A stretch of DNA of 64,000 nucleotides from Bacteroidaceae bacterium (GTDB taxonomy: Bacteria > Bacteroidota > Bacteroidia > Bacteroidales > Bacteroidaceae), in NCBI GenBank assembly GCA_017466325.1, contig JAFTUK010000029.1, forward strand, positions 1 through 64,000. Reading direction: 5' to 3'. The position numbers were made by a program, and so were the translations under genes. Positions 1-64,000 of the stretch are shown here, one piece after another (the first letter of the stretch is position 1; each line of letters opens with the position of its first letter). The notes under the pieces are model-generated. The model was not told the origin of the DNA and did not search any database. It saw only the letters and a program-made list of their open reading frames with translations.

Positions 1-291
1 CTTTGAATAACTTAAACCTGTTTGGATTCTTCTAAGGATAACTAATCGGGAACAAGGTCCCGGTGCGTTGCACCTTGAATCTCTAATATGGAATGTCTGT
101 TTAAGATCTGTTGAATCTGTTGAATGATATATCCTTAGTTAAGCGCTAAAGATTCGGTAGATTCGGTAAATTTGCGGTCTATATAACAACACTAATGATT
201 TTTATTGGAACACGAATCACACGAATCGGGCGTATTTTCTTATATCAACGCGATTGTACAGATTTAGACAGAATTGTTTTTATCGCACACA

Positions 292-345
292 GACTGCTTT
301 AGCTTGATGAGCGTATACGACTGCTTTAGCTTGATGAGCGTAGGC
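292..345. repeat. 27-bp tandem pair, copy A
   Basis: Two near-identical 27-bp units beginning gactgctttagcttgatgag lie head to tail (292-318 and 319-345). The same pair occurs at 1333-1386. In both places it is preceded by tatcgcac and followed by a short AT-rich stretch ending in aaagcac. Confidence 0.9.
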
Positions 346-456
346 GAATAAAGCACAGAAAACACAGAATTTCACTGATTTATTTCAGATTCTTGTGGCT
401 GATATTCAATAGATTCACTCAAACGAGTTTGGATGATCCTATTGGCTATCATCCTT

Positions 457-470
457 GAAGACAGGTCTTC
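457..470. repeat. GAAGAC palindrome, copy A
   Basis: GAAGACAGGTCTTC is an interrupted palindrome followed by gcaactgtgttgctg. A near copy with the same follow-on sequence is at 1434-1447. It marks the boundary of the duplicated spacer of the UpxY-like genes. Confidence 0.85.
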
Positions 471-583
471 GCAACTGTGTTGCTGGAATCCAATTGGGAA
501 TACAGAAAGACATTGATAGTTTATCGTTTAACGAGGATAGAGTGTAAGGTGGGTATAGATGATAAGGGGCGGGGGACGATGAA

Positions 584-1165
584 CTAAGCGTTAAGGGGTT
601 CCATCTGATGTTTGGGGATGTAGGTGGTGGCATAGGAGATGATGCCGGGGATGGTGACAACAACACGGGTTTGGGTGTGGATGCGTGCAACTCGGCCAAT
701 GACTCCTTTGAAGGGGCCGTCCGTAATGCGGACGGGACCACCAGAACGGTAGTGTATCTCGGCATCGGTGACGGAATAGGATTGGGGCAGTCCCACGTTG
801 ACAAGTCGGATGAGGTTTTCCATATTGTCGTCGGGGACTGTTATAGGGGCGTATTGAGCGGTGAGCGAGGTGCAATTAACGGTGAGCGGTGAGCGGTGAG
901 CGGTGAGCGGAGGCTGTTGGCTGACTTCTGACTGGTGTACAAATTGGATGGTGGTATTTTTTATGATGTTGTGGATATTGTCGTAAGTGCCATAGACAAA
1001 GAGCAGGTCAGGCCGTGAGGGCATCTGCTGCCATACCTTTTCCTCACCAATCATGGTGGGACGATATTCCGTGGGGGTGAAGGCGGTAAGGCCTGTTCCC
1101 GACAAATGTTCACAAGCAGAGAGGGCATTGCCGTCTGTAGTGCGAAGAATGTACCAGCGATACAT
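584..1165 (-). CDS. UpxY-like NusG-family transcription antiterminator
   Basis: This 193-residue protein begins with a NusG N-terminal type fold signature (RWYILRTT, residues 3-10) and ends with a KOW-like segment (RITDGPFKGVIGRVARI, about residues 145-165). That is the layout of the Bacteroidales UpxY proteins, which are known to bind elongating RNA polymerase and allow transcription of capsule operons. Between the two parts, about residues 83-105, lies a low-complexity stretch rich in LTAHRSPLT-like sequence. It is encoded by a 7-bp tandem array at about 860-910 and looks like an expansion rather than conserved domain sequence. The ATG at 1165 directly follows another short 7-bp array. The operon it would serve must lie left of the window, beyond a 583-bp spacer. 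The exact target is inference. Confidence 0.8.
   Translation of the reverse strand: MYRWYILRTTDGNALSACEHLSGTGLTAFTPTEYRPTMIGEEKVWQQMPSRPDLLFVYGTYDNIHNIIKNTTIQFVHQSEVSQQPPLTAHRSPLTVNCTSLTAQYAPITVPDDNMENLIRLVNVGLPQSYSVTDAEIHYRSGGPVRITDGPFKGVIGRVARIHTQTRVVVTIPGIISYATTYIPKHQMEPLNA
882..909. repeat. GGTGAGC heptamer array inside a coding region
   Basis: Four consecutive 7-bp units of GGTGAGC type run without interruption, with degenerate units on the left from about 858. The array lies within the reading frame of the UpxY-like gene, and 21-bp multiples keep the frame open. Confidence 0.9.
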
Positions 1166-1503
1166 ACGGTGAGCGGTGAGAAAGGATGTTAAATGTTAAA
1201 CGTTAAACGAGATCGATTTTGACCACGAATCACACGAATCGAACGAATCTTTTTTAAATTATCAACGGATTGTACGGAGTTTACGAACTGAAATCGGAAA
1301 TCGGAAATCGGAAAACTGGTTTATCGCACACAGACTGCTTTAGCTTGATGAGCGTAGACGACTGCTTTAGCTTGATGAGCGAAGGCGAATAATAAAGCAC
1401 GGATTTCACAGAATATACTGATATATTGGGGTTGAAGACAAGTCTTCGCAACCATGTTGCTGAAATCTTTCGCTAAACAGCTCATACGCTTCACGCTAAC
1501 CGT
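1166..1503. other. repeat-rich spacer between the two UpxY-like genes
   Basis: No gene is seen. A short GGTGAGC array (about 1168-1185) abuts the start of the left-hand gene. Then follow three 9-bp units (cacgaatca-like, about 1223-1250), a 7-bp array of gaaatcg (about 1292-1317), the second copy of the 27-bp pair (1333-1386) and the second GAAGAC palindrome (1434-1447). The right half is a diverged copy of 281-491. Confidence 0.75.
1333..1386. repeat. 27-bp tandem pair, copy B
   Basis: This second occurrence of the gactgctttagcttgatgag tandem pair (1333-1359 and 1360-1386) matches 292-345 almost base for base. Confidence 0.9.
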
Positions 1504-2421
1504 TCATCTCTCACCGTTATCGTCTATCGGTTCCAGAAACGCGGATGGGATATATGCTGTGGCTATGGTAAAGAGACCTTCCACGATGACGGCAACACGT
1601 TGCTGGCCTTGGTAACGTGCCACACGGCCTGTGACTCCGGAAAAGCGACCTTGGGTGATGCGCACCTGCTGGCCTTTTGTGAAATGGGTATCTGTCTGGG
1701 GCACAAGGGCTATGTTACCGTCGTCCACGGCACATATTATGCGGAGACTCTCCATCTGGCGCTCAGGGACAACGAGAGGGCGGGAAACGGTTTCACGGCC
1801 TTTGGTTTCCTTTGTGTAATAGAACCGTAGAAAGGGGAGGTGTGCATTGTCGTAGACAAAGGCCTGCACTTCCTGCAATGTGCCAAAGGCGAAGAGAATG
1901 TTGGGGATACGTGACACACGCAAGTTTCTACGCTTGCCGTCAACCTCCTTTATCTGCTCCATGGTGGGCCAATAGGCAGTGCCACCATGAGCGGTGATAT
2001 AGTCGTATGCCAGTTGCTCGCGACCATAAGTGGTGCGGAGGGCATACCAGTGGGGAACGGGGAGCGGGGAACGGTGAGAGGTTAGCGGTGAGGGGGTAGT
2101 GGTGGGAGGATTTTGTTCCTTTTGCTCGTTAATCGTTAATCGATCTTCGTCAAGCACTCTTGCGGAAAGGGTGTTTTTGGTGGACACCCCATTTTGTGCA
2201 CTTACTGGCAGGGAAACTGCTGGGTGTACTTTGGGGAGGGCATCGGAGGCAAGTCCGGTGCAGGGAATGGGATTGACCTTTCCGGGTATGACAACATCTG
2301 TCGGTACAGACATTTTCGTAAAATCCGTAGCTGCCCACGACTGAGCTGCGAGATGGAAGATACGGACACAAAAAAAGCGTGGAACCATCGTTGTCCGTCC
2401 CACGCATCGAGGCTCTCGCAT
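1504..2421 (-). CDS. UpxY-like NusG-family antiterminator with long N-terminal extension
   Basis: Residues from about 123 to 305 form a typical UpxY/NusG protein: WYALRTTYGREQ at the start, then SRIPNILFAFGT, and a KOW segment near VRITQGRFSGVTGRVARYQGQQ. The first 120 or so residues resemble no domain I know. The join is made by eight 7-bp repeat units (2052-2107) that encode SPLTSHRSPLPVP just before WYALR, where sister proteins have their initiator Met. No ATG or GTG sits close to the domain start. Either the gene is read as a fusion from ATG 2421 or ATG 2313, or it has lost its own start. The C-terminal residues NGER and the stop are also repeat-like. It is probably an antiterminator, but whether it is functional is uncertain. 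Confidence 0.7.
   Translation of the reverse strand: MREPRCVGRTTMVPRFFCVRIFHLAAQSWAATDFTKMSVPTDVVIPGKVNPIPCTGLASDALPKVHPAVSLPVSAQNGVSTKNTLSARVLDEDRLTINEQKEQNPPTTTPSPLTSHRSPLPVPHWYALRTTYGREQLAYDYITAHGGTAYWPTMEQIKEVDGKRRNLRVSRIPNILFAFGTLQEVQAFVYDNAHLPFLRFYYTKETKGRETVSRPLVVPERQMESLRIICAVDDGNIALVPQTDTHFTKGQQVRITQGRFSGVTGRVARYQGQQRVAVIVEGLFTIATAYIPSAFLEPIDDNGER
2052..2107. repeat. heptamer array at the NusG-domain junction
   Basis: There are eight 7-bp units of ggggaac, ggtgaga, ggttagc and related types in phase. They lie immediately upstream (minus-strand sense) of the codons for HWYALR in the UpxY-like gene. Confidence 0.9.
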
Positions 2422-2952
2422 TGCCCGTAAAAGTCGAAACGAACAACGCCAAAGCCCACGCCGATATGAATATACACCTTTCCCACAACTGCATTACGCA
2501 AGGGTACACCTTATAATTATATATAAGGTATAGCACGTGCTGCACTGGCAGTACGCGAGAGGGCTTATAATCACACCCGGGGCATTCACCGTTGCTATGT
2601 TTTTGACTTTTACATACGGAATTTGCGAGATTTCGATGCGTCAAGAACAGAGCGTCTAAGTAAACGCCTTTCTATATGTCAGACTTTCTCTTCTTCCCCA
2701 CCCTTTTCCTTTGAGATGTCCCTACTCTATTAGAACGAGGACCACCCAACTCGGCGTGGACTATCCGAAAACCATTGTACGAAACGCTTTTCGCTAACAG
2801 ATTTGCACTTCGGACATAGAAAGTCGTTACAAATATAATATTTTTTTTCCTAATATGGATAAATAGATGTAAAAAAAACAGCTTACAGCGGTTTTAACCC
2901 CAATACCACCAACGATTGGAGATGCTCCCCCCAGAGCATGCATTGCGTCCTT

Positions 2953-3047
2953 AGTGGCGGCAAAAAGAACCGCCAATGGCGGTGAACTTTATCGCCAATG
3001 GCGGCTAATTTCATCGCCACTGGCCGTGAATTTTATCGTCACTGGGA
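2953..3047. repeat. 22-bp periodic GCCACTGGCGG-type palindromic repeat
   Basis: Units of the form atcgccaatggcggctaatt repeat with about 22-bp period three to four times, each with a small palindrome centred on CCA(A/C)TGG. The same motif occurs in the hairpin at 20830-20902, so this is a dispersed family. Confidence 0.8.
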
Positions 3048-3202
3048 ACTCGGCAAGAAACCGATATCCCCAATCGGGCATTTATCGTTATGATGACAAG
3101 AGACCTTGTGTTTGAACAGATATTTTGCCGCTTTGAGGGCGCAATGTGGTTCCATTGCAACCGAGAAGTGACGAAACAGATGACAAAAATGGCTTTATTA
3201 GC

Positions 3203-3338
3203 GCGTAACCGCCTAATGAACCGATTTGCCCCCACCTTTGGTTTTGAACAAAGGCGAATACGAAGAGGCCGTTTCTGAACCGGGATTCAGAAACGGTCTT
3301 ACTTCGTGCTATCCCCAATCGGGCATTAGGCGGTTACG
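3203..3338. repeat. 15-bp inverted repeat enclosing a second hairpin
   Basis: CGTAACCGCCTAATG at 3204-3218 is matched exactly by its reverse complement at 3324-3338. Between them, AGGCCGTTTCTGAA (3266-3279) pairs with its near-perfect complement at 3286-3299 around a 6-nt loop. Neither hairpin has the U tract of a simple terminator. Confidence 0.8.
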
Positions 3339-3379
3339 TGCTAATGACCGACTTGGGATTATAGACAGATTATATAATG

Positions 3380-5125
3380 TTAGCGAGGGACCGTATCAGT
3401 CTTTACAGAATCACTGATTTCGAGCACCCTTTCTGCCACGGTCTTGTAGGTAGAGTCATGGAGAAGGCTGTCCTTCTCGGCTTCTATCTCCCTCTGGATG
3501 TACTTTTCGGCCTCCACCGTCTGGGGGGTGCCGTTGCCCCATACCAGTTCGTAGTAACCACGGTCCAAGGGACGATGTGCTCCGTCATAGAGGAAGGCGA
3601 AGACAAACATGTTACCACCCGTCTCGTCTCCCTTATATCTTGAGTATTCGCCCATGGGATGGAGTGCTGCGTATGCCACCTCGCCCTGCAGAGCCTTCTC
3701 GTTGATGCGAACGAAGAAGAAGCGGTCCTTCTTTTCGGCATAGGCGTTGGTGATGACGATAGATGAATCCTGGCTGTTGACACGGAACTCGAGGTCGGTA
3801 CCCTTCTCGCCGAACCAGTCCTTGACCACGAAGGTGCTGTCGTCCATCATGGTCATCTCTATCTGCTGGTGCTGGGGAGAGTTGCACAGAGTACCCTGCG
3901 TCTGCACGTTCCATACGGGAGCGGCGGCAAACAGAGTGCCGATGTACATGATCAGCACGTACACCCAATGTGCGAAGATACCTGCACAGATACCGCCGAG
4001 GAAAGAACTGAGGAATGCCTTGGGAACCAGAGGACGGTAACCAAGAGAGTCAAGCGTAGCGGCATCGGTGCTGAGATAACCGCTCCAGCACATGCCCATG
4101 GCGGTACATACGGCTATGGCATTGCCGTCTATGATGCCCTTGGCGGTAAACTCGGGAATCAAGCCCAAGGCTGCGCCCACAGCACCCAGTGCGGTGATGG
4201 GGAAGGCAACAAGTTCGGGGGCAGAGAAACCGAAAAGCCACTCGAACACGAAACTTATCTTGCCTGCCACCCATGGCAGAAGTTGTGTTCCCTGGAAGGC
4301 TCCGCCAGTGTACACGATAATATCGTTGCCCATCTCATCCACACCCTCGGCAGTACCTCCAAAGGTGAGCATCATCACCAGGGTACTGATGATAAGCACG
4401 CCGGGGATAATGGCCATACCGATGGTGACACCGTCCTTACCTCCGTCCAGCAGGGCGTTCAGTACACGCACGAACAGGCTTCCGTCCTTCTTCTGCTCCT
4501 CTCCGTCCTGAGAGAAACTGACGTCGGGCAATACCTCTCCACCCGTATAGTTAGTCACGGCCGTAGCGTCCTCGTCCTTGTAGTTGGGGAACATCTTCAG
4601 GGTGAAGCGTTGCATGAGCCTGGTGGCAATGATGCATCCGAAGATGGCACCGCTCAAGCCCACAAAGGGAGCCAGGAAATAGCCCTGGCCTATCATGAAG
4701 ACCAGCACCAGCAGGCCCATGCCGAAGGCCGTACCGAAGTTTACCAGCGACACGTGCTGGTACTTCTTGAAGTAGCGGGCAAAGCCCTTGTCCTGACTGA
4801 GGGCAATGATTGCCGGGTTGTCACTGAGGAAAGTGAGTACCGCCGCCAGCGAAGCCACACCGGGCATATTGAACACGGGGCGCATGATGGGACGCAGAAG
4901 GCGCTGCAACAGGTCCACAACTCCGAACTCCACGAAAATCTTGCCCAGAGCACCGGTTATCACGCACATGCCCATGAGGTAGAACACGGTGTTGAGCAAC
5001 AGGTCGTGTGCCGTGTGCATGATGGTGTTGAGCATGTTGGCAAATCCCATCACACTGCCCATGTATCCAAACAGGGCAACGATGATGAGCAGGCATGGAA
5101 TGCCATTAGGAATCTTTTTAAGCAT
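3380..5125 (-). CDS. Gate-domain (SpmA/SpmB-like) inner-membrane protein with C-terminal soluble domain
   Basis: The first 400 or so residues of this 581-residue protein are strongly hydrophobic, with about ten membrane segments, and carry nucleoside-recognition/Gate features such as FLSDNPAIIALSQDKG and GNAIAVCTAMGMCWSGYLS. This fits the SpmAB-like membrane protein family, whose substrate is not established. From about residue 400 the chain turns into a charged, soluble region of about 180 residues that I do not recognise. It contains aromatic-rich strands (DRFFFVRINEKA, YYELVWGNG) and ends in a charged helix. The family members I know are mostly membrane part only, so this tail is notable. 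The porin gene lies 108 bp upstream on the same strand and may share its transcript. Confidence 0.8.
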   Translation of the reverse strand: MLKKIPNGIPCLLIIVALFGYMGSVMGFANMLNTIMHTAHDLLLNTVFYLMGMCVITGALGKIFVEFGVVDLLQRLLRPIMRPVFNMPGVASLAAVLTFLSDNPAIIALSQDKGFARYFKKYQHVSLVNFGTAFGMGLLVLVFMIGQGYFLAPFVGLSGAIFGCIIATRLMQRFTLKMFPNYKDEDATAVTNYTGGEVLPDVSFSQDGEEQKKDGSLFVRVLNALLDGGKDGVTIGMAIIPGVLIISTLVMMLTFGGTAEGVDEMGNDIIVYTGGAFQGTQLLPWVAGKISFVFEWLFGFSAPELVAFPITALGAVGAALGLIPEFTAKGIIDGNAIAVCTAMGMCWSGYLSTDAATLDSLGYRPLVPKAFLSSFLGGICAGIFAHWVYVLIMYIGTLFAAAPVWNVQTQGTLCNSPQHQQIEMTMMDDSTFVVKDWFGEKGTDLEFRVNSQDSSIVITNAYAEKKDRFFFVRINEKALQGEVAYAALHPMGEYSRYKGDETGGNMFVFAFLYDGAHRPLDRGYYELVWGNGTPQTVEAEKYIQREIEAEKDSLLHDSTYKTVAERVLEISDSVKTDTVPR

Positions 5126-5190
5126 ATCTTTTAATTTTGTTTTGTATCAGAATCAGATTGTTCTCGAACAGGATTAAGGTTAGAGCAGGG

Positions 5191-5233
5191 GCTCGCTCAC
5201 CGCTCACCTTTCACCTCTCCTTTTCCCGTTTTC
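5191..5233. repeat. short heptamer array before the porin stop
   Basis: Degenerate 7-bp units (gctcacc, gctcacc, tttcacc, tctcctt, ttcccgt) lie in the spacer between the Gate-domain gene and the porin gene, directly beside the porin stop codon. Confidence 0.75.
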
Positions 5234-6325
5234 CTACCATTTGTTTATTGCCCACTTCAAACCTTTCAGCACGTCGAGGTAAATCTTAGCACCTACGTTC
5301 ACACGTATCTGCCCGTCCTGCATGGCACCTCCGGGATTGGTATTCACCCCCCAACTGTAGCCAGCCGAACCGTAAAGTCTCAGCACCTCAGGGTACTTCT
5401 TGAAGGGTTCGTACTCTATGCCTCCGCTCACACCGTGCATCTCTGTGCCGTCAAACACGTAGCAGTCGGCATCCGTACCGGTATTGTTCACGTCATAGGT
5501 GTACTTGGCAAACAGGCGCACGGTGCTATGTGGCTTGCCGCTCATCTCGGCAATGACGCTACAGTCCTCGAACAGGAAAGTCTGGCGGCTGCTGGCACGG
5601 TTCACGTAATCCAGTTCCAGCCACAAACGTTTAGGGAGGAAGTTGAACTTGTTGCCAAGTGCAATATAGTTCATCCAACGGCCTTCTGTACACTGGAAAG
5701 CATTCAGCGACCAGATAGTTTCCCATATGCCGTGCCTGCCGTTCCACATCAACGAGAAGCCATAGGTGTTGTTGCTTCCTATATGCGTACGGAAAGGGCT
5801 GTTGCTGAACTGGAAGGTCAGACGGTCGTTCTCGCCGAAGTTGTATGCCACGCTGGCACCAAACTGATAGCATCCGATATGGTTCCAATACTCGCTGTTG
5901 CTGTTGTACATGTCTATGGGCGGACGGTCGTACTCGTATCCGCCTATGGCCACCACCTGCTTACCTGCAGAGATGAGCCAGTCCTTGTTGGGAGCATAGT
6001 TCAGCACCATCCAGTCTGTGGAGTTCCAGAAATTGCGTTCGCTGGTTATATTCAGACGTTGGCGCCAAGAGAAACTCAGACCCTTGTAGAGCCTGGCATC
6101 CAGGCGCAGGTTGAAGAAGTCACCACGGAAGCCCGTGCGGTCATCGTCCGTCACACCGGCCGTGCGGAACATCTGCCAGCCGAAACGTCCCTCCAACGAG
6201 AATTTCAACACCTCGGGGCCCTCATACTGCACCTGCTTTCTCGCCCCGTGAGAATCAGGTTCCTCTGCATGTGCAACCATGGAACAGGCGCACATCATTA
6301 CCAAAGATGCAAGTAACTTTTTCAT
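5234..6325 (-). CDS. OprO/OprP-type outer membrane porin
   Basis: The 363-residue product has a clear signal peptide (MKKLLASLVMMCACSMVAHA). It is followed by alternating amphipathic strands rich in aromatic residues, for example GLSFSWRQRLNITSER, WMVLNYAPNKDWLISAGKQ and LRLYGSAGYSW, and it ends in a Trp. This suits a phosphate-selective-porin-like beta barrel in the outer membrane; the permeating solute is not predictable. The frame is open further upstream, but the ATG at 6325 is chosen because it starts the signal peptide and because a full promoter ends only about 11 bp upstream. The mRNA leader would therefore be very short. Confidence 0.85.
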   Translation of the reverse strand: MKKLLASLVMMCACSMVAHAEEPDSHGARKQVQYEGPEVLKFSLEGRFGWQMFRTAGVTDDDRTGFRGDFFNLRLDARLYKGLSFSWRQRLNITSERNFWNSTDWMVLNYAPNKDWLISAGKQVVAIGGYEYDRPPIDMYNSNSEYWNHIGCYQFGASVAYNFGENDRLTFQFSNSPFRTHIGSNNTYGFSLMWNGRHGIWETIWSLNAFQCTEGRWMNYIALGNKFNFLPKRLWLELDYVNRASSRQTFLFEDCSVIAEMSGKPHSTVRLFAKYTYDVNNTGTDADCYVFDGTEMHGVSGGIEYEPFKKYPEVLRLYGSAGYSWGVNTNPGGAMQDGQIRVNVGAKIYLDVLKGLKWAINKW

Positions 6326-6336
6326 AATTTCGCTAT

Positions 6337-6368
6337 CAAAGGTACGAAGATTAAGGCACTTGGGCAAA
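6337..6368 (-). promoter_or_regulatory. promoter of the porin gene
   Basis: On the minus strand TTTG (6365-6368) and TACCTTTG (6337-6344) are separated by 20 bp, matching the Bacteroidetes sigma-ABfr consensus. The -7 box ends 11 bp before the start codon. Confidence 0.8.
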
Positions 6369-6458
6369 AGAACCTCTACACTTTTTGGACATTTGCACCA
6401 AATAACGCAACTTTGACCTACGGTTTTAGTTACCCACGGCCGGAAATATCCAAATAAG

Positions 6459-6490
6459 TTTGATATTTCGCTCACTTAATCGTAACTTTG
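6459..6490 (+). promoter_or_regulatory. promoter of rfbD
   Basis: TTTG (6459-6462), a 20-bp spacer and TAACTTTG (6483-6490) fit the Bacteroidetes promoter. The leader to the rfbD ATG would be about 50 nt. Confidence 0.8.
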
Positions 6491-6544
6491 CATCCAAAGT
6501 ACAAACCACGAATCACTATATAAAATTTAGATTCTATAAATATT

Positions 6545-7540
6545 ATGAGGATACTGGTAACAGGAGCCAACGGGCAATTAGGTTCCGAAATGCGTCTGCT
6601 TGCCAAGAACAGCGCAGACGAGTTCCTTTTCACCGACGTAAACCAAGTGGAGGGACAGAAAACCGTATTTCTTGACATCACCGACCGCCAGGCGGTTCTG
6701 GACATGGTACAGACACACGGCATCGATGCCATCGTGAACTGTGCCGCATGGACTAATGTGGATGCCTGCGAAACCGACCCGGAACTGGCGGCTCTGGCCA
6801 TGAGGCTCAATGCCGATGCCCCGGAAAACCTTGCCCTTGCCATGAAAGCCGCAGGAGGTCTGCTGATACACATCTCCACCGACTATGTCTTCGGCACAGA
6901 GCCGTACAACACCCCATACCGCGAAGACCAGCAGGGCACACCCACCGGAGTGTACGGCCGCACCAAGAAGGAGGGCGAGGAACGCATCCTTGCCACCGGA
7001 TGCCAGTACGTCATCATACGCACGGCATGGCTCTACTCCGAGTTTGGCAAAAACTTCTGCAAGACAATGCTCCAACTTACCGCCGAACGCCCCACGCTGA
7101 ATGTTGTCTACGACCAGTGCGGCACACCGACATACGCACTGGACCTTGCCCGTGCCATCTGCACCATACTCCAGGACTACAACACCTCGCTCACCGCTCA
7201 CCATATTCTCCCTCCCATAGAGGGGAGGGATGGGGAGGGGTCTTTCCTCCCCTACCCCAAAACCGGCATCTACCACTATTCCAACCTCGGTGTATGCTCC
7301 TGGTACGACTTCACGCAGATGATACAACAGACGGCCAACACGCTCTGCACCTCGGCAGAAGCCCAACGCCATTGCGACATCCGTCCATGCCTGAGCAGCC
7401 AGTACCCATCGCCCGTGAAGCGCCCCTCCTACTCCGTCCTGGACAAGACAAAGATACAGGAAGCCTTCCATCTGGACATCCCCTACTGGACAGACTCCCT
7501 CAGGCAGTGCATCGCAAACCTAATTCAAACGGAAAAGTGA
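6545..7540 (+). CDS. rfbD: dTDP-4-dehydrorhamnose reductase
   Basis: RfbD reduces dTDP-4-keto-L-rhamnose to dTDP-L-rhamnose, the last step of the pathway, in the cytosol. Visible are the Rossmann motif GANGQLG (residues 8-14), STDYVF (about 111-116), the YxxxK pair (Tyr137, Lys141) and the GIYHYSNLGVCSWYDF segment. Between about residues 213 and 238 there is an extra stretch (SLTAHHILPPIEGRDGEGS), encoded by a short heptamer run and a REP-like double hairpin. It keeps the frame but interrupts the usual substrate-side region. The last residues (QTEK) and the stop codon are formed by another 7-bp array. The partners rfbA, rfbB and rfbC lie 38-45 kb away in this window. Confidence 0.92.
   Translation: MRILVTGANGQLGSEMRLLAKNSADEFLFTDVNQVEGQKTVFLDITDRQAVLDMVQTHGIDAIVNCAAWTNVDACETDPELAALAMRLNADAPENLALAMKAAGGLLIHISTDYVFGTEPYNTPYREDQQGTPTGVYGRTKKEGEERILATGCQYVIIRTAWLYSEFGKNFCKTMLQLTAERPTLNVVYDQCGTPTYALDLARAICTILQDYNTSLTAHHILPPIEGRDGEGSFLPYPKTGIYHYSNLGVCSWYDFTQMIQQTANTLCTSAEAQRHCDIRPCLSSQYPSPVKRPSYSVLDKTKIQEAFHLDIPYWTDSLRQCIANLIQTEK
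7209..7252. repeat. REP-like double hairpin inside rfbD
   Basis: TCCCTCCC (7209-7216) pairs with GGGAGGGA (7223-7230), and GGGGAGG (7232-7238) pairs with CCTCCCC (7246-7252). Related hairpins lie in spacers at 7719-7751 and 34726-34746. Here the element is translated. Confidence 0.8.
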
Positions 7541-7565
7541 AAACGGGAAACGGGAAACGATAACA
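7531..7565. repeat. heptamer array supplying the rfbD stop
   Basis: The units ggaaaag, tgaaaac, gggaaac, gggaaac and gataaca are in 7-bp phase. The TGA of rfbD (7538-7540) is part of the second unit. Confidence 0.9.
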
Positions 7566-7718
7566 ATCAGCATAACAATGCCCCATCATCTGTGTAAATC
7601 CGTCAAATCCGCCGATCGTAATTCGAACTTCGCCCTTCAACATTAACCTTTAACCTATTAACTATTTAACAAAATCCCACCAACCTCTGCCAACATGCAG
7701 AAACACCGCGCCAGCTCT

Positions 7719-7751
7719 TCTCCCCATAGAGGGGGAGATGCCTGAAAGGCA
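7719..7751. repeat. REP-like double hairpin before luxS
   Basis: TCTCCCC (7719-7725) pairs with GGGGAGA (7732-7738) across atag-type loop sequence. It is followed directly by TGCCT-gaa-AGGCA (7739-7751). The element is about 30 bp upstream of the luxS start, so it will be in the luxS leader if transcription begins further left. Confidence 0.8.
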
Positions 7752-7780
7752 GAGGGGGTCTGTGGGTTCCCTCTAAAAAT

Positions 7781-8296
7781 ATGGACCTCATACCCTCATT
7801 CCAAGTTGACCACCGCAACCTCATGCCCGGTATCTACATCTCCCGTCAGGACACCATGGGCGAGTACACCATCACCACCTACGACATACGCATGACTGCT
7901 CCCAACCAGGAGCCGTCCCTGCACATTGCCGCCATCCACACCATAGAGCATATCGTTGCCACCTTCCTGCGCAACGACCCTGAATGGAAAGACCGCATCG
8001 TCTACTGGGGCCCTATGGGATGCCTTACCGGCAACTACCTCATCATGAAGGGCGAGTGGTCGTGCCACGAAGTACGCGCTCTTATGCTCCGTGCCTTCCA
8101 GTATGTTGTCGACTACACCGACGAAGTTCCCGGCACCACCCCCGCCACCTGTGGCAACTACCTTCTCCACGACCTCCCCATGGCAAAGTGGGAAGCGGCA
8201 CGCTACATCCAGCGCCTCACCACCGACTTCCACCACGAATACCCCGGCATAGAACGCCCCGAAGATGCAGGTGGAATGGTATTCCACGATGCATAA
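7781..8296 (+). CDS. luxS: S-ribosylhomocysteine lyase
   Basis: LuxS splits S-ribosylhomocysteine into homocysteine and DPD, the precursor of AI-2. The 171-residue protein shows the metal motif HTIEH (His53, Glu56, His57), the catalytic Cys81 in GPMGCLTG and the third metal ligand Cys124 in TCGNYLLHDL. Length and order match the family. The usual Arg after the catalytic Cys is Leu here. The MTA/SAH nucleosidase that makes its substrate is at 57228-57950. The gene follows rfbD by 240 bp; no own promoter was found with both boxes. Confidence 0.95.
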   Translation: MDLIPSFQVDHRNLMPGIYISRQDTMGEYTITTYDIRMTAPNQEPSLHIAAIHTIEHIVATFLRNDPEWKDRIVYWGPMGCLTGNYLIMKGEWSCHEVRALMLRAFQYVVDYTDEVPGTTPATCGNYLLHDLPMAKWEAARYIQRLTTDFHHEYPGIERPEDAGGMVFHDA

Positions 8297-8314
8297 AGTC
8301 TATAACATAAATTC

Positions 8315-10714
8315 ATGAAACCTAAAACAACATTCAATATGACACAACATCTGCTCAAAAACTCCTTCCTGCGAGGAGTCCTGTTCCTACTGCTATGCGT
8401 AGTCGGTATGGGGAATGCGTGGGGCGAAGAATATAAACTCATCACCTCAACTAGCGAACTCGTTGCTGGTGAGAAATACATCATTGCGTCAATGGCAGAC
8501 GGAAGTGGATTCGTTATGACAAACTATGAATCTGGTGGCAATAATTGGAAAGCAGTTGCTGCAACGACCACAAGTTCAACTATTACATTCCAAAACGGAA
8601 TGGCAACACTTACGCTCGGAGGGAGCTCCAATGCATGGACGTTCCACAATGGCACTTATTATATGGATGCGACCGCAACAACAAGCAGCAACTACTTAAA
8701 GGGAAGCAGTGACGTTGACAAATACAATAAATTCTCAATTTCATTTAGCAACGATGCCGCTGTTATTACCTGCACAGGCAAAAACAGCAGAAACATTCTC
8801 AGATACAACACCACATCTAAATTGTTTGCTTGCTACAGTTCCGGACAAGCATCTGTATATCTATACAAAAAAGTCGAAGAGTCTGGCTCTACTAGTACAA
8901 TCACAGGCCTTACCATCAGCGGTACTGCATCAAATACAACGTATTATGTCGGTGATACGCCCTCTGCAGAAGGCTTGGGAGTTATCGCCACATACAATGA
9001 CGAGAGCACAAAAGATGTAACCTCCTCTGTCTCATGGTCTTTTGAACCTGCTACTATCCAATCCAACACAAACTCTGTTACTGCTACTGCCAGTTACGAA
9101 GGTATAACAGCAAGCACCACATATAATATTATCGTCAAATCCATTGCCAACACAGCAGAAAGCGCATATACCGTAGCACAGGCATGTGCGTACATTGACG
9201 CAGGCAAAGGACTTTCCGAAGAAGTCTACGTGAAAGGCATTATCTCACAGGTAGACGAGTTCAACGAGAAATACGGTTCAATTACATATTGGATTTCCGA
9301 TGACGGCACCACAACAAGCCAACAGTTCCAGTGCTATGGCGGTTTGAATATAGATGGAACTCTGTTCACTTCTATCGACGATTTGAAACTTGGCACAGTT
9401 GTTGTGGTAAAAGGTCTGTTGAAGAAATACAATGCCACCTACGAATTTGACAAGAACAATGTTCTAATTTCCAAGGATGAGAGCAATGCCATAACCCTCA
9501 CGTCAATAGAAATCAGCGGAACACCTGCAAAAACATCTTATTATGTCGGCGACACGCCATCTACCGAAGGACTTGTGGTAACGGCTGCTTATTCCGATGA
9601 CAGCGAGATAGAGGTAACCGACGATGTAACATGGACATTCAATCCCGAAACCATCACAGAAGAGACAACACAGATTACCGCTACGGCATCATACAGAGGA
9701 AAGGACACGGATAAAACATTTGATGTTACAGTTGCGTCCGCTCCCATAGAATACACCTATACGTTAGATTTAACCACGAAAACATACTACGAAGCAACAA
9801 CGGCACATGTTTATTGGGATGCTAACGTTGCCGAATTAGCAACATACAGAAAGAATTCAGAATCAACTGCAGCAAATAATTATTTAGGTGGAGATAGCAA
9901 CAATCGAACTTCCTCGCGCTTTTACAAAAATAATTCAATAACAATCTCTCCAAAAACAACTATCACTCAAATTGTTTTCTATACAACGAGTGATTCATAT
10001 GCAAAGGCGCTCCTTGCAAGCACTTATACAAATGCGACTTCAGGTCGTGAAGCAAACAGCAATAATGTCATAATAACACCAATAAACGGTAATAATCAAA
10101 TTTACATCACAATGGCTGGTACATGTGGCTGTACCACAATAAAAGTGTATTACCAACCCCAAACTTCAACCCTTACAGATGCTGGTTATGCCACATTCTG
10201 CCTCCCCTACGATGCTACTGTGCCCAGCGGATTGACCGCATACACCGCTACTGACAATGGTGAAACTGTCAAACTGACTGCTATTGGTAGCGGCAAGATT
10301 GCCGCAGGTGAAGGCGTTGTGCTCAAGGGTGAAGAAAGCACCTATACCTTCGTGGCTACAACAGAAGACATTAGCGCCACCGAAGGCAACCAGATGGTGG
10401 GAGTTACCGAGGACACTCCACTTACATCTTCTGACAATGCCTATATGCTGACACGCAAGAAGGATGACGGTTCCATTGCTTTCCGTCTGCTTGCCACTGA
10501 TTACACCCTGGGTGCCAACAAGGCTTACCTGAAGTTGGAGAACAATGCCCGCAACCTCATCTCCGTGGTATGGGACGACAATGCTACCGGCATATACGAC
10601 CTCAGCGAGAAAGAGGAGGCAGAGAATGATGCCATCTACAATCTGGCAGGCCAGAAACTAACTAAACCACAAAAGGGTATAAACATTGTCAATGGCAAAC
10701 TATTGATGCATTAA
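8315..10714 (+). CDS. large secreted protein with two Ig-like repeats around an OB-like domain
   Basis: The 799-residue product has an N-terminal export signal (hydrophobic LRGVLFLLLCVVGMGNAWG, about residues 20-39). An N-terminal beta-rich region follows. Then come an Ig-like repeat (about 196-275, TYYVGDTPSAEGL), a region like the secreted OB-fold/DUF6359 type (about 285-390, EVYVKGIISQVDE), a second copy of the Ig-like repeat (about 395-478, SYYVGDTPSTEGL) and a further beta domain. The C-terminal module ends IYNLAGQKLTKPQKGINIVN. Such tails are common on exported Prevotella/Bacteroides proteins and may be a degenerate type IX secretion signal. The ligand is unknown. AT content is higher than in the neighbours, which may point to horizontal transfer or lower expression. 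ATG 8339 is an alternative start. Confidence 0.8.
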   Translation: MKPKTTFNMTQHLLKNSFLRGVLFLLLCVVGMGNAWGEEYKLITSTSELVAGEKYIIASMADGSGFVMTNYESGGNNWKAVAATTTSSTITFQNGMATLTLGGSSNAWTFHNGTYYMDATATTSSNYLKGSSDVDKYNKFSISFSNDAAVITCTGKNSRNILRYNTTSKLFACYSSGQASVYLYKKVEESGSTSTITGLTISGTASNTTYYVGDTPSAEGLGVIATYNDESTKDVTSSVSWSFEPATIQSNTNSVTATASYEGITASTTYNIIVKSIANTAESAYTVAQACAYIDAGKGLSEEVYVKGIISQVDEFNEKYGSITYWISDDGTTTSQQFQCYGGLNIDGTLFTSIDDLKLGTVVVVKGLLKKYNATYEFDKNNVLISKDESNAITLTSIEISGTPAKTSYYVGDTPSTEGLVVTAAYSDDSEIEVTDDVTWTFNPETITEETTQITATASYRGKDTDKTFDVTVASAPIEYTYTLDLTTKTYYEATTAHVYWDANVAELATYRKNSESTAANNYLGGDSNNRTSSRFYKNNSITISPKTTITQIVFYTTSDSYAKALLASTYTNATSGREANSNNVIITPINGNNQIYITMAGTCGCTTIKVYYQPQTSTLTDAGYATFCLPYDATVPSGLTAYTATDNGETVKLTAIGSGKIAAGEGVVLKGEESTYTFVATTEDISATEGNQMVGVTEDTPLTSSDNAYMLTRKKDDGSIAFRLLATDYTLGANKAYLKLENNARNLISVVWDDNATGIYDLSEKEEAENDAIYNLAGQKLTKPQKGINIVNGKLLMH

Positions 10715-10742
10715 TGCTGCATGGCATAAAAAGAATAACAAT

Positions 10743-10919
10743 ATGAAAAAGACATATATCAGACCTAATGTTAAGGCTATAAAAGTCAGCCCCATACAAA
10801 TGATTGCGATATCAATACCCAAAGGTACTGACAATATTGAGGACAGTTCTGACTACGATTTCCTTGGAAGAGATGTTGAATCGCATAAAAACAATGACCT
10901 ATGGAACCAAGAATGGTAA
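10743..10919 (+). CDS. 58-residue small protein of a Bacteroidales MKKxYxxP type
   Basis: The reading begins MKKTYIRPNVKAIKVSPIQM, continues IAISIPKGTDN and ends GRDVESHKNNDLWNQEW. Small proteins that start MKK-Y-x-P, carry a QM(I/L)A segment and have an acidic, poorly ordered tail are frequent in Bacteroidales, often next to large exported proteins. Their function is not known to me. It starts 28 bp after the preceding secreted-protein gene and probably shares its transcript. A hairpin that could end the transcript follows at 10951-10990. Confidence 0.65.
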   Translation: MKKTYIRPNVKAIKVSPIQMIAISIPKGTDNIEDSSDYDFLGRDVESHKNNDLWNQEW

Positions 10920-10950
10920 AGTGACCCCAGAGGTTTCCATACCTATAAAA

Positions 10951-10990
10951 TGAACCCACCTGTTTCTAACCTATAGATCAGGAGGGTTCA
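10951..10990 (+). terminator. possible terminator after the small protein gene
   Basis: TGAACCCACCTG (10951-10962) pairs with CAGGAGGGTTCA (10979-10990) with one mismatch and a 16-nt loop. The following sequence is cttttc, so the U tract is weak. Confidence 0.5.
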
Positions 10991-11050
10991 CTTTTCAAGC
11001 CAAATCAGCGCAACTGTCCAATGGACAATTTGGCTTCAAATAGACTTGAC

Positions 11051-11106
11051 AAAAAATGCTACAGCCTATGAATTTGATAACTATCGTTACTCATAAGTTG
11101 TAGCAT
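11051..11106 (-). terminator. terminator of the dipeptidyl peptidase III gene
   Basis: On the minus strand a 16-bp stem (11091-11106 with 11056-11071, one mismatch, one G-U) is followed by TTTTTT (11051-11056). It lies 25 bp past the gene's stop codon. Confidence 0.8.
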
Positions 11107-11130
11107 ATTATATACACAACATCACATCAA

Positions 11131-13131
11131 CTATTCCACACTATAATCCTTGGAGTAACGCAACATCTGCTCGGCATAACCCTCAGTGTAGGATACGGTA
11201 ACATCGGTGATGTTGCCCTCGGCATCCTTGACAGCTGTATATACAGGGTTGATGAAACCCTTGTAGGGAGCAATGTTGAGAGTCTCGTAGCGCTCGAGAA
11301 TTTCCTTGTGGATATCGTATTCAATATGTACACCATATGTCTCTACGAGCTTGCGTGCTGCCTCGAAATCACCAGTGGACTTGATACGCTGAATCTCGGC
11401 AAGAAGTTCTCCGAAAAGAGTGCGCAATGCCTCATAGTCGTTGATGCGAACATAGGTCTTGCCATCGCGCTTTACCATTTCTATTACGTCCTGTCCGTTC
11501 TCAGCCTTGCCCTTACCGTGCTCGTATGCCCAGTATGCTATGAGGGCACGGTTGCGCATATGGGCCTCCTCTATCTGGTCGCCCAACTTTATGCGCACAA
11601 TCTGTGTGAGCAGGCCGTTCTGCATCTGGCTGATGTAATTTGACTTGTATGCCTCTGCATCCGGCATAAGGCCAAGTTCCACCAACTTGGGGTCCGCAAG
11701 GTAATAGAGGGCGAACAGGTCGGCGCGTGCCTCTTCTATGGTGCTGCCATAGGCCTTCAATGCCTCGGAATCTACTCCGGGGAGGAGTTTGCCGCTGCCG
11801 TGGCCAAGGCATTCATGCAGGTCTGTGTGCAGGGCATCGGTCACTTCACCGTACTTGCGGATGAGTTCGGCCTCTTCCTCTCCATACACAAATTCGTCCA
11901 GCATGCCATTTCCCTTGGATGACTGGGCATAGGCATTTGTCAGGTTGGCGATGGTCACGGACTTGCTGCCATGCTCTGCACGCACCCAATTGCTGTTGGG
12001 CAGGTTAATGCCTATGGCCGTGGAGGGATAAAGGTCGCCACCAAGAATGGCGGCACGGATAACCTTGGCAGAAACGCCCTTTACCTGCTCTTTCTTGAAT
12101 TCGGGAGCGACGGGAGAGTTGTCCTCGAACCACTGGGCATTGGCACTGAGTTGCTCTGTGCGCTTTGTGGCATCCAGGTCCTTGAAGTTGACGATACTTT
12201 CCCATGATGCCTTCATGCCCAGAGGGTCGCCATAGGATTCGGTAAAGCCATTGACGAAATCGACCAGAGGTTCTGTGTTCTGCAACCATGCTATTGCGTA
12301 TTGGTCGAAAGTGTGCAAATCGCCGGTCTCGTAGTATTCCACCAGTTTGTCTATAACCTCCTGCTGCTTGGCATCTTCAGCATAGGGACGTGCAAGTTTC
12401 AGGTTCTCCACAACCTTGGTGAGGGACTTTCCGTACTTGCCATTGGTGGTCCAACGCTCCTCGTATATGGTGCCGTCCTCTGCCTTGACAAGAGTGGAAT
12501 TCATGCCGTGCATTACAGGGCGCTGCTGGTCTCCCTCGGCCTTTACCCTTGCATAGAAGGCCTCGGCCTCGGCCTGTGTAACTCCATGGTAGTAGTTGCT
12601 GGCGCTGGTGAGTACCAGATCTTCACCCTGTGCCTGGTTTACCCGTTTGGGCATAACATCCGGATTGAATATCACCTCGGCTATTTCATCGGAACATGAA
12701 GTTTGGGCCACGAACCATTCTCTGCTGAATTCAGGAGAGAACTTCTCGCTGCCGTAGTGATGATGTATGCCGTTGCTGAACCACAGGCGCTTCAGATAAA
12801 CTTCAAAAGCCTTGAAATCGGCACATTCCCTGTCTCCGTCGTATTCCTGATAGAGTTTCTCCATCATACGCCGTATCTCCAGGTTGTAGCGTCCGTTCTG
12901 GTCGAACAGGATGTCACGTCCCCATAGGGCCGCTTCCTGAAGATAGTAGACAAAGGTCTTCTGTTGCAGGCTCAGGGCGTCAAACCCCTCCACATTGTAG
13001 CGCAGCATCTGTATGTCGGCAAAACGCTCGTCAATGTAATTGAAACCCTCTTCCTGCTGTTGCGTGCTGCCTACGCATGAAGCCAGCATGACTGAGGCAG
13101 GAAGAAGCAATGATCTGATAATTTTCTTCAT
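11131..13131 (-). CDS. dipeptidyl peptidase III (peptidase family M49), lipoprotein
   Basis: This 666-residue zinc exopeptidase removes dipeptides from the N terminus of peptides. The M49 zinc motif HEXXGH appears as HECLGH (439-444), followed by GSGKLLPG, and the third ligand motif is EEARAD (466-471). The N terminus is a lipoprotein signal with lipobox LASC (Cys19), so the enzyme is probably anchored outside the inner membrane and acts on oligopeptides in the periplasm. It has its own promoter (13191-13221) and terminator and looks like a single-gene unit. Confidence 0.93.
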   Translation of the reverse strand: MKKIIRSLLLPASVMLASCVGSTQQQEEGFNYIDERFADIQMLRYNVEGFDALSLQQKTFVYYLQEAALWGRDILFDQNGRYNLEIRRMMEKLYQEYDGDRECADFKAFEVYLKRLWFSNGIHHHYGSEKFSPEFSREWFVAQTSCSDEIAEVIFNPDVMPKRVNQAQGEDLVLTSASNYYHGVTQAEAEAFYARVKAEGDQQRPVMHGMNSTLVKAEDGTIYEERWTTNGKYGKSLTKVVENLKLARPYAEDAKQQEVIDKLVEYYETGDLHTFDQYAIAWLQNTEPLVDFVNGFTESYGDPLGMKASWESIVNFKDLDATKRTEQLSANAQWFEDNSPVAPEFKKEQVKGVSAKVIRAAILGGDLYPSTAIGINLPNSNWVRAEHGSKSVTIANLTNAYAQSSKGNGMLDEFVYGEEEAELIRKYGEVTDALHTDLHECLGHGSGKLLPGVDSEALKAYGSTIEEARADLFALYYLADPKLVELGLMPDAEAYKSNYISQMQNGLLTQIVRIKLGDQIEEAHMRNRALIAYWAYEHGKGKAENGQDVIEMVKRDGKTYVRINDYEALRTLFGELLAEIQRIKSTGDFEAARKLVETYGVHIEYDIHKEILERYETLNIAPYKGFINPVYTAVKDAEGNITDVTVSYTEGYAEQMLRYSKDYSVE

Positions 13132-13190
13132 ATTCCTTATATTTATATATTATATGTAATGTATGCGCGTCTATAGGCATAGCACCATGG

Positions 13191-13221
13191 CAAAGGTATG
13201 AATATTTTTTTGAATGACAAA
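13191..13221 (-). promoter_or_regulatory. promoter of the dipeptidyl peptidase III gene
   Basis: On the minus strand TTTG (13218-13221), 19 bp and TACCTTTG (13191-13198) lie about 60 bp before the start codon. Confidence 0.8.
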
Positions 13222-13253
13222 TAAAAATCCCCAACCTGTCGCAGGCTGGGGAT
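13221..13253 (-). terminator. terminator of the ribosomal protein operon
   Basis: On the minus strand ATCCCCAGCCTG-CGA-CAGGTTGGGGAT forms a 12-bp stem (one G-U type pair) followed by TTTTA. It lies 35 bp after the DUF4295 stop and overlaps the upstream edge of the next promoter. Confidence 0.9.
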
Positions 13254-13288
13254 AAATCTTTATTGGTAAAAGTACAAGGAGCAAGGGA

Positions 13289-13444
13289 TTAGTTCTTGAA
13301 GAAATCCTTTACGGCCTCGTTGGGGACCATGCGCTCGTCGAAAGAATAGGTACCAGATGCATTCTTGACCATCTTGATAACCTTTGTGTAGGAACGGCCA
13401 TCTGTCTTACCTGTCTGCAGAGTAGCCACTGTTTTCTTTGCCAT
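13289..13444 (-). CDS. DUF4295 family small protein
   Basis: This 51-residue basic protein begins MAKKTVATLQTGKTDGRSYT and ends NEAVKDFFKN. It is the short DUF4295 protein that in Bacteroidetes follows rpmB and rpmG and is probably ribosome-associated; the role is not established. The start is 29 bp after rpmG. In many relatives ftsY comes next in the operon, but here a strong terminator follows instead. Confidence 0.9.
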   Translation of the reverse strand: MAKKTVATLQTGKTDGRSYTKVIKMVKNASGTYSFDERMVPNEAVKDFFKN

Positions 13445-13473
13445 AACTAAATCTGAGTGATTGTGTGTGTTAA

Positions 13474-13662
13474 TTACTTGATCTCCTTGTGCACAGTCAT
13501 TCTCTTAAGAATGGGGTTGTACTTCTTGAGCTCCATGCGCTCGGGAGTGTTCTTGCGGTTCTTGGTTGTCACGTAGCGTGATGTTCCGGGCAGACCACTC
13601 TCCTTCATCTCGGTGCACTCCAGGATAACCTGGACGCGATTGCCTTTAGCCTTCTTTGCCAT
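13474..13662 (-). CDS. rpmG: 50S ribosomal protein L33
   Basis: The 62-residue basic protein has the L33 pattern, with [22 protein letters not shown] in the middle and the end of the chain. It carries a single Cys (LECTEM) and lacks the CxxC zinc pairs, so it is the zinc-free form. It lies 19 bp downstream of rpmB and upstream of DUF4295 in one operon. Confidence 0.96.
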
Positions 13663-13681
13663 GTTTTAGTTCCTCCTGAAA

Positions 13682-13942
13682 TTAACCGATTACACGAATT
13701 GTTTTCCAATCACAAAAACCTTGAGCCACTGCATTCTTCAGTGCTGCATCAAGACCCACCTTGTTGATGTAGCGCAGACCGCTGGCGCTGATGCGCAGGC
13801 TGATCCAGCAATCTTCCTCAACATAGTAGAACTTCTTGTGGAACAGGTTCACGTCGAAAGTGCGCTTTGTGCGACGCTTTGAGTGAGACACGTTGTTACC
13901 AACCATGGCTCTCTTTCCGGTAATTTGACAAATCTTAGACAT
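13682..13942 (-). CDS. rpmB: 50S ribosomal protein L28
   Basis: The 86-residue protein starts [20 protein letters not shown], the L28 hallmark, and has the usual length for Bacteroidetes. It is the first gene of the rpmB-rpmG-DUF4295 operon. A TACCTTTG -7 element (13997-14004, minus strand) lies about 55 bp upstream. Confidence 0.96.
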
Positions 13943-13996
13943 TTCTAATCTTCCTTTCTTTTGTTACTTTTCCAATAACATCTTCCAAACAGGGCA

Positions 13997-14004
13997 CAAA
14001 GGTA
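13997..14004 (-). promoter_or_regulatory. -7 element upstream of rpmB
   Basis: TACCTTTG on the minus strand fits the -7 consensus. A correctly spaced -33 element is not obvious. Confidence 0.5.
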
Positions 14005-14096
14005 GCGCCTTTTTGCGAATAATGCAAATATTTCCGTAGAAAAACTCCTTATATCAGGTATTTTCGCTTGTTTTGCTCCGGTGGTGGCATGCCCGG

Positions 14097-15110
14097 CTAT
14101 ATCTCCACTCTGGAATATGCGGGTTTGTCCATGGAGCAAAAGTCCCTGTCCTTGTATTTGAAGCATCCTGTCATGGCTATCATGGCCGCGTTGTCGGTGG
14201 TGTATCCGAACTTGGGGATGTAGACGGTCCATCCGAAACGGCGTGCATGGTCGTGGAAAGCCTCGCGAAGACCGGTGTTGGCGCTGACCCCTCCTGCCAC
14301 GGCAACGTGCTTTATGCGGAGGTCCTTGGCGGCCTTGCGCAGTTTCTTCATCAGGATGTCCACGATGGTGTATTCCAGGGATGCGGCCAAGTCGGCCTTG
14401 TTCTTCTCTATGAAATCCGGGTCTACGGCCACCCATTCCCTGAGGTTGTAGAGGAAGGAGGTCTTCAGTCCCGAGAAGGAATAGTCGTAATCGGGTATCT
14501 GGGGACGGGCAAACTGGAATGCCTTGGGGTTGCCCTGCCTTGCAAGGCGGTCGATAATGGGGCCTCCGGGATAACCCATGCCCATCACCTTGGAGCACTT
14601 GTCTATGGCCTCGCCAGCCGCATCGTCTATGGTCTTGCCTATGATTTCCATGTCGTTGTAGGCACGCACCAGTATTATCTGGCTGTTGCCTCCGCTTACT
14701 AGCAGGCACAGGAAAGGGAAGGGCGGCGGGGTGTGGCCATCGCCTTCTTCACGTACGAAGTGTGCCAGGACGTGTCCCTGCAGGTGGTTCACCTCTATCA
14801 TGGGAATGTCCAGGCTTGCCGCCAGGCCCTTGGCAAAACTTACTCCCACGAGCAGCGACCCCATCAATCCCGGACCTCGCGTAAAGGCTATGGCCGAGAG
14901 TTCTTCGCGCTCCACACCTGCCTTCTTGAGGGCCTGGTCAACGACGGGAACGATATTCTGCTGGTGGGCACGGCTGGCAAGTTCGGGCACCACTCCTCCG
15001 TAGGCCTCGTGTACGGCCTGCGATGCCGTTACGTTGGACAAGAGCACTCCGTCCCTGATCACAGCCGCGCTGGTATCATCGCAGGAGGATTCTATTCCAA
15101 GAATTATCAT
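14097..15110 (-). CDS. tsaD: tRNA N6-adenosine threonylcarbamoyltransferase
   Basis: TsaD transfers the threonylcarbamoyl group to A37 of ANN-decoding tRNAs, together with TsaB and TsaE. The 337-residue protein starts MIILGIESSCDDTSAAVIRD. It shows the metal-site region EVNHLQGHVLAHF and the nucleotide-binding LLVSGGNSQIILV and VAVAGGVSANTGLR segments. It lies 45 bp downstream of map on the same strand, so the two are probably cotranscribed. Confidence 0.96.
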   Translation of the reverse strand: MIILGIESSCDDTSAAVIRDGVLLSNVTASQAVHEAYGGVVPELASRAHQQNIVPVVDQALKKAGVEREELSAIAFTRGPGLMGSLLVGVSFAKGLAASLDIPMIEVNHLQGHVLAHFVREEGDGHTPPPFPFLCLLVSGGNSQIILVRAYNDMEIIGKTIDDAAGEAIDKCSKVMGMGYPGGPIIDRLARQGNPKAFQFARPQIPDYDYSFSGLKTSFLYNLREWVAVDPDFIEKNKADLAASLEYTIVDILMKKLRKAAKDLRIKHVAVAGGVSANTGLREAFHDHARRFGWTVYIPKFGYTTDNAAMIAMTGCFKYKDRDFCSMDKPAYSRVEI

Positions 15111-15155
15111 AACCTTAAACCTTATTCTATAATATTAATGTGTGTGTGTCGTAAA

Positions 15156-16028
15156 TCAATGTGTAAGTATCTCCACGCCGTTTTCCGTCATCAGGTAGGT
15201 GTGCTCCCACTGGGCGCTGGGCAGTTCGTCGTCTGTTATCACCTCCCATCCGTAGGGGTCTTCGTCGTCTATGAACACGCGCCATGTGCCGGTGTTTATC
15301 ATAGGCTCTATGGTGAATGTCATGCCGGGAACCAGGAGCATGCCCGTACCCTTGTGGCCAAAGTGCTCCACCTCGGGTTCTTCGTGGAAACGGCATCCCA
15401 CGCCATGGCCGCAAAGGTCGCGCACCACACTGAAACCGTTGGCATGCGCATGCTTCTGGATGGCATTGCCCAGGTCGCCCACGAAGACATAGGGTTCGGA
15501 GCACACCTTTTCGCCCACCTTCAGGCATTCCCATGCCACATCCACCAGGCGCTGCTTCTGCTCCGTGGTCTTGCCTATGACAAACATACGGCTTGCATCG
15601 GCATAGTACCCGTCCAGAATGGTGGTGCAATCTACGTTTATGATGTCTCCCTCTTCCAGAATGACATCCTCGGAGGGGATGCCATGGCACACCACTTCGT
15701 TTATGCTGGTACAGCACGACTTGGGGAAGCCCTCATAGTTCAGGGGTGCTGGAATTCCGCCATGCTTCACGGTGAAGTCATGCACTATACGGTTTATCTC
15801 CTCGGTGGACATGCCTTCGCGGATACGGTTGGCCACCTCGTCCAACACGGCGGTATTCAATGCCCCGGCACGCCGTATGCCTTCAATCTGCACGGGAGTC
15901 TTTATCAGTTCCCGCGTAGGGCACAACTTGCCTCGGCTCTGGAACTCCAGTATCCGCAAGTCCATAGGCGTGGGAGTAATGCCAGGGATAAGTTTCCAGT
16001 TCTCCGTTATCTTGTTTTTCTTTGCCAC
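15156..16028 (-). CDS. map: methionine aminopeptidase type I
   Basis: MetAP removes the initiator Met from nascent proteins. The five metal ligands are visible in order: Asp in NVDCTT, Asp in YYADASRM, His in CGHGVGCRF, Glu in TIEPMIN and Glu in QWEHTYL. A 40-residue N-terminal extension (WKLIPGITPTPMDLRILEF) precedes the catalytic domain, as in the longer bacterial form. I chose the GTG at 16028, preceded by aaaaggaaaa. The in-frame TTG at 16055 lies inside the promoter -7 box and cannot be the start of that transcript. ATG 15965 is a shorter alternative. The gene is upstream of tsaD in one unit. Confidence 0.92.
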   Translation of the reverse strand: MAKKNKITENWKLIPGITPTPMDLRILEFQSRGKLCPTRELIKTPVQIEGIRRAGALNTAVLDEVANRIREGMSTEEINRIVHDFTVKHGGIPAPLNYEGFPKSCCTSINEVVCHGIPSEDVILEEGDIINVDCTTILDGYYADASRMFVIGKTTEQKQRLVDVAWECLKVGEKVCSEPYVFVGDLGNAIQKHAHANGFSVVRDLCGHGVGCRFHEEPEVEHFGHKGTGMLLVPGMTFTIEPMINTGTWRVFIDDEDPYGWEVITDDELPSAQWEHTYLMTENGVEILTH

Positions 16029-16052
16029 TTTTCCTTTTGTTATTTGCGTATG

Positions 16053-16082
16053 CAAAGGTACAATTTATTTCGGAAAACTCAA
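16053..16082 (-). promoter_or_regulatory. promoter of map-tsaD
   Basis: On the minus strand TTG (16080-16082), 19 bp and TACCTTTG (16053-16060) lie about 25 bp before the GTG start. Confidence 0.75.
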
Positions 16083-16113
16083 GCGACAATGCGGATTAAC
16101 GAAAATTTTTGAC

Positions 16114-16121
16114 TAACTTTG
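16114..16121 (+). promoter_or_regulatory. -7 element of the sulfatase gene
   Basis: TAACTTTG fits the -7 consensus and lies 39 bp before the chosen ATG. The -33 element is weak. Its position excludes the upstream in-frame ATG at 16119. Confidence 0.6.
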
Positions 16122-16160
16122 CCCGACAGAAACACTCATTGCACAAACACTAACCATAAC

Positions 16161-17717
16161 ATGAACCATCTCCGTAATATCCTGTATGCTTCTGCATTGC
16201 TGACACCCGCTGCATCCTCCGTTGCCGGGGAAAAGCCGTCCGGCAACGACACTCGCCCCAATGTAATTCTCATAGTTGCCGACGACCTGGGATACGGCGA
16301 CCTTGGCTGCTATGGCGCCCAGGACGTCAAGACTCCCAATGTGGACCGCCTGGCAAAGAACGGCATACGCTTCCTCAACTCCCATGCGGCGGCCGCCACA
16401 AGCACCCCGTCGCGCTATGCCCTGCTTACCGGGCATTATGCATGGAGAAGGCCCGACACAAGGATAGCAGAGGGCAATGCCAGGATGATTATCCGACCGG
16501 AGCAGTACACCATGGCCGACATGTTCCGCCAGGCCGGCTACACTACGGCAGCCATAGGCAAATGGCATCTCGGATTGGGCGACAAGACCGCCGAACAGGA
16601 CTGGAATGCTCCCCTGCCATGCGGACTTCAGGACATCGGTTTTGACTATCACTACATAATGGCAGCCACCGGCGACCGCGTGCCCTGCGTGTTCATAGAA
16701 AACGGCTTCATCGCCGACTACGACCTCACGGCTCCCATAGAGGTAAGTTACCGCCAGAACTTTGCTGGCGAACCCACCGGCAAAAGCAATCCCGAAATGC
16801 TCTACAACCTGAAACCGAGTCCCAACCACGGCCATGACCAGTCCATCGTAAACGGCATTTCGCGCATAGGTTTCATGAAGGGGGGGGGCAAGGCTCTGTG
16901 GAAAGACGAGAACATAGCCGACAGCATTACCTCGCATGCCGTGGATTTCATCAGGAAGAACCACCGCGAACCCTTCTTCATGTACCTTTGCACCAACGAC
17001 ATACACGTTCCGCGCTTCCCTCACCCGCGCTTCCGGGGCAAAACAGACATGGGACACCGTGGCGATGCCATAGTTCAGTTCGACTGGACAGTGGGCGAGG
17101 TAATGAAAACCCTCAAGGACCTGAAAATAGACAAGAACACCATCATAATCCTGACCAGCGACAACGGCCCCGTTGTGGACGACGGATATGCCGATGAAGC
17201 GGTGGCACGCCTTGGCAACCACAAACCGGCCGGTCCCCTGCGCGGCAACAAGTACAGTTCCTTCGAAGGCGGAACCAGAGTGCCCTTCATCGTATCATGG
17301 CCCAATGGTATGGAAAAGGGCAACGACTCCAGAGCCCTGGTGTCACAAATAGACCTTTTCGCCTCGTTTGCCCAAATGCTGGACGCACGACTGCCCGAAG
17401 GTTCCTGCCCCGACAGCCGCAGACACTGGGATGCCATCACCGGCAAGGACGCCCAGGGATGCGAGTACGTGATAGAGCAGAACCTGTGGAACGTCCTGTC
17501 CGTAAGAACGTCCGACTGGAAATACATTGAGCCAAGCAACGGCGCGCCCTACATGAAACTCACCGACATAGAGACTGGCAACAGTCCTCTGCCCCAACTC
17601 TACGACATGAGCAAGGAAGGGGAACAGGAGAACCTCGCCAAGGAACGCCCGGAAGTAACCGAGCGTATGGCCAAGATTATCGACAACGAGCGCAAGCGGG
17701 GGAGCGGTGAAAGGTGA
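16161..17717 (+). CDS. exported serine-type sulfatase
   Basis: The 518-residue enzyme belongs to the formylglycine-dependent sulfatases. It has a signal peptide (to about residue 22), the metal-binding segment ILIVADDLGYGDLGCYG (about 36-52) and the catalytic signature S-T-P-S-R (residues 81-85) followed by YALLTGHYAW. Ser at position 81 means conversion to formylglycine needs an anaerobic (AtsB/anSME-type) maturase, which is not in the window. Further sites are GKWHLGLGD and TSDNGPVVDDG. The likely substrates are sulfated host or plant glycans in the periplasm. A run of nine G (16880-16888) encodes Gly-Gly-Gly. The last residues (GSGER) and the stop lie in a 7-bp array. Confidence 0.93.
   Translation: MNHLRNILYASALLTPAASSVAGEKPSGNDTRPNVILIVADDLGYGDLGCYGAQDVKTPNVDRLAKNGIRFLNSHAAAATSTPSRYALLTGHYAWRRPDTRIAEGNARMIIRPEQYTMADMFRQAGYTTAAIGKWHLGLGDKTAEQDWNAPLPCGLQDIGFDYHYIMAATGDRVPCVFIENGFIADYDLTAPIEVSYRQNFAGEPTGKSNPEMLYNLKPSPNHGHDQSIVNGISRIGFMKGGGKALWKDENIADSITSHAVDFIRKNHREPFFMYLCTNDIHVPRFPHPRFRGKTDMGHRGDAIVQFDWTVGEVMKTLKDLKIDKNTIIILTSDNGPVVDDGYADEAVARLGNHKPAGPLRGNKYSSFEGGTRVPFIVSWPNGMEKGNDSRALVSQIDLFASFAQMLDARLPEGSCPDSRRHWDAITGKDAQGCEYVIEQNLWNVLSVRTSDWKYIEPSNGAPYMKLTDIETGNSPLPQLYDMSKEGEQENLAKERPEVTERMAKIIDNERKRGSGER
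16880..16888 (+). repeat. G9 homopolymer in the sulfatase gene
   Basis: Nine consecutive G lie in the sulfatase reading frame about 240 codons from the start. A one-base slip would truncate the enzyme. Confidence 0.95.
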
Positions 17718-17737
17718 GAGGTGAGAGGATGAGCGAA
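17703..17737. repeat. heptamer array supplying the sulfatase stop
   Basis: The 7-bp units agcggtg, aaaggtg, agaggtg, agaggat and gagcgaa are in phase. The TGA at 17715-17717 spans the second and third units. Confidence 0.88.
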
Positions 17738-17743
17738 TGAAAG

Positions 17744-17787
17744 GGCACAGAACCTATGTGAAAAGCTGGTTCTGTGCCTATATTTTT
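17744..17787 (+). terminator. terminator of the sulfatase gene
   Basis: GGCACAGAACC (17744-17754) pairs perfectly with GGTTCTGTGCC (17768-17778), followed by tatattttt. Confidence 0.9.
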
Positions 17788-17854
17788 ATCCCAGATTGGA
17801 GGGAGCATTACTAAGGTAGTGTGGAAGTGGCGGGAAATATGAGTCTTTTTTTCG

Positions 17855-17862
17855 TATATTTG
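17855..17862 (+). promoter_or_regulatory. -7 element of the ECF sigma operon
   Basis: TATATTTG lies 38 bp upstream of the sigma factor ATG. No TTTG at the right distance is seen, so another sigma factor or an activator may be involved. Confidence 0.5.
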
Positions 17863-17900
17863 CACTTGACATTTGTCTGCCTTGTGCGTTATATTGATAG

Positions 17901-18389
17901 ATGACACAAACTGAGTTCGAACATAAACTGATAGGGATGCGCCCTCAGATGCTGAGGGTGGCCATGGATTTCTTCCACAACGAGGAGGATGCCGAGGATG
18001 TTGTCCAGGAGGTTTATGTGAGGATGCTGAAACGCGGGTGGCGACAGGGCGACAACGTGGAGGCCTTGGGCATAAGGGCGACAAAGAACCTGTGCGTCAG
18101 CGTGTGGAGGCGGCAACGATTGCGGGAATCCGAACCATTGGAAAGCGTTCCGGAGTCTGCCGGACATGATTCTGCCGACACTCCGCTGCTAAACGGTGAA
18201 CGGCATGCCGAGATAGAAAATGCCATACGAAAACTTCCTCCGTCCGAGCAGAGGCTGATAAGGATGAAACATCAGGACGACATGCCTCTGGAGGATATAG
18301 CAAAAGAGACGGGAATGAGCCGCCGTTCGGCCAGCACCATCATCAGTTCGGCAAAGAAACATCTACTAAAACTGATTAAAGACACATGA
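17901..18389 (+). CDS. ECF RNA polymerase sigma factor
   Basis: The 162-residue protein has a region 2 segment (AMDFFHNEEDAEDVVQEVYVRM, about residues 17-38) and a region 4 helix-turn-helix (LPPSEQRLIRMKHQDDMP and IAKETGMSRRSASTIISSAK, about 116-155), the two-domain layout of ECF sigma factors. Its stop overlaps the next start (ATGA), so translation is coupled with the membrane-anchored gene behind it, a typical sigma/anti-sigma arrangement. It heads a four-gene group of exported or membrane proteins that is probably its regulon core. Confidence 0.93.
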   Translation: MTQTEFEHKLIGMRPQMLRVAMDFFHNEEDAEDVVQEVYVRMLKRGWRQGDNVEALGIRATKNLCVSVWRRQRLRESEPLESVPESAGHDSADTPLLNGERHAEIENAIRKLPPSEQRLIRMKHQDDMPLEDIAKETGMSRRSASTIISSAKKHLLKLIKDT

Positions 18390-18943
18390 TTGACAAGGAA
18401 CTTATACGACAGGCAGCAGAAGACATTGACATCTTCGAGGCAGACCTCAGCCAGGAATATGACCGCATAGCACGTCCGCGCAAGCCGCTACGCCTATGGC
18501 CATGGGCGGCGGCCGCATGCCTGGTGATTGCGGTGGGCATATCTCTGCCAATGCTGGTGCGCACGGACAATGGCAACAGAAATACTATCGCTGAGGCAAA
18601 GACACCAACAGAGGGCGGACCTGTTGCCCAGGCATCAGGGGTAGAGAGCGACGTTGCAATACCCGTACCACCTCCCCCTCCAGCCAGCGAAGTCACAAAT
18701 TTACGTTTGTCACAAACGGAAAAGATGCCGCCACCTACGGCAACACCGGTAGAGGCTGAAGCAAAAACAAATCAAGAGTGCACGGAAGTTGACGAAATGG
18801 AAATGATGTGCAATCTGCTTGACGAGGTTACGCAACAGACAATTGCTGAGAAGAAATACGAGGAACATCTGTATTATACTATGATGGAGGAAATCTGCAG
18901 AAACGCATCTAACGAACCAAACATACCAGAACTATCATTATGA
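18386..18943 (+). CDS. single-pass membrane protein, probable anti-sigma factor
   Basis: The 185-residue protein has an N-terminal acidic/helical part (1-36), one membrane segment (WPWAAAACLVIAVGISLPML, about 38-58) and a Pro/Ala-rich outer linker (VPPPPPASE), followed by an acidic helical tail. I see no known anti-sigma domain signature. The role is inferred from size, topology and the 4-bp overlap with the sigma gene upstream. It also overlaps the following gene by 4 bp. Confidence 0.75.
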   Translation: MIDKELIRQAAEDIDIFEADLSQEYDRIARPRKPLRLWPWAAAACLVIAVGISLPMLVRTDNGNRNTIAEAKTPTEGGPVAQASGVESDVAIPVPPPPPASEVTNLRLSQTEKMPPPTATPVEAEAKTNQECTEVDEMEMMCNLLDEVTQQTIAEKKYEEHLYYTMMEEICRNASNEPNIPELSL

Positions 18944-20079
18944 AACACATTCTATCATCTATCATCCTTGCAACAATAACCATTGGTTGTTTTGCACAAT
19001 CTGATTACAAACTTACCGGCAAGTCTGACAAGATAAGCCATCTCATCAAGTTCATGCCTGCTGACAAGATGGTGGGCAAGGCCAGCGAGCAGGGGCGCGA
19101 CCGCCTGGACTCTACGTATTATCTGGATACCAGAATATATGAATTCCCGTATGAAAGCAAGAAAGAGCAACAGGATGTAAAAAACCTCATAGCAGCAATA
19201 CTTCAGGCACACGACCTGGATATGCCGCACTACACTGGCGGATTCAGCGCATCCAACCTGTTGCGCACAGACAATCCCATCGAGAGCAAAAGATTGCAGA
19301 TGTATTTTGGAGAGAACATCGCCCCGTTTGTGGTAGGCGGCAGGGGGCGCAACTATGCCGTAGTGCGCTTCAACAGCAAACAGAATCCATACTACAGACA
19401 TGTCATAGGCATAGAATGGTGGCTGGAAAGGATGAACAACAAACGTCAGGTTGTCAAGTTCCAGACCTTCCGCATATTCGGTCCCTTCAGCAAGGAGCAT
19501 TATGAGTATGCTCTGAAGCAAAGCAATATATCAAAGGCTGATGCGGAAACGGATGATGTGGAAACGGATGATGTGGAAACGGATGATTTGTACGCTGACT
19601 ATATCGGAGATGATGGTCCTTTCCTAAAAATGAAAAACGAGAGATTGAAGGGGGGGATAATTATAGGAGAATTTACGACAAAACACATGCTCCCGGAGGT
19701 ACGAGTTCTTGGTAAACTTTTAGACACATCAACGGATGACACATCTAAGCGTGCCGCTGTAAAGTCAATAAACAAACGTGTAACAATTCTGCTCACCACT
19801 GCTACAGATGAAGTGAAAACAGAACTGTACCGTATACTGAACGACATTCCCGGCTATTATGTACAGGTAACCCCTCCTAATGGCGTGGTACTTACAAGGT
19901 CCTTTGCCTGGTACATTGATGCACTACCCAAACTGGACGTCTTATCCATTTCGTGGATACAGCCAGGAAGTCCCAACTGCATATATATAGACGAGAATAA
20001 TGAGGAAAAACCTGCGAATTTCCTTTTGCAAGTATTCCTGAACAGTTTGGACGACATGGACATATTATTAGAGGACTAA
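18940..20079 (+). CDS. exported protein of unknown function in the sigma operon
   Basis: The 379-residue product has a signal peptide (MKHILSSIILATITIGCFAQ). I do not recognise a domain. The N-terminal half resembles the exported sensor-like partners of Bacteroidales ECF loci (RDRLDSTYYLDTRIYEFPYE). In the middle there is a threefold ETDD(V/L) repeat (19546-19590), and a run of seven G at 19650-19656 encodes Lys-Gly-Gly. The C-terminal half carries no motif I can name. It is translationally coupled (ATGA) to the putative anti-sigma gene, so a role in sensing or envelope output is likely. Confidence 0.7.
   Translation: MKHILSSIILATITIGCFAQSDYKLTGKSDKISHLIKFMPADKMVGKASEQGRDRLDSTYYLDTRIYEFPYESKKEQQDVKNLIAAILQAHDLDMPHYTGGFSASNLLRTDNPIESKRLQMYFGENIAPFVVGGRGRNYAVVRFNSKQNPYYRHVIGIEWWLERMNNKRQVVKFQTFRIFGPFSKEHYEYALKQSNISKADAETDDVETDDVETDDLYADYIGDDGPFLKMKNERLKGGIIIGEFTTKHMLPEVRVLGKLLDTSTDDTSKRAAVKSINKRVTILLTTATDEVKTELYRILNDIPGYYVQVTPPNGVVLTRSFAWYIDALPKLDVLSISWIQPGSPNCIYIDENNEEKPANFLLQVFLNSLDDMDILLED
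19546..19590 (+). repeat. 15-bp in-frame tandem repeat, three units
   Basis: gaaacggatgatgtg is present three times (the last unit ends in ttg), encoding ETDDV-ETDDV-ETDDL. Confidence 0.95.
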
Positions 20080-20104
20080 GTGAACTTTCAAACATTAGAA
20101 GATT

Positions 20105-20539
20105 ATGAAGAAGATATCGGTAATTACACTATTCGCACTATTTACTTTTGCCATGCCAATGATGGCGTCGGAGCAGAGGCATGAGAGGGAGCATCACCAC
20201 AGGAAGGAAATGAGGGGGACGTTTCGCCCTAAGGCAATGCATCATAAAGACTTTACGATGATGTGCGAAGTAGTGGATGATGCCTCTTTCACTGACAAGA
20301 AAATTGGAGTCATCAAAGTGGCTTGTATAAGCAGTTACTTTAATAGCAAGCAGTGCGCAAAACTCCTCTCGATGATTTCCTTTGACGAGGGGAAATTAAA
20401 GGCATTGAAAGTTATTGCACCCCGGATTATAGATAGAGACGCGGCAGAGGTAGTGAAACAATTCACTTTCTCCTCTAACAAAGACAAGGCTTTGGAAATC
20501 TTGCGACAGTCCTACCAACCTAAAAAATCGGAGTTCTAA
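20105..20539 (+). CDS. DUF4476 domain exported protein
   Basis: The 144-residue product has a signal peptide (to about residue 22), a His/Arg-rich stretch (RHEREHHHRKEMRG) and then the DUF4476 pattern: FTDKKIGVIKVA, YFNSKQCAKLLSMISFDEGKL, and the final FTFSSNKDKALEIL. The domain's function is unknown. The gene follows 25 bp behind the previous one and completes the sigma operon. Confidence 0.85.
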   Translation: MKKISVITLFALFTFAMPMMASEQRHEREHHHRKEMRGTFRPKAMHHKDFTMMCEVVDDASFTDKKIGVIKVACISSYFNSKQCAKLLSMISFDEGKLKALKVIAPRIIDRDAAEVVKQFTFSSNKDKALEILRQSYQPKKSEF

Positions 20540-20995
20540 CAGAACCAGCGTCCTTTAGCCTTCGGTGGCTTTGTGCCTCCAGCTACTCCCAGAAGTATGT
20601 CCGAGTAGTATAGAATATTCAGAAATCACACCCACATTCCGTATTGAAAGCGGAATGCAGACAATGCACCAATACGTCAGCCTAACATTCAAATACCGAT
20701 TCGACCCTGGCGGGAAGAAATAGGTCCTGCTGATGTCAGGGGCTGGAAAATGGAATGCGTCAAGATGCCGAAACTGCTGTATCCTTCATAGTACCAGGAA
20801 TAGTTCTCACTGAAGTCCCATTCCTGTCCTCGGTGGCGCCAAAATGAACCGCCACTGGCGGTAAACTTTATCGCCGAGGGCGGCTCATTTTGGCGCCACC
20901 GACGACTTTAAGAGGGGGCATATACGATTGATGCGACAAAACAGGAGAGACAAGTATCCTGTTCCCTATCCTCCCAACATCTTAACAAGCGGACA
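20540..20995. other. intergenic region with a large hairpin
   Basis: No gene is seen between two convergent units. The main element is a 24-bp inverted repeat at 20830-20902. The rest shows no clear terminator for either side. Confidence 0.7.
20830..20902. repeat. 24-bp inverted repeat of the GCCACTGGCGG family
   Basis: The arms 20830-20853 and 20879-20902 are complementary except for one position. The 25-nt loop itself carries the CCGCCACTGGCGG palindrome and a tail like that at 2970-3000. The stem contains GGCGCC. There is no U tract on either strand. Confidence 0.9.
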
Positions 20996-22168
20996 CTAAT
21001 CCATGCGGTCGCGGTAGTCCTCGTAGCGGAATTCACGCAGCATGTCGTGGGTTCCGTCCTGGCGGAGAATGGTGAGGGAGGGATGGTGTATGCCGTTGAA
21101 CATGCAGGTCTTCACCGTGGTGTAGTGGATCATGTCCTCGAAGATAATTTGCTCCCCTATTTGCAGTTGATGGTCAAAGCGCCATGAACTGAGGAAGTCT
21201 CCGCTAAGGCACGAGTTGGCACCAAGGCGATAGACGTAGCCCCCATTGTCCTGCTCCGAAGAAACAAGCCCTTCGGGGTCTTCTATGGTTTCCGCACCTC
21301 TGACGGCCGGCCAGTATGGCATTTCCAGGCAGTCGGGCATGTGGCAGGTGAAGGAGACATCCAGAATGGCGGTGCGGATGCCGTGATTCTCCACGATGTC
21401 CACAACGGAGGAAACGAGGGGACCTGTCTGCCATGCAAAGGCGGAACCGGGTTCGAGGATGATGCGCAGGTTGGGATAACGCTGGCGAAGACCACGGATA
21501 GTTTCTATTAGGAGGGGCACATTATATCCCTGGCGTGTCATGAGGTGGCCTCCGCCAAGGTTGAGCCATTTGAGTTGGGGGAACCAACGGCCGAACCGTT
21601 CTTCTATGTATATAAGGTTGTCGGCAAGGTCCTCGGCACTGCTCTCGCAATGGCAATGACAATGGAAACCTTCAATGCCTGAAGGCAGACACTCGGGCAT
21701 CTGCCCGGAGATGACACCGAAGCGCGAACCCGGTGCGGTGGGATTGTACAGGTCGGTCTCAATGTGAGAGTGCTCGGGATTGATGCGCAAGCCACAACTG
21801 ATACGTTCCTCCCCGGCATGCTCCATGTTCCACTGCTCTACCTTGGGGAAGAATGTCTCGTATTGCGAGAGGCTGTTGAACGTAATGTGAGAGGAATTGG
21901 AAAGAATCTCGCCGAAGGTGTCTTCGGTATATGCAGGGCTGTAGGTATGGGCAGGGCTGCCGAACTCTTCCTTGGCCAAACGTGCCTCGTAGGGACTGCT
22001 GGCGGTGGTGTGCGTGATGTACTCGCGGAAGATGGGAAAGGTCTTCCAAAGGGCAAAGGCCTTGAAGGCCAAAATTATCTCGGCACCGCTCTGACGTGCC
22101 ACGTCCTGAATCAGCGAAAGGTTGCGGCGAAGCAACCTTTCCTCCATCATATAATAAGGTGTTTTCAA
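20996..22168 (-). CDS. nspC: carboxynorspermidine decarboxylase
   Basis: This PLP enzyme of fold type III decarboxylates carboxynorspermidine or carboxyspermidine, the last step of the alternative spermidine route. Visible are the Schiff-base Lys36 (LAFKAFALWK), GFHCHCHCESS, the Gly loop LNLGGGHL, ILEPGSAFAW and the C-terminal NSCLSGDF active-site Cys segment. The reading as far as KTPYYMMEERLL fits the family N terminus only from a TTG at 22168; ATG 22150 is the shorter choice. The gene is 58 bp behind the PCMD gene. The partner carboxynorspermidine dehydrogenase is not in the window. Confidence 0.93.
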   Translation of the reverse strand: MKTPYYMMEERLLRRNLSLIQDVARQSGAEIILAFKAFALWKTFPIFREYITHTTASSPYEARLAKEEFGSPAHTYSPAYTEDTFGEILSNSSHITFNSLSQYETFFPKVEQWNMEHAGEERISCGLRINPEHSHIETDLYNPTAPGSRFGVISGQMPECLPSGIEGFHCHCHCESSAEDLADNLIYIEERFGRWFPQLKWLNLGGGHLMTRQGYNVPLLIETIRGLRQRYPNLRIILEPGSAFAWQTGPLVSSVVDIVENHGIRTAILDVSFTCHMPDCLEMPYWPAVRGAETIEDPEGLVSSEQDNGGYVYRLGANSCLSGDFLSSWRFDHQLQIGEQIIFEDMIHYTTVKTCMFNGIHHPSLTILRQDGTHDMLREFRYEDYRDRMD

Positions 22169-22226
22169 AATAGTCTTGCTTTTGGTTTTATGGTACTTCG
22201 TATAAACGCAAAGGCGTACGGGGCAA

Positions 22227-23195
22227 TCAATACACCCACTTGATGTTGTCCAGCCACAATGTCGTGCCTATGCTGCCTATGTATGCTCCGCCATGACTGC
22301 TATCGAACTTGACAATGGCATGTGTGGGTGTTGCCGAGGCGTCGGCCCATCCGTTCTCGTCCACTGGCACATTCTCTCCCTTGCTGTTACGGGCATAGAT
22401 GGTGGCATCGCCACGCATCAGGTCCATACGCTTGGTGTAGCCGGGGTGCTTGGTAATGTCGCCGTACATTATGTCGAAGGTCTTGCCCTCCACCCATCCG
22501 TTTGTGCTTTGGGTGAACTTGTATATCTGTGTGCCCACACGCTTGGCGGTGATGCTGCCATCAGCATTCTCCTTTCTCTGTTGCAAGATTACGACCATCT
22601 CGGGCATGTCTCTGCCGGGAACGGTAGACACCTTGGAAAACCCCGTCTGGCGGATACGGTTGGGCGAATCGGTAAGTTTGACGCGATAGTCAAGTTTTAT
22701 AGCCTTGGGGCGACGGTTGAAGGGCATGCCAAGGTCCATCTTGGACATGGGATTGTCCGTGCCGGTGATGGGTTCTATCATTTCGCCCGTGAAGATGGAG
22801 CCTGATGCCAGGACACTGATGTTAATCATGCCAAGGACCTTTACCTTTACCACCTGAGTGACGAGTTTTGCGCAATAGCCTTCGTTGTGATTGTCTCTGT
22901 ACACACAGGCATTGGTCTTGGTAATGCCGCTTACCCGAGCATAGACGTTGCTGGTTGCCCAGGGGGAACCTCCCTGATTGGTATAGGGGATGTTCTGCTT
23001 GCCGTTGGCCTTGTTCCAGTGCGCCTGGGGAGCCACCTCGAACAAGGTTCGCGTCTCTCCTCCAATGATAGCGCTTTCCTTTATGTCGCGCTGAAGCCAT
23101 TGGTCAAAGTTGCCAAACTTTATCAACTCCTCGCTCTGCGCAAAGCCTGCAAGGGCAAGAAATGCCGAGAAAACTGTGATGATGCTCCTTTTCAT
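22227..23195 (-). CDS. PCMD-type exported protein
   Basis: The 322-residue product has a signal peptide (to about residue 19) and the layout of the putative carbohydrate metabolism domain (PCMD, a jelly-roll-like module): WNKANG near the N terminus, MNISVLASG-like strands, and a final VKFDSSHGGAYIGSIGTTL followed by LWLDNIKWVY. It may bind glycans at the cell surface; this is inference from family context. It is 35 bp behind the Omp85-like gene and likely cotranscribed. Confidence 0.75.
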   Translation of the reverse strand: MKRSIITVFSAFLALAGFAQSEELIKFGNFDQWLQRDIKESAIIGGETRTLFEVAPQAHWNKANGKQNIPYTNQGGSPWATSNVYARVSGITKTNACVYRDNHNEGYCAKLVTQVVKVKVLGMINISVLASGSIFTGEMIEPITGTDNPMSKMDLGMPFNRRPKAIKLDYRVKLTDSPNRIRQTGFSKVSTVPGRDMPEMVVILQQRKENADGSITAKRVGTQIYKFTQSTNGWVEGKTFDIMYGDITKHPGYTKRMDLMRGDATIYARNSKGENVPVDENGWADASATPTHAIVKFDSSHGGAYIGSIGTTLWLDNIKWVY

Positions 23196-23230
23196 GCTGA
23201 GATTTAATTATGCTCCCTTCCAAGTTTACA

Positions 23231-24505
23231 TTAGAATGCCTCGCCGATATTGAAGACTATGCTGTTGCCTGTCTTGGTGAAGCCCCAGTCGACTCGCACG
23301 TTCACACGCGGCTTGAACTCCCATCGCAAGCCGAATCCGTATGTGGGCAGGGTCTTGTTCATGTAGATGTGGTTGAAGTCGTGGAAGATGTTGATGGCTC
23401 CCACCCAGGCAACGACACCGAAACGCCATATCAGACGCTGGCGAAGTTCGAGTTGGGTCTCCATAACGTTATTGTCGCGGTACTGGCCGAAGAAGTATCC
23501 TCGTCCCATGCCCTGATTGCCCGTGCTGGCCAGACGTATCCATGGTATCACGTCGTTGCCATAGTTGAAGCGCCCGTGCGCCTGGAATGCCAACGTGCAT
23601 TTCTTCCACAAGGGGGTGTAGACCTGATACTTCACATCGGTGGTGAAGAATCCGTACTTGTTCACACCGGGCATGAATCCCAACTGCTGGAGGTTGAAGT
23701 AATGACCCTTGTAGGCATTGGTGGCAAAGTCGCGGGAGTCATAGGTAAGGGTAACACCCAAACCGAGGGCCACCTGAGAGAACGGCTGGTGTCCGCTTCC
23801 GTCGGGAAGAGCCAGGAAGTGCTCCATAAGGCCGTTGGGATACAGGTGTTCCTCTCCTTTGGGGATATTGTCGTGAGTCTTGTACAGGTTGGAATAGAGG
23901 AAGTCTATCTTGGGGCCGAAGTACAGGTTCTTGGCCAGACGCCATGTGTAGTCGCCCTCCAATTTCAGAAGCAACTGCTTGGAGTCTACCATGCGGTTGG
24001 CATAGTAGTTGTTGATGGACGTGTCATAACCTATACCCCAGAAGGCAGAGGGATAGTGCGTGAAACTGAACTCGTAGTTGAAGCGCTGCTTGTCGCCCTT
24101 CATATAGTTATGACCCTCCACACCGATGGCCACGATGCCCTTCACGCTGACCTGGAAGAAACCGTTTACAATGCTCTTTTGCAATGTGGGGTCGCTCTTG
24201 TCAAAGGAATACAGGGCGCTGTATCCGCCACCTATGGCAAAACCGGTGTTGATGTTGTAGGCAGGACCGAAAACGAAGCCTCCGTCGTACGTGACATCGC
24301 TGCGCATCTTGTTGGAGTTGGCCAGATAGTTGTACACCCAGTAAAGGGGCTTCAGTGTCTTGTTGTCCGTCAACTTATACTTACGCACGTCTCCTGTGAT
24401 GGAGTCAACCACTATGCTGTCCCTGGTTGCTGATGCAGGTTCCTGTCCGGCATAAGAAAGCAACACGGGAAATAACATGGTCAGAAGCAAGAACTGTCGT
24501 TTCAT
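23231..24505 (-). CDS. Omp85-type surface antigen, outer membrane beta barrel
   Basis: The 424-residue product has a signal peptide (to about residue 19). The chain of alternating beta strands ends in Phe, as expected for Bam-dependent barrels. The region from about residue 245 (LGLGVTLTYDSRDFATN, YKGHYFNLQQLGFMPG) and the segment near GRGYFFGQYRDNNVMETQLELR match the bacterial surface antigen domain. No POTRA repeats are visible, so it is a short, barrel-only form rather than BamA or TamA. The function is unknown. A -7-like TAACTTTG (24555-24562, minus strand) lies upstream. Confidence 0.8.
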   Translation of the reverse strand: MKRQFLLLTMLFPVLLSYAGQEPASATRDSIVVDSITGDVRKYKLTDNKTLKPLYWVYNYLANSNKMRSDVTYDGGFVFGPAYNINTGFAIGGGYSALYSFDKSDPTLQKSIVNGFFQVSVKGIVAIGVEGHNYMKGDKQRFNYEFSFTHYPSAFWGIGYDTSINNYYANRMVDSKQLLLKLEGDYTWRLAKNLYFGPKIDFLYSNLYKTHDNIPKGEEHLYPNGLMEHFLALPDGSGHQPFSQVALGLGVTLTYDSRDFATNAYKGHYFNLQQLGFMPGVNKYGFFTTDVKYQVYTPLWKKCTLAFQAHGRFNYGNDVIPWIRLASTGNQGMGRGYFFGQYRDNNVMETQLELRQRLIWRFGVVAWVGAINIFHDFNHIYMNKTLPTYGFGLRWEFKPRVNVRVDWGFTKTGNSIVFNIGEAF

Positions 24506-24580
24506 ACACGCATTATCTTTTAATCCTTTTACTGTCTTCGTATCTTTTCGGATACAAAGTTACAAAAAAAGCCCCTATTA

Positions 24581-24612
24581 TTTGTACGGATGCTTTTAAA
24601 ATAGTACATTTG
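24581..24612 (+). promoter_or_regulatory. promoter of fbp
   Basis: TTTG (24581-24584), 20 bp and TACATTTG (24605-24612) fit the consensus. The leader would be about 25 nt. Confidence 0.8.
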
Positions 24613-24640
24613 TGGATAAATTTGAACACTTTATACTGCT

Positions 24641-26632
24641 ATGGAGCACACTAAGAACGATATGGCCGAACGTATCAAGGCCGACATGAGACTTTTGGGT
24701 CTGCTGGCACAGAACTTCCCCAGCGTGGAGGCGGCATGCACGGAAATCATCAATCTTGAAGCGATACTGAACCTGCCAAAGGGCACGGAGCACTTCATGG
24801 CAGACATACACGGAGAGCACGAGGCCTTCGAACATATCCTGCGCAACGCATCGGGCAACATAAAGCGCAAGGTTCGAGAACTCTACGGGGACGAACTCAG
24901 CGAGGAAAGTATCCGCGAACTCTGCACGCTGATATACTATCCCGAGGAGAAACTGGAACTCCTGGAGGCTCAGGAAGAGGAACTTCCTGCCGATTTCTAT
25001 GGCGACACGCTCCTGCGTCTCATCCGCGTGTGCCAGAGCGTGTGCAGCAAGTACACCCGCAGCAAGGTGCGCAAGGCCCTGCCCCAGCAGTTCGCCTACA
25101 TCATAGAGGAACTCATGCACGAGAATGCCGAGGACGGCAACAAGCAGGCCTACTTCCAGTGCATCATAGACAGTATAGTGCAGACGGGACAGGCGGGCAA
25201 CTTCATCACGGCCATCTGCCAGGTGATACAACGCCTGGCCATAGACCAGATGCACATTCTGGGCGACGTGTGGGACCGCGGTCCCGGTGCGCACATCATC
25301 ATGGACGCACTGATGAACTACCACAACTTCGACTTCACCTGGGGTAACCACGACGCCCTGTGGATGGGTGCCGCCGCCGGCAACGAGTGCTGCATCTGCA
25401 CGGTACTGAGGTTCTGCCTGCGCTTCGGCAATATGGACACCCTGGAGGACGGATACGGCATCAACCTCCTGCCCCTGGCCACTCTGGCACTGGAGGCATA
25501 CAAGGACGACCCCTGCACCATTTTCCTGCCAAGCAACAGGTATGGCAAACTGAGCGAGCGCCAGAGGGAACTCATAGGCAAGATGCACAAGGCCATCACC
25601 ATCATCCAGTTCAAGGTGGAGCAGCAGACAATAAACGCACATCCCGAATGGGTTATCTCGCGCGAAGGCACACTGGAGCATGTCAACCCCGAACGCGGCA
25701 CGTTCAGCGTGAACGGCCAGGAGTATCCCCTGCGCGACACCCTGTTCCCCACCGTGGATTGGAGCGACCCCTACAAACTTACACCCGAGGAGGAGGACAT
25801 GCTGCGCAAACTGAAGCACTCCTTCCGCGTGTCCGACAAGTTGCAGAAGCACATCAAGTGCATCCTGTCCCATGGCGGCATGTACAACATCTGCAACGGC
25901 AACCTCCTGTTCCACGCTTCCGTCCCCCTCAACGAGGACGGCACACTGAAGGAGGTGGAACTGATGGGCAGGAAGAGTTCCGGCCGCGAACTCATGGACA
26001 GAATAGGCATTATGGTGCGCAAGGCCTTCAACCGCGACATTCCACGCAAGGAACGTGTGGAGGCGCGCGACTATCTGATGTACCTGTGGTGCGGTCCCGA
26101 GTCTCCCCTGTTCGACAAGAAGCGCATGATCACCTTCGAGCGCTACTTCTGCTCGGACAAGTCGCTGATACATGAAGAGAAGGGCGCATACTTCCGCCTG
26201 CGCAACGACCCCAAGGTGTGCGATTACATCCTGGACAGTTTCGGCGTGAAGGGCGAACACCGCCACATCATCAACGGACATGTGCCAGTGCACGTGGCAG
26301 AGGGCGAAAGTCCCATCAAGGCAGACGGCCGCCTGATGGTTATCGACGGAGGTTTCTCCCAGCACTACCACTCCACCACGGGCATTGCCGGCTACACACT
26401 GGTGTACCACAGCCGTGGCTTTGAACTCATCCAGCACGAACCGTTCACCAGCCGCAAGGATGCCATACAGAACGGCACCGACACGCACTCCAGCATACAA
26501 CTGGTGGAAATGACCGGTCACCGCCTCCGTGTGCGCGACACCGACCTGGGCGGCAAGATACAGGTGCGCATTGCCGACCTCCGCGAACTGGTATATGCCT
26601 ACAGACACGGCTACCTGAAGGAGAGGAAGTAA
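24641..26632 (+). CDS. fbp: fructose-1,6-bisphosphatase class III
   Basis: The 663-residue enzyme hydrolyses fructose-1,6-bisphosphate for gluconeogenesis. It shows the metallophosphatase motifs in order: MADIHGEHEAF (about 53-63), LGDVWDRGPGAH (about 206-217), TWGNHDALWMG (about 228-238) and INGHVPVHVAEGESP late in the chain, followed by DGGFSQHYHSTTGIAGYTL. Length and motif set are those of the Firmicutes/Bacteroidetes class III enzyme. An RluA-type gene follows 55 bp later. Confidence 0.96.
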   Translation: MEHTKNDMAERIKADMRLLGLLAQNFPSVEAACTEIINLEAILNLPKGTEHFMADIHGEHEAFEHILRNASGNIKRKVRELYGDELSEESIRELCTLIYYPEEKLELLEAQEEELPADFYGDTLLRLIRVCQSVCSKYTRSKVRKALPQQFAYIIEELMHENAEDGNKQAYFQCIIDSIVQTGQAGNFITAICQVIQRLAIDQMHILGDVWDRGPGAHIIMDALMNYHNFDFTWGNHDALWMGAAAGNECCICTVLRFCLRFGNMDTLEDGYGINLLPLATLALEAYKDDPCTIFLPSNRYGKLSERQRELIGKMHKAITIIQFKVEQQTINAHPEWVISREGTLEHVNPERGTFSVNGQEYPLRDTLFPTVDWSDPYKLTPEEEDMLRKLKHSFRVSDKLQKHIKCILSHGGMYNICNGNLLFHASVPLNEDGTLKEVELMGRKSSGRELMDRIGIMVRKAFNRDIPRKERVEARDYLMYLWCGPESPLFDKKRMITFERYFCSDKSLIHEEKGAYFRLRNDPKVCDYILDSFGVKGEHRHIINGHVPVHVAEGESPIKADGRLMVIDGGFSQHYHSTTGIAGYTLVYHSRGFELIQHEPFTSRKDAIQNGTDTHSSIQLVEMTGHRLRVRDTDLGGKIQVRIADLRELVYAYRHGYLKERK

Positions 26633-26687
26633 TCCTCCACACCTACCCCCATCCCACCTACACGGAAAGGATACCATTACACTCATT

Positions 26688-27596
26688 ATGCGAAACACTA
26701 ACGGCGCGGCCTATGCCGCAAGCAAATACATAGAAATACCCGTCAGGGAGGAGAGCACGCTGCTGGACTTCCTGCTGAAACAAATGGGCATAAGCCGCAA
26801 CAGGGCCAAGGACCTGCTTTCAGGCAAAGCCATCACCGTGGACCGCAAACTGGTCACACGCCACGACACTCCCCTGCACGTGGGTGAGGTGGTGCGCGTT
26901 TCACGCCACCGCCAGAGCACCATGCTGGAGAACAAGTACGTGAAGATTGTCTACGAGGACAAGGACATCGTGGTGATTGAGAAGAGCGAGGGCATCCTGT
27001 CCATGGCATCCTCGCCCAAGCAATATTGCGTGAAAAACGTACTGGACGAATACTTCGAGAAGCGCCACTTCAAGTGCACCGCCCACGTGGTGCACCGCCT
27101 GGACCGCGAAACCAGCGGACTGATGATATATGCCAAGAACGTGGATGTGGCCAGGATACTCGAAGACAACTGGCACGATATGGTCTACGACCGCCGCTAT
27201 GTGGCCCTGCTTTGCGGAAAGATGGAAAAGGAGGGCGGCACGGTGCAGTCCTGGCTCAGGGAGAGCAAGTCATTCGTAACCTACTCCTCGCCCACGGACA
27301 ACGGCGGCAAACTGGCCATAACACACTATCACCGGTTGAAGGGCAACGACGACTTCTCTCTGGTGGAGATGAAACTGGAAACGGGGCGCAAGAACCAAAT
27401 CCGCGTGCACATGGCCGACCTTGGCTTCCCCGTAGCCGGCGACCGCAAGTATGGCAACGGGCGCGACCCTCTGCACCGTCTGGCACTGCATGCCTTCCGC
27501 CTGAACTTCATCCACCCCGTCACCAAGGAGAACATGCTGTTCGAGACTCCCATACCCAGGGAGTTCCTCAGACCTTTCCAAAGCGATGAGCAGTGA
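26688..27596 (+). CDS. RluA-family pseudouridine synthase
   Basis: The 302-residue protein has an N-terminal S4 RNA-binding domain (LDFLLKQMGISRNRAKDLLSG) and the catalytic motif HRLDRETSGLM with the nucleophilic Asp. It has the later ETGRKNQIRVHMADLGFPVAGD and a final hydrophobic HPVT segment. It isomerises uridine in rRNA or tRNA; the exact target cannot be told. The stop codon lies in a degenerate GATGAGC/AGTGAGA heptamer run. Confidence 0.93.
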   Translation: MRNTNGAAYAASKYIEIPVREESTLLDFLLKQMGISRNRAKDLLSGKAITVDRKLVTRHDTPLHVGEVVRVSRHRQSTMLENKYVKIVYEDKDIVVIEKSEGILSMASSPKQYCVKNVLDEYFEKRHFKCTAHVVHRLDRETSGLMIYAKNVDVARILEDNWHDMVYDRRYVALLCGKMEKEGGTVQSWLRESKSFVTYSSPTDNGGKLAITHYHRLKGNDDFSLVEMKLETGRKNQIRVHMADLGFPVAGDRKYGNGRDPLHRLALHAFRLNFIHPVTKENMLFETPIPREFLRPFQSDEQ

Positions 27597-27624
27597 GAGA
27601 ATGAGCGGTGCGGCTTTAAAAACT

Positions 27625-27660
27625 TTAAGGACATTAGAGACATTAGAGACCCTAAGGAAA
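27625..27660. repeat. 9-bp tandem array, four units
   Basis: ttaaggaca, ttagagaca, ttagagacc and ctaaggaaa follow in 9-bp phase. A sister array with nearly the same units lies at 41656-41691. Confidence 0.9.
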
Positions 27661-27661
27661 A

Positions 27662-27724
27662 CCGCTTTCAGTTTCCTGCTTTCATTTTCCTGCTTTCCGC
27701 TTTCAGTTTTCCGTTTTCCGTTTA
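27662..27724. repeat. heptamer array, nine units
   Basis: Nine 7-bp units of ccgcttt, cagtttc, ctgcttt and ccgtttt type run without a phase break between the RluA-type gene and plsC (convergent genes). Confidence 0.92.
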
Positions 27725-27730
27725 TGAGGG

Positions 27731-28471
27731 CTACTGGTCTGGATTTTCCACCATGCCACGGTAATGTGGGGGCAGGGCGGACTCTATGACGGAGTATGAC
27801 TCATGCATGATGCTGTCCAGGTCCTCGCGGTATGGGATGGGGTCGTGGATGACGAGACGAAGTTTGTGGCGGGTGAGGAAGTTGAAACCCTTCTGGCGGG
27901 GCAGGACATCGAAACTGCCGTCTATGGTCACCGGCACTATGGGCAGGTGCAACTGATGTCCGAGCATGAAGGGTCCGCGGCGGAAACGTGCCATGTGGCC
28001 GGTGAAGGTGCGGCTGCCTTCCGGAAAGACCACTATGGAGGTACCTCCCTGGAGTGTTTCGCGTGCCTGTGCCTGAGTACGGGCAATGGCCTTGGGACCA
28101 CTCTTGTCCACCATTATGTGGCCGGCTTTCTCGCATGCACGTCCTATGAGGGGGATGCTGCGCAGTTCCTTCTTCATGAGCCAGCGGAAACTATGTCCCA
28201 GATAGCCGTAGACGAGGAAGATGTCGTAAGGTCCCTGATGGTTGGAGACGAAGACATAACTGGTATCCTTCTGTAGTTTCTCCCTGCCCACAATCTCTAC
28301 AGGCAACAATGGTATGCGGCACATGAGCCTGCTCCAGATGCACGGGGGCCAGTATGCCCAGAAGGATGCCTTGCCAAACGTGCACCCTACAATGGTGAGC
28401 AGGGCGGTGAGCAGGGTAGACAGTCCCAAAAGGGGCAGACATACTACGAGCTGATATATCTTATATAGCAT
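27731..28471 (-). CDS. plsC: 1-acyl-sn-glycerol-3-phosphate acyltransferase
   Basis: The 246-residue inner-membrane enzyme makes phosphatidate. It has an N-terminal hydrophobic region, the acyltransferase motif I NHQGPYD (His78, Asp83), motif III FPEGSRT (about residue 150) and a later PVTIDGSFDV. The family's length and motif spacing fit. The FtsB/DivIC-like gene starts transcription 32 bp upstream on the same strand. Confidence 0.9.
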   Translation of the reverse strand: MLYKIYQLVVCLPLLGLSTLLTALLTIVGCTFGKASFWAYWPPCIWSRLMCRIPLLPVEIVGREKLQKDTSYVFVSNHQGPYDIFLVYGYLGHSFRWLMKKELRSIPLIGRACEKAGHIMVDKSGPKAIARTQAQARETLQGGTSIVVFPEGSRTFTGHMARFRRGPFMLGHQLHLPIVPVTIDGSFDVLPRQKGFNFLTRHKLRLVIHDPIPYREDLDSIMHESYSVIESALPPHYRGMVENPDQ

Positions 28472-28503
28472 CGGGGAAGTGGTATGTGTTATGGAAAATG
28501 ATA

Positions 28504-28821
28504 TTACTCGGCCGGTTTTACGTACTTTATCACGAAGACATCCTCGTCGGGACGCTTCATCAGATACTTCTCACGGGCCAGACGCTCCACGTTTTCATAT
28601 TCCTCCAGACTTTCCAACTTGCGCGTGTCCTGCTCGTATCTGGCCTTCAATAAGGAAATCTCGTACTGGAGGTTCTCTATTTCCTCTATGCGTTCCTGGC
28701 GGTTCAGGAAACTGTTGTCATCCAAAAAACCGACAACGAGGATGATAATCGCCAGCGTGACGACATACTTTGTAAACCTGTTGTTCCGGATTGAAGTTGC
28801 GATGCTTTGTAGTCTGCCCAT
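28504..28821 (-). CDS. FtsB/DivIC-type septum formation initiator
   Basis: The 105-residue protein has a short cytosolic N terminus, one membrane segment (YVVTLAIIILVVGFLDD, about 20-36) and a coiled coil (about 45-80, RIEEIENLQYEISLLKARYE). It ends in the conserved LAREKYLMKRPDEDVFVIKY. In relatives such proteins hold the divisome together with FtsL and FtsQ. The ATG at 28821 is chosen because it gives this exact layout and lies downstream of a TATCTTTG -7 box (28843-28850). Confidence 0.88.
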   Translation of the reverse strand: MGRLQSIATSIRNNRFTKYVVTLAIIILVVGFLDDNSFLNRQERIEEIENLQYEISLLKARYEQDTRKLESLEEYENVERLAREKYLMKRPDEDVFVIKYVKPAE

Positions 28822-28893
28822 GATATTCGTCTTATTTGTGGACAAAGATATAAAAAAGAACGCATGCCTGTAAGGATTATAGAGATTTTTTCC

Positions 28894-28901
28894 TAAATTT
28901 G
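28894..28901 (+). promoter_or_regulatory. -7 element of dnaX
   Basis: TAAATTTG lies 33 bp before the dnaX ATG. The -33 element is weak. Confidence 0.5.
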
Positions 28902-28934
28902 CATGAAATAATGTCAATGTAAACACATACAGAA

Positions 28935-30710
28935 ATGCAGGAATATATAGTTTCGGCACGCAAATACCGTCCTATGACCTTCAGCACCGTAGTGGGGCAG
29001 TCGGCGCTCACCACCACTCTGAAGAATGCCATTGCCTCGGACAAACTGGCGCATGCCTATCTCTTCTGCGGTCCTCGCGGTGTGGGCAAGACCACATGCG
29101 CACGCATCTTTGCCAAGACCATCAACTGCCTCACTCCCATGGAGGACGGCGAGAGTTGCGGACAGTGCGAGAGTTGCGTGGCCTTCGACAAGGGCCGCTC
29201 GATGAACATCCACGAACTGGATGCCGCCTCCAACAACAGCGTGGAGGACATCCGCGAACTCATCAAGCAGGTGCAGATTCCGCCGCAGACGGGGCGCTAC
29301 AAGGTGTTCATCATCGACGAGGTGCACATGCTCTCGTCCCAGGCCTTCAATGCCTTCCTGAAGACACTTGAGGAACCGCCATCATACGTAATCTTCATCC
29401 TGGCCACCACCGAGAAGCACAAGATTCTGCCCACCATCCTGTCCCGTTGCCAGGTGTACGACTTCTCCCGAATGAGCGTGGAGAACACCGTGGCACATCT
29501 GCGTAGCGTGGCCGAGAAGGAAGGGTACACCACCGAGGACGATGCCCTGCAACTCATTGCCGAAAAGGCCGACGGCGGCATGCGCGATGCCCTGAGCATC
29601 TTTGACCAGATGGTGTCCTTCACCGCAGGCGAACTTACCTACGACAAGGTCTGCGCCAGCCTCAATGTCCTCTCCACGGAGTATTACTTCCGCCTGACCG
29701 ACCACTTCCTGGCACAGGAGGTGGCACCCTGCATGCTTCTCTTCAACGAAGTTCTTTGCAAGGGCTTCGACGGCAGCAACTTCATAGCCGGGTTGGCCAA
29801 CCACATGCGCCAACTGCTGGTGGCCAAGGATGCCTCTACCCTGCCCCTGCTGGAGGTGTCCGAGAAGACACGCCAGCGCTATTGCGAACAGGCAGCCAAG
29901 TGCAGCAGCAAGTTCATATACCGCGCCATAAAACTCTGCAACGATTGCGACCAGGCATACCGACAGAGCCACAACAAGCGCCTGCAGGTGGAAATCTGCC
30001 TCATACAGTGCGCACAACTCTCCGATGCCGACGATGCCGCAGGTTCGGGGCGTTGCCCCGGCAAGATTCTTAAACCCATATTCAATCTGGGGGCATTGGC
30101 TCAGCCATCCCCCCAGACCGCTGTCCCCCAACCAGAAAAGGCAAAAACAGGGACACATGCGCCCCAGCATGCAGCACACACACTGAACATCCCCACCACC
30201 CAACCTTCCGGACAGACGGTAAGTGGCGGACCACGACTGAAGAAATTCAACCTCAACCAACTGGGGCCCAGCATCAACGTGGCACCACCCACACACACCA
30301 CCGAAGAGAAGAATCTGGAGACAGAGACGTTAGAGGCCGCCAACAAGCCATATACCCAGGAGGATATCACCTTCCAGTGGCATTCCTACGTGGAGCGCAT
30401 GCCCCTTGAACGCCGCGCCATGGCCATGAGAATGCGTGCCATGACACCCAAACTCATTAGCCACAACACCTTTGAAATCGTGGCCAACAACCCCCAGATA
30501 GCACAGTACCTGCTGAACCTGAAGGACAACATCCTACAGACCATGAGGAAGAACCTCTGCAATCTGGACATCAATATGAGCGTACGCATAGCCGACATCC
30601 AGGAGGTGCGCCACATAACCAGCAAACCCGCGCTCTACCAGATGATGGTGCAACGCAACAAGAACGTGCAGCGCCTGGCCGAGATGCTGAAACTGGAAAT
30701 ATGCATGTAA
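28935..30710 (+). CDS. dnaX: DNA polymerase III subunit gamma/tau
   Basis: The 591-residue clamp loader subunit has Walker A GPRGVGKT (46-53), the zinc ligands in CLTPMEDGESCGQCESC, Walker B FIIDEVHML, and sensor 1 LATTEKHKILPTILSRC. The C-terminal third is Pro/Thr-rich and then charged, as in tau. No frameshift heptamer of the E. coli type (A AAA AAG) was noticed, so only the full-length form is predicted. Confidence 0.96.
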   Translation: MQEYIVSARKYRPMTFSTVVGQSALTTTLKNAIASDKLAHAYLFCGPRGVGKTTCARIFAKTINCLTPMEDGESCGQCESCVAFDKGRSMNIHELDAASNNSVEDIRELIKQVQIPPQTGRYKVFIIDEVHMLSSQAFNAFLKTLEEPPSYVIFILATTEKHKILPTILSRCQVYDFSRMSVENTVAHLRSVAEKEGYTTEDDALQLIAEKADGGMRDALSIFDQMVSFTAGELTYDKVCASLNVLSTEYYFRLTDHFLAQEVAPCMLLFNEVLCKGFDGSNFIAGLANHMRQLLVAKDASTLPLLEVSEKTRQRYCEQAAKCSSKFIYRAIKLCNDCDQAYRQSHNKRLQVEICLIQCAQLSDADDAAGSGRCPGKILKPIFNLGALAQPSPQTAVPQPEKAKTGTHAPQHAAHTLNIPTTQPSGQTVSGGPRLKKFNLNQLGPSINVAPPTHTTEEKNLETETLEAANKPYTQEDITFQWHSYVERMPLERRAMAMRMRAMTPKLISHNTFEIVANNPQIAQYLLNLKDNILQTMRKNLCNLDINMSVRIADIQEVRHITSKPALYQMMVQRNKNVQRLAEMLKLEICM

Positions 30711-30772
30711 AGCAGATGAGGGCCCAACCAGACAAACGGACATAACGATTTTTAGGACATACCCATACCGAC

Positions 30773-31261
30773 ATGAAACAACTATCAAATGAAATGGAAC
30801 AGCGCGTGCGCCTGTCCGTAGACCTCTTCATGCAGGGCTTCGGCTGTTGCCAGAGCGTAGTGGCTGCCTTTGCCGACCTTTACGGCATGGAGCGCGACAC
30901 GGCACTGCGCATAGGAGCCGGTTTCGGCGGAGGCATAGGCCGCATGCGCATGGTGTGCGGAGCCGTATCAGGCATAGTAACACTAGTGGGACTGCATTGC
31001 GGCAGCACCGATGGCGAGGACCGCGAGGGAAAGGCCCATTGCTACAAGGTGGTGCAGGACCTGCTTGAGAAGTTCCGCCAGAAGAACGGCAGCATCATCT
31101 GCGCCGACCTGCTGGCACAGAACGGTTGCAAGGTGGAGACAGACACACACGTCCCCGACGAGCGCGACGCGCATTATTATAGTACACGCCCCTGCGCGCG
31201 CAAGGTGGAGGATGCTGCACGCATCTTTGCCGAGTACTTGGAGGAAAGCCAACAAGGATAG
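30773..31261 (+). CDS. C_GCAxxG_C_C family redox protein
   Basis: The 162-residue protein carries the spaced Cys/Gly pattern of this family: GFGCCQSV, GAGFGGGIGRMRMVCGAVSG, GLHCG, ICADLL and RPCARKV. It has the length of the C_GCAxxG_C_C group, small proteins thought to act in redox or electron transfer; the exact reaction is unknown. ATG 30785 is an alternative start. It follows dnaX by 62 bp and may share its transcript. Confidence 0.88.
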   Translation: MKQLSNEMEQRVRLSVDLFMQGFGCCQSVVAAFADLYGMERDTALRIGAGFGGGIGRMRMVCGAVSGIVTLVGLHCGSTDGEDREGKAHCYKVVQDLLEKFRQKNGSIICADLLAQNGCKVETDTHVPDERDAHYYSTRPCARKVEDAARIFAEYLEESQQG

Positions 31262-31295
31262 GGGCAACAACCCAATCACATTCCCATCTCATCAA

Positions 31296-31336
31296 TAAAA
31301 AAGCGAGACACTACCCTATTGAGGGCGTGTCTCGCT
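31296..31336 (-). terminator. terminator of the TlpA-like gene, possibly bidirectional
   Basis: AGCGAGACAC (31302-31311) pairs with GTGTCTCGCT (31327-31336). On the minus strand the stem is followed by six T (31297-31302), 26 bp past the TlpA-like stop. Confidence 0.85.
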
Positions 31337-31361
31337 AATTGTATGTATGGACAGTTCGTCT

Positions 31362-31901
31362 CTACTTCTTTTCCGGCATAAGTTCCTCCAGTTTGCGGAG
31401 CATCTCCTCGCCATGAAGGTTGTTTACCACGATGTTACCCTTCTGGTCAAAGACGAGGACATAGGGGATGTACTGGACGTTGTAAAGGCTGGCGGCCTTG
31501 CTGCCTGTTTCGCCCATGTCCGACATCTGAGGCCATGTGATGCCTACACGCGTCACGGCTCCCTGCCAGGCGGTTTTCTGCTTGTCAAGGCTGATGCCAA
31601 CGATTTCCAAACCACGGCTCTTGTACTTGGCGTAGGCGGCCTTCACGTTGGGCATCTCGCGCATACAGGGACCGCACCAACTGGCCCAGAAATCGACAAG
31701 GACATACTTGTGGTGCCCCACATAGTCGGACAGGCGCACGGTATCGCCCTGCAGGGTAACGAGGGTGGCGTCCTTGAAGTCGTTGCCGAGAGCCGCAACC
31801 ATCTTCTGTTTCTGTTGGGGTACGCAGGTGGTGTTGTTGCCTGCCATGCTATGGATGGAGAAAAGCACTGAAGTGAGTGCCATTAAAATGATTTTCTTCA
31901 T
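31362..31901 (-). CDS. TlpA/ResA-like thiol-disulfide oxidoreductase
   Basis: The 179-residue exported protein has a signal peptide (to about residue 20) and a thioredoxin fold with the active site WCGPC (Cys76, Cys79) in LVDFWASWCGPCM. The cis-Pro region is YIPYVLVFDQKG. Such proteins reduce disulfides or support cytochrome maturation in the periplasm. It stands next to another exported protein gene (67 bp upstream) and has its own terminator. Confidence 0.9.
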   Translation of the reverse strand: MKKIILMALTSVLFSIHSMAGNNTTCVPQQKQKMVAALGNDFKDATLVTLQGDTVRLSDYVGHHKYVLVDFWASWCGPCMREMPNVKAAYAKYKSRGLEIVGISLDKQKTAWQGAVTRVGITWPQMSDMGETGSKAASLYNVQYIPYVLVFDQKGNIVVNNLHGEEMLRKLEELMPEKK

Positions 31902-31968
31902 AATATTACTGGTTGGGTTATTGGGTTATGAAATGATTTCGTAGCAACCTGACGGCATCTGGAGTACA

Positions 31969-32835
31969 TCAATCCTTGGACTTGTTCTTGACCTTCTCAC
32001 GTTCCTCCTTAGCAGCCTTGATGATGGCAAAGACCTCGGATTCCACCATGGGAGTTTCACGGAAGGTGTCCTTGTCGCGCTTTATGTAGCGGGTGCGCAA
32101 GAAGGGATCTGTCTCGCCCTGAAGCCTTCTAAAGTCCAGTTTGTCGGTCTCCTCCGCGGTTGTTTCCTCATTGAGCAAATATATCCAGCAGTCCTCATCC
32201 TCGTAGGCAACGGTAAACTTCATGGTGAGACTGGCATTGCCTATGGTTACATACTTCAGAGCAGGTTGAAGAGGGTCGGTATTGGCAATACGCAAGAGGC
32301 ATGCCTGAGGCAGTTTGCCCATGTTGAGCAGGAGATAGCTATGAGGGGGGACATACCACACGAGACCACGGTTGAGGTCGTTGATGACAATTTCCTGATT
32401 TCCGTTGTTCTCGATCATGTACTCACAGGAATAAGGCATCTCATAGTGCTCTGAGACACGGGAGAAATTATTGATGTTCAACGCATTTGGCATCAAACCA
32501 GGTACCCTTTTCATGGGCATCATGGCGTCTGTGTTGGATTTGCCCTGATGCACAATGGCACGTATGCCACGACAACGTGATATGATGGCGTGCCATGGCG
32601 CCATACGAGCTATGCTCTTGTCCGTGACGGTATTTTTCCAGTCCTCATGGCGTACACGCACAACAACAGTACCATCTGGCGATACGGACTCCTGAAGAAG
32701 GGTGTTGTTCTCCTCATAAATGGTATCTGTCCCCTGTACCCAGTACACGAAGGACAGGTATGTGGGTATCTTCTCCTGCTTTGCCGATGCGGTGACGGCA
32801 AGGAGGAATAAGGGAATAAACAAAAGTCTTTTCAT
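31969..32835 (-). CDS. exported protein of unknown function
   Basis: The 288-residue product has a signal peptide (MKRLLFIPLFLLAVTASA) and no domain that I recognise. The middle is beta-rich (YMIENNGNQEIVINDLNRGL, VPPHSYLLLNMGKL) and the C terminus is a charged helix (AIIKAAKEEREKVKNKSKD). It has a full promoter (32861-32891). The in-frame start further up (32856) lies too near that promoter. Confidence 0.72.
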   Translation of the reverse strand: MKRLLFIPLFLLAVTASAKQEKIPTYLSFVYWVQGTDTIYEENNTLLQESVSPDGTVVVRVRHEDWKNTVTDKSIARMAPWHAIISRCRGIRAIVHQGKSNTDAMMPMKRVPGLMPNALNINNFSRVSEHYEMPYSCEYMIENNGNQEIVINDLNRGLVWYVPPHSYLLLNMGKLPQACLLRIANTDPLQPALKYVTIGNASLTMKFTVAYEDEDCWIYLLNEETTAEETDKLDFRRLQGETDPFLRTRYIKRDKDTFRETPMVESEVFAIIKAAKEEREKVKNKSKD

Positions 32836-32860
32836 ATACGATAGTGCTATTTTCATTTTT

Positions 32861-32891
32861 CAAAGGTAAGGCTTTAAGGCGAGATACGCAA
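32861..32891 (-). promoter_or_regulatory. promoter of the exported protein gene at 32835
   Basis: On the minus strand TTG (32889-32891), 20 bp and TACCTTTG (32861-32868). Confidence 0.78.
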
Positions 32892-32999
32892 GATTTTGCC
32901 TCGTTTTGTTGGCAATTAACATTATTTATAGGCAACATCTACCAATGATTCTGCATATATTGATTACTTTTGCAAGACAAATATTCAACATCTACGACT

Positions 33000-33824
33000 A
33001 TGATACAACGGATGGCTCTCTTACTGATACTATCCCTCAGTGGTATGATGGCCTATGCACAAGGGCAGAAGATACAGGGCCGTGTAATGCACGAGGGCGA
33101 ACCTCTCGTCAAAGCCAACGTGGTGGAACTGGATGCCAACCACCGTGTAATAAACCAGACGCAGACAGACAATGCCGGCTACTTCTCCATGAACGTTAGC
33201 GGAGGGAAAACCTCGGTGCGGGTAACATACGACGGCATGCGCAGATTCACTCGCAAGATAGGCACACAAACCACCTGGGAGATAGAACTGGACAAGGACA
33301 ACGAAACGGACGGCAAGACAGCAAAGTCGCGCCACGAAACCACGAAACTCCTTGTCGGACATGTGCAGGGCCGCGCCATACCGCAACTGACATGGGTGGA
33401 GCACTTGACCGACACCACCTTCTGCCTGGTTGTGCCGGTACGAGTGTTCAAGGGCGTGGAGGAGTATCCCTCAGGGCGCAAGGTTACCGTACAGGACTAT
33501 AACGGACGCATAGTGGCCACTGGCCGATGCATAGAGACCGCCACCGCCGAAGAGGGTGCACCAGAGAGTTGGGATCCCTTCGTGCGCACCAGCACCAACA
33601 ATTCTGTCGGAAACAACTCCCAGTTCACTACGGACGACCGCGACTATTTCTGCTATCCCCGCTTCATGTTCTCCAAGACGGAACTGGAATACCTCATTGA
33701 CCATAGCAAGGAGATTGCATGTTTCGCCATTGACACTTCGCGCGGAGACAATTACTGGCTTTACTATACCGGCAAAAACTTCGGCAAGGAACTCCAAAAG
33801 ATACTGAACAGGATGCTGAAATAG
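33000..33824 (+). CDS. exported protein with N-terminal carboxypeptidase-regulatory-like domain
   Basis: The 274-residue product has a signal peptide (to about residue 21) and a CarboxypepD_reg-like beta domain (about 25-95: IQGRVMHEGEPLVKANVVEL, DNAGYFSMNVSGGKTSVRVTYDG). The remaining 170 residues (LLVGHVQGRAIPQLTWVEHL to the end) are not recognised. The C terminus (GKELQKILNRMLK) is helical. A TACTTTTG -7 box lies at 32965-32972, 28 bp upstream of the chosen ATG. Confidence 0.75.
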   Translation: MIQRMALLLILSLSGMMAYAQGQKIQGRVMHEGEPLVKANVVELDANHRVINQTQTDNAGYFSMNVSGGKTSVRVTYDGMRRFTRKIGTQTTWEIELDKDNETDGKTAKSRHETTKLLVGHVQGRAIPQLTWVEHLTDTTFCLVVPVRVFKGVEEYPSGRKVTVQDYNGRIVATGRCIETATAEEGAPESWDPFVRTSTNNSVGNNSQFTTDDRDYFCYPRFMFSKTELEYLIDHSKEIACFAIDTSRGDNYWLYYTGKNFGKELQKILNRMLK

Positions 33825-33877
33825 AAACTACCCTACTTTTCAAAAACACACTGAAAAACAAGTTGAGCGGTTGGTCG

Positions 33878-34702
33878 TCATGGCCAATCGCTCAATTTGC
33901 AAACCGCCTCCACCCGTCTTTCCACGTCATCCGGCAAGGCGGAGAAGAAGTCCATGGAGGTGATGCGTTCCACCTCGTCCACGGAATTGACGTACTTGTC
34001 GCGCTTATTGTTGCCCGCCTCGTTCTTATAGATGAAACCTATGGCACGGGGATTGCCGCTCTGCACTCCCGTCAGCACCACCTTGAAGAAAGCATCGGGG
34101 ATGCGGATTTTGAACTCCTTGCCTATGTAGCCGTACTTGGGCGTGCGGTAGTTGATGGGGCCGCACACTATGTAGACAGGTTCCTCCTCTGCCCAACGGC
34201 GGCACGCCTCCTCCAGTTCCTTCCAGTCGCCACGGTTCAGGTTGTGGTTCTGCGGACAAATGTTCGTCATGTAGAAACTCTCGTTCATGGCACGCCAATG
34301 ATACTTGTTGTCACCGGCAGGGCACATGTGCCCCCTATCCCAACCGCTACCCGAATACTCCTTCGTGGTAACGGCCTCATCCTCGGGGAGTTTTGGATTG
34401 GGATAGAACTTGCTGCTGCGGCTCTCCCTCACCACCAGTTTTTCCTCGTTCAGTTCCCATGCCACCCAGTTGGGGATATAAAGTTCGGGATTGTAGGAAA
34501 CTGTGTATCCGTACTGCTCCAATAGGATTTCCGCACGCTCCTTGGTGGATACGGGGATTTCATAGCGGACGTTTTCTGTATCTACAGACAGAGAAGTCTC
34601 CTTTTCTTGCAAGGGTGATACTTCATTCTCTTGCCCTTGTCCGAAGGCAAAGTACAATGCCGCCAACAAGACTAATATTATTGTTGTATATAATTTGTTC
34701 AT
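33878..34702 (-). CDS. DNA/RNA non-specific endonuclease, exported
   Basis: The 274-residue product begins with a hydrophobic export or anchor segment (TTIILVLLAALYFAFG). It carries the nuclease signature DRGHMCPAGDNKY (catalytic His) followed by SFYMTNICPQNHNLNRGDWK with the metal-binding Asn. This is the beta-beta-alpha-Me NUC family, which cleaves nucleic acids outside the cytoplasm, for nutrient use or defence. It is a single gene without clear neighbours in function. Confidence 0.9.
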   Translation of the reverse strand: MNKLYTTIILVLLAALYFAFGQGQENEVSPLQEKETSLSVDTENVRYEIPVSTKERAEILLEQYGYTVSYNPELYIPNWVAWELNEEKLVVRESRSSKFYPNPKLPEDEAVTTKEYSGSGWDRGHMCPAGDNKYHWRAMNESFYMTNICPQNHNLNRGDWKELEEACRRWAEEEPVYIVCGPINYRTPKYGYIGKEFKIRIPDAFFKVVLTGVQSGNPRAIGFIYKNEAGNNKRDKYVNSVDEVERITSMDFFSALPDDVERRVEAVCKLSDWP

Positions 34703-34725
34703 TTGGAGATTTTTGTCCTCGGCGC

Positions 34726-34746
34726 ATCTCCCTCACAGAGGGAGAT
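34726..34746. repeat. REP-like hairpin
   Basis: ATCTCCCTC-ACA-GAGGGAGAT is a perfect 9-bp palindrome with a 3-nt loop, of the same kind as those at 7209-7252 and 7719-7751. It sits in the spacer between the endonuclease gene and the PEGA protein gene. Confidence 0.85.
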
Positions 34747-34833
34747 TCACCTCGGAATTAGTTACTATTGTAATTTGGTGTTTTAATTTGTACTTTTAGG
34801 TTCTTTTATTCTCTTTTGGGGATGCACAAATTC

Positions 34834-36969
34834 TCAACGCACCACAGCACGCACGGTGTGCCCGATGAAGCGGTCGTTGCAGTACATGACGTGATTGCCC
34901 GAACTGAAGGACAAGCCCCACGCGCCGTACGGACGGCTCTCGTAGAGCGAAGCCGACCAGCAGTAGCCGTAGTCGCCTTCTAAGTAGAGGATACTATCGT
35001 AGCGAAAGCCGGCAGCAGGCAGAAAGATTGAATTGCCGTTAGGACCGGTTACCTTGTGGCCCTTTGTACCGTTTTGGGTAGTCCAGGTCCAAGTGCACTC
35101 GTTCACCAGTTCGTTTAGCTCATCATAGGTGGGCATGCGCCATTCTGCACCCATATTGACATAGGCAGCATCGTCCTCGAGGTCAAGGACGGTCTTGTTG
35201 TCTACGGTGCCGTAAGAACTTTTGGTATAGTACTTGGTCATTGATGTAGAACTGCCCTGGCACCATTTGTAGGTACTCCAATTGTAAGTGCTGAAGCCTT
35301 GGGCACAGCGCCTCTTTGTAGAGGTCTCGCCCCAGGCAAAGTAGTCGCCATAGTCCTCGGGAAAGTCGGCACCGACATTGCGGTCAGCCCACAAGGTTCC
35401 GCTGGGAAGACCAAGGTTGACGGTGCCAAGCGACATTCCCTTCTCCAAAGATTCTGATACGGCAGACATCTGGGCTTCATTAACAAGGAAGTTAAGTTTC
35501 TTATCCTTATACCCAGACTTCTTCAGCAGAATTTCATGCTTGCCTATAAGGAATTCGGACAGGAACATGGGCGTAGTACCTACCTTCTTGCCGTCTATCC
35601 ATATCTCGGCCTCGACTGGAGTGGAGTTTATATCTACCGAGCCATATATTGGACTGGGAGGACTCAAAGCTATTGTACCTGTGGCACTGCTTCTTCCAAT
35701 CTGTATCTCCTGCTGAGATGATTTATGACCAGGGAGACGGCATTCCACAAGATATGTACCATAGCCCAACTCCAAAGTACAAGAGCCAGTGCCTCGCTTC
35801 TGTTCGTCTATCCAAATCTCTGCATTATTGGCAACGGAGAACCTGGCATTGACATACTGAGGTTCAAGGGATATGTTTACTATATGCTTATTCTTTGGAT
35901 CGTTTACCACGATTGTTCCACTCTTTACAGCATGACGTGGGGCTTGCACCCTATACGAATATGTGCCAAAGGGCATACGCTTGGTAGTTGTGCCATCTAC
36001 CACTTCAAGCATCTGACCGTCCAGTTCCACCATGGCTTTGTTGGGAGTAACCTTGAAAAGCACATACTGAGATGTCACTGATGGACGAGCAGTTGCCCCA
36101 CCGTCCTGAGGTTTGGTTTGAAGAATGACATTATATTTTCTCTTTTCCTTGCTCCTCAATGCAAGTATTTCCTCGGCATCTATCACCCTTTCATTGGTAC
36201 CTTCACCCTTGACGCTGATATATGACAGTTCGTCCAGTTCCTTGGACAAAGATGAGACGGTGGCCTCCACTTCCCGGATTTTCTTTTCCAAACGATTCAA
36301 GGCACCTTCGGATGTCTTCCGTGCCAAAAGGTTGTCGTATTCTGCATTCAGTTTGTCCAATTCTGTCCTCACTGTTTCCAAACGGGCATGTAGATTCTGC
36401 AAATGTTCCACATTGATAATCAAAGAATCCACATACACACCTGCCATTGAGCGAGAAGAACGATGTTCCAGTTTCAGCCTTGGATTGTAATTGGGAGTTA
36501 TCCTTATCTCGCTGTTTATCTCTATCAGCGCCCAGCCATTACCATGCAGGATATAGTGTCCACCCTCGTCGGACAACTCCATGTAGATAGGTTTCTCCAC
36601 GATGTCCACATTGAAGCCCACATACGCATTCGCCTTAAGCAAGACTTGACCTGTCTTGGTGCTTATCACGCTTCCTTTCTTGGAAACCTTGAAGACACGG
36701 TCAGTAGCAGCACTGATATCAAGTAGCATTTCATACTCGTACACATTATTGCCCAAAGCCTTTGGCATGGTGACTTTAGGATCGCTATTTACCGTAGTGG
36801 ATATAATAAGGTCGGGCGACTTGGAATGAAACAGGACACCGGCCTTTCCACCGAGCTGGGCAGTTCTGTTCAACCTGACGTCACGAGATATACTAATCAT
36901 GGACGACTGGGCAAAAACAGCCGAACACAGCACACATAATACAAAGAAGAGACAAAAACGTTGCTTCAT
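34834..36969 (-). CDS. exported PEGA-repeat and FISUMP-domain protein
   Basis: The 711-residue product has a signal peptide (to about residue 20). An N-terminal beta region follows, then a coiled coil (about 195-260, rich in LDKLNAEYDNLLA-type heptads). Three PEGA-like beta modules come next (about 320-520, for example VTPNKAMVELDGQ, ISLEPQYVNARFSVANNAE, STPVEAEIWIDGKKVGTTP). A C-terminal Fibrobacter succinogenes major-paralogue (FISUMP) domain from about 540 has GLPSGTLWADRNVGA, YFAWGE, EWRMPTYDEL and a final RAVVR. It probably acts at the cell surface; no enzyme function is evident. Confidence 0.85.
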   Translation of the reverse strand: MKQRFCLFFVLCVLCSAVFAQSSMISISRDVRLNRTAQLGGKAGVLFHSKSPDLIISTTVNSDPKVTMPKALGNNVYEYEMLLDISAATDRVFKVSKKGSVISTKTGQVLLKANAYVGFNVDIVEKPIYMELSDEGGHYILHGNGWALIEINSEIRITPNYNPRLKLEHRSSRSMAGVYVDSLIINVEHLQNLHARLETVRTELDKLNAEYDNLLARKTSEGALNRLEKKIREVEATVSSLSKELDELSYISVKGEGTNERVIDAEEILALRSKEKRKYNVILQTKPQDGGATARPSVTSQYVLFKVTPNKAMVELDGQMLEVVDGTTTKRMPFGTYSYRVQAPRHAVKSGTIVVNDPKNKHIVNISLEPQYVNARFSVANNAEIWIDEQKRGTGSCTLELGYGTYLVECRLPGHKSSQQEIQIGRSSATGTIALSPPSPIYGSVDINSTPVEAEIWIDGKKVGTTPMFLSEFLIGKHEILLKKSGYKDKKLNFLVNEAQMSAVSESLEKGMSLGTVNLGLPSGTLWADRNVGADFPEDYGDYFAWGETSTKRRCAQGFSTYNWSTYKWCQGSSTSMTKYYTKSSYGTVDNKTVLDLEDDAAYVNMGAEWRMPTYDELNELVNECTWTWTTQNGTKGHKVTGPNGNSIFLPAAGFRYDSILYLEGDYGYCWSASLYESRPYGAWGLSFSSGNHVMYCNDRFIGHTVRAVVR

Positions 36970-37185
36970 TATTTTCACAGATCTATTATTATTTCTCTTT
37001 CGTTTATTGTTATAAGAATACACAAGCCTTGGGTGAACGAACAGATTGGATGATGCGGAATATCAATTCGGTGTCGGCAGCCAGAGTTTGTCATTTATTA
37101 TCAGTTCTGTCAGGATTGCTACCTGGGGACAGTTTGTCCCTACGAATTCTGCCAGTTACGAGTCGCAATTTCTCGCCTTCTTGCG

Positions 37186-38391
37186 TTAATGGCAATGGCA
37201 ACACTGTTTCTTCTTTCTCAAGCCGAGTTTGGGGAGGACGAGGGCATTGACAAGCAGAAGCAGGAGCAAGCCCGTGCATATCCAACTGAACACGCCGGCA
37301 TGCTCATCGTGGCAGGAATGTACCTCCTTCAACTGATAGAGGAAATCTACCATACCGGAGAACTGGAGCATGTCGATGAGATAGCCGAAGGCCATGGCAC
37401 CGAGAACTATAGAAAGGATATAAACCAGCATGGTGCGCAATCCCAAGGAACGGCGGATGAGAAGCATGGATGCGAAGTTGCATGCAGGTCCCGCCATGAG
37501 CATAACCAGGGCGGCACCCGGCGTGAGGCCCTTCATCATCAAGGCCACGGCAATGGGTATGCTGCCCGTAGCACAGAGATACATGGGCATGGCTATGCAA
37601 AGGACAAGGAGCATGCTGGCAAGCGTATTGCCCTGGAAGACGGCAAAATATTCCGTGGGAACAAGCACCGTGATTGCGGCGGCCACAACCAAACCTATTA
37701 CCAACCATTTGCCTATGTCTTCCATCATGTCCACATAGGCATAGGTCAGTGCTTCCTTGATCTTGGTGAAGAAACTCTTGTGACTATGGCAAGCATCCTC
37801 TGCCTTCTTCTCTTCCGAATGGCAATGGCAAACGTGCTCAGCCTCCTCCTTATGTGAGTGGCAACAGCAGGAATGTTCTTCTGCCTTCTCTTCCTCCGAA
37901 TGGCAATGGCAAACGTGCTCTGCCTCTTCCTTATGTGAGTGGCAACAGCAGGAATGTTCTTCGGTCTTCTTTTCCTCCGAATGGCAACAACATTTATTCT
38001 CTGGTTCTACCTTGTCCACGATGACACCGCCGAAGATGGCCGTAAACAGGGCGGCTATGGGGCGCACTATGGCAAAGGGGAGTCCCATGAGGGAGAATGT
38101 GGCTATGATGGAATCCACACCCGTCTGCGGGGTGGCAATGAGGAAAGACACCACGGCGCCCTTGGAGGCACCTTCTTTCCTGAGCGACATGACCGTGGGT
38201 ATCACTCCGCACGAGCACAAAGGCAGGGGTATGCCCAGCAGGGCGGCATTGAGCACGCTACGGAAGGACTTGCGCGAAAGATACTTGGTATAGAACTTGC
38301 CTGGCACGAAGGCATGCATCAGGCCTGCCAGCAGAAAGCCCAGCAGCAGGTAGGGCGACATGCCGGTAATCAGATAAACAACTTCTTGCAT
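37186..38391 (-). CDS. SO_0444-type Cu/Zn efflux permease with His/Cys-rich loop
   Basis: The 401-residue membrane protein has two permease halves (LLGFLLAGLMHAFVPGKFY, GIPLPLCSCGVIP; later MPMYLCATGSIPIAVALM, MLMAGPACNFASM) as in the DUF318/ArsP-like SO_0444 family of proposed Cu/Zn exporters. Between them is a hydrophilic loop with about 70 residues of HSCCCHSHKEEAEHVCHCHS type, in which a 27-residue unit is repeated about twice. The C terminus is again CCHCH. The loop is very likely a metal-binding sink. A TACCTTTG -7 box is at 38419-38426. The Fur-family gene nearby suggests metal control. Confidence 0.85.
   Translation of the reverse strand: MQEVVYLITGMSPYLLLGFLLAGLMHAFVPGKFYTKYLSRKSFRSVLNAALLGIPLPLCSCGVIPTVMSLRKEGASKGAVVSFLIATPQTGVDSIIATFSLMGLPFAIVRPIAALFTAIFGGVIVDKVEPENKCCCHSEEKKTEEHSCCCHSHKEEAEHVCHCHSEEEKAEEHSCCCHSHKEEAEHVCHCHSEEKKAEDACHSHKSFFTKIKEALTYAYVDMMEDIGKWLVIGLVVAAAITVLVPTEYFAVFQGNTLASMLLVLCIAMPMYLCATGSIPIAVALMMKGLTPGAALVMLMAGPACNFASMLLIRRSLGLRTMLVYILSIVLGAMAFGYLIDMLQFSGMVDFLYQLKEVHSCHDEHAGVFSWICTGLLLLLLVNALVLPKLGLRKKKQCCHCH
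37806..37990. repeat. 81-bp in-frame repeat coding for metal-binding units
   Basis: Two full copies and a partial third of an 81-bp unit (27 codons) encode the CCCHSHKEEAEHVCHCHS stretches of the permease loop. Confidence 0.85.
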
Positions 38392-38476
38392 ACGTGTAGT
38401 AAATAATGTTTCCACGTGCAAAGGTACACCGAAGTCCTTGCAAGTGAAAAGCAAAAGGGGGGCTATGGGATGACGG

Positions 38477-38548
38477 TTATCTGTGAAGAATAGAATCATC
38501 TATCTGCTTGAAGAGCGACAATATGATTTCATCCCTTTCAGAACACAT
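38477..38548 (-). pseudogene. 23-codon remnant, possibly of a HEPN-type partner gene
   Basis: Overlapping the last codons of the nucleotidyltransferase gene, an ATG opens a frame reading MCSERDEIILSLFKQIDDSI and then LHR and stop. Position and overlap are those of HEPN/DUF86 partner genes behind minimal nucleotidyltransferases, whose first helix has a similar pattern. The frame stops after 23 codons, so if it was such a gene only the first helix is left. The similarity is judged by eye and weak. Confidence 0.3.
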
Positions 38549-38831
38549 ACACGCCATCCCTTTCTATTTGTTTCTCCAGCAACTTATTCATATTGTGGTG
38601 TCTCCTGATAACATCCACAGAACACCCGAACAGGTTTTCCAGAAACTGCTTCAATGCTACCAGCACATAGATATCCGGTTCCATATCCACACAGACATCC
38701 ACGTCGCTTTCAGCGTCATGCTCGTTTCTGGCTACGGACCCAAAGATGCACAGAGAGCGGATTCCGAATTGCTGTTTCAGAACCGTCATGTGCTTCTTTG
38801 CCAATTCTATGTATTCATTTCTTGTTTTCAT
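38538..38831 (-). CDS. minimal nucleotidyltransferase (MNT family)
   Basis: This 97-residue protein has the polymerase-beta fold signature IFGSVARNE followed by the metal ligands DVDVCVDM, the MntA type known from HEPN/MNT toxin-antitoxin pairs, where it AMPylates or neutralises the HEPN ribonuclease. Here no full HEPN gene is present, only a possible 23-codon remnant. A perfect promoter (38838-38869) ends only 6 bp before this ATG (3 bp before the next ATG up), so the transcript would be nearly leaderless. Confidence 0.85.
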   Translation of the reverse strand: MKTRNEYIELAKKHMTVLKQQFGIRSLCIFGSVARNEHDAESDVDVCVDMEPDIYVLVALKQFLENLFGCSVDVIRRHHNMNKLLEKQIERDGVYVF

Positions 38832-38837
38832 CATGTG

Positions 38838-38869
38838 CAAAGATACGATTAAGCGAGCGAAAAAACAAA
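38838..38869 (-). promoter_or_regulatory. promoter of the nucleotidyltransferase gene
   Basis: On the minus strand TTTG (38866-38869), 20 bp and TATCTTTG (38838-38845) match the consensus exactly. Confidence 0.8.
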
Positions 38870-38920
38870 TCATATTTGATTTTTCCGAGCGTGAGTACCT
38901 TAGATTAACAACCAAAGTTG

Positions 38921-39364
38921 CTATTTAGAAGCACATTTCGGGCACAGACCCTTGACGATGAATTCCATGTCCCGGGCTTCAAAACCTTCGGGCAGGGCGA
39001 TGTGGGGGATGGGCATATCCATCAGGCAGATGGTCTTTTGGCACGAGGTGCAGGTGAAGTGTACGTGGCCATGGCGGTGGTCATGACCGGGACAGGTGCA
39101 GAGACAATACTTCTGCATGCCCGAACCGTCGTCGATGGTGTGCAGGAGGCGTTTTTCCGCCAGCAGTGTCAGGGTGCGGAACACGCTGGAGTTGTCGGCC
39201 GTGACCATCTTCTCCATGATGTCCTGCAGGGAGAAGGCACCGCCGTGCATCTGCTCGATGATGGTCTTCAGCACCAGCAGGCGCACGGCGGTTATGCGGA
39301 TGCCTGCCTCTAAGAGTATGGATTCGTATGTGGAGCGGGCGTGCATGGGCGCGGATGAGGGCAT
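38921..39364 (-). CDS. Fur-family metal-dependent repressor
   Basis: The 147-residue protein has the winged-helix part (ILLEAGIRITAVRLLVLKTI, SSVFRTLTLLAEKRLL), a His-rich metal site (CPGHDHRHGHVHFTC) and the structural zinc pairs CTSC and CPKC. It could be a Zur- or Fur-type sensor. The ATG is placed at 39364, where it overlaps the preceding ABC gene's stop (TAATATG). The operon context with an exporter and the closeness to the Cu/Zn permease suggest control of metal efflux or uptake; this is inference. Confidence 0.9.
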   Translation of the reverse strand: MPSSAPMHARSTYESILLEAGIRITAVRLLVLKTIIEQMHGGAFSLQDIMEKMVTADNSSVFRTLTLLAEKRLLHTIDDGSGMQKYCLCTCPGHDHRHGHVHFTCTSCQKTICLMDMPIPHIALPEGFEARDMEFIVKGLCPKCASK

Positions 39365-39365
39365 A

Positions 39366-40106
39366 TTACAGTTCAAAGTAGTTCTCCAGTTCTGCCGTAG
39401 CCTCTCCGTTGGCGTTCTCTATGTCGCGGATAATCACGCCGTGTTCCAACAGGGCAATGCGCGGACAGATGTCCACGGTGTGCTGGAGGTTGTGGCTGGA
39501 GACGAGGATGGTGGCTCCGGTCTTCCTGTTGTAATCCTGCAGGAGGTGCTTTATGGCATTCTGGCTGGAAGGGTCGAGGAAGTTGAAGGGTTCGTCCAGG
39601 ATGAGCACCTTGGGTTGCAGGAGCATGGCGCCCACTATGCCCACCTTCTGCTTGTTGCCGGCAGAAAGGTTGCGGATGAGCTTCTTCTGCCCTGCCACTT
39701 CGCCTGCCATGAAGTGCCCGAATTCCTGGAGGAAGGCATCCACATCCTCCTGCTTGCGGCCAGAGATGCGCCCCAGGAACTGGAAATACTCGTCGGGGGT
39801 GAGGTAGTCGATCAGGAAGGATTCGTCCACGAAGGCTCCCGTCCAGTCCTTCCAGTCCTCTGTGGTGGAGACGTCCACGTCCGACTTTGCCAAGCCGTCT
39901 GCCATTTCCTCCGGTGAGGGCTGCATGAGCACACGGCCGGAATCGGCCTTTATCAGATCGAGCATCAGGCGGAACAGGGTGCTCTTACCGGCACCGTTGT
40001 TGCCCACCAGGCCCAGCATTTCGCCGTCCTTTATTTCGTAGCGCTCTATGTCCACGGCCACTTTCTCGCCAAAGGTCTTCTTCAGGTTCTCTATGATTAT
40101 CTTCAT
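39366..40106 (-). CDS. ABC transporter ATP-binding protein
   Basis: The 246-residue ATPase shows Walker A GNNGAGKST (about 36-44), the signature LSAGNKQKVGIV, Walker B VLILDEPFNFLDPSS and the switch His in SSHNLQHT. It works with the DUF5687 membrane protein encoded 34 bp upstream. The substrate is unknown. Confidence 0.92.
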   Translation of the reverse strand: MKIIIENLKKTFGEKVAVDIERYEIKDGEMLGLVGNNGAGKSTLFRLMLDLIKADSGRVLMQPSPEEMADGLAKSDVDVSTTEDWKDWTGAFVDESFLIDYLTPDEYFQFLGRISGRKQEDVDAFLQEFGHFMAGEVAGQKKLIRNLSAGNKQKVGIVGAMLLQPKVLILDEPFNFLDPSSQNAIKHLLQDYNRKTGATILVSSHNLQHTVDICPRIALLEHGVIIRDIENANGEATAELENYFEL

Positions 40107-40140
40107 AATGCGTTTCTATGCTTCTGTGTTTTGTGTTCGG

Positions 40141-41640
40141 TTATGAATTGCGGCTCGTGCGGAAACCGTCCATGTTTACGTATCTTCTGGCCATGAAGCG
40201 GGTGTAGATGTTGCGCAGCCACACCTTGTGCGTGGCAATGCCCAGCGTGCCCAAGGCTATCAGTGCCACATATCCCCACACGTCTCCCAGCACGAGTACC
40301 AGCAACTTCTCCAGGAGTATGGGCAGGAACAGGACAACCATACTGACTATCTGCTGCATCGTATTGCCCTGCTTGCCGGTGAGTTTCTGGTTCAGGGGCA
40401 AGGTGTTGTTGTTGTAAACCGCCATCTGGAATATCATGGGATACATGACACCTGCCGTCAGGAACAGGTATCCGAGATTCATCCACAGGGAACTCCTGCC
40501 GGCAATGATGAGGGGCAGGACAATGAGGAAGGGAAATATGAGCACGGCGGTGTTGAAGTAGTACTTTGCGCGCAACAGGGCGTAGATGCTCTCCCTTCTG
40601 GCCATGAGGCCGTCTATGTAGTTGCCCTCGTAGCACATGATGGTTATGAGGGTCATCATGCCAAGGACCATGTAGTCGTACATGCACACGAAGGACGACA
40701 TGAAGGCCCCGCTATACACATCGCTGAAGTACTGTATCACGGAGAAGAACAGGATGAAGCCTATGCCCACGAAGAACTGCATGCGCACCTGGCTGTTGCG
40801 CATCCTCAACTTTATCTCCATCTTCAGGTACTCGCCCAGCGTGCCCCAGCGGTTCAGGTAGTTCATCTGCGTGGCGCTCTTCAGTTCCACCTCCTCCTTC
40901 TTGGCCACCTCGTTGTACACCATACGCATCTGCAGGGCATAGTTCGCCCAGTAGAACAGGGCAATGAGTGCAGCCGCACCTATAATATATAAAAGGTTGC
41001 CCTTGGCAAACTCGTACATCATCACGGTGCACGGCATGTCCAGAGGGTTCTTGTCGGGCACGAGCATCAGCGCCACAATGCCTCCGTGCACGGCCAGGGG
41101 CAGAAGCACCCACAGGAAACTCTTCATGCACAGGGCACGGCAGAACAGGTAGCACAACCCGTCGGCCACGCACAAAAGCCACCATCCCAGGAGCCACAGG
41201 AGGAAACCTCCCCACCCCAGCAGCGGGAGCACGCAGATGGCTCCGAAGGGCACGAGCATGAAGCCCCAGAAGAGATTGCCCGAACTGAATGCCGTGCGGA
41301 GCAGGTAGATATTCATCAGGAACGACCTTCGCACTGGCAGGATGCTATACTGGCGAACCTGCTGGGCGGGTGTCTCCTGCAACCCGAAGCGTGTCCAGAA
41401 GTCCACCAGCAAGAGCCAGGGCAGGAACCCGTCCATCACGTGGAAGGCCGCCACACCGGGATACATGCCGCTGAATCCCATGGGGAGCATCGCTCCCATA
41501 AGAAGCAGTATGGCGGCATAGTAGAGGACCATGAACCACATCAGTATCTTCATGAAGCGGTTCTTCTCCAACATGGGGTGACGCTTGTCCTTCAGTTCCT
41601 GCTGCTCTACAAGCAGACGGTACAAACGGTACTTGTTCAT
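40141..41640 (-). CDS. DUF5687-type ABC transporter membrane subunit
   Basis: The 499-residue protein has about ten to twelve hydrophobic segments, starting after a charged N terminus (HPMLEKNRFMKILMWFMVLYY). This is the DUF5687 type, which in Bacteroidetes is paired with an ATPase gene like the one behind it. A large cytosolic loop (MRMVYNEVAKKEEVELKSA) sits in the middle. Export of a lipid or peptide is possible but not shown. Confidence 0.8.
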   Translation of the reverse strand: MNKYRLYRLLVEQQELKDKRHPMLEKNRFMKILMWFMVLYYAAILLLMGAMLPMGFSGMYPGVAAFHVMDGFLPWLLLVDFWTRFGLQETPAQQVRQYSILPVRRSFLMNIYLLRTAFSSGNLFWGFMLVPFGAICVLPLLGWGGFLLWLLGWWLLCVADGLCYLFCRALCMKSFLWVLLPLAVHGGIVALMLVPDKNPLDMPCTVMMYEFAKGNLLYIIGAAALIALFYWANYALQMRMVYNEVAKKEEVELKSATQMNYLNRWGTLGEYLKMEIKLRMRNSQVRMQFFVGIGFILFFSVIQYFSDVYSGAFMSSFVCMYDYMVLGMMTLITIMCYEGNYIDGLMARRESIYALLRAKYYFNTAVLIFPFLIVLPLIIAGRSSLWMNLGYLFLTAGVMYPMIFQMAVYNNNTLPLNQKLTGKQGNTMQQIVSMVVLFLPILLEKLLVLVLGDVWGYVALIALGTLGIATHKVWLRNIYTRFMARRYVNMDGFRTSRNS

Positions 41641-41655
41641 CGCTATTCAAATGAC

Positions 41656-41691
41656 CCTTAGGACTTTAGAGACCTTAAGGACCTTAGGGCT
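41656..41691. repeat. 9-bp tandem array, four units
   Basis: ccttaggac, tttagagac, cttaaggac and cttagggct lie in phase in the spacer between sppA and the DUF5687 gene. The units match those at 27625-27660. Confidence 0.88.
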
Positions 41692-41700
41692 GTTTATTGT

Positions 41701-43476
41701 TTACTGGATGTTCATCTCAAACGGCATGCGTGCCTGGATGCGGTCGGCATCCTTCACGTTGCGCACCAGGGAGTAGACGGCATAGCCCTCGCCCAGCAGT
41801 TCGCGCAACTCGCTGTCCAGGTATCCGCCCTTTGTCTGGTTCAGCAACTGTTCGAAGGGATTGTCGGCACCGGGATAGGGCACGGCACGGAACTTCTCCA
41901 CCTTGGCCAGTTCTGCGGCATGTGCCACGGCATCGTCCAGGTTGCCCAACTCGTCCACAAGGCCGATGTTCAGGCCCTGCTCGCCTGTCCACACGCGACC
42001 CTCGGCAATCAACTTCACGCTGTCCTGAGCCATGCCGCGGCCGTCGGCCACACGCTTGGTGAAGAGGTCATAACCGCGGTTTATCATCTTCTGCATCTGG
42101 GCGCTCTCGGCCTCGTTGAAGGGGCGTGCCATGGTGCCTATATCGGACATCTCGTTGGTCTTCACCACGTCAAACTTCAGGCCTATCTTCTCGGTCATCA
42201 GTTCGCTCACGTCTGGAATCATGCCGAAGATGCCAATGGAACCGGTCAGTGTGGTAGGCTCGGCAAAGATGCGGTTGGCGGCACAACTGATGTAGTATCC
42301 GCCACTGGCTGCCATGCCGCCCATGCTCACCACCACGGGTTTCTTCTCCTTCAGCAGGCACACCTCGCGCCATATCTGCTCGCTGGCAAAGGCACTGCCG
42401 CCGGGACTGTTCACGCGTATTACCACGGCCTTCACATCGTCGTCCTCGCGCAGGTCCTGAAGGTCCTTTATCATCTTCTCGCCCACTATCTGGTGCTCCT
42501 GGCTCATGCCGAGGCCCGTGCCCTGGCTCTGCACAATCTCGCCATAGGCATAGTAGACGGCCACCTGCTCGTCCACCTTCTCGTCCAGTGTCTCGCTCTT
42601 TGCCACATCGGCCACGGAGGCGAATACCAAGTCGTCGTCCTCGTCCTCAAGGCCACTCTTCTCGCGCAGGATGGCCTTCACCTCGTCCATGTAGCAGAGT
42701 TTGTCTACCAGACCTCCGTTCAGGGCCACGGAAGCCTCTGAAATCATTGTCAGCGAATCGGCCAGGGAGTTCAGTTTGCCCACCTCCATGTTACGGCTCT
42801 CGGCCACGTCCTTCAGCATGTTTGTCCAGATGCTGAAGAGGTAGGAGGTAACCTGCTCGCGGTTGGCAGGAGACATCTCGGTGCAGATGAAAGGCTCCAC
42901 GGCACTCTTGTATGTACCCACCTTGAAGACCTGCATCTTCACGCCAATCTTCTCCATCACGTCCTTGTAGAACATGATCTGCGAAGCCATGCCGCCGAAG
43001 TCCACGTTGCCCTCGGGGTTAAGCAGTACGGAGTCGGCCACGGAGGACAGATAGTAGGCCGTCTTGCCATAGGAGTCGCCATAGGCAACCACCCACTTGC
43101 CGCTCTCCTTGAACTCCACAAGAGCCTGGCGCAATTCCTGTGCCATACCGGGGTTGGCGCCCATGGCACCGCCCTCCAGATATACGCCGATGATGTTCTC
43201 GTTCTTGGCGGCCTTGTCCAGTGCCAGCAGGGCATCCTCCAGGGACAGAGCCTTGTTTTCTTCGCCCATGAGAGCGGCGAAGGGATTGGATTCGCTGCGC
43301 TCTGCCAAGGTGCCGGAAAGACCTATGCGCAGGATGCTCTTTTCCTTGATGGGAGCGCTCATGCCCTCCGTTGCCATCATTCCGGCCAGCGAGATGATGC
43401 TGATGATGGTGAACAGCGTCATGGTCAGGAATATACCCACCACGGTTGCCATTGTGTACTTGATGAAACTTTTCAT
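41701..43476 (-). CDS. sppA: signal peptide peptidase SppA, 67-kDa type
   Basis: The 591-residue membrane serine protease degrades cleaved signal peptides. It has one N-terminal membrane segment (about 7-35) and two tandem S49 domains. The N-terminal domain carries the Lys region VVAYGDSYGKTAYYLSSVAD and the C-terminal domain the nucleophile Ser in MGGMAASGGYYISCAA. ATG 43476 is chosen because it places the membrane anchor at the N terminus. Confidence 0.94.
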   Translation of the reverse strand: MKSFIKYTMATVVGIFLTMTLFTIISIISLAGMMATEGMSAPIKEKSILRIGLSGTLAERSESNPFAALMGEENKALSLEDALLALDKAAKNENIIGVYLEGGAMGANPGMAQELRQALVEFKESGKWVVAYGDSYGKTAYYLSSVADSVLLNPEGNVDFGGMASQIMFYKDVMEKIGVKMQVFKVGTYKSAVEPFICTEMSPANREQVTSYLFSIWTNMLKDVAESRNMEVGKLNSLADSLTMISEASVALNGGLVDKLCYMDEVKAILREKSGLEDEDDDLVFASVADVAKSETLDEKVDEQVAVYYAYGEIVQSQGTGLGMSQEHQIVGEKMIKDLQDLREDDDVKAVVIRVNSPGGSAFASEQIWREVCLLKEKKPVVVSMGGMAASGGYYISCAANRIFAEPTTLTGSIGIFGMIPDVSELMTEKIGLKFDVVKTNEMSDIGTMARPFNEAESAQMQKMINRGYDLFTKRVADGRGMAQDSVKLIAEGRVWTGEQGLNIGLVDELGNLDDAVAHAAELAKVEKFRAVPYPGADNPFEQLLNQTKGGYLDSELRELLGEGYAVYSLVRNVKDADRIQARMPFEMNIQ

Positions 43477-43977
43477 AGTGTATTGATGTTTTGTTTGTTT
43501 TCCTTTCCTGTGCATTAGACGCACATTCAACGCACAAAATTACATCTTTTTGGCGAAATTCAGCACACTTGCAAGCAAAAATATCATTCCACCGCATCAT
43601 TTTGTCATTTGTCAAGCCAGGCAAGAGAGAGTCGCTCACCAGCCCTCTCCCGTGGGGGCGTTCCGTTTTGGAACATCCTGCACAGAGGCGGGACTCACGC
43701 CCAGGCCTACGGACGATATGCCTTGCAAATAGGTCATCTCCCCCTACCGTTGTACGACCTGTTTCGTTTGTAATCCTAAAGTTCCGCTCATTCTTCAGGA
43801 AAAAGCACCAGTTCGCTCTACGAATCCTCCCCCTGTGCGCCAAGTGGATTTTGGGGGAGACAAGCATTTGTATCAGCAAGTCAAAGAACGCTATTCTGAG
43901 GAGGGGGCCCTGTTTTAGGGCGTCATCTGCTATCCCTCCGAATACGATGCAAAGATACAACATCTATTTTGCACAAA

Positions 43978-44010
43978 GTGACTTAGAGTGACTTAGAGCG
44001 ACTTAGAGCG
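43978..44010. repeat. 10-bp tandem array
   Basis: gtgacttaga is present twice, then gcgacttaga and gcg, in 10-bp phase. Confidence 0.9.
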
Positions 44011-44099
44011 AAATAATCTATGAGCGGTCAACCTTTCCAGTGAAAGTAGTCAACTTTACTCAGACGAGAGAGTCAACCTTTTCAGGAAAAGACACACCG

Positions 44100-44261
44100 T
44101 TAACAGATTAACAGTTTAACAGTTAGAAATTATGCTACCACCCCCTCACGGACGGAATACATGGTAAAATATAATTTATATTATATATATATAATATAAA
44201 ATTTTTTCTCAACATCAGTAGCACAGGACATTTTATAACTGTTAAACTGTTAATCTGTTAA
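44100..44261. repeat. 26-bp perfect inverted repeat around an AT-rich core
   Basis: The arm 44100-44125 (ttaacagattaacagttt..., internally repetitive) is the exact reverse complement of 44236-44261. Between them lies a stretch of almost pure A/T with alternating TA (about 44164-44208). No gene or terminator function is evident. Confidence 0.92.
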
Positions 44262-44699
44262 TGGCAAGAATATTGATGTAAAGATAATTCGATCTCAACT
44301 AATATTTGACAAGAAGCGGGCAGCGGTTAGCAAATTTTACACCAACGCTCACATTCGCCCGATACAATGCACCCAACCTATATTGCTATTCCATTGTTAC
44401 ACAGCGCCTTATGTTGCATTTTCATACACCTTCTGTATGCAAATTTGGTTTCATAGGGGACTTCTTTACGTACCGTTGCACTATCAGCAAGGAACTGACA
44501 TATTGTCAGGTCTTCAGCAACACATGTTCAGGGCATAGTCCACACGAGGAATAAGCCTGGATAAAACGAGGATTTCCGCCCTGTACTGACACAGAACATG
44601 TGTAAAGAATTTTCACCAAACGGTTAGTCATAGCCACTATACCCCCACCCCACCCCTTTTGCATTGAATTTTGCAAGAAAAAACGAGGAAAATGAGCAC

Positions 44700-44737
44700 A
44701 AAAAAAACACCCACAGGGGCATACCTATGAGTGTTTT
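44700..44737 (-). terminator. terminator of the bcp-rfbC-rfbB unit
   Basis: On the minus strand a 14-bp stem (44724-44737 with 44704-44717, two G-U pairs) is followed by T8 (44700-44707), about 55 bp past the rfbB stop. Confidence 0.9.
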
Positions 44738-44792
44738 GATGGGGTAAACGCTAATGACCGATTTGGGTTAAAAACCGGGTAACGGACAGGCA

Positions 44793-45929
44793 CTATCGTC
44801 CTGCATACATGCTTTCGTAGTACTTCTCGTACTCGCCGGAGGTGATGTTGTCCATCCATTCCTGGTTGTCGAGATACCATCTTACCGTCTTTTCTATGCC
44901 CTTCTCGAACTGAAGGCTGGGTTCCCAACCGAGTTCCTTCTGGAGTTTGGTTGAATCGATGGCATAGCGGAGGTCGTGGCCGGCACGGTCGGTGACATAG
45001 GTAATCAGTTCGAGCGACGAACCCTCGGGATTGCCCAGCAGACGGTCCACGGTCTTTATCATCACCTTGATCAGGTCTATGTTCTTCCACTCGTTGAAGC
45101 CGCCGATGTTGTATGTCTCTGCCGTCTTGCCCTCATGGAAAATAAGGTCTATGGCACGTGCGTGGTCCTCCACATAGAGCCAGTCGCGCACGTTCTCGCC
45201 CTTGCCGTAGACGGGAAGGGGACGGCGATGGCGGATGTTGTTGATGAACAGGGGGATCAGTTTCTCGGGGAACTGGTAGGGGCCGTAGTTGTTGGAGCAG
45301 TTGGTGACAATGGTGGGCATGCCGTAGGTGTCGTGATAGGCACGCACGAAATGGTCGCTGCTTGCCTTGGCGGCAGAATAGGGCGAATGGGGGTTGTACT
45401 TGGTGGTTTCGTAGAAGAAATCCGTGCCGTAGGCCAGGTGGTGCTCCGAAGACGAGGCGGTGGTGGTGAACGGCGGTTCAATGCCCTCGGGATGGGTGAG
45501 TTCCAGTGCGCCGTACACCTCGTCGGTGGAGATGTGGTAGAAGCGCTTTCCTTCGTACCGCTCGGGCAGTGACTCCCAGTAGAGTTTGGCCGCCTGGAGG
45601 AGGCTCAGCGTGCCCATCACGTTGGTGCGGGCAAAGGTGAAGGGGTCCTTAATGCTACGGTCAACGTGGCTCTCGGCGGCCAGGTGTATGATGCCGTCCA
45701 CCTTCTCCTCCTGCATGAGGGCATAGAAGGCCTCGAAGTCGCAGATGTCCATGCGCACGAACTTGTAGTTGGGGCGGTCCTCCACGTCCTTCAGGTTTGC
45801 CAGATTGCCGGCATAGGTAAGTTTGTCAAGATTGATGATATTGTAGTCGGGGTACTTGTTCACGAACAGGCGTACCACATGGCTGCCTATGAATCCGGCT
45901 CCACCGGTGATGACTATGCTTCTCTTCAT
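44793..45929 (-). CDS. rfbB: dTDP-glucose 4,6-dehydratase
   Basis: The 378-residue SDR enzyme converts dTDP-glucose to dTDP-4-keto-6-deoxyglucose. It shows GGAGFIGSHVVR (NAD binding), HLAAESHVDRSI, the STDEVYGAL active site with YSAAKASSDH (YxxxK), and NCSNNYGPYQFPEKL. The ATG at 45929 matches the family N terminus MKRSIVITGGAG. It is the last gene of the unit, 13 bp behind rfbC. Confidence 0.97.
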   Translation of the reverse strand: MKRSIVITGGAGFIGSHVVRLFVNKYPDYNIINLDKLTYAGNLANLKDVEDRPNYKFVRMDICDFEAFYALMQEEKVDGIIHLAAESHVDRSIKDPFTFARTNVMGTLSLLQAAKLYWESLPERYEGKRFYHISTDEVYGALELTHPEGIEPPFTTTASSSEHHLAYGTDFFYETTKYNPHSPYSAAKASSDHFVRAYHDTYGMPTIVTNCSNNYGPYQFPEKLIPLFINNIRHRRPLPVYGKGENVRDWLYVEDHARAIDLIFHEGKTAETYNIGGFNEWKNIDLIKVMIKTVDRLLGNPEGSSLELITYVTDRAGHDLRYAIDSTKLQKELGWEPSLQFEKGIEKTVRWYLDNQEWMDNITSGEYEKYYESMYAGR

Positions 45930-45942
45930 TTTCGCCTCTGCG

Positions 45943-46509
45943 TTATTGGTTATGTGGATAGGTGAAGGGGCTCTTGAAATCCACGAGCATGCCATGGCGC
46001 GTGTCCTTCTCTGACAGGATGGCCTTGTCCGTGGGTATGCGCCAGTCAATGCCCAGACTTCCGTCCAGGATGCTGATGCCGTCGTCTGCCTCGGGATGGT
46101 AGAACTCGTCGCACTTGTACTGGAAGACGGCCGTTTCGCTCAGCACGGCAAAACCGTGGGCGAAGCCCTTGGAAATGAAGAACTGGCGGTGGTTCTCGGC
46201 GGAGAGTTCCACGGCAACGTGCTGCCCGTAGGTGGGCGACCCGAGGCGTATGTCCACGGCCACGTCGAGCACCCGGCCGCTGACACAACGCACCAGCTTC
46301 GTCTGCGTGTAGGGCGGGCGCTGGAAGTGGAGGCCGCGCATCACGCCATAGGTGCTCATGCTTTCGTTGTCCTGCACGAAACGGACGGGTCCCACCTTCT
46401 CTTCAAACTCGCGCTGGGAGAAGGATTCAAAGAAGTATCCTCGTACGTCCTTGAAGATACGGGGCTCCAATATGAGCAGACCCTCGATGCCTGTCTCAAT
46501 TACGTTCAT
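45943..46509 (-). CDS. rfbC: dTDP-4-dehydrorhamnose 3,5-epimerase
   Basis: The 188-residue cupin epimerase has PRIFKDVRGYFFESF, the catalytic-site strands GVMRGLHFQRPPYTQTKLVR, VAVDIRLGSPTYG, and the late FYHPEADDGISILDG. Its start overlaps the end of bcp by 14 bp, so the two are translationally coupled. Confidence 0.97.
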   Translation of the reverse strand: MNVIETGIEGLLILEPRIFKDVRGYFFESFSQREFEEKVGPVRFVQDNESMSTYGVMRGLHFQRPPYTQTKLVRCVSGRVLDVAVDIRLGSPTYGQHVAVELSAENHRQFFISKGFAHGFAVLSETAVFQYKCDEFYHPEADDGISILDGSLGIDWRIPTDKAILSEKDTRHGMLVDFKSPFTYPHNQ

Positions 46510-46963
46510 TTATATAAGAAAGTATCTGTTCGGCGTGAATCTTGGTCTTTATCTCCTTTGGCGTGAAAATCTTCTCTATCACTCCGTCCTCGTTTACCAG
46601 ATAGGTGGTGCGCAGGGTACCAATGGTGCGTCGTCCGCATGCCACCTTCTCGCCCCAGCATCCGAGCAGTTGGAGAAGCGTGGTGTCCGTGTCGGCAATC
46701 AGGGGGAATTCCAGCCCCTGTGCCTCGGCAAACTTCTTCTGCAACCCCTCCCTGTCCTTGCTCACGCCGATGATGCTGTAGCCAGCCGCCTCCAATTCGG
46801 CCTTGTGTGCCTGCAGGGAGCAAGCCTCAGCGGTGCAGCCGCTGGTGTTGGCCTTGGGGTAAGAGTAGAGCACTATCTTGCGCCCCTTGTAGTCGCTGGC
46901 CTTTATCTCGTTGCCGTCCTGGTCCTTGCCCAGGACTTCGGGTATTCTGTCTCCTACGTTCAT
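46496..46963 (-). CDS. bcp: thioredoxin-dependent thiol peroxidase (Bcp/PrxQ)
   Basis: The 155-residue peroxiredoxin has the peroxidatic Cys43 and resolving Cys48 in SGCTAEACSL. The usual P-G-C context is S-G-C here (KANTSGC for KDNTPGC), an unusual exchange next to the active site. It removes peroxides in the cytosol. It begins 16 bp after the kbl terminator and overlaps rfbC; its own promoter was not found. Confidence 0.93.
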   Translation of the reverse strand: MNVGDRIPEVLGKDQDGNEIKASDYKGRKIVLYSYPKANTSGCTAEACSLQAHKAELEAAGYSIIGVSKDREGLQKKFAEAQGLEFPLIADTDTTLLQLLGCWGEKVACGRRTIGTLRTTYLVNEDGVIEKIFTPKEIKTKIHAEQILSYINERN

Positions 46964-46978
46964 GTGCGTCTTGTTGTC

Positions 46979-47020
46979 AAAAAAAGTCCCCGAACCGTCG
47001 GCAATGGCGGAGTCGGGGAC
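46979..47020 (-). terminator. terminator of kbl
   Basis: On the minus strand GTCCCCGACTCCG pairs with CGGTTCGGGGAC (47008-47020 with 46986-46997), followed by T7. It lies immediately upstream of the bcp start. Confidence 0.9.
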
Positions 47021-47064
47021 GGTATAATGCTTAATTCTGATTTCTTGCGCTCGATGGGGGTGAA

Positions 47065-48252
47065 TTACTTCAGCACGCCCATTTCCTTACCGATCTTGGT
47101 GAAGGCAGCGATACACTTGTCCAGATGCTCACGCTCGTGGCCGGCAGAAACCTGCACGCGGATACGTGCCTGGCCCTTGGGAACTACGGGATAGTAGAAG
47201 CCCGTCACGTAGATACCCTCGTCCTGCAGACGTGCGGCGAAGTCCTGGCTCAACTTGGCATCGTAGAGCATAACGGCGCAGATGGCGCTCTGTGTGGGCT
47301 TGATGTCGAAGCCGGCTGCTATCATCTTGTCGCGGAAGTAGTTTACGTTCTCCACCAACTTGTCGTGGATGGCGTTGCTCTCCTTGAGCATGCGGAACAT
47401 CTCTATGCCTGCGCCCACGAGAGAGGGAGCCAGAGAGTTGGAGAAGAGGTAGGGACGGCTGCGCTGGCGCAACAGGTCGATAATCTCCTTCTTGCCGGTG
47501 GTGAAGCCACCCATGGCACCGCCGAAACTCTTGCCCAGTGTGCCGGTGTAGATGTCCACACGGTCGTAGGTGTTGAAGAACTCGCTCACGCCATGACCGG
47601 TAGCGCCAACCACACCTGCAGAGTGGCTCTCGTCCACCATCACCAGTGCATCGTACTTCTCTGCCAGGTCACAGATCTTGTCCATGGGAGCCACGTTGCC
47701 GTCCATAGAGAACACACCGTCGGTAACGATGATGCGGAAACGCTGGGCCTGAGCCTCCTGAAGGCACTTCTCCAGTTCCTCCATGTTGGCATTGGCATAG
47801 CGGTAGCGCTTTGCCTTGCACAGACGCACGCCGTCGATGATGGAAGCGTGGTTCAGGGCATCGGAGATGATGGCGTCCTCGTCGGTCAGCAGAGGTTCGA
47901 ACACACCGCCGTTAGCATCAAAGCAAGCGGCATACAGGATGGTGTCCTCGGTCTTGAAGTATTCGCTGATTTCAGCCTCCAGAACCTTGTGGATGTCGGC
48001 AGTACCGCAGATGAAGCGCACGCTGGACATACCGAAGCCGCGGCTGTCCAGAGCCTTCTTGGCAGCCTCGATGAGGCGGGGATGGTTGGAGAGGCCCAGA
48101 TAGTTGTTGGCACAGAAGTTCAGCACTTCCTTGCCAGCCACCTGGATTTCAGCCTGCTGGGGGCTCTCTATCAAACGCTCGTTCTTGTAAAGTCCTGCTT
48201 CCTTGATCTCTGCCAAAGTCTGGCAAAGATGTTCTTTCATTTTTCCGTACAT
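47065..48252 (-). CDS. kbl: glycine C-acetyltransferase (2-amino-3-ketobutyrate CoA ligase)
   Basis: The 395-residue PLP enzyme of the alpha-oxoamine synthase family cleaves 2-amino-3-ketobutyrate with CoA to glycine and acetyl-CoA in threonine breakdown. It shows NFCANNYLGLSNHP, the substrate region SVRFICGT, VMVDESHSAG, the PLP Lys in TGTLGKSFGGAMGG and FSNSLAPS. Threonine dehydrogenase is not next to it. The gene has its own promoter and terminator. Confidence 0.96.
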   Translation of the reverse strand: MYGKMKEHLCQTLAEIKEAGLYKNERLIESPQQAEIQVAGKEVLNFCANNYLGLSNHPRLIEAAKKALDSRGFGMSSVRFICGTADIHKVLEAEISEYFKTEDTILYAACFDANGGVFEPLLTDEDAIISDALNHASIIDGVRLCKAKRYRYANANMEELEKCLQEAQAQRFRIIVTDGVFSMDGNVAPMDKICDLAEKYDALVMVDESHSAGVVGATGHGVSEFFNTYDRVDIYTGTLGKSFGGAMGGFTTGKKEIIDLLRQRSRPYLFSNSLAPSLVGAGIEMFRMLKESNAIHDKLVENVNYFRDKMIAAGFDIKPTQSAICAVMLYDAKLSQDFAARLQDEGIYVTGFYYPVVPKGQARIRVQVSAGHEREHLDKCIAAFTKIGKEMGVLK

Positions 48253-48289
48253 AGTCAGTTTAGATTTAGAAGTTTTGGTTATTACGACC

Positions 48290-48320
48290 CAAAGTTACGC
48301 TTTTTTGTCCAAACGGCAAA
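48290..48320 (-). promoter_or_regulatory. promoter of kbl
   Basis: On the minus strand TTTG (48317-48320), 19 bp and TAACTTTG (48290-48297). Confidence 0.8.
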
Positions 48321-48442
48321 ACCAAAACACGCTTTATTTCCACAAATGTACGCTCATCATGTATACAAAAGACAAGAACCGGGACTTTTTAGCAAAAAAA
48401 AACTAATAAGCACGCACAAGTGTTTACGTATGCAAAAACAAA

Positions 48443-48474
48443 TTTGGGGGATAACGCAATATGATATACTTTTG
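48443..48474 (+). promoter_or_regulatory. promoter of the PepSY-like gene
   Basis: TTTG (48443-48446), 20 bp and TACTTTTG (48467-48474). Confidence 0.8.
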
Positions 48475-48586
48475 AACAGCAAAACAGAGGTTGTGACCAC
48501 ACAAGGCACCTCTGCCGGCGAGAGACACATCATATATATAATATAAAGGACAATCATATCAGAAACACACAAAACAAATACACATT

Positions 48587-49036
48587 ATGAAAAAGTCATC
48601 ATTACTTTGCGCCCTGGTTGCAATCCTGGCAACCCTCACATTCCAGACAATTCAGGCACAGAACTACAAAGGCATACCCCAGAACGCCAAGGAATACATT
48701 GCAAAGCACTTCAAGGGGTTCAACATCAGCCACTACGAGATGGACAAGGACATCCTCGACGTTGAGCACAAGGTTTACGTAAGCGACAACAGGACAACCT
48801 ACAAACTGGACTTCGACAAGAGAGGCAATGTGACAGACATCGAGTCGACAGACGACAAGACCCCCCTGCCCAACTCCATCCTCCCCGTGAAGATAACACA
48901 GCACGTGAAGGGCAAGTTCCCCCATGCCAAGATTATCGAATGGAAGAAGAAGAAGAACACCCAGGTAGTGGAACTGACCAACGACATGGAACTCGTCTTT
49001 GACGGCAAGGGCAACTTCCTCCGCATAGACGACTAA
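48587..49036 (+). CDS. exported PepSY-like (DUF2874-type) protein
   Basis: The 149-residue product has a signal peptide (to about residue 24). Two PepSY-like alpha/beta repeats follow: IPQNAKEYIAKHFKGFNISHYEMDK with YKLDFDKRGNVTDI, and ILPVKITQHVKGKFPHAKI with VVELTNDMELVFDGKG. Such small periplasmic proteins are frequent in Bacteroidales and may inhibit or bind proteases or ligands; the role is not known. The gene is a single unit with promoter and strong terminator. Confidence 0.88.
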   Translation: MKKSSLLCALVAILATLTFQTIQAQNYKGIPQNAKEYIAKHFKGFNISHYEMDKDILDVEHKVYVSDNRTTYKLDFDKRGNVTDIESTDDKTPLPNSILPVKITQHVKGKFPHAKIIEWKKKKNTQVVELTNDMELVFDGKGNFLRIDD

Positions 49037-49077
49037 GCCCCTCCCGCAGAAATAACTCTTAATCATAATAATGGCAA

Positions 49078-49123
49078 ATACCGCCAGGAGCGCCCAAAAG
49101 GGACTCCGGCGGTATTTTTTTTT
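49078..49123 (+). terminator. terminator of the PepSY-like gene
   Basis: ATACCGCC pairs with GGCGGTAT, extended by GGAG/CTCC and CCC/GGG with a small bulge, followed by T9 (49115-49123) and then G8. Confidence 0.93.
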
Positions 49124-49131
49124 GGGGGGGG

Positions 49132-49185
49132 CGGAGTACTCGGAATAGTCGGAATACTCGGAGTACTCAGATTACTAAGATTACT
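49132..49185. repeat. 9-bp tandem array, six units
   Basis: cggagtact, cggaatagt, cggaatact, cggagtact, cagattact and aagattact run in 9-bp phase up to the ugd stop codon. Confidence 0.92.
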
Positions 49186-49188
49186 CCA

Positions 49189-50544
49189 CTAATCCCTGCG
49201 GAAAATGTCGCGCGTATAGACCTTGTCCTGCACGTCGTCCAGTATGGCGTCGTACCTGTTGGCAATGATGGCACGGCTCATCCGCTTGAACTTCTCCATG
49301 TCGTTCACCACGAGGGAACCGAAGAAGGTGCTTCCGTCCTCCAGCGTGGGTTCGTATATCACCACCTGCGCACCCTTGGCCTTGATGCGCTTCATGATGC
49401 CCTGGATGGCACTCTGGCGGAAGTTGTCCGAATTGGACTTCATCGTCAGGCGGTAGATGCCCACGACGGGGACATCGCCCGTCTCGCGAGAGGCGGAACC
49501 CAGGTACTGGTTGTTGTTGCTATAGCCGTACCAACCAGCCTTGCGGAGGACGGCATCGGCAATATAGTCCTTTCGGGTGCGGTTGCTCTCCACTATGGCC
49601 GTCATCATCTGCTGGGGCACGTCCTGATAGTTGGCCAGGAGTTGCTTGGTGTCCTTGGGCAGGCAGTATCCGCCATAGCCGAAACTGGGGTTGTTGTAGT
49701 GCGTGCCTATGCGGGGGTCAAGCCCTATGCCCTGGATGATGGCCGCGGAATCCAGACCCTTCATCTCGGCATAGGTGTCCAGTTCGTTGAAATAACTGAC
49801 TCTGAGCGCCAGGTATGTGTTGGCAAAGAGTTTCACCGCCTCGGCCTCCTTCATGCCCATGAACAGGCAGGGGATGTCCTTTTTCAGCGCACCCTCCCGA
49901 AGAAGCATGGCAAAGGTATGCGCCGCCTCCTCCAAATCCTCGGGCGCCACGTTTCTGATGGCTTCGTTGTGCCTTTCGTCCTCATCCTCGGCACTGAGCA
50001 TCTTGGGGAAGCCCACGATGATGCGCGAGGGATAGAGATTGTCGTACAGGGCCTTGCTCTCGCGCAGGAATTCGGGCGAGAAGAGCAGGCGGAACTTCCT
50101 GTCCGTCCAACCGCGGCGGGCGAAGAGTTCGGCATACTTCGCATACAGGCTCCGGCAATAGCCCACGGGGATGGTGGATTTTATCACCATCGTTGCCTCG
50201 GGATTTACCTCCAGCACCAGGTCGATAACGTCCTCTATGTGGTGCGTGTCGAAGAAGTTCTTCACGGGGTCGTAGTTCGTAGGGGCCGCTATCACCACAA
50301 AGTCGGCATCGGCATAAGCAGAGCGGCCGTCCAAAGTGGCGGTAAGGTCCAACTGCTTCTCTGCAAAGTACTTCTCTATGTATTCGTCCTGTATGGGGGA
50401 TATGCGGCGGTTTATCTTGTCCACCTTCTCCGGTATTACATCCACGGCGGTCACCTGGTGGTTCTGCGCCAAAAGGGTGGCTATGCTAAGCCCGACGTAT
50501 CCCGTGCCGGCAACGGCTATCCTCAGGTCCTCAAAGTTTCTCAT
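49189..50544 (-). CDS. ugd: UDP-glucose 6-dehydrogenase (UDP-sugar dehydrogenase)
   Basis: The 451-residue enzyme oxidises UDP-glucose to UDP-glucuronate for polysaccharides. It shows the NAD motif [10 protein letters not shown] (11-20), [21 protein letters not shown] and the catalytic Cys294 in [11 protein letters not shown]. It is the last gene of a five-gene unit (MBOAT, DHHW, radical SAM, rfbA, ugd), 63 bp behind rfbA. Confidence 0.95.
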
Positions 50545-50607
50545 TATCTGTGTATGTCTTTTAGTGCCATGCCCACACTATTTGTAAGGTATGGGCAGCC
50601 TCCCTTT

Positions 50608-51510
50608 TTACAAATTTGACTCGCCTGTCTCCTTCAGTTCATCTATCACTTTCAGCAGATACTGGCCGTACTGGTTCTTTATCATGGGCTGCGCCAGTTC
50701 GCGCATGCGCTCCTCGGTAATCCAGCCCTGACGGTAGGCAATACCCTCCAGGCATGCTATCTTCAGGCCCTGGCGCTTCTCCAGAACCTCTATGTAGGTG
50801 GATGCCTCGCTCAGAGAGTCGTGGGTACCCGTATCGAGCCACGCAAAGCCGCGTTGCAATGTCTGCACCTTCAGTTCGCCCTTCTCCAGGAAATGCTGGT
50901 TCACGGTGGTTATCTCGTATTCTCCGCGTGCCGAGGGCTTGATGTTGCGTGCCACGTCCACCACACGGTTGGGATAGAAGTAGAGGCCCACCACGGCATA
51001 GTTGCTCTTGGGATTGGCAGGCTTCTCCTCGATGGAGAGGCAGTTGCCCTCGCGGTCAAACTCTGCCACGCCATAGCGCTCGGGGTCGTTCACCCAATAT
51101 CCGAATACGGTGGCCTTGTCCTCCTCCTCCACGGTACGCACGGCCTCCTTGAGCATGCCAGTAAATCCGGCACCGTGGAAGATGTTGTCGCCCAGAACCA
51201 GACAGGCGCTGTCATCGCCTATGAAATCCGCGCCTATGGTAAATGCCTGTGCCAGGCCGTCGGGCGAAGGCTGCTCGGCATATGTGAACTCCACGCCATA
51301 ATCCGAACCGTCGCCCAGCAGGCGCTTGAAGCCCGGCAGGTCGTGGGGAGTGGAGATGATCAGTATCTCGCGTATGCCGGCCAGCATCAGAACGCTGATG
51401 GGGTAATACACCATCGGTTTGTCGTAGATGGGCATCAGTTGCTTGGATATGCCCTTGGTGATGGGATACAGACGTGTTCCCGAACCACCTGCCAATACAA
51501 TACCTTTCAT
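50608..51510 (-). CDS. rfbA: glucose-1-phosphate thymidylyltransferase
   Basis: The 300-residue enzyme makes dTDP-glucose, the first step of dTDP-rhamnose synthesis. It has the nucleotidyltransferase motif [20 protein letters not shown], the metal-site region [10 protein letters not shown] and [19 protein letters not shown], and a usual length. ATG 51510 is the family start. It lies 82 bp behind the radical SAM gene. Confidence 0.97.
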
Positions 51511-51592
51511 ATTTCGTTGGGATGGATAAAGTTTTTTCAGTGTAAAGATAAGGAATATTCCTGATAACGGCAAAAATCGGATAGACAATTCA

Positions 51593-52495
51593 TCAACTCT
51601 TGTCCATAAGTGCCCGGATACGTGCCTCCACCACGCTCTGCTTGACGCCAAAACGGGGCGAAATGAGCATGTCCTTGGGTGCGGACGAGGCAAACCGCTC
51701 GATGCGGATATCGCTTCTGAGCCTCTGCACGAAATCGGCCACAAGTTGGGCATAGGTGTCCAGGGTGAAGGAGAGGAAATCCTCCTTCCGCTCCTCCCAC
51801 TCCCTTGCCATGCGGGTACCGCGCAATATCTGCAACTGGTGGATTTTCAGGGATGCCACGGGCAAGGCGTTCAGGATTTCTGCCTCGGCAAGGATGTCGT
51901 CCCTGTCTTCGCCGGGTAGGCCGAACATGAGATGCACCGTCACGGGGAGGCCATATTTATGGCAAAGGTGTATGGCATCCACGGATTGGTGCGAGGTGTG
52001 CCCGCGGTTCACACGTGCAAGGGTACGGTCGTGGAAGGACTCGCATCCCAATTCTATCGTCACGGAATAACCTCTCTCGCGGATGGATACCAGAAGGGCA
52101 AGCACATCGTCGTCTATGCAATCGGGCCTTGTTGCCACCACCAGGCCCACCACATCCTCCACGGCAAGGGCCTCATCGTAGCGCCGGCGCAGGACCTCCA
52201 AGGGGGCATAGGTGGAACTGTATGCCTGGAAGTAGGCAAGGTACAGCATCCTCGGGTACTTGCCCTCGAAGAACTTCTTTCCAGCCTCCATCTGTTCCGT
52301 GATGGTGGAATGTCTGCGGCAATACTCGGGATTGAACGACTCGCACAGGCAGAACGTGCATCCTCCCTGCCCCACCCTGCCGTCGCGGTTGGGACAGGAA
52401 AAGCCTCCGTCCAGCATTATCTTCTGCAACTTCACCTCCGGGCGCTTTTCCATGTCACGGCTATTGTACGGCAACACTGTCGGAAGATACGGCAA
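51593..52495 (-). CDS. radical SAM protein of the TIGR01212 (YhcC-like) family
   Basis: The 300-residue protein has the iron-sulfur cluster motif spread as [16 protein letters not shown], with [33 protein letters not shown] and [14 protein letters not shown], all typical of this family. The substrate is unknown. The frame includes [11 protein letters not shown] before the core only if a TTG at 52495 or a nearby codon starts it; ATG 52453 is the first ATG. It overlaps the upstream DHHW gene by 35 bp if the TTG is used. Confidence 0.85.
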
Positions 52496-54041
52496 CCGGC
52501 TCCACGCTCCCGGTCACGCTGGAGGCAGCCTCCGCACTTGCGGTACTGTCGGCCTTGGGGGCAGGAGTTTCCCTTTCGGGTTCGTCTGCCAGAGGCACCG
52601 AGTCCCTCTTCTGCGAAGCAATGGTATCCGTCTTCACGTCCAGAGTGTCCTTCTGCCTGTTCTTGAAGAAGGCGGTACTGGGGTTCTCGCGGCAACCCTC
52701 TTCCATGGTCAGGAAGAACTCGTAGGCACGATAGCGGCTTCCGCATGCCTGGAAGATGTTGTTGGCAAAGAGGATGTCGGTTATCTTATGCTCGCGCACA
52801 TATTCCTTCATGTTGTGGGTGAAGTAGCGGCCGTCTATGACGTGTATCTCCTCGAAGGAGTAGAAGAGATAGCCGGGCAGGGCATTGCCGTAACTGTCCT
52901 TCAGAATAATGAGCCTGCGGCCGTTGCCCACGTTGGTGCGCACCTGTGTCAACTTGGTGTCTCCGCCCATGAAAGTGCTGTAAGCCATGGAACTGCCGTC
53001 CTTGAACTTCTTGAAGAACTCGTCCTTGTGCGGACGGCCAACGGAGATTACCTGATAGTCCTCGTCCACCTGATACTGCTCGAACGTGGTTTCGTACACG
53101 GCCTTCAGGGGCTTGTAGTAGATGAAGTCCTCGGGGGCTTTCTTCACGGCTATGTCCTTGGAGTATCCATACATGGAACCCACGAAGCGGAATACCGTAT
53201 CTGGCTGGTAATATCCTGCCTCGTCCAGGTCGTGGAAAGGCACGTCCGCCACCTCTGCAAACTTTCTGGCGGCATAGTATGCCCCGAGGGGCGACCAGTG
53301 GTGGTCGGTCCGCAGGTAGATGTCCTCACCGGCATGTTCGCCAAGCACCGTATAAACATCCACGGCACGCACGGCAGAATCCAGATGGTTGTATATGTTG
53401 CGTATGGTGGCCGACTGGTCCTTGCTCATCTTCTGCACCTTCTCGGGCATGTAGAACGCCGCGGCAGAGGGTACTATCATGCAATAGATGTTCACGCCGG
53501 GGAAGGTTTCACGGTACCTGTTGCACACGTTGGCATAGGGCGTACCTGCCTTGGCGCTGCCCCCGTAGCACATGAGGGCACGCACGTTCTCGCCTCGCCC
53601 TATTATCACTATACCGGCATTGGAGACCTTGGCCTTCTCGTCGGCCGTAAGTTTGTTGACGTATCCGCCCGGATTGCGTCCGTCGTCCCCGTCAGGCTGC
53701 TCCTCGGCAGCCATCCCTTCGCCCTCGGCAAAGTCGGCAAGCCCCTCGGTGGAGGCATGGTAGGTGACATGGTCGTCGCCCACCCTCAGCACCGTCCAGT
53801 CCTCCACCGTCATGGAGAAGGCCATGAACCTGTCGCGGAAAGGCTGTGTATCGGAAAACCACTTGCCTATCGCCTCGGCATAGTCGCCGCTCCAGAGGCT
53901 GTCCAGTGTGAAGGCGGGGAAGGTGGCAAGGTCGCGCTTCTCCAACTCGGAATAGCGCGGACGCGGGAAGGTGTCGAACACCAAGGCAAAGGCCGCAAAG
54001 ACGATGCCAACGAGTGTCAGGTATATCTTGTCATGCTTCAT
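52461..54041 (-). CDS. DHHW-family (AlgJ/AlgX-like) acylation partner protein
   Basis: The 526-residue protein has one N-terminal membrane or signal segment (YLTLVGIVFAAFALVF). The SGNH-like fold is marked by RTDHHWSPLGAYYAARKFAE (the DHHW motif), an early IGKWFSDTQPFRDRF and a late LKDSYGNALPGYLFYSFEEI. Proteins of this type work with MBOAT proteins to O-acetylate extracellular polysaccharide. The final 80 residues are a Ser/Thr/Glu/Pro-rich tail without structure. The start is 17 bp behind the MBOAT stop, right after a run of eight C (minus-strand sense). The frame is open further up but overlaps the MBOAT gene. Confidence 0.88.
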   Translation of the reverse strand: MKHDKIYLTLVGIVFAAFALVFDTFPRPRYSELEKRDLATFPAFTLDSLWSGDYAEAIGKWFSDTQPFRDRFMAFSMTVEDWTVLRVGDDHVTYHASTEGLADFAEGEGMAAEEQPDGDDGRNPGGYVNKLTADEKAKVSNAGIVIIGRGENVRALMCYGGSAKAGTPYANVCNRYRETFPGVNIYCMIVPSAAAFYMPEKVQKMSKDQSATIRNIYNHLDSAVRAVDVYTVLGEHAGEDIYLRTDHHWSPLGAYYAARKFAEVADVPFHDLDEAGYYQPDTVFRFVGSMYGYSKDIAVKKAPEDFIYYKPLKAVYETTFEQYQVDEDYQVISVGRPHKDEFFKKFKDGSSMAYSTFMGGDTKLTQVRTNVGNGRRLIILKDSYGNALPGYLFYSFEEIHVIDGRYFTHNMKEYVREHKITDILFANNIFQACGSRYRAYEFFLTMEEGCRENPSTAFFKNRQKDTLDVKTDTIASQKRDSVPLADEPERETPAPKADSTASAEAASSVTGSVEPVAVSSDSVAVQ

Positions 54042-54050
54042 TGTTGCCTC

Positions 54051-54058
54051 GGGGGGGG
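54051..54058. repeat. G8/C8 run between the MBOAT and DHHW genes
   Basis: Eight G on the plus strand (C8 in the sense of the genes) directly follow the MBOAT stop codon, 9 bp before the DHHW ATG. It could vary in length and change spacing. Confidence 0.9.
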
Positions 54059-55546
54059 TTAGAATCGTGTATAGATGAACGGATTGTTTGTCTCGCCTAC
54101 AAGCAGCGCCACGCTGAGCACCATGATTGCCACGGAGAGCACGGTACGGCTCAGGAACACCACGTTCCTGGTGGTGGTGCTGTCCTCGCCTGCCACACGG
54201 ACAAGGTGCCCGTAGCACCATTCCCTGACGGGCATGCAGAAGAGGATTGCCACCACCCACAACCAGAAGTGGTCGGTTATGGCGCTTACGCTGACATACG
54301 AGTGGAGTTCCTCCGCTCCGCCGAATGCCTTCACGAAGAACTCTTTCATCTGGCCGAAGTCGGTAAAGTAGAACAGGCCTCGTCCCAGGGTGACAAGTCC
54401 CATGGCATAGAGGTGCAGGAAGGGCGAGGGAATGAAGTCCATCACCTTGCGGTATCGGGGACGTCCCTTGTGGTCGGGGGTGGGCAGAGGTTTGCCCACG
54501 TTCTTCATGAGGGTGTATTTCTCGAACAGGAGGATGATTCCGAAGTAGAGGCCCCAGCATGCAAAGTTCCAACTGGCACCATGCCAGAAACCGGTCAGGA
54601 ACCACGTGGCCAGAATGTTGAACCACTGGTGCCGGCGGTTACCGCCCAGGGGTATGTAGACATAGTCGCGGAAGAAACTTCCCAGGGAGATATGCCAACG
54701 GTGCCAGAAGTCGGTGATGGAGTTACAGCAGTACGGGTGGCGGAAGTTCTCGTTGAAGTGGAACCCGAGGCAACGCCCTATGCCTATGGCCATGTCGGAA
54801 TAGCCGGAGAAGTCAAAGTAGACCTGCAGGGAGTATGCCAGTATGCCTATCCAGGCACCCGTGGTGGTGCATCCGTCGAAGCCGTTCACCAGGAACTGTT
54901 CCGCCACGATGCTCATCTGGTTGGCAATGATAACCTTCTTGCCCAGGCCGTAGATGAAGCGGAAGACTCCGTCGGCCACGTCGCCCATCTTCACCTCGCG
55001 CCCGTTTATCTCCTCGGCAATGGTGCCGTAGCGCACGATAGGGCCGGCAATGAGTTGGGGGAACATGCTTATGTAGAGCAGAAGGTCCATGAATCGCCTC
55101 TGGGCAGGGCTTTCCTTCTTATAAACATCTATCAGATAGGATATGCTCTGGAAGATGTAGAAACTGATGCCTATGGGCAGGGCTATCCTGGGGTCGGGCA
55201 CGGGTATGCCAATCATGGTAAGGGTAGTTGCCGTAAGCGAGGCGTACTTGAACACGCCCAGTGCCAGCACGTTGGTGATGACGCCTATGTTCAGTGCCAG
55301 TTTCCGGTGCGAGGATTGCGTGTCTATGAACTTGCCTATATGGAAGTTGACGAACACCAGTGCGAACATCAGGAACACATACACCGGTTCGCCCCATGCA
55401 TAGAAAAGCAGGGAGAAGAGCACAAGGCAGGCATTGCGGCACCTGTGCGAGGAGAGCCACTTCCTGTCCACGTATGCGGCAAGCATATAGGAGAGGAAGA
55501 ATGCCGGCAGGAAGACAAAGAGAAAGAATAAATCCGAGAATACCAT
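54059..55546 (-). CDS. MBOAT O-acyltransferase (AlgI/DltB-like)
   Basis: The 495-residue polytopic membrane protein has the MBOAT core: SYLIDVYKKE, AGPIVRYG, YFDFSGYSDMAIGIGRCLGF, FWHRWHISLGSFFRDYVYIPLGGN and TGFWHGASWNF with the conserved His. It transfers acyl groups across the inner membrane to an exported polysaccharide, working with the DHHW protein encoded behind it. It is the first gene of the unit that continues to ugd. Confidence 0.92.
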   Translation of the reverse strand: MVFSDLFFLFVFLPAFFLSYMLAAYVDRKWLSSHRCRNACLVLFSLLFYAWGEPVYVFLMFALVFVNFHIGKFIDTQSSHRKLALNIGVITNVLALGVFKYASLTATTLTMIGIPVPDPRIALPIGISFYIFQSISYLIDVYKKESPAQRRFMDLLLYISMFPQLIAGPIVRYGTIAEEINGREVKMGDVADGVFRFIYGLGKKVIIANQMSIVAEQFLVNGFDGCTTTGAWIGILAYSLQVYFDFSGYSDMAIGIGRCLGFHFNENFRHPYCCNSITDFWHRWHISLGSFFRDYVYIPLGGNRRHQWFNILATWFLTGFWHGASWNFACWGLYFGIILLFEKYTLMKNVGKPLPTPDHKGRPRYRKVMDFIPSPFLHLYAMGLVTLGRGLFYFTDFGQMKEFFVKAFGGAEELHSYVSVSAITDHFWLWVVAILFCMPVREWCYGHLVRVAGEDSTTTRNVVFLSRTVLSVAIMVLSVALLVGETNNPFIYTRF

Positions 55547-55583
55547 TGCTAATCACAAACGCTAATTACTCATCCGCCTACTT

Positions 55584-55642
55584 GCAGTTTTCCGTTTTCC
55601 GTTTTCACATTTCCGTTTTCCGTTTTCACCTTTCCGCTTCCC
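55584..55642. repeat. heptamer array, about nine units
   Basis: gcagttt, tccgttt, tccgttt, tcacatt, tccgttt, tccgttt, tcacctt and tccgctt are in 7-bp phase, ending at the stop codon of the antiporter gene. Confidence 0.92.
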
Positions 55643-57097
55643 TCACTCTTCCTTCTTGTTTTCGGAGATGTACAGGAGTTTGTCTCCCACCTTCAGTTCC
55701 ATGCGTCCGTTGGGAATCATGAACTCGGAGCCACGCTTCACGAGCATCACCAGAGTGCCGGGGGCGATGTTCATGTCCATCAGGCGGTTTCCGTCCTCAA
55801 GCATTTCAGGGGTGAGGGTAACGTCGGTCAACTGGCTGTCTATCTCCTCGGGAATCTCCACGCCGAACTCGTTGCCCTCCTTCTCCTCGGGGAGGTCAAG
55901 GCTGAGCCACTTTGCTACGGGGGCGATGGTCATGCCCTGGAAAATCAGGGACAGGAGGGTGATGAAGAACACTATGTTGAAGATGACCTGCGAACCTGGA
56001 ATCTCGGACACCACGGGATAGGTGGCGAAGATGATGGGCACGGCACCGCGGAGGCCCACCCAGGAGACGAAGCACTTGGCCTTGAATGTCATCTGGCGGA
56101 AGGGCAGGAGGCATAGCATTACGGTGAGCGGACGTGCCACGAATATCATGAAGAGGCCTATGAGCATGGCGCAGACGGAGACTCCCAGCATCTCGTGAGG
56201 GTTGACCAGAAGGCCCAGAGAAAGGAACATCACTATCTGGCTGAACCATGTGAGGCCGTTCATGAAGGTGTTTATCTCCTTGCGGAAGACGAGCCGTGCA
56301 TTGCCCACGATAACGCCAAGGATGTACACGGCCAGATAGCCGTTGCCATGGAGCAGGTCGGTGATGGTGAATGTGATGAACACAAGGCTCAGCAAGAGGA
56401 TGGGATACAGGGAACTGTTGGAGAGGTTCACCTTATTTATAAGCCATACGGCCAGGCGTCCGAAGGCATAACCCATTACACCGCCCACGAAGAACTGGAC
56501 AAGCAGGTCCTTGACCAGAAGGCCAATGTCGAAACCGCTATCGCTGGCAATTACCTGGATGAGGGCTATGGTGAGCATATATGCCATGGGGTCGTTACTA
56601 CCGCTCTCCAACTCCAGCATGGGTTTGAGGTTCTCCTTCAGGTTCATCCTCTGCGAACGGAGCAGGTTGAAGACGGATGCCGAGTCGGTAGAGGACATTG
56701 TGGCGGCCAGCAGAAGGCTGGTCAGTATGGGCATGGCTATGTTCATGGACGAAAATCCGGAAAGCCAGAAGATGAAGCCGCCCGTGAGCAGGGTGGTGAG
56801 CAGCACGCCCACGGTGGAGAGTATCATACCCTGTGCCATGACGGGCTTTATGTCGCGCAACTTGGTGTCCATACCACCGGTGAACAGAATGATGCTCAGG
56901 GCTATCATACCTATGAACTGGGCATCCTTGGCACTGTTGAACTCAAGACCGAGACCGTCGGTGCCGAAGCCCATGCCCACGAGCAGGAACAACAACAAGG
57001 TGGGGATACCGAAGCGGTAGCCAGTCTTACTGATCATAATGGCGCAGAATATCAGTATCGCGCCTATCAACAGAATGTTTTCTGCGGTAAATATCAT
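55643..57097 (-). CDS. CPA1-type potassium/proton antiporter (NhaP2/CvrA-like)
   Basis: The 484-residue inner-membrane protein has about twelve membrane segments. The exchanger core shows LFTGGMDTKLRDI, STDSASVFNLLRSQ with LESGSNDPMAYML (the family ND motif), and FVSWVGLRGAVPIIFATYP. A cytosolic RCK_C (TrkA-C)-like domain sits at the end (about 405-484: IDSQLTDVTLTPEMLEDGN, GRMELKVGDKLLYI). This is the NhaP2 layout. A -7-like TACCTTTG lies at 57132-57139. Confidence 0.92.
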   Translation of the reverse strand: MIFTAENILLIGAILIFCAIMISKTGYRFGIPTLLLFLLVGMGFGTDGLGLEFNSAKDAQFIGMIALSIILFTGGMDTKLRDIKPVMAQGMILSTVGVLLTTLLTGGFIFWLSGFSSMNIAMPILTSLLLAATMSSTDSASVFNLLRSQRMNLKENLKPMLELESGSNDPMAYMLTIALIQVIASDSGFDIGLLVKDLLVQFFVGGVMGYAFGRLAVWLINKVNLSNSSLYPILLLSLVFITFTITDLLHGNGYLAVYILGVIVGNARLVFRKEINTFMNGLTWFSQIVMFLSLGLLVNPHEMLGVSVCAMLIGLFMIFVARPLTVMLCLLPFRQMTFKAKCFVSWVGLRGAVPIIFATYPVVSEIPGSQVIFNIVFFITLLSLIFQGMTIAPVAKWLSLDLPEEKEGNEFGVEIPEEIDSQLTDVTLTPEMLEDGNRLMDMNIAPGTLVMLVKRGSEFMIPNGRMELKVGDKLLYISENKKEE

Positions 57098-57131
57098 ATC
57101 GTATTGGTTAGGATTTCCGGATAAACGGATG

Positions 57132-57139
57132 CAAAGGTA
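57132..57139 (-). promoter_or_regulatory. -7 element of the antiporter gene
   Basis: TACCTTTG on the minus strand, 35 bp before the start. A -33 element at proper distance is not clear. Confidence 0.5.
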
Positions 57140-57182
57140 CTATTTTTCCGCCAAAGTACACCTATTTTATAATATCTTTTCA

Positions 57183-57190
57183 TAACTTTG
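57183..57190 (+). promoter_or_regulatory. -7 element of the nucleosidase gene
   Basis: TAACTTTG, 37 bp before the start. The -33 element is weak. Confidence 0.5.
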
Positions 57191-57227
57191 CAAGAAAGAT
57201 TAACACAGGCATACAAACACAACGAAC

Positions 57228-57950
57228 ATGAACATTCTCTACATCATAGCCATGCAGGCAGAAGCCCAGCCTTTCATCGACCACTACGGGGTTCAGGAGG
57301 TGAAGGATTTCTTCGCTCCGTTGCCTTGCAAACTTTATCAGACAAGCATCAAGGGCGCCAACGGAGAAACCTCCACGCTAAGTGTGGTGCTCAACGGGCA
57401 GCAGCACGGGAGCGACCTGGTAGGATGCGAGGCGGCTTCCGTGGCCACACTGGCCGCCATAGAGCGCCTGCACCCGGATCTGGTCATAAACAGCGGCACG
57501 TGCGGAGGCTTCCAATCCAGGGGGGCGGACATAGCCAAGGTGTACATAGGCAATGCATGCATGTTCCACGACCGCCGTGTTCCGGGCGACGACCAGTGGG
57601 GCACACAGGCCTTGGGCAACTATCCCGTGTGGGAAGGGGCGGAGGCTCTTGCCGGGCAGTTGCATCTGCCCATGGGCAAGGTGACGACAGGTTCATCGCT
57701 GGACATGCAACCCTGCGACCTCAAGATAATACAGGAAAACGGGGGCGAACTGAAGGACATGGAGGGAGCGGCCGTTGCCTTCGTGTGCTCGCTCATGGCC
57801 ACGCCCATACTCTTCGTGAAGAGCGTCACCGACCTTTGCGATAGCGGTGCGGAGACATTCGAGGAGTTCTCGCGCAATCTGGCCAAAGCCAGCCAGGCAT
57901 TGAAGGAGACAAATATCAGGGTAATCGACCACCTGACCAATGCCGTTTGA
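57228..57950 (+). CDS. 5'-methylthioadenosine/S-adenosylhomocysteine nucleosidase
   Basis: The 240-residue enzyme removes adenine from SAH and MTA. It starts MNILYIIAMQAEAQPFIDHY with the catalytic-type Glu, and has VINSGTCGGF in the purine-binding loop, the ribose-site ELKDMEGAAVAFVC (Met-Glu pair) and FVKSVTDLCDSG with the catalytic Asp. It supplies S-ribosylhomocysteine to LuxS (7781-8296). It is monocistronic or in a short unit with the small gene that follows. Confidence 0.92.
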   Translation: MNILYIIAMQAEAQPFIDHYGVQEVKDFFAPLPCKLYQTSIKGANGETSTLSVVLNGQQHGSDLVGCEAASVATLAAIERLHPDLVINSGTCGGFQSRGADIAKVYIGNACMFHDRRVPGDDQWGTQALGNYPVWEGAEALAGQLHLPMGKVTTGSSLDMQPCDLKIIQENGGELKDMEGAAVAFVCSLMATPILFVKSVTDLCDSGAETFEEFSRNLAKASQALKETNIRVIDHLTNAV

Positions 57951-58001
57951 GGAACCTTCGCAATGCCCGTGAAAACGAGTCCCGACGCAAAGGGCATCGC
58001 G

Positions 58002-58056
58002 TCGTGAGGCGAAGAGCCTTGCATCGTGAGGCGAAGAGCCTTGCATCGTGAGGCGA
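58002..58056. repeat. 22-bp tandem repeat
   Basis: tcgtgaggcgaagagccttg(ca) is present twice exactly (58002-58023, 58024-58045), and its first 11 bases a third time. It lies between the nucleosidase gene and the following small gene. Confidence 0.92.
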
Positions 58057-58102
58057 TAAAACGCAACAAAATACAAGAACAATTACAGATAATATAAGGT
58101 AT

Positions 58103-58306
58103 ATGGAAAAGCACATGATCATGGCCATGATAGCCGCCATGGACGAAGAACTGGAGAAGGGAGGACCTAACGCCAACATACTGAAGGAACGTGGCAGGTT
58201 GAAGATGCTGGCAGGTGACAAGAAGGGGGCTATGGAGGACCTCCGCCAGGCGGTAAGCCTCGACCCGTCCATCGTGGACAATATCACCGGCGAGTTCAAG
58301 AAATAA
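58103..58306 (+). CDS. 67-residue TPR-like small protein
   Basis: The product starts MEKHMIMAMIAAMDEELEKG. The second half (ILKERGRLKMLAGDKKGAME and DLRQAVSLDPSIVD) has the spacing of one to one and a half TPR helix pairs. The function is unknown. Codon use and the frame fit a real gene, and it lies between the nucleosidase and the Phe/Tyr cluster. Confidence 0.7.
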   Translation: MEKHMIMAMIAAMDEELEKGGPNANILKERGRLKMLAGDKKGAMEDLRQAVSLDPSIVDNITGEFKK

Positions 58307-58382
58307 TGGTCTATATTCTACCTTAATGCGTAATATCTATCTTTTTTAATGGTAGAAACATGCGCGTACTACCAAAAATATA

Positions 58383-58390
58383 TACCTTTG
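58383..58390 (+). promoter_or_regulatory. -7 element directly before pheA
   Basis: TACCTTTG ends 8 bp before the chosen ATG. No -33 is obvious. If used, the transcript has almost no leader. Confidence 0.45.
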
Positions 58391-58398
58391 CCAATACA

Positions 58399-59244
58399 AT
58401 GAGAAAACAAGTAGCCATACAAGGAATAAGGGGATGCTTCCACGACATTGCCTCGCACCGTTTCTTCCAGGGCGAGGAACTGGACCTCGTGCAATGCAAC
58501 AACTTCGAGGAGGTCTTCCTTGCCATGAAGCAGAACCCCGACATGATAGCGCTGGTGGCCATAGAGAACACCATAGCGGGTTCGCTCCTGCACAACTATG
58601 AACTGTTGCGCGATTCGGGCCTTACCATCATAGGCGAGCACAAATTGCGCATCCAGCATAGCATAATGTGCCTGCCGGAGGACAACATGGAGGACATCAC
58701 CGAGGTGAACTCGCACCCCGTGGCACTGATGCAGTGCCGTGCCTTCCTGGAGTCAATGCAGGGCATCAAGGTGGTGGAGGCCGACGACACGGCCAGCGCG
58801 GCGGCAAAGATAAGCAGGGAGAAACTGCGCGGACATGCTGCCATCTGCCACAAGGACGTGGCCAAGATATACGGGCTCAAGGTACTGCAGGAGGGCATAG
58901 AGACAAACAAGCACAACTTCACACGCTTCCTGGTGCTCGCCAGCATAGCAAGGGCGGGAAAGTTGCGCGACGTGAACCTGTCCAACAAGGCAAGCCTGGC
59001 CTTCACCCTTCCGCACGAGGAGGGTTCGCTCTCGGCCATACTCTCCGTCCTGTCGTTCTACAAACTGAACCTCACCAAGATACAGTCCCTGCCCATCATA
59101 GGACAGGAGTGGCAGTACATGTTCTATGTGGACATCTGCTTCAACGACATCCAACGCCTGCACCAGGCCATCAATGCCATCGCTCCCCTCACCCAGGAAC
59201 TTCAGACCTTGGGCATCTACCGCGAGGGGGAGCAGACAATATAA
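58399..59244 (+). CDS. pheA: prephenate dehydratase
   Basis: The 281-residue enzyme converts prephenate to phenylpyruvate. It starts KQVAIQGIRGCFHDIAS, has VAIENTIAGSLLHNYELL (the catalytic-domain pocket), ETNKHNFTRFLVLA (with the conserved Thr-Arg-Phe) and a C-terminal ACT domain (LAFTLPHEEGSLSAILSVL) for Phe feedback. There is no chorismate mutase domain; that function is in the third gene. ATG 58399 is preferred to 58360 from the family N terminus. It is the first of four genes for Phe/Tyr. Confidence 0.94.
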   Translation: MRKQVAIQGIRGCFHDIASHRFFQGEELDLVQCNNFEEVFLAMKQNPDMIALVAIENTIAGSLLHNYELLRDSGLTIIGEHKLRIQHSIMCLPEDNMEDITEVNSHPVALMQCRAFLESMQGIKVVEADDTASAAAKISREKLRGHAAICHKDVAKIYGLKVLQEGIETNKHNFTRFLVLASIARAGKLRDVNLSNKASLAFTLPHEEGSLSAILSVLSFYKLNLTKIQSLPIIGQEWQYMFYVDICFNDIQRLHQAINAIAPLTQELQTLGIYREGEQTI

Positions 59245-59274
59245 CCCCAACATCCGGAACACACAAGCACAACA

Positions 59275-60447
59275 ATGATAAAACCAGCAGAAAGACTCAG
59301 CACCGTAAACGAGTACTATTTCTCGCGCAAGGGCAAGGAGATTGCCGCCATGAACGCCAAGGGCATGGACATCATCTCTCTGGCCATCGGAAGCCCCGAC
59401 ATGCCTCCCTCGGAAGAAACCGTCGAGACGCTTTGCCGTGAGGCACGCAAGGCCGACGCACATGGCTATCAACCCACCACTGGCATACCGCAACTGCGAC
59501 AGGCCATGGCCGATTTCTACCGCCGCTGGTATGGCGTGGAACTGGACCCTGCCAAGGAAATACAGCCTCTCATAGGTTCCAAGGAGGGCATCCTGCATGT
59601 CACCCTTGCCTTCGTGAATCCGGGCGATGCCGTGCTGGTGCCAAACCCCGGCTACCCGACATACACGTCGCTGAGCAACCTGCTGGGGGCACGCATCGTG
59701 AACTACGACCTGGTGGAGGACAACGGTTGGCAACCCGACTTCGACCAGTTGGAGGGCATGGACCTTACGGGCGTGAAACTCATGTGGACAAACTATCCCA
59801 ACATGCCCACGGGAGGCCGTGCGCAAAGGGAGACCTACGAGCGTCTGGTGCGCTTTGCACGGGAGCACGACATCATCGTGGTGAACGACAACCCCTACTC
59901 CTTCATCCTGAACGAGGGCGAGAAACTCAGCATCCTGCAGATTCCGGGGGCGAAGGACCATTGCATAGAGTTCAACTCCATGTCCAAAAGCCACAACATG
60001 CCGGGATGGCGTGTGGGCATGCTGGCCACAAACGGCGAGTTCATATCATGGATATTGAAGGTGAAGAGCAACATAGACAGCGGCACATTCCGTGCCCTCC
60101 AGTTGGCGGCGGCACAGGCTTATGCCAACACGGAGCAGTGGCACACGGAGGCCAACATTGCCACATACGCAAGAAGACGTGCCATGGCTCAGGAAATAAT
60201 GGACACACTGCATTGCTCCTACGACCCCAATCAGGTGGGCATGTTCCTCTGGGGCAGGATACCCGACTCCTATGCCGACGTTGAGGAACTGACCGAGCGC
60301 GTCCTGCACGAGGCCAGGGTATTCATCACACCGGGCTTCATCTTCGGTTCCAACGGCAAGAGGTTCATACGCATCAGCCTCTGTGCCAAGGACGAGAAGT
60401 TCCGCGAGGCGGTGGAGCGCATCAAGGCCCTCGAATGGACACGCTAA
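59275..60447 (+). CDS. PLP-dependent aminotransferase class I/II
   Basis: The 390-residue enzyme has the usual fold type I markers: LAIGSPDMPPSEE, the substrate loop PNPGYPTYTSL, WTNYPNMPTGG, VVNDNPYSFIL (PLP Asp) and the PLP Lys in NSMSKSHNMPGWRVGM, ending with the Arg in KRFIRISLCA. Position between pheA and DAHP synthase suggests it aminates phenylpyruvate or hydroxyphenylpyruvate (or prephenate); an LL-diaminopimelate aminotransferase-like role cannot be excluded. Confidence 0.9.
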   Translation: MIKPAERLSTVNEYYFSRKGKEIAAMNAKGMDIISLAIGSPDMPPSEETVETLCREARKADAHGYQPTTGIPQLRQAMADFYRRWYGVELDPAKEIQPLIGSKEGILHVTLAFVNPGDAVLVPNPGYPTYTSLSNLLGARIVNYDLVEDNGWQPDFDQLEGMDLTGVKLMWTNYPNMPTGGRAQRETYERLVRFAREHDIIVVNDNPYSFILNEGEKLSILQIPGAKDHCIEFNSMSKSHNMPGWRVGMLATNGEFISWILKVKSNIDSGTFRALQLAAAQAYANTEQWHTEANIATYARRRAMAQEIMDTLHCSYDPNQVGMFLWGRIPDSYADVEELTERVLHEARVFITPGFIFGSNGKRFIRISLCAKDEKFREAVERIKALEWTR

Positions 60448-60513
60448 CGTCAATGTATCACCAACACGACATCAACACATATCATCAACAATAAAAAACT
60501 ACGACACTACAAT

Positions 60514-61575
60514 ATGGAATTAGATTTGCAACCCCTCAACCTCCCTTGCAGCACAGAGAGGCCTTTCATAATTGCAGGTCCCTGCTCTGCCGAGACAGAG
60601 GACCAGGTAATGAACACCGCCAAGCAACTGGCCGGCAAGGGTTTCCACGTGTTCCGTGCAGGAATATGGAAACCCCGCACCAAACCGGGCGGTTTCGAGG
60701 GCAACGGAGAAAAGGCCCTGCCTTGGATGCAGATGGTGAAACAGGAGACGGGCATGCTTACCGCCACCGAGGTGGCCACTCCCGAACATGTGGAACTGGC
60801 CCTGAAATACGGCATCGACATATTGTGGATAGGTGCACGAACCACGGCAAACCCCTTTGCCATGCAATCCCTGGCAGATGCACTGAAGGGTGTGGACTTG
60901 CCGGTATTCGTAAAGAACCCCGTGAATCCCGATCTCGAACTATGGATAGGTGCCCTGCAACGTCTGAACGGTGCCGGCATAAAGCGCTTGGGTGCGATAC
61001 ACCGTGGCTTTACCAGTTATGAGAAGAAACTGTACCGCAACGTGCCCATGTGGCAGATTCCCATCGAGTTGCACCGCCGTCTGCCCAACCTTCCCGTGGT
61101 GAACGACCCCAGCCACATCAGCGGCCGGCGCGACCTCATCGCTCCCTTGTGCCAGCAGGCCATGGACCTCGGTATGGACGGCCTTATGGTGGAGAGCCAT
61201 TGCGACCCGGACAAGGCCTGGAGCGATGCTTCACAACAGGTTACGCCAGATGTGCTCGACTACATCCTGTCCATGCTCACCATCCGTGAAACGGTGGACC
61301 TGACGGCTTCGCTCAGCACTCTGCGAAAGGGTATTGACGAGATAGACAACGAACTCATCGACCTTCTGGCAAAGCGTATGGGCATATCACGCGAAATAGG
61401 TGCATACAAGCGCAACAACGGCATGACCATCGTACAGACAAAGCGCTATAGCGAAATCCTGGACAAGCGTGCCGCACAGGGTGTACTGAAGGGCATAGAT
61501 GCAGAGTGCATCAAGAAGATATTCGAATGCATACACGAAGAGAGCGTGCGCCAGCAGGTGGAACTTTTACGTTAA
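60514..61575 (+). CDS. bifunctional 3-deoxy-7-phosphoheptulonate synthase/chorismate mutase
   Basis: The 353-residue enzyme joins the first step of the shikimate pathway (DAHP synthase, about residues 1-260: IIAGPCSAETEDQ, FRAGIWKPRTKPGGFEGNG, GARTTANPFAM, RGFTSYEK, DPSHISGRRD, VESHCDPDKAWSDA) with an AroQ-type chorismate mutase (about 268-353: LRKGIDEIDNELIDLLAKRM, IGAYKRNN, KRYSEIL). The DAHP part is the KDO8P-synthase-like type. The terminal ELLR and stop are within the first copy of the 78-bp repeat. Confidence 0.95.
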   Translation: MELDLQPLNLPCSTERPFIIAGPCSAETEDQVMNTAKQLAGKGFHVFRAGIWKPRTKPGGFEGNGEKALPWMQMVKQETGMLTATEVATPEHVELALKYGIDILWIGARTTANPFAMQSLADALKGVDLPVFVKNPVNPDLELWIGALQRLNGAGIKRLGAIHRGFTSYEKKLYRNVPMWQIPIELHRRLPNLPVVNDPSHISGRRDLIAPLCQQAMDLGMDGLMVESHCDPDKAWSDASQQVTPDVLDYILSMLTIRETVDLTASLSTLRKGIDEIDNELIDLLAKRMGISREIGAYKRNNGMTIVQTKRYSEILDKRAAQGVLKGIDAECIKKIFECIHEESVRQQVELLR

Positions 61576-61719
61576 GCCAAGAGGGCAGAACCAAACTTGT
61601 TTGAGTTATGCCTTGGCGAGTAAAAGAAGAACAAAGTTCAGCTTTTACGTTAAGCCATAAGAGCAGAACCAAACTTGTTTGAGTTATGCCTTGGCGAGTA
61701 AAAGAAGAACAAAGTCTAA
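61564..61719. repeat. 78-bp direct repeat, two units
   Basis: Units 61564-61641 and 61642-61719 agree except at a few positions. Each has an internal GCCAAG...TGCCTTGGC hairpin. The first begins with the last codons and stop of the DAHP synthase gene; the second runs to 17 bp before tyrA. Confidence 0.95.
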
Positions 61720-61735
61720 CTTATCAATAAGTAAT

Positions 61736-62509
61736 ATGAGAATACTTATCCTCGGTGCCGGCAAGATGGGCAGTTTCTTTACGGACACTCTGAGTTTCGA
61801 CCACGAGTGTGCCGTCTACGAAATAGACCCTCGGCGCATGCGCTTCCTTTACAACACCAGACGCTTCACCACCCTGCAGGAGATAGAGGACTTCCGTCCC
61901 GAACTCGTGATAAATGCCGTCACGCTGAAATACACCTTGTCGGTGTTCAAGGAAATAATCCCCCACCTGCCCAAGGACTGCATCATCAGCGACATCTCCA
62001 GTGTGAAGACCGGTTTCCTGGACTTCTACGAACAGACAAGCATGCGCTACGTGAGCACCCACCCCATGTTCGGCCCCACGTTTGCCAACTTGGGCAAACT
62101 GCGCACGGAGAATGCCATCGTCATCACTCAGGGCGACTACATGGGGCGCATCTTCTTCCTGGACCTCTACCGCCGCCTCGGCCTTAACGTGCACGAATAT
62201 ACCTTTGACGAGCACGACGAGGCCATGGCCTACTCTCTCTCCGTGCCTTTCGTGAGCACCTTCGTCTTCTCTGCCGTAATGAAGCATCAGGATGCCCCGG
62301 GCACCACCTTCAAACGGCATCACGAGATAGCACGCGGAGTCCTGTCGGAAGACGACACCCTGCTTCGCGAAATCCTCTTCAACCCCCGTACAAAGAACCA
62401 CGTGGAGAATGTCCGCGCCGAACTGAAGCACCTCATACAGATAATAGACGACAAGGACGAGGATGCCATGCACGCCTACCTCACCAAAATCCGCAAGAAC
62501 ATCGAATAA
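61736..62509 (+). CDS. tyrA: prephenate dehydrogenase
   Basis: The 257-residue enzyme oxidises prephenate to hydroxyphenylpyruvate. It has the NAD motif ILGAGKMGSFF (a GxGxxG variant), SDISSVKTGFLDFYE, THPMFGPTFANLG (conserved His) and YTFDEHDEAMAYSLSVPFV. The ATG at 61736 starts the Rossmann strand; the longer frame from 61679 would be read from the repeat. It closes the Phe/Tyr cluster. Confidence 0.93.
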   Translation: MRILILGAGKMGSFFTDTLSFDHECAVYEIDPRRMRFLYNTRRFTTLQEIEDFRPELVINAVTLKYTLSVFKEIIPHLPKDCIISDISSVKTGFLDFYEQTSMRYVSTHPMFGPTFANLGKLRTENAIVITQGDYMGRIFFLDLYRRLGLNVHEYTFDEHDEAMAYSLSVPFVSTFVFSAVMKHQDAPGTTFKRHHEIARGVLSEDDTLLREILFNPRTKNHVENVRAELKHLIQIIDDKDEDAMHAYLTKIRKNIE

Positions 62510-62519
62510 CCCTCAATTC

Positions 62520-62564
62520 CTATAGCCACTATAGAATCTATAGTCTCTATAGCATCTATAGAAA
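62520..62564. repeat. 9-bp tandem array of CTATAG units
   Basis: ctatagcca, ctatagaat, ctatagtct, ctatagcat and ctatagaaa are in 9-bp phase, just upstream of the phosphodiesterase start and a C7 run. Confidence 0.92.
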
Positions 62565-62574
62565 TCTCCCCCCC

Positions 62575-63060
62575 ATGACCCGCATCGCCCTCCTCTCCGA
62601 CACCCACGCCTACTGGGACGAACGCTATGCCAAATACTTCGCCGAATGCGACGAGATATGGCATGCCGGCGACATCGGTTCCCTGGAACTGGCCAACCGT
62701 CTGCAGGACATCCGTCCGCTCAAGGCCGTGCACGGCAACATAGACGGAGGCGACCTGCGCAGGATATACCCCGAAACACTGACATGGCAATGCGAGGAGG
62801 CAAAGATTATGATGACCCACATAGGCGGATACCCAGGGAAGTACGACCCTCGCATACGCAAGCAACTTTATGCCACCATGCCCGACCTGTTCATCAGCGG
62901 ACATAGCCATATACTGAAGGTCCAGTACGACCCTGCCCTATCCTGCCTGCACATCAACCCCGGTGCCGCAGGCCTGCAAGGATGGCAAACGGTACGCACC
63001 CTGGTACGCTTCACCATTGACGGAAAGCAATTCAAGGACCTGGAAGTAATAGAACTATAA
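62575..63060 (+). CDS. YfcE/MJ0936-type metallophosphodiesterase
   Basis: The 161-residue protein has the calcineurin-like metal motifs: LLSDTHAYWD (D and H), HAGDIGSLE, AVHGNIDGGD, MTHIGGYPG and FISGHSHILK. Length and order are those of the small YfcE family with Mn-dependent phosphodiesterase activity; the natural substrate is unknown. Confidence 0.93.
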   Translation: MTRIALLSDTHAYWDERYAKYFAECDEIWHAGDIGSLELANRLQDIRPLKAVHGNIDGGDLRRIYPETLTWQCEEAKIMMTHIGGYPGKYDPRIRKQLYATMPDLFISGHSHILKVQYDPALSCLHINPGAAGLQGWQTVRTLVRFTIDGKQFKDLEVIEL

Positions 63061-63072
63061 CCCTTACCCCCA

Positions 63073-63107
63073 CGGTTTTCCGTTTTCCGTTTTCACATTT
63101 CCGTTCT
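63073..63107. repeat. heptamer array at the DUF554 gene start
   Basis: cggtttt, ccgtttt, ccgtttt, cacattt and ccgttct occupy the 7-bp phase up to 4 bp before the ATG, where a ribosome binding site would be. Confidence 0.92.
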
Positions 63108-63110
63108 AAT

Positions 63111-63842
63111 ATGATTGGCACCATAGTTAACACCTGCACAATAATCATCGGCAGCCTTGCCGGAGCAAAACTGAAACAGCGCATCCGCCCGGAATGGCAG
63201 GGTGTGCTCTATACCGCCATGGGATTGGCTTCATTGTCCCTTGGCTTCAATGCCGTATGCAAGAACATGCCTGAGAGCCGCTACCCCGTGCTCTTTGTCA
63301 TATCGCTGGCCCTCGGTTCCCTGCTTGGCACCATGATGAATCTGGCAGGACGCTTTGATGCCCTCGTTGACAAGTTGAAGCGGAAGAAGCATACTACCTC
63401 CACCAACAAGCCAAGTGGCCAAAATCTGGCACAGGGACTCTCCACGGGCATCCTGCTCTATTGCATAGGCACACTGAGCATACTTGGCCCGATAAACAGC
63501 GCCTTGCTTGGGGACGAGACCTTCCTGCTAACAAACGCCACCCTGGACCTCGTCACCAGTGCCGTCCTGGCGGCCACCTACGGCTATGGCATGGTATGGG
63601 CGGCGCCTGTACTTTTCTGTTGGCAAGGCACATGGTATCTGTTGGCAAAGATGTTCGGCAACGTCATCCCCGACGACATGCTTTGCGAAATGAGCATCGT
63701 GGGCGGTACACTGATTGCCGCCTCGGGCCTTGGCATTCTGGGCATAAAGGATTGCAAAACCTTGAACCTGCTGCCCTCGCTCTTCGTCCCCGTGGTGTTC
63801 TTCCTGATTAAAAACCTTGTCGAGAACCTGAACCTATGGTAA
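63111..63842 (+). CDS. DUF554 family membrane protein
   Basis: The 243-residue protein has about seven hydrophobic segments and the family markers GTIVNTCTIIIGSLAGAKL at the start, FVISLALGSLLGTMMNLAGR, FLTNATLDLVTSAVLAATYG-like text and SIVGGTLIAASGLGILGIKD. The function is not known. Its end overlaps the trmO start by 7 bp. Confidence 0.9.
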   Translation: MIGTIVNTCTIIIGSLAGAKLKQRIRPEWQGVLYTAMGLASLSLGFNAVCKNMPESRYPVLFVISLALGSLLGTMMNLAGRFDALVDKLKRKKHTTSTNKPSGQNLAQGLSTGILLYCIGTLSILGPINSALLGDETFLLTNATLDLVTSAVLAATYGYGMVWAAPVLFCWQGTWYLLAKMFGNVIPDDMLCEMSIVGGTLIAASGLGILGIKDCKTLNLLPSLFVPVVFFLIKNLVENLNLW

Positions 63843-64000
63843 CCATTGCCCACATATACAACGACTTCAACGGCAAGTTCGGCATCCCCAGGCAGAGCGG
63901 ACTTGTAGAGGGACTGGAGGCGCGCATCGTCTTCTGTCCCGAATACCGCAATGCCGATGCCTTGCGTGGTTTGGAAGGTTTCTCACACATCTGGCTTCTG
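63836..64000 (+). CDS. trmO: tRNA (N6-threonylcarbamoyladenosine-A37) N6-methyltransferase, partial
   Basis: The first 55 codons are in the window: MVTIAHIYNDFNGKFGIPRQ, then SGLVEGLEARIVFCPEYRNA and a final LRGLEGFSHIWLL. This is the TrmO (TsaA/YaeB) N-terminal region, which methylates t6A37 with SAM. TsaD, which makes t6A, is at 14097-15110. The gene runs off the right edge and overlaps DUF554 by 7 bp (start inside the stop region). Confidence 0.9.
   Translation, partial: MVTIAHIYNDFNGKFGIPRQSGLVEGLEARIVFCPEYRNADALRGLEGFSHIWLL

Follow-up and report, generated by a model that had tools for sequence, protein, structure and literature searches.

Introduction

In heterocystous cyanobacteria, tandem 7-nt units located in intergenic spacers are known as STRR repeats. 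STRR fingerprinting has been used on Nostoc (PMC5088731). Heptamers of Xanthomonas (GGGAATC) and Nostoc (GGGGA(C/T)T) recur with a period of 7, with convergent pairs numbering 70 and 75 in two genomes of Xanthomonas (PMC4692102). Arrays of TAACTGA differ in steps of 7 nt between two near strains, and some relatives have array-free spacers (PMC4679880). The 23S rRNA intervening sequence (IVS) of Coxiella burnetii contains tandem heptameric repeats upstream of its ORF, the number of which varies between strains (PMC4990558). In this Coxiella paper heptamers are mentioned for a single IVS; a general link between heptamer arrays and the intervening-sequence protein (IVP) was not found in the open-access literature, preprints being outside this scope. 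Likewise, no open-access paper on heptanucleotide repeats in Prevotella was found.

Here, a window of 64,000 nucleotides from the genome of a Bacteroidaceae bacterium (G000) is analysed. Its heptamer arrays include family A (GGTGAGC) and family B (GGAAAAC type). Most of the window arrays are probably solo arms of small IVS-like elements in mRNA spacers. As they lie in or between protein genes and not in 23S rRNA, they are termed IVS-like and are not assigned to the rRNA IVSs.

Period-7 arrays of the window

A preliminary description had listed period-7 arrays at ten positions, all of which were confirmed by Tandem Repeats Finder or in the printed sequence. Two arrays (2126–2142 and 7188–7202) were absent from that list. 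Block lengths, unit names and the placement of block types given below are readings of the printed sequence by eye, and genes were called by a simple custom script.

855–910, + strand: GGTGAGC (family A) array, roughly 8 imperfect units within the UpxY antiterminator gene 584–1165 (−)
1168–1209, + strand: two GGTGAGC-type units and then about three of GTTAAAC, 3 bp from the 584–1165 (−) start on its upstream side
1290–1314, + strand: GGAAATC array of 3.6 perfect units, in a spacer
2052–2109, + strand: mixed GGGGAAC/GGGGAGC/GGTGAGA/GGTTAGC array with phase slips, within the UpxY antiterminator gene 1504–2313 (−)
2126–2142, + strand: CGTTAAT array of 2.4 units, within the UpxY gene 1504–2313 (−)
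5191–5236, − strand: array mixing A and B units, in the spacer that separates genes 3380–5125 (−) and 5234–6280 (−)
7188–7202, − strand: GGTGAGC dimer, inside rmlD
7531–7559, + strand: GGAAAAG/GTGAAAAC/GGGAAAC array (family B), containing the rmlD stop codon (end 7540)
17702–17733, + strand: GGTGAGA array, lying across the stop codon of the sulfatase-like gene 16161–17717 (+)
27662–27723, − strand: imperfect array of GGAAAAC/GGAAAGC with 8-nt slips; its end is 7 bp from the 27731–28471 (−) stop codon
55551–55645, − strand: block of about 95 bp with GGAAAAC units (55587–55627) and degenerate A-type units
63059–63110, − strand: 52-bp block with a GGAAAAC array (63075–63105)

The phase is not strictly 7 bp as first claimed, since 8-nt units (CGGATGAG, CGGGTGAG) and indels are present, e.g. 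at 2052 and 27662. The arrays lie directly behind stop codons or ahead of start codons, but those at 855–910 and 2052–2142 are within two UpxY genes and that at 7188–7202 is within rmlD.

At lag 7, the window has nine exact self-matches of 10 bases or more, compared with a mean of 0.0 in 20 dinucleotide shuffles, so that the arrays are indeed more than chance. The same count for the other periods from 4 to 15 is 0 to 4, with period 14 at the top. In the shuffling of spacers, which had been set beforehand as a test of refutation, the arrays were well above the shuffled spacers: six spacer-only lag-7 matches of at least 9 were found in the window (mean 0.00 in 20 spacer shuffles), 12 in the window plus seven stretches not selected by hits (0.10) and 125 in all 55 stretches (1.00, maximum 3). 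In the spacers of all 55 stretches period 9 ranks second (55) and period 8 third (22).

Genome-wide, G000 contains 37 GGTGAGC dimers and 106 GGAAAAC dimers, and the reversed control words are absent. A first sample of 403 kb, composed of the window and 20 further stretches (13 picked for holding hits), has 74 runs in 22 unit classes with CGGTGAG (24) and CGGAAAA (20) on top. About 20 of the remaining 30 runs match [CAG]G[GT]N[RT]A as read by eye. Thus, in the second test set beforehand, the degenerate unit proposed to be shared across sites persists as a consensus, with 22 classes of which two are dominant. Later stretches of G000 were taken mostly around GGAAAAC hits, and because of this selection array densities do not represent the genome as a whole.

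Inverted arms around IVP genes

Related genomes have the same arrays on both sides of a gene that encodes the 23S rRNA intervening-sequence protein (IVP/S23, PF05635), one array being inverted relative to the other. Complete elements in G000 and its relatives encode this protein. Matching inverted arms (score of at least 30) were found at 66 of the 118 IVP loci covered, which came from lists of best matches with up to 30 entries each, as opposed to about 1% of control genes. Four of these loci had been found through their arrays; without them the count is 62 of 114. Scoring needs enough flank and a good HMM score, which left 46 usable loci of the genus (from the 60 loci L251–L310), and 29 of these reach the threshold. 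Among the controls, 1 of 132 and 1 of 91 small genes do so and, with no restriction on size, 1.5% of 597 genes (p about 1e-18). For arms in direct orientation, IVP loci of the genus and controls do not differ significantly (p 0.08). Direct arms are stronger than inverted ones at L347, L337 and L263, and L273 has no arms.

The 118 loci are interrelated and form 16 single-linkage clusters, the two largest with 72 and 31 members; 11 clusters reach the threshold by their median (4 in direct orientation). Within the 118 loci, 25 more B-like IVPs (54–63% identical to the B-type) have inverted arms in 19 cases. The best lag of the 66 armed loci is 7 in 43 and 8 in 19. Of 47 arms on the 5' side, 41 are purine-rich and 45 have more G than C. 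In the wider phylum, only six of the 30 top-scoring IVP loci reach the threshold (three in direct orientation).

Arms built from repeats are present in Bacteroidota, in cyanobacterial plasmids and at an Azospirillum IVP located inside the 23S (LSU) rRNA. The 33 plasmid records bearing an IVP are mostly cyanobacterial (13 from Nostoc), and 7 of the 12 fetched, again mostly cyanobacteria, have arms, several of them made of heptamers. An IVP gene lies 9, 71 and 79 bp from a GGTGAGC array in Verrucomicrobia, Bacteroidales and Betaproteobacteria, respectively, and a fourth at 1834 bp; these four belong to 118 loci retrieved through the array, in which 2.6% of the bases are as close as this to an array. 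GGTGAGC arms border IVPs of different clades, which argues for only a loose coupling of unit and protein. IVP and arm sequences correlate with a Spearman coefficient of 0.25 over related pairs. Copies of the start of one neighbouring gene that lack a preceding IVP were looked for, and all 14 matches came from IVP loci. A search of viral contigs for relatives of one IVP gave six pattern matches, none of which was confirmed.

The median duplex energy is −61.8 kcal/mol for IVP arms, −50.8 kcal/mol for control genes and −49.0 kcal/mol for mispaired arms, with overlapping ranges. Four array pairs fold with z between −3.4 and −9.7. Several observations count against reading the arrays as arms. Among them, eight solo arrays of the window do not fold (z −1.3 to +1.5), no IVP gene was found in the window and an internal stop interrupts the A-type IVP of G000.

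Comparison with near relatives

G000 and G047 align over 185 kb in blocks of 88–99% identity. In this single between-species comparison, 17 of the 31 differences of at least 15 bp are exchanges of whole blocks, 10 of them involving a period-7 run in G000, G047 or both. Only 2 of the 14 simple indels are a multiple of 7, each of 21 bp. For phase-variation contingency repeats, close strains would be expected to differ by whole units of copy number at a given locus; the differences between these two species are mainly block exchanges.

Some window arrays are cleanly lacking in relatives. The block at 55551–55645 is missing in G048, G041, G039 and G037, where the flanking genes abut or overlap. 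The block at 63059–63110 is missing in G039, and G047 has a different palindromic block. The spacer at 5191–5236 holds longer, different blocks in G047, G048 and G041, and the rmlD stretch around 7188–7202 varies in length (+102 bp in G041, +42 bp in G048, −19 bp in G039). One gene boundary has no array in G067, arrays only in G000 and G047, and arrays together with an IVP in G014. At the 55551 site the BLAST alignments of G048 and G041 overlap by 3 bp, and a similar ATA is seen at 63060 compared with G039. These two sites hint at a 3-bp target duplication.

The preliminary description had proposed slippage, a templated insertion or an element. In the case of slippage, replication would favour heptamers and arrays would grow where tolerated, the link to IVP genes being an accident of a common liking for spacers. 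Among long simple repeats, heptanucleotides are reportedly the most frequent class in most genomes, with polymerase slippage as the proposed cause (Mrazek 2007, cited in PMC4679880), and the two near Cyanothece strains described in the latter paper differ mostly by indels in steps of 7 nt. The two 21-bp indels between G000 and G047 fit this view. However, scattered sites share units and have a fixed polarity (see below), and the inverted arms of IVP genes, seen at about 1% of control genes, also speak against slippage. Slippage alone was rejected because of the clean empty sites and the block exchange between G000 and G047, and as the main origin of the arrays it is unlikely. The earlier interpretation is partly supported as a whole: presence and absence, polarity and IVP arms speak for an element, and slippage looks secondary.

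Polarity, placement and distribution

Within 60 bp after stop codons, the purine-rich strand is the coding strand in 45 of 52 dispersed G000 runs. Before start codons, it is the template strand in 21 of 27 runs (Fisher p 2e-8 for the two groups). With runs merged into blocks, the numbers are 43 of 48 and 18 of 24, respectively (p 6e-8). Runs far from genes (53) and within genes (27) are not part of these counts, and since stop codons occur on the purine strand itself, the polarity after stops is in part a given. Divergent spacers make up 1 of 64 spacers with an array and 59 of 294 others in G000. Inverted halves were found in 17 of 64 array spacers and in 84 of 320 mispaired spacers of G000. 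As there is no excess, pairing within one spacer is not specific.

Counts of GGAAAAC dimers per genome are 11–131 in seven genomes, including G000, and 0–1 in the other 132 of the 139 genomes of the genus. Five genomes, all among these seven, encode an IVP with 74% or more identity to the B-type. Family B and its IVP thus co-occur. G000 and G048 have many GGAAAAC arrays and no close B-type IVP (best identity 53% in G000, none in G048). Another IVP of G000, L267, has the arm unit AGTAAAG/AGTAATT, which lies outside the 22 dispersed unit classes of the 403-kb sample. PF05635 itself is found in 126 of the 139 genomes, yet A and B arrays are present in few, which argues for a link to particular IVPs and not to the whole family. 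In the phylum, 232 of 296 sampled genomes contain PF05635. Triple GGTGAGC is present in at least 118 stretches from many phyla. A lineage-specific oddity is ruled out by these triples and by the same design outside the phylum; what remains of the suggested lineage specificity is the large number of GGAAAAC arrays in seven genomes.

Alternatively, the arrays may be cis-regulatory RNA signals under selection, i.e. binding sites of a host protein or sites of processing or decay, with IVP genes as one target of many. Fixed polarity and the avoidance of divergent spacers fit a transcribed signal, and MacGregor proposed translational control for TAACTGA arrays (PMC4679880). On the other hand, the same gene boundaries carry different content in near relatives, and the near relatives G067 and G002 have no A or B dimers. 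An informal scan of ten window proteins, two of them without a family match, revealed no evident common function. This explanation is very unlikely.

Proposed element

A complete element would consist of a purine-rich heptamer array, an IVP gene (PF05635, the S23/four-helix-bundle protein of 23S rRNA IVSs) and the same array inverted. It would reside behind the stop codon of a gene and ahead of the next start codon, or, in Azospirillum, in 23S rRNA. At the RNA level both arms could pair to form a long hairpin enclosing the IVP gene. As in 23S IVSs, RNase III would be expected to cut this hairpin, and an insertion between genes would therefore be tolerated. Array units carry TGA or TAA in several frames, so that an upstream gene can end inside an array. 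Single arms and elements without IVP would be non-autonomous or decayed copies, and the window most likely holds such copies. Solved relatives of IVP form rings, and IVP is distantly Avd-like. Of four IVPs, two have a match to bAvd that stays under its cut-off. We infer that IVP binds the repeats, perhaps with one unit per subunit, and it may help the element to spread.

No transposition event or moving enzyme was observed in this analysis. RVT_1 has no match in G000, G047, G037 and G014 and is present in five of the nine genomes searched. A diversity-generating retroelement and spread by the genome's own RVT_1 reverse transcriptase were rejected, since G000 and, for the latter, also G047 have none. 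Derivatives of DNA transposons (MITE- or REP-like), with the arrays as subterminal transposase-binding sites and IVP as a passenger, would be compatible with inverted array pairs of roughly 85–160 bp (read by eye) at several places and with the 3-bp hint at 55551 and 63060, but are improbable in view of arm sequences that differ between elements while period and polarity are kept, of IVP and not a transposase as the recurrent gene (at loci fetched by IVP) and of the lack of Y1 transposase, the one family searched, in G000 (PF01797, no match at 88% completeness; matches in 5 of 14 control genomes). REP/REPIN elements with RAYT were rejected on the latter ground.

Implications

Heptamer repeats and rRNA IVSs are already known; the probable origin of the arrays from IVP elements is new. 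A wider generalisation is tentative and somewhat doubtful. Tandem heptamer arrays across bacteria (Bacteroidota, cyanobacterial, Xanthomonas GGGAATC, Beggiatoa TAACTGA and others) could largely be footprints of one overlooked class of mobile RNA hairpins, which would insert at stop/start junctions of operons, encode as sole protein an IVP ring recognising the 7-nt repeat and spread arrays as non-autonomous copies. The 23S IVSs would merely be the best-known members. This idea joins two old puzzles, the bacterial preference for 7-nt repeats and the nature of 23S IVSs and their S23 protein. If true, both would be parts of one very common class of mobile elements, and PF05635, a large family of unknown role, would gain a function. 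It predicts that each IVP binds the repeat belonging to the element that encodes it, that RNase III cuts the arms and that array families come and go together with their IVP.

Comparison with known systems

The arrays described here are tandem 7-nt units over-represented in spacers, as are LSSR/STRR repeats. The GGGACCG element of Geobacter metallireducens (49 copies) resembles them in its four heptamer units and its dispersal in and between genes, and is read as a regulatory RNA element in that study (PMC2700814). The TAACTGA heptamers of Beggiatoaceae, Cyanobacteria and some Bacteroidetes also form short arrays, mostly in spacers and with a patchy distribution. In contrast to the arrays here, they have one main unit, related units are rarely repeated and in the main genome they lie mostly just before start codons; the terms four helix, intervening and transposase were not found in the text of that study (PMC4679880).

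The heptamers of Xanthomonas and Nostoc share the polarity of the arrays here, with the G-rich strand coding after stops and non-coding before starts, and are equally scarce between divergent ORFs. They were read as quadruplex-forming, an association with mobile elements was generally not found, and the main text has no mention of S23 or four helix (PMC4692102). The Coxiella burnetii IVS, as described, encodes S23p/IVP of the same family PF05635 and has inverted terminal repeats forming a stem. It is present as one copy in 23S rRNA, whereas the arrays here lie in mRNA spacers, with arms built from repeats and many sites consisting of an array only (PMC4990558).

Abundance and period of the heptamer arrays

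Period-7 arrays are present at all ten positions of the preliminary description. In the window, nine exact self-matches at lag 7 (runs) of at least 10 bases are found versus a mean of 0.0 in 20 shuffles, and every other period has only 0–4 such runs. When spacers are shuffled and runs of at least 9 bases are counted, the excess of period 7 is confirmed: six runs versus 0.00 in the spacers of the window, 12 versus 0.10 when seven stretches not picked for hits are added, and 125 versus 1.00 in all 55 stretches. In the latter set, period 9 ranks second (55 runs) and period 8 third (22 runs). Counts throughout the genome of the window (G000) are 37 for GGTGAGCGGTGAGC and 106 for GGAAAACGGAAAAC, with 0 for the reversed controls. 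The phase is less strict than in the preliminary description, as there are places with 8-nt units and indels. In a 403-kb sample of G000 (the window and 20 stretches, 13 of them chosen for holding hits), the 74 runs can be sorted into 22 unit classes. The largest are CGGTGAG (24 runs; family A, GGTGAGC-type) and CGGAAAA (20 runs; family B, GGAAAAC-type).

Other repeats accompany the heptamers. Arrays with a period of 9 (TCCGATTAC-like and CACGAATCA-like) make up additional dispersed families among them (loci L211, L207 and L224; window 210–227 and 1224–1249). Longer tandem repeats at 37786–37989 (units of 39–81 bp) and 61564–61715 (units of 78 bp) are apparently not related to the heptamers. 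A stretch of ~160 bp at 3065–3228 has numerous complete or partial copies in relatives (~74–91% identity) and is probably another dispersed element.

Placement and polarity of the arrays

In 916 kb of G000, 27 of 159 runs lie within predicted genes, although ~79% of the bases are coding (gene calls by our own script). Of 52 runs that follow a stop codon within 60 bp, 45 have the coding strand as their purine strand, a bias that is partly built in because the purine strand carries stop codons. Of 27 runs that precede a start codon by up to 60 bp, 21 have the template strand as their purine strand. The difference is significant (Fisher p = 2e-8; 53 runs farther off and the 27 in-gene runs are excluded) and persists when runs are merged into blocks (43/48 after stops, 18/24 before starts, p = 6e-8). 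Among spacers of 60–600 bp, one of 64 array-bearing spacers is divergent versus 59 of 294 others (p = 6e-5). The fixed strand bias and the scarcity in divergent spacers indicate that the arrays favour spacers that are transcribed and keep a constant orientation in them.

Some arrays are found in coding sequence. Two neighbouring UpxY antiterminator genes both contain heptamers (window 855–910 and 2052–2142), perhaps in the linker between the two domains. The interior of rmlD (7180–7241) holds GGTGAGC units and a CCCTCCC palindrome; this stretch is longer by 102 bp in the relative G041 and by 42 bp in G048, both multiples of 3, and the alignment with G039 shows a difference of 19 bp.

Complete elements and turnover between relatives

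At several sites, a GGAAAAC array is followed by a short core and an inverted GGAAAAC array (~85–160 bp, lengths estimated by eye). Four of these inverted pairs fold as RNA (z = -5.1, -9.7, -3.4 and -3.6); no RNA fold was found for eight solo arrays of the window (z = -1.3 to +1.5). Inverted symmetry within single G000 spacers is not above that of mispaired spacers, which fits interchangeable or solo arms and by itself lends no support.

Measured on one conserved protein, G000 is closest to G047 (100%), G048 (94%), G041 (93%) and G039 (91%), followed by G014 (87%), G037 (86%), G067 (83%) and G002 (81%). The genus search covered one genome per species, mostly drafts with a completeness of 57–100%. 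The ~95 bp of array DNA at window 55551–55645 are missing in G048, G041, G039 and G037, where both genes abut or overlap. The same site holds short unrelated spacers in G014, G067 and G002, and an array with additional blocks in G047. The site of window 63059–63110 is empty in G039 and occupied by a different palindromic block in G047. Over 185 kb aligned between G000 and G047 (blocks 88–99% identical), 31 indels or gaps reach 15 bp or more. Block exchanges account for 17, and in ten of these at least one of the two genomes has a period-7 run; the other 14 are simple indels, and the length of two of them (21 bp) is divisible by 7. In several spacers, a GGAAAAC-bounded block in one of these two genomes lies opposite a palindromic block of another type in the second. 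One G047 block of the GGAAAAC-inverted-pair kind encodes an S23/four-helix-bundle protein (PF05635), the protein of 23S rRNA intervening sequences (IVP and IVS, respectively), and its G000 counterpart is the other type of palindromic block.

A second family of spacer blocks is bounded by GGACCCTCCCCC..CCCCTCC..GGGAGGGGAGTA and its inverse (G000 loci L133, L137 and L218; G047 locus L175, 1765). At some gene boundaries where one of the two species has a heptamer block, the other has a block of this family. A dispersed palindrome of the GTAGGGACACGGCATGCCGTGTCCCTAC kind is located within or beside several array blocks (e.g. L192 and G047 L246).

IVP genes between inverted arms

Within the genus, 126 of 139 genomes have a PF05635 match, and within the phylum 232 of 296. 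To score the arms, the 150 bp before and the 150 bp after each gene were compared as inverted repeats, a score of at least 30 being a pass. Among IVP loci of the genus with sufficient flank, 29 of 46 pass; control genes of 250–600 bp pass once in 132 (G000) and once in 91 (relatives), and G000 genes of all sizes in 1.5% of 597 cases. For arms in direct orientation, the genus loci and controls do not differ significantly (p = 0.08). Further IVPs that are 54–63% identical to the B-type (flanked by family B arms) pass in 19 of 25 cases. In the wider phylum only six of the 30 best-scoring IVP loci pass (median 21 inverted versus 16.5 direct), and short inverted heptamers are discernible by eye in a number of these wider-phylum loci. 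Of 33 plasmid records, 12 loci were fetched, and seven of these pass.

Five of the seven plasmid IVP loci that pass the inverted-arm score, with arm unit or position
Nostoc edaphicum: GGGAGTA
Nostoc ATCC 53789: GGGAAAA-like
Calothrix brevissima: GGGTGTA
Gemmatirosa: unit of ~8 nt
Azospirillum lipoferum (plasmid record): IVP within LSU rRNA (Rfam)

Pooled, 66 of 118 IVP loci pass; when the four located through their arrays are left out, the count is 62 of 114. Among the 66 sets of passing arms, 43 have their best lag at 7 and 19 at 8. The 118 loci correspond to 16 single-linkage protein clusters, two of which hold 72 and 31 members; by median, 11 of the 16 pass in inverted and four in direct orientation. 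Upstream arms are purine-rich in 41 of 47 cases with G exceeding C in 45 of 47, a polarity that matches the dispersed arrays.

One gene boundary carries an IVP gene in 14 genomes of the genus (14 loci among L283–L308). Three or more distinct arm sequences occur there, which would fit an exchange of arms or repeated hits at the site. This boundary resembles frdA-frdB. On three cyanobacterial plasmids (L342, L343 and L347) the IVP genes are flanked by CRISPR genes on both sides, twice by cas6 and cas4 and once by cas10 and a Cmr3-family gene.

Array families and matching IVPs

GGAAAAC dimers are abundant in seven genomes of the genus (G047 131, G000 106, G041 31, G048 29, G014 25, G037 13 and G039 11) and number 0–1 in the remaining 132 of 139. 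IVPs that share 74% identity or more with the B-type are present only in G047, G014, G041, G039 and G037, the next best match being 63%. All five belong to the seven GGAAAAC-rich genomes (Fisher p = 5e-8, with close kinship ignored). G000 and G048 have GGAAAAC arrays and no IVP so close to the B-type. The near relative G067 has neither PF05635 matches nor dimers of family A or B. One site is an array-free spacer in G067, contains arrays in G000 and G047, and contains arrays and an IVP gene in G014.

Of 118 loci from various phyla that were retrieved solely by triple GGTGAGC, four hold an IVP, 9, 71, 79 and 1834 bp from the array; only 2.6% of the bases of such loci are within 80 bp of an array. 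The unit sequence is not tightly tied to the IVP clade, and the arm unit of the G000 IVP locus L267 is absent from the 22 dispersed classes of the 403-kb sample. The A-type IVP gene (family A arms) of G000 (L262, C46:42647–42964) has one in-frame TAA; the same-site copies in G037, G039 and G041 are open.

The simplest account of the arrays is an IVS-like element with many array-only derivatives. The element would consist of an IVP gene between two inverted heptamer arms and reside at stop/start junctions or in rRNA, and the array-only copies would derive from it. RVT_1 and Y1 transposase, the two families searched, were not found in G000.

Comparison with known systems

According to Rehm et al. 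(PMC4692102), heptamers of Xanthomonas and Nostoc follow the same rules of placement and also form convergent pairs; the passages considered make no link to IVP. The IVP protein of Xanthomonas is a pentameric ring, as stated in PMC4990558, and five chains are listed in each of the PDB relatives 2gsc (XCC0516) and 2rld. We infer that such a pentameric ring would bind the 7-nt unit. The Coxiella IVS comprises an S23p ORF and inverted termini, is excised by RNase III, and has tandem heptamers upstream of the ORF whose number varies by strain (PMC4990558). The Coxiella IVS so described has its parts in common with the proposed IVS-like element.
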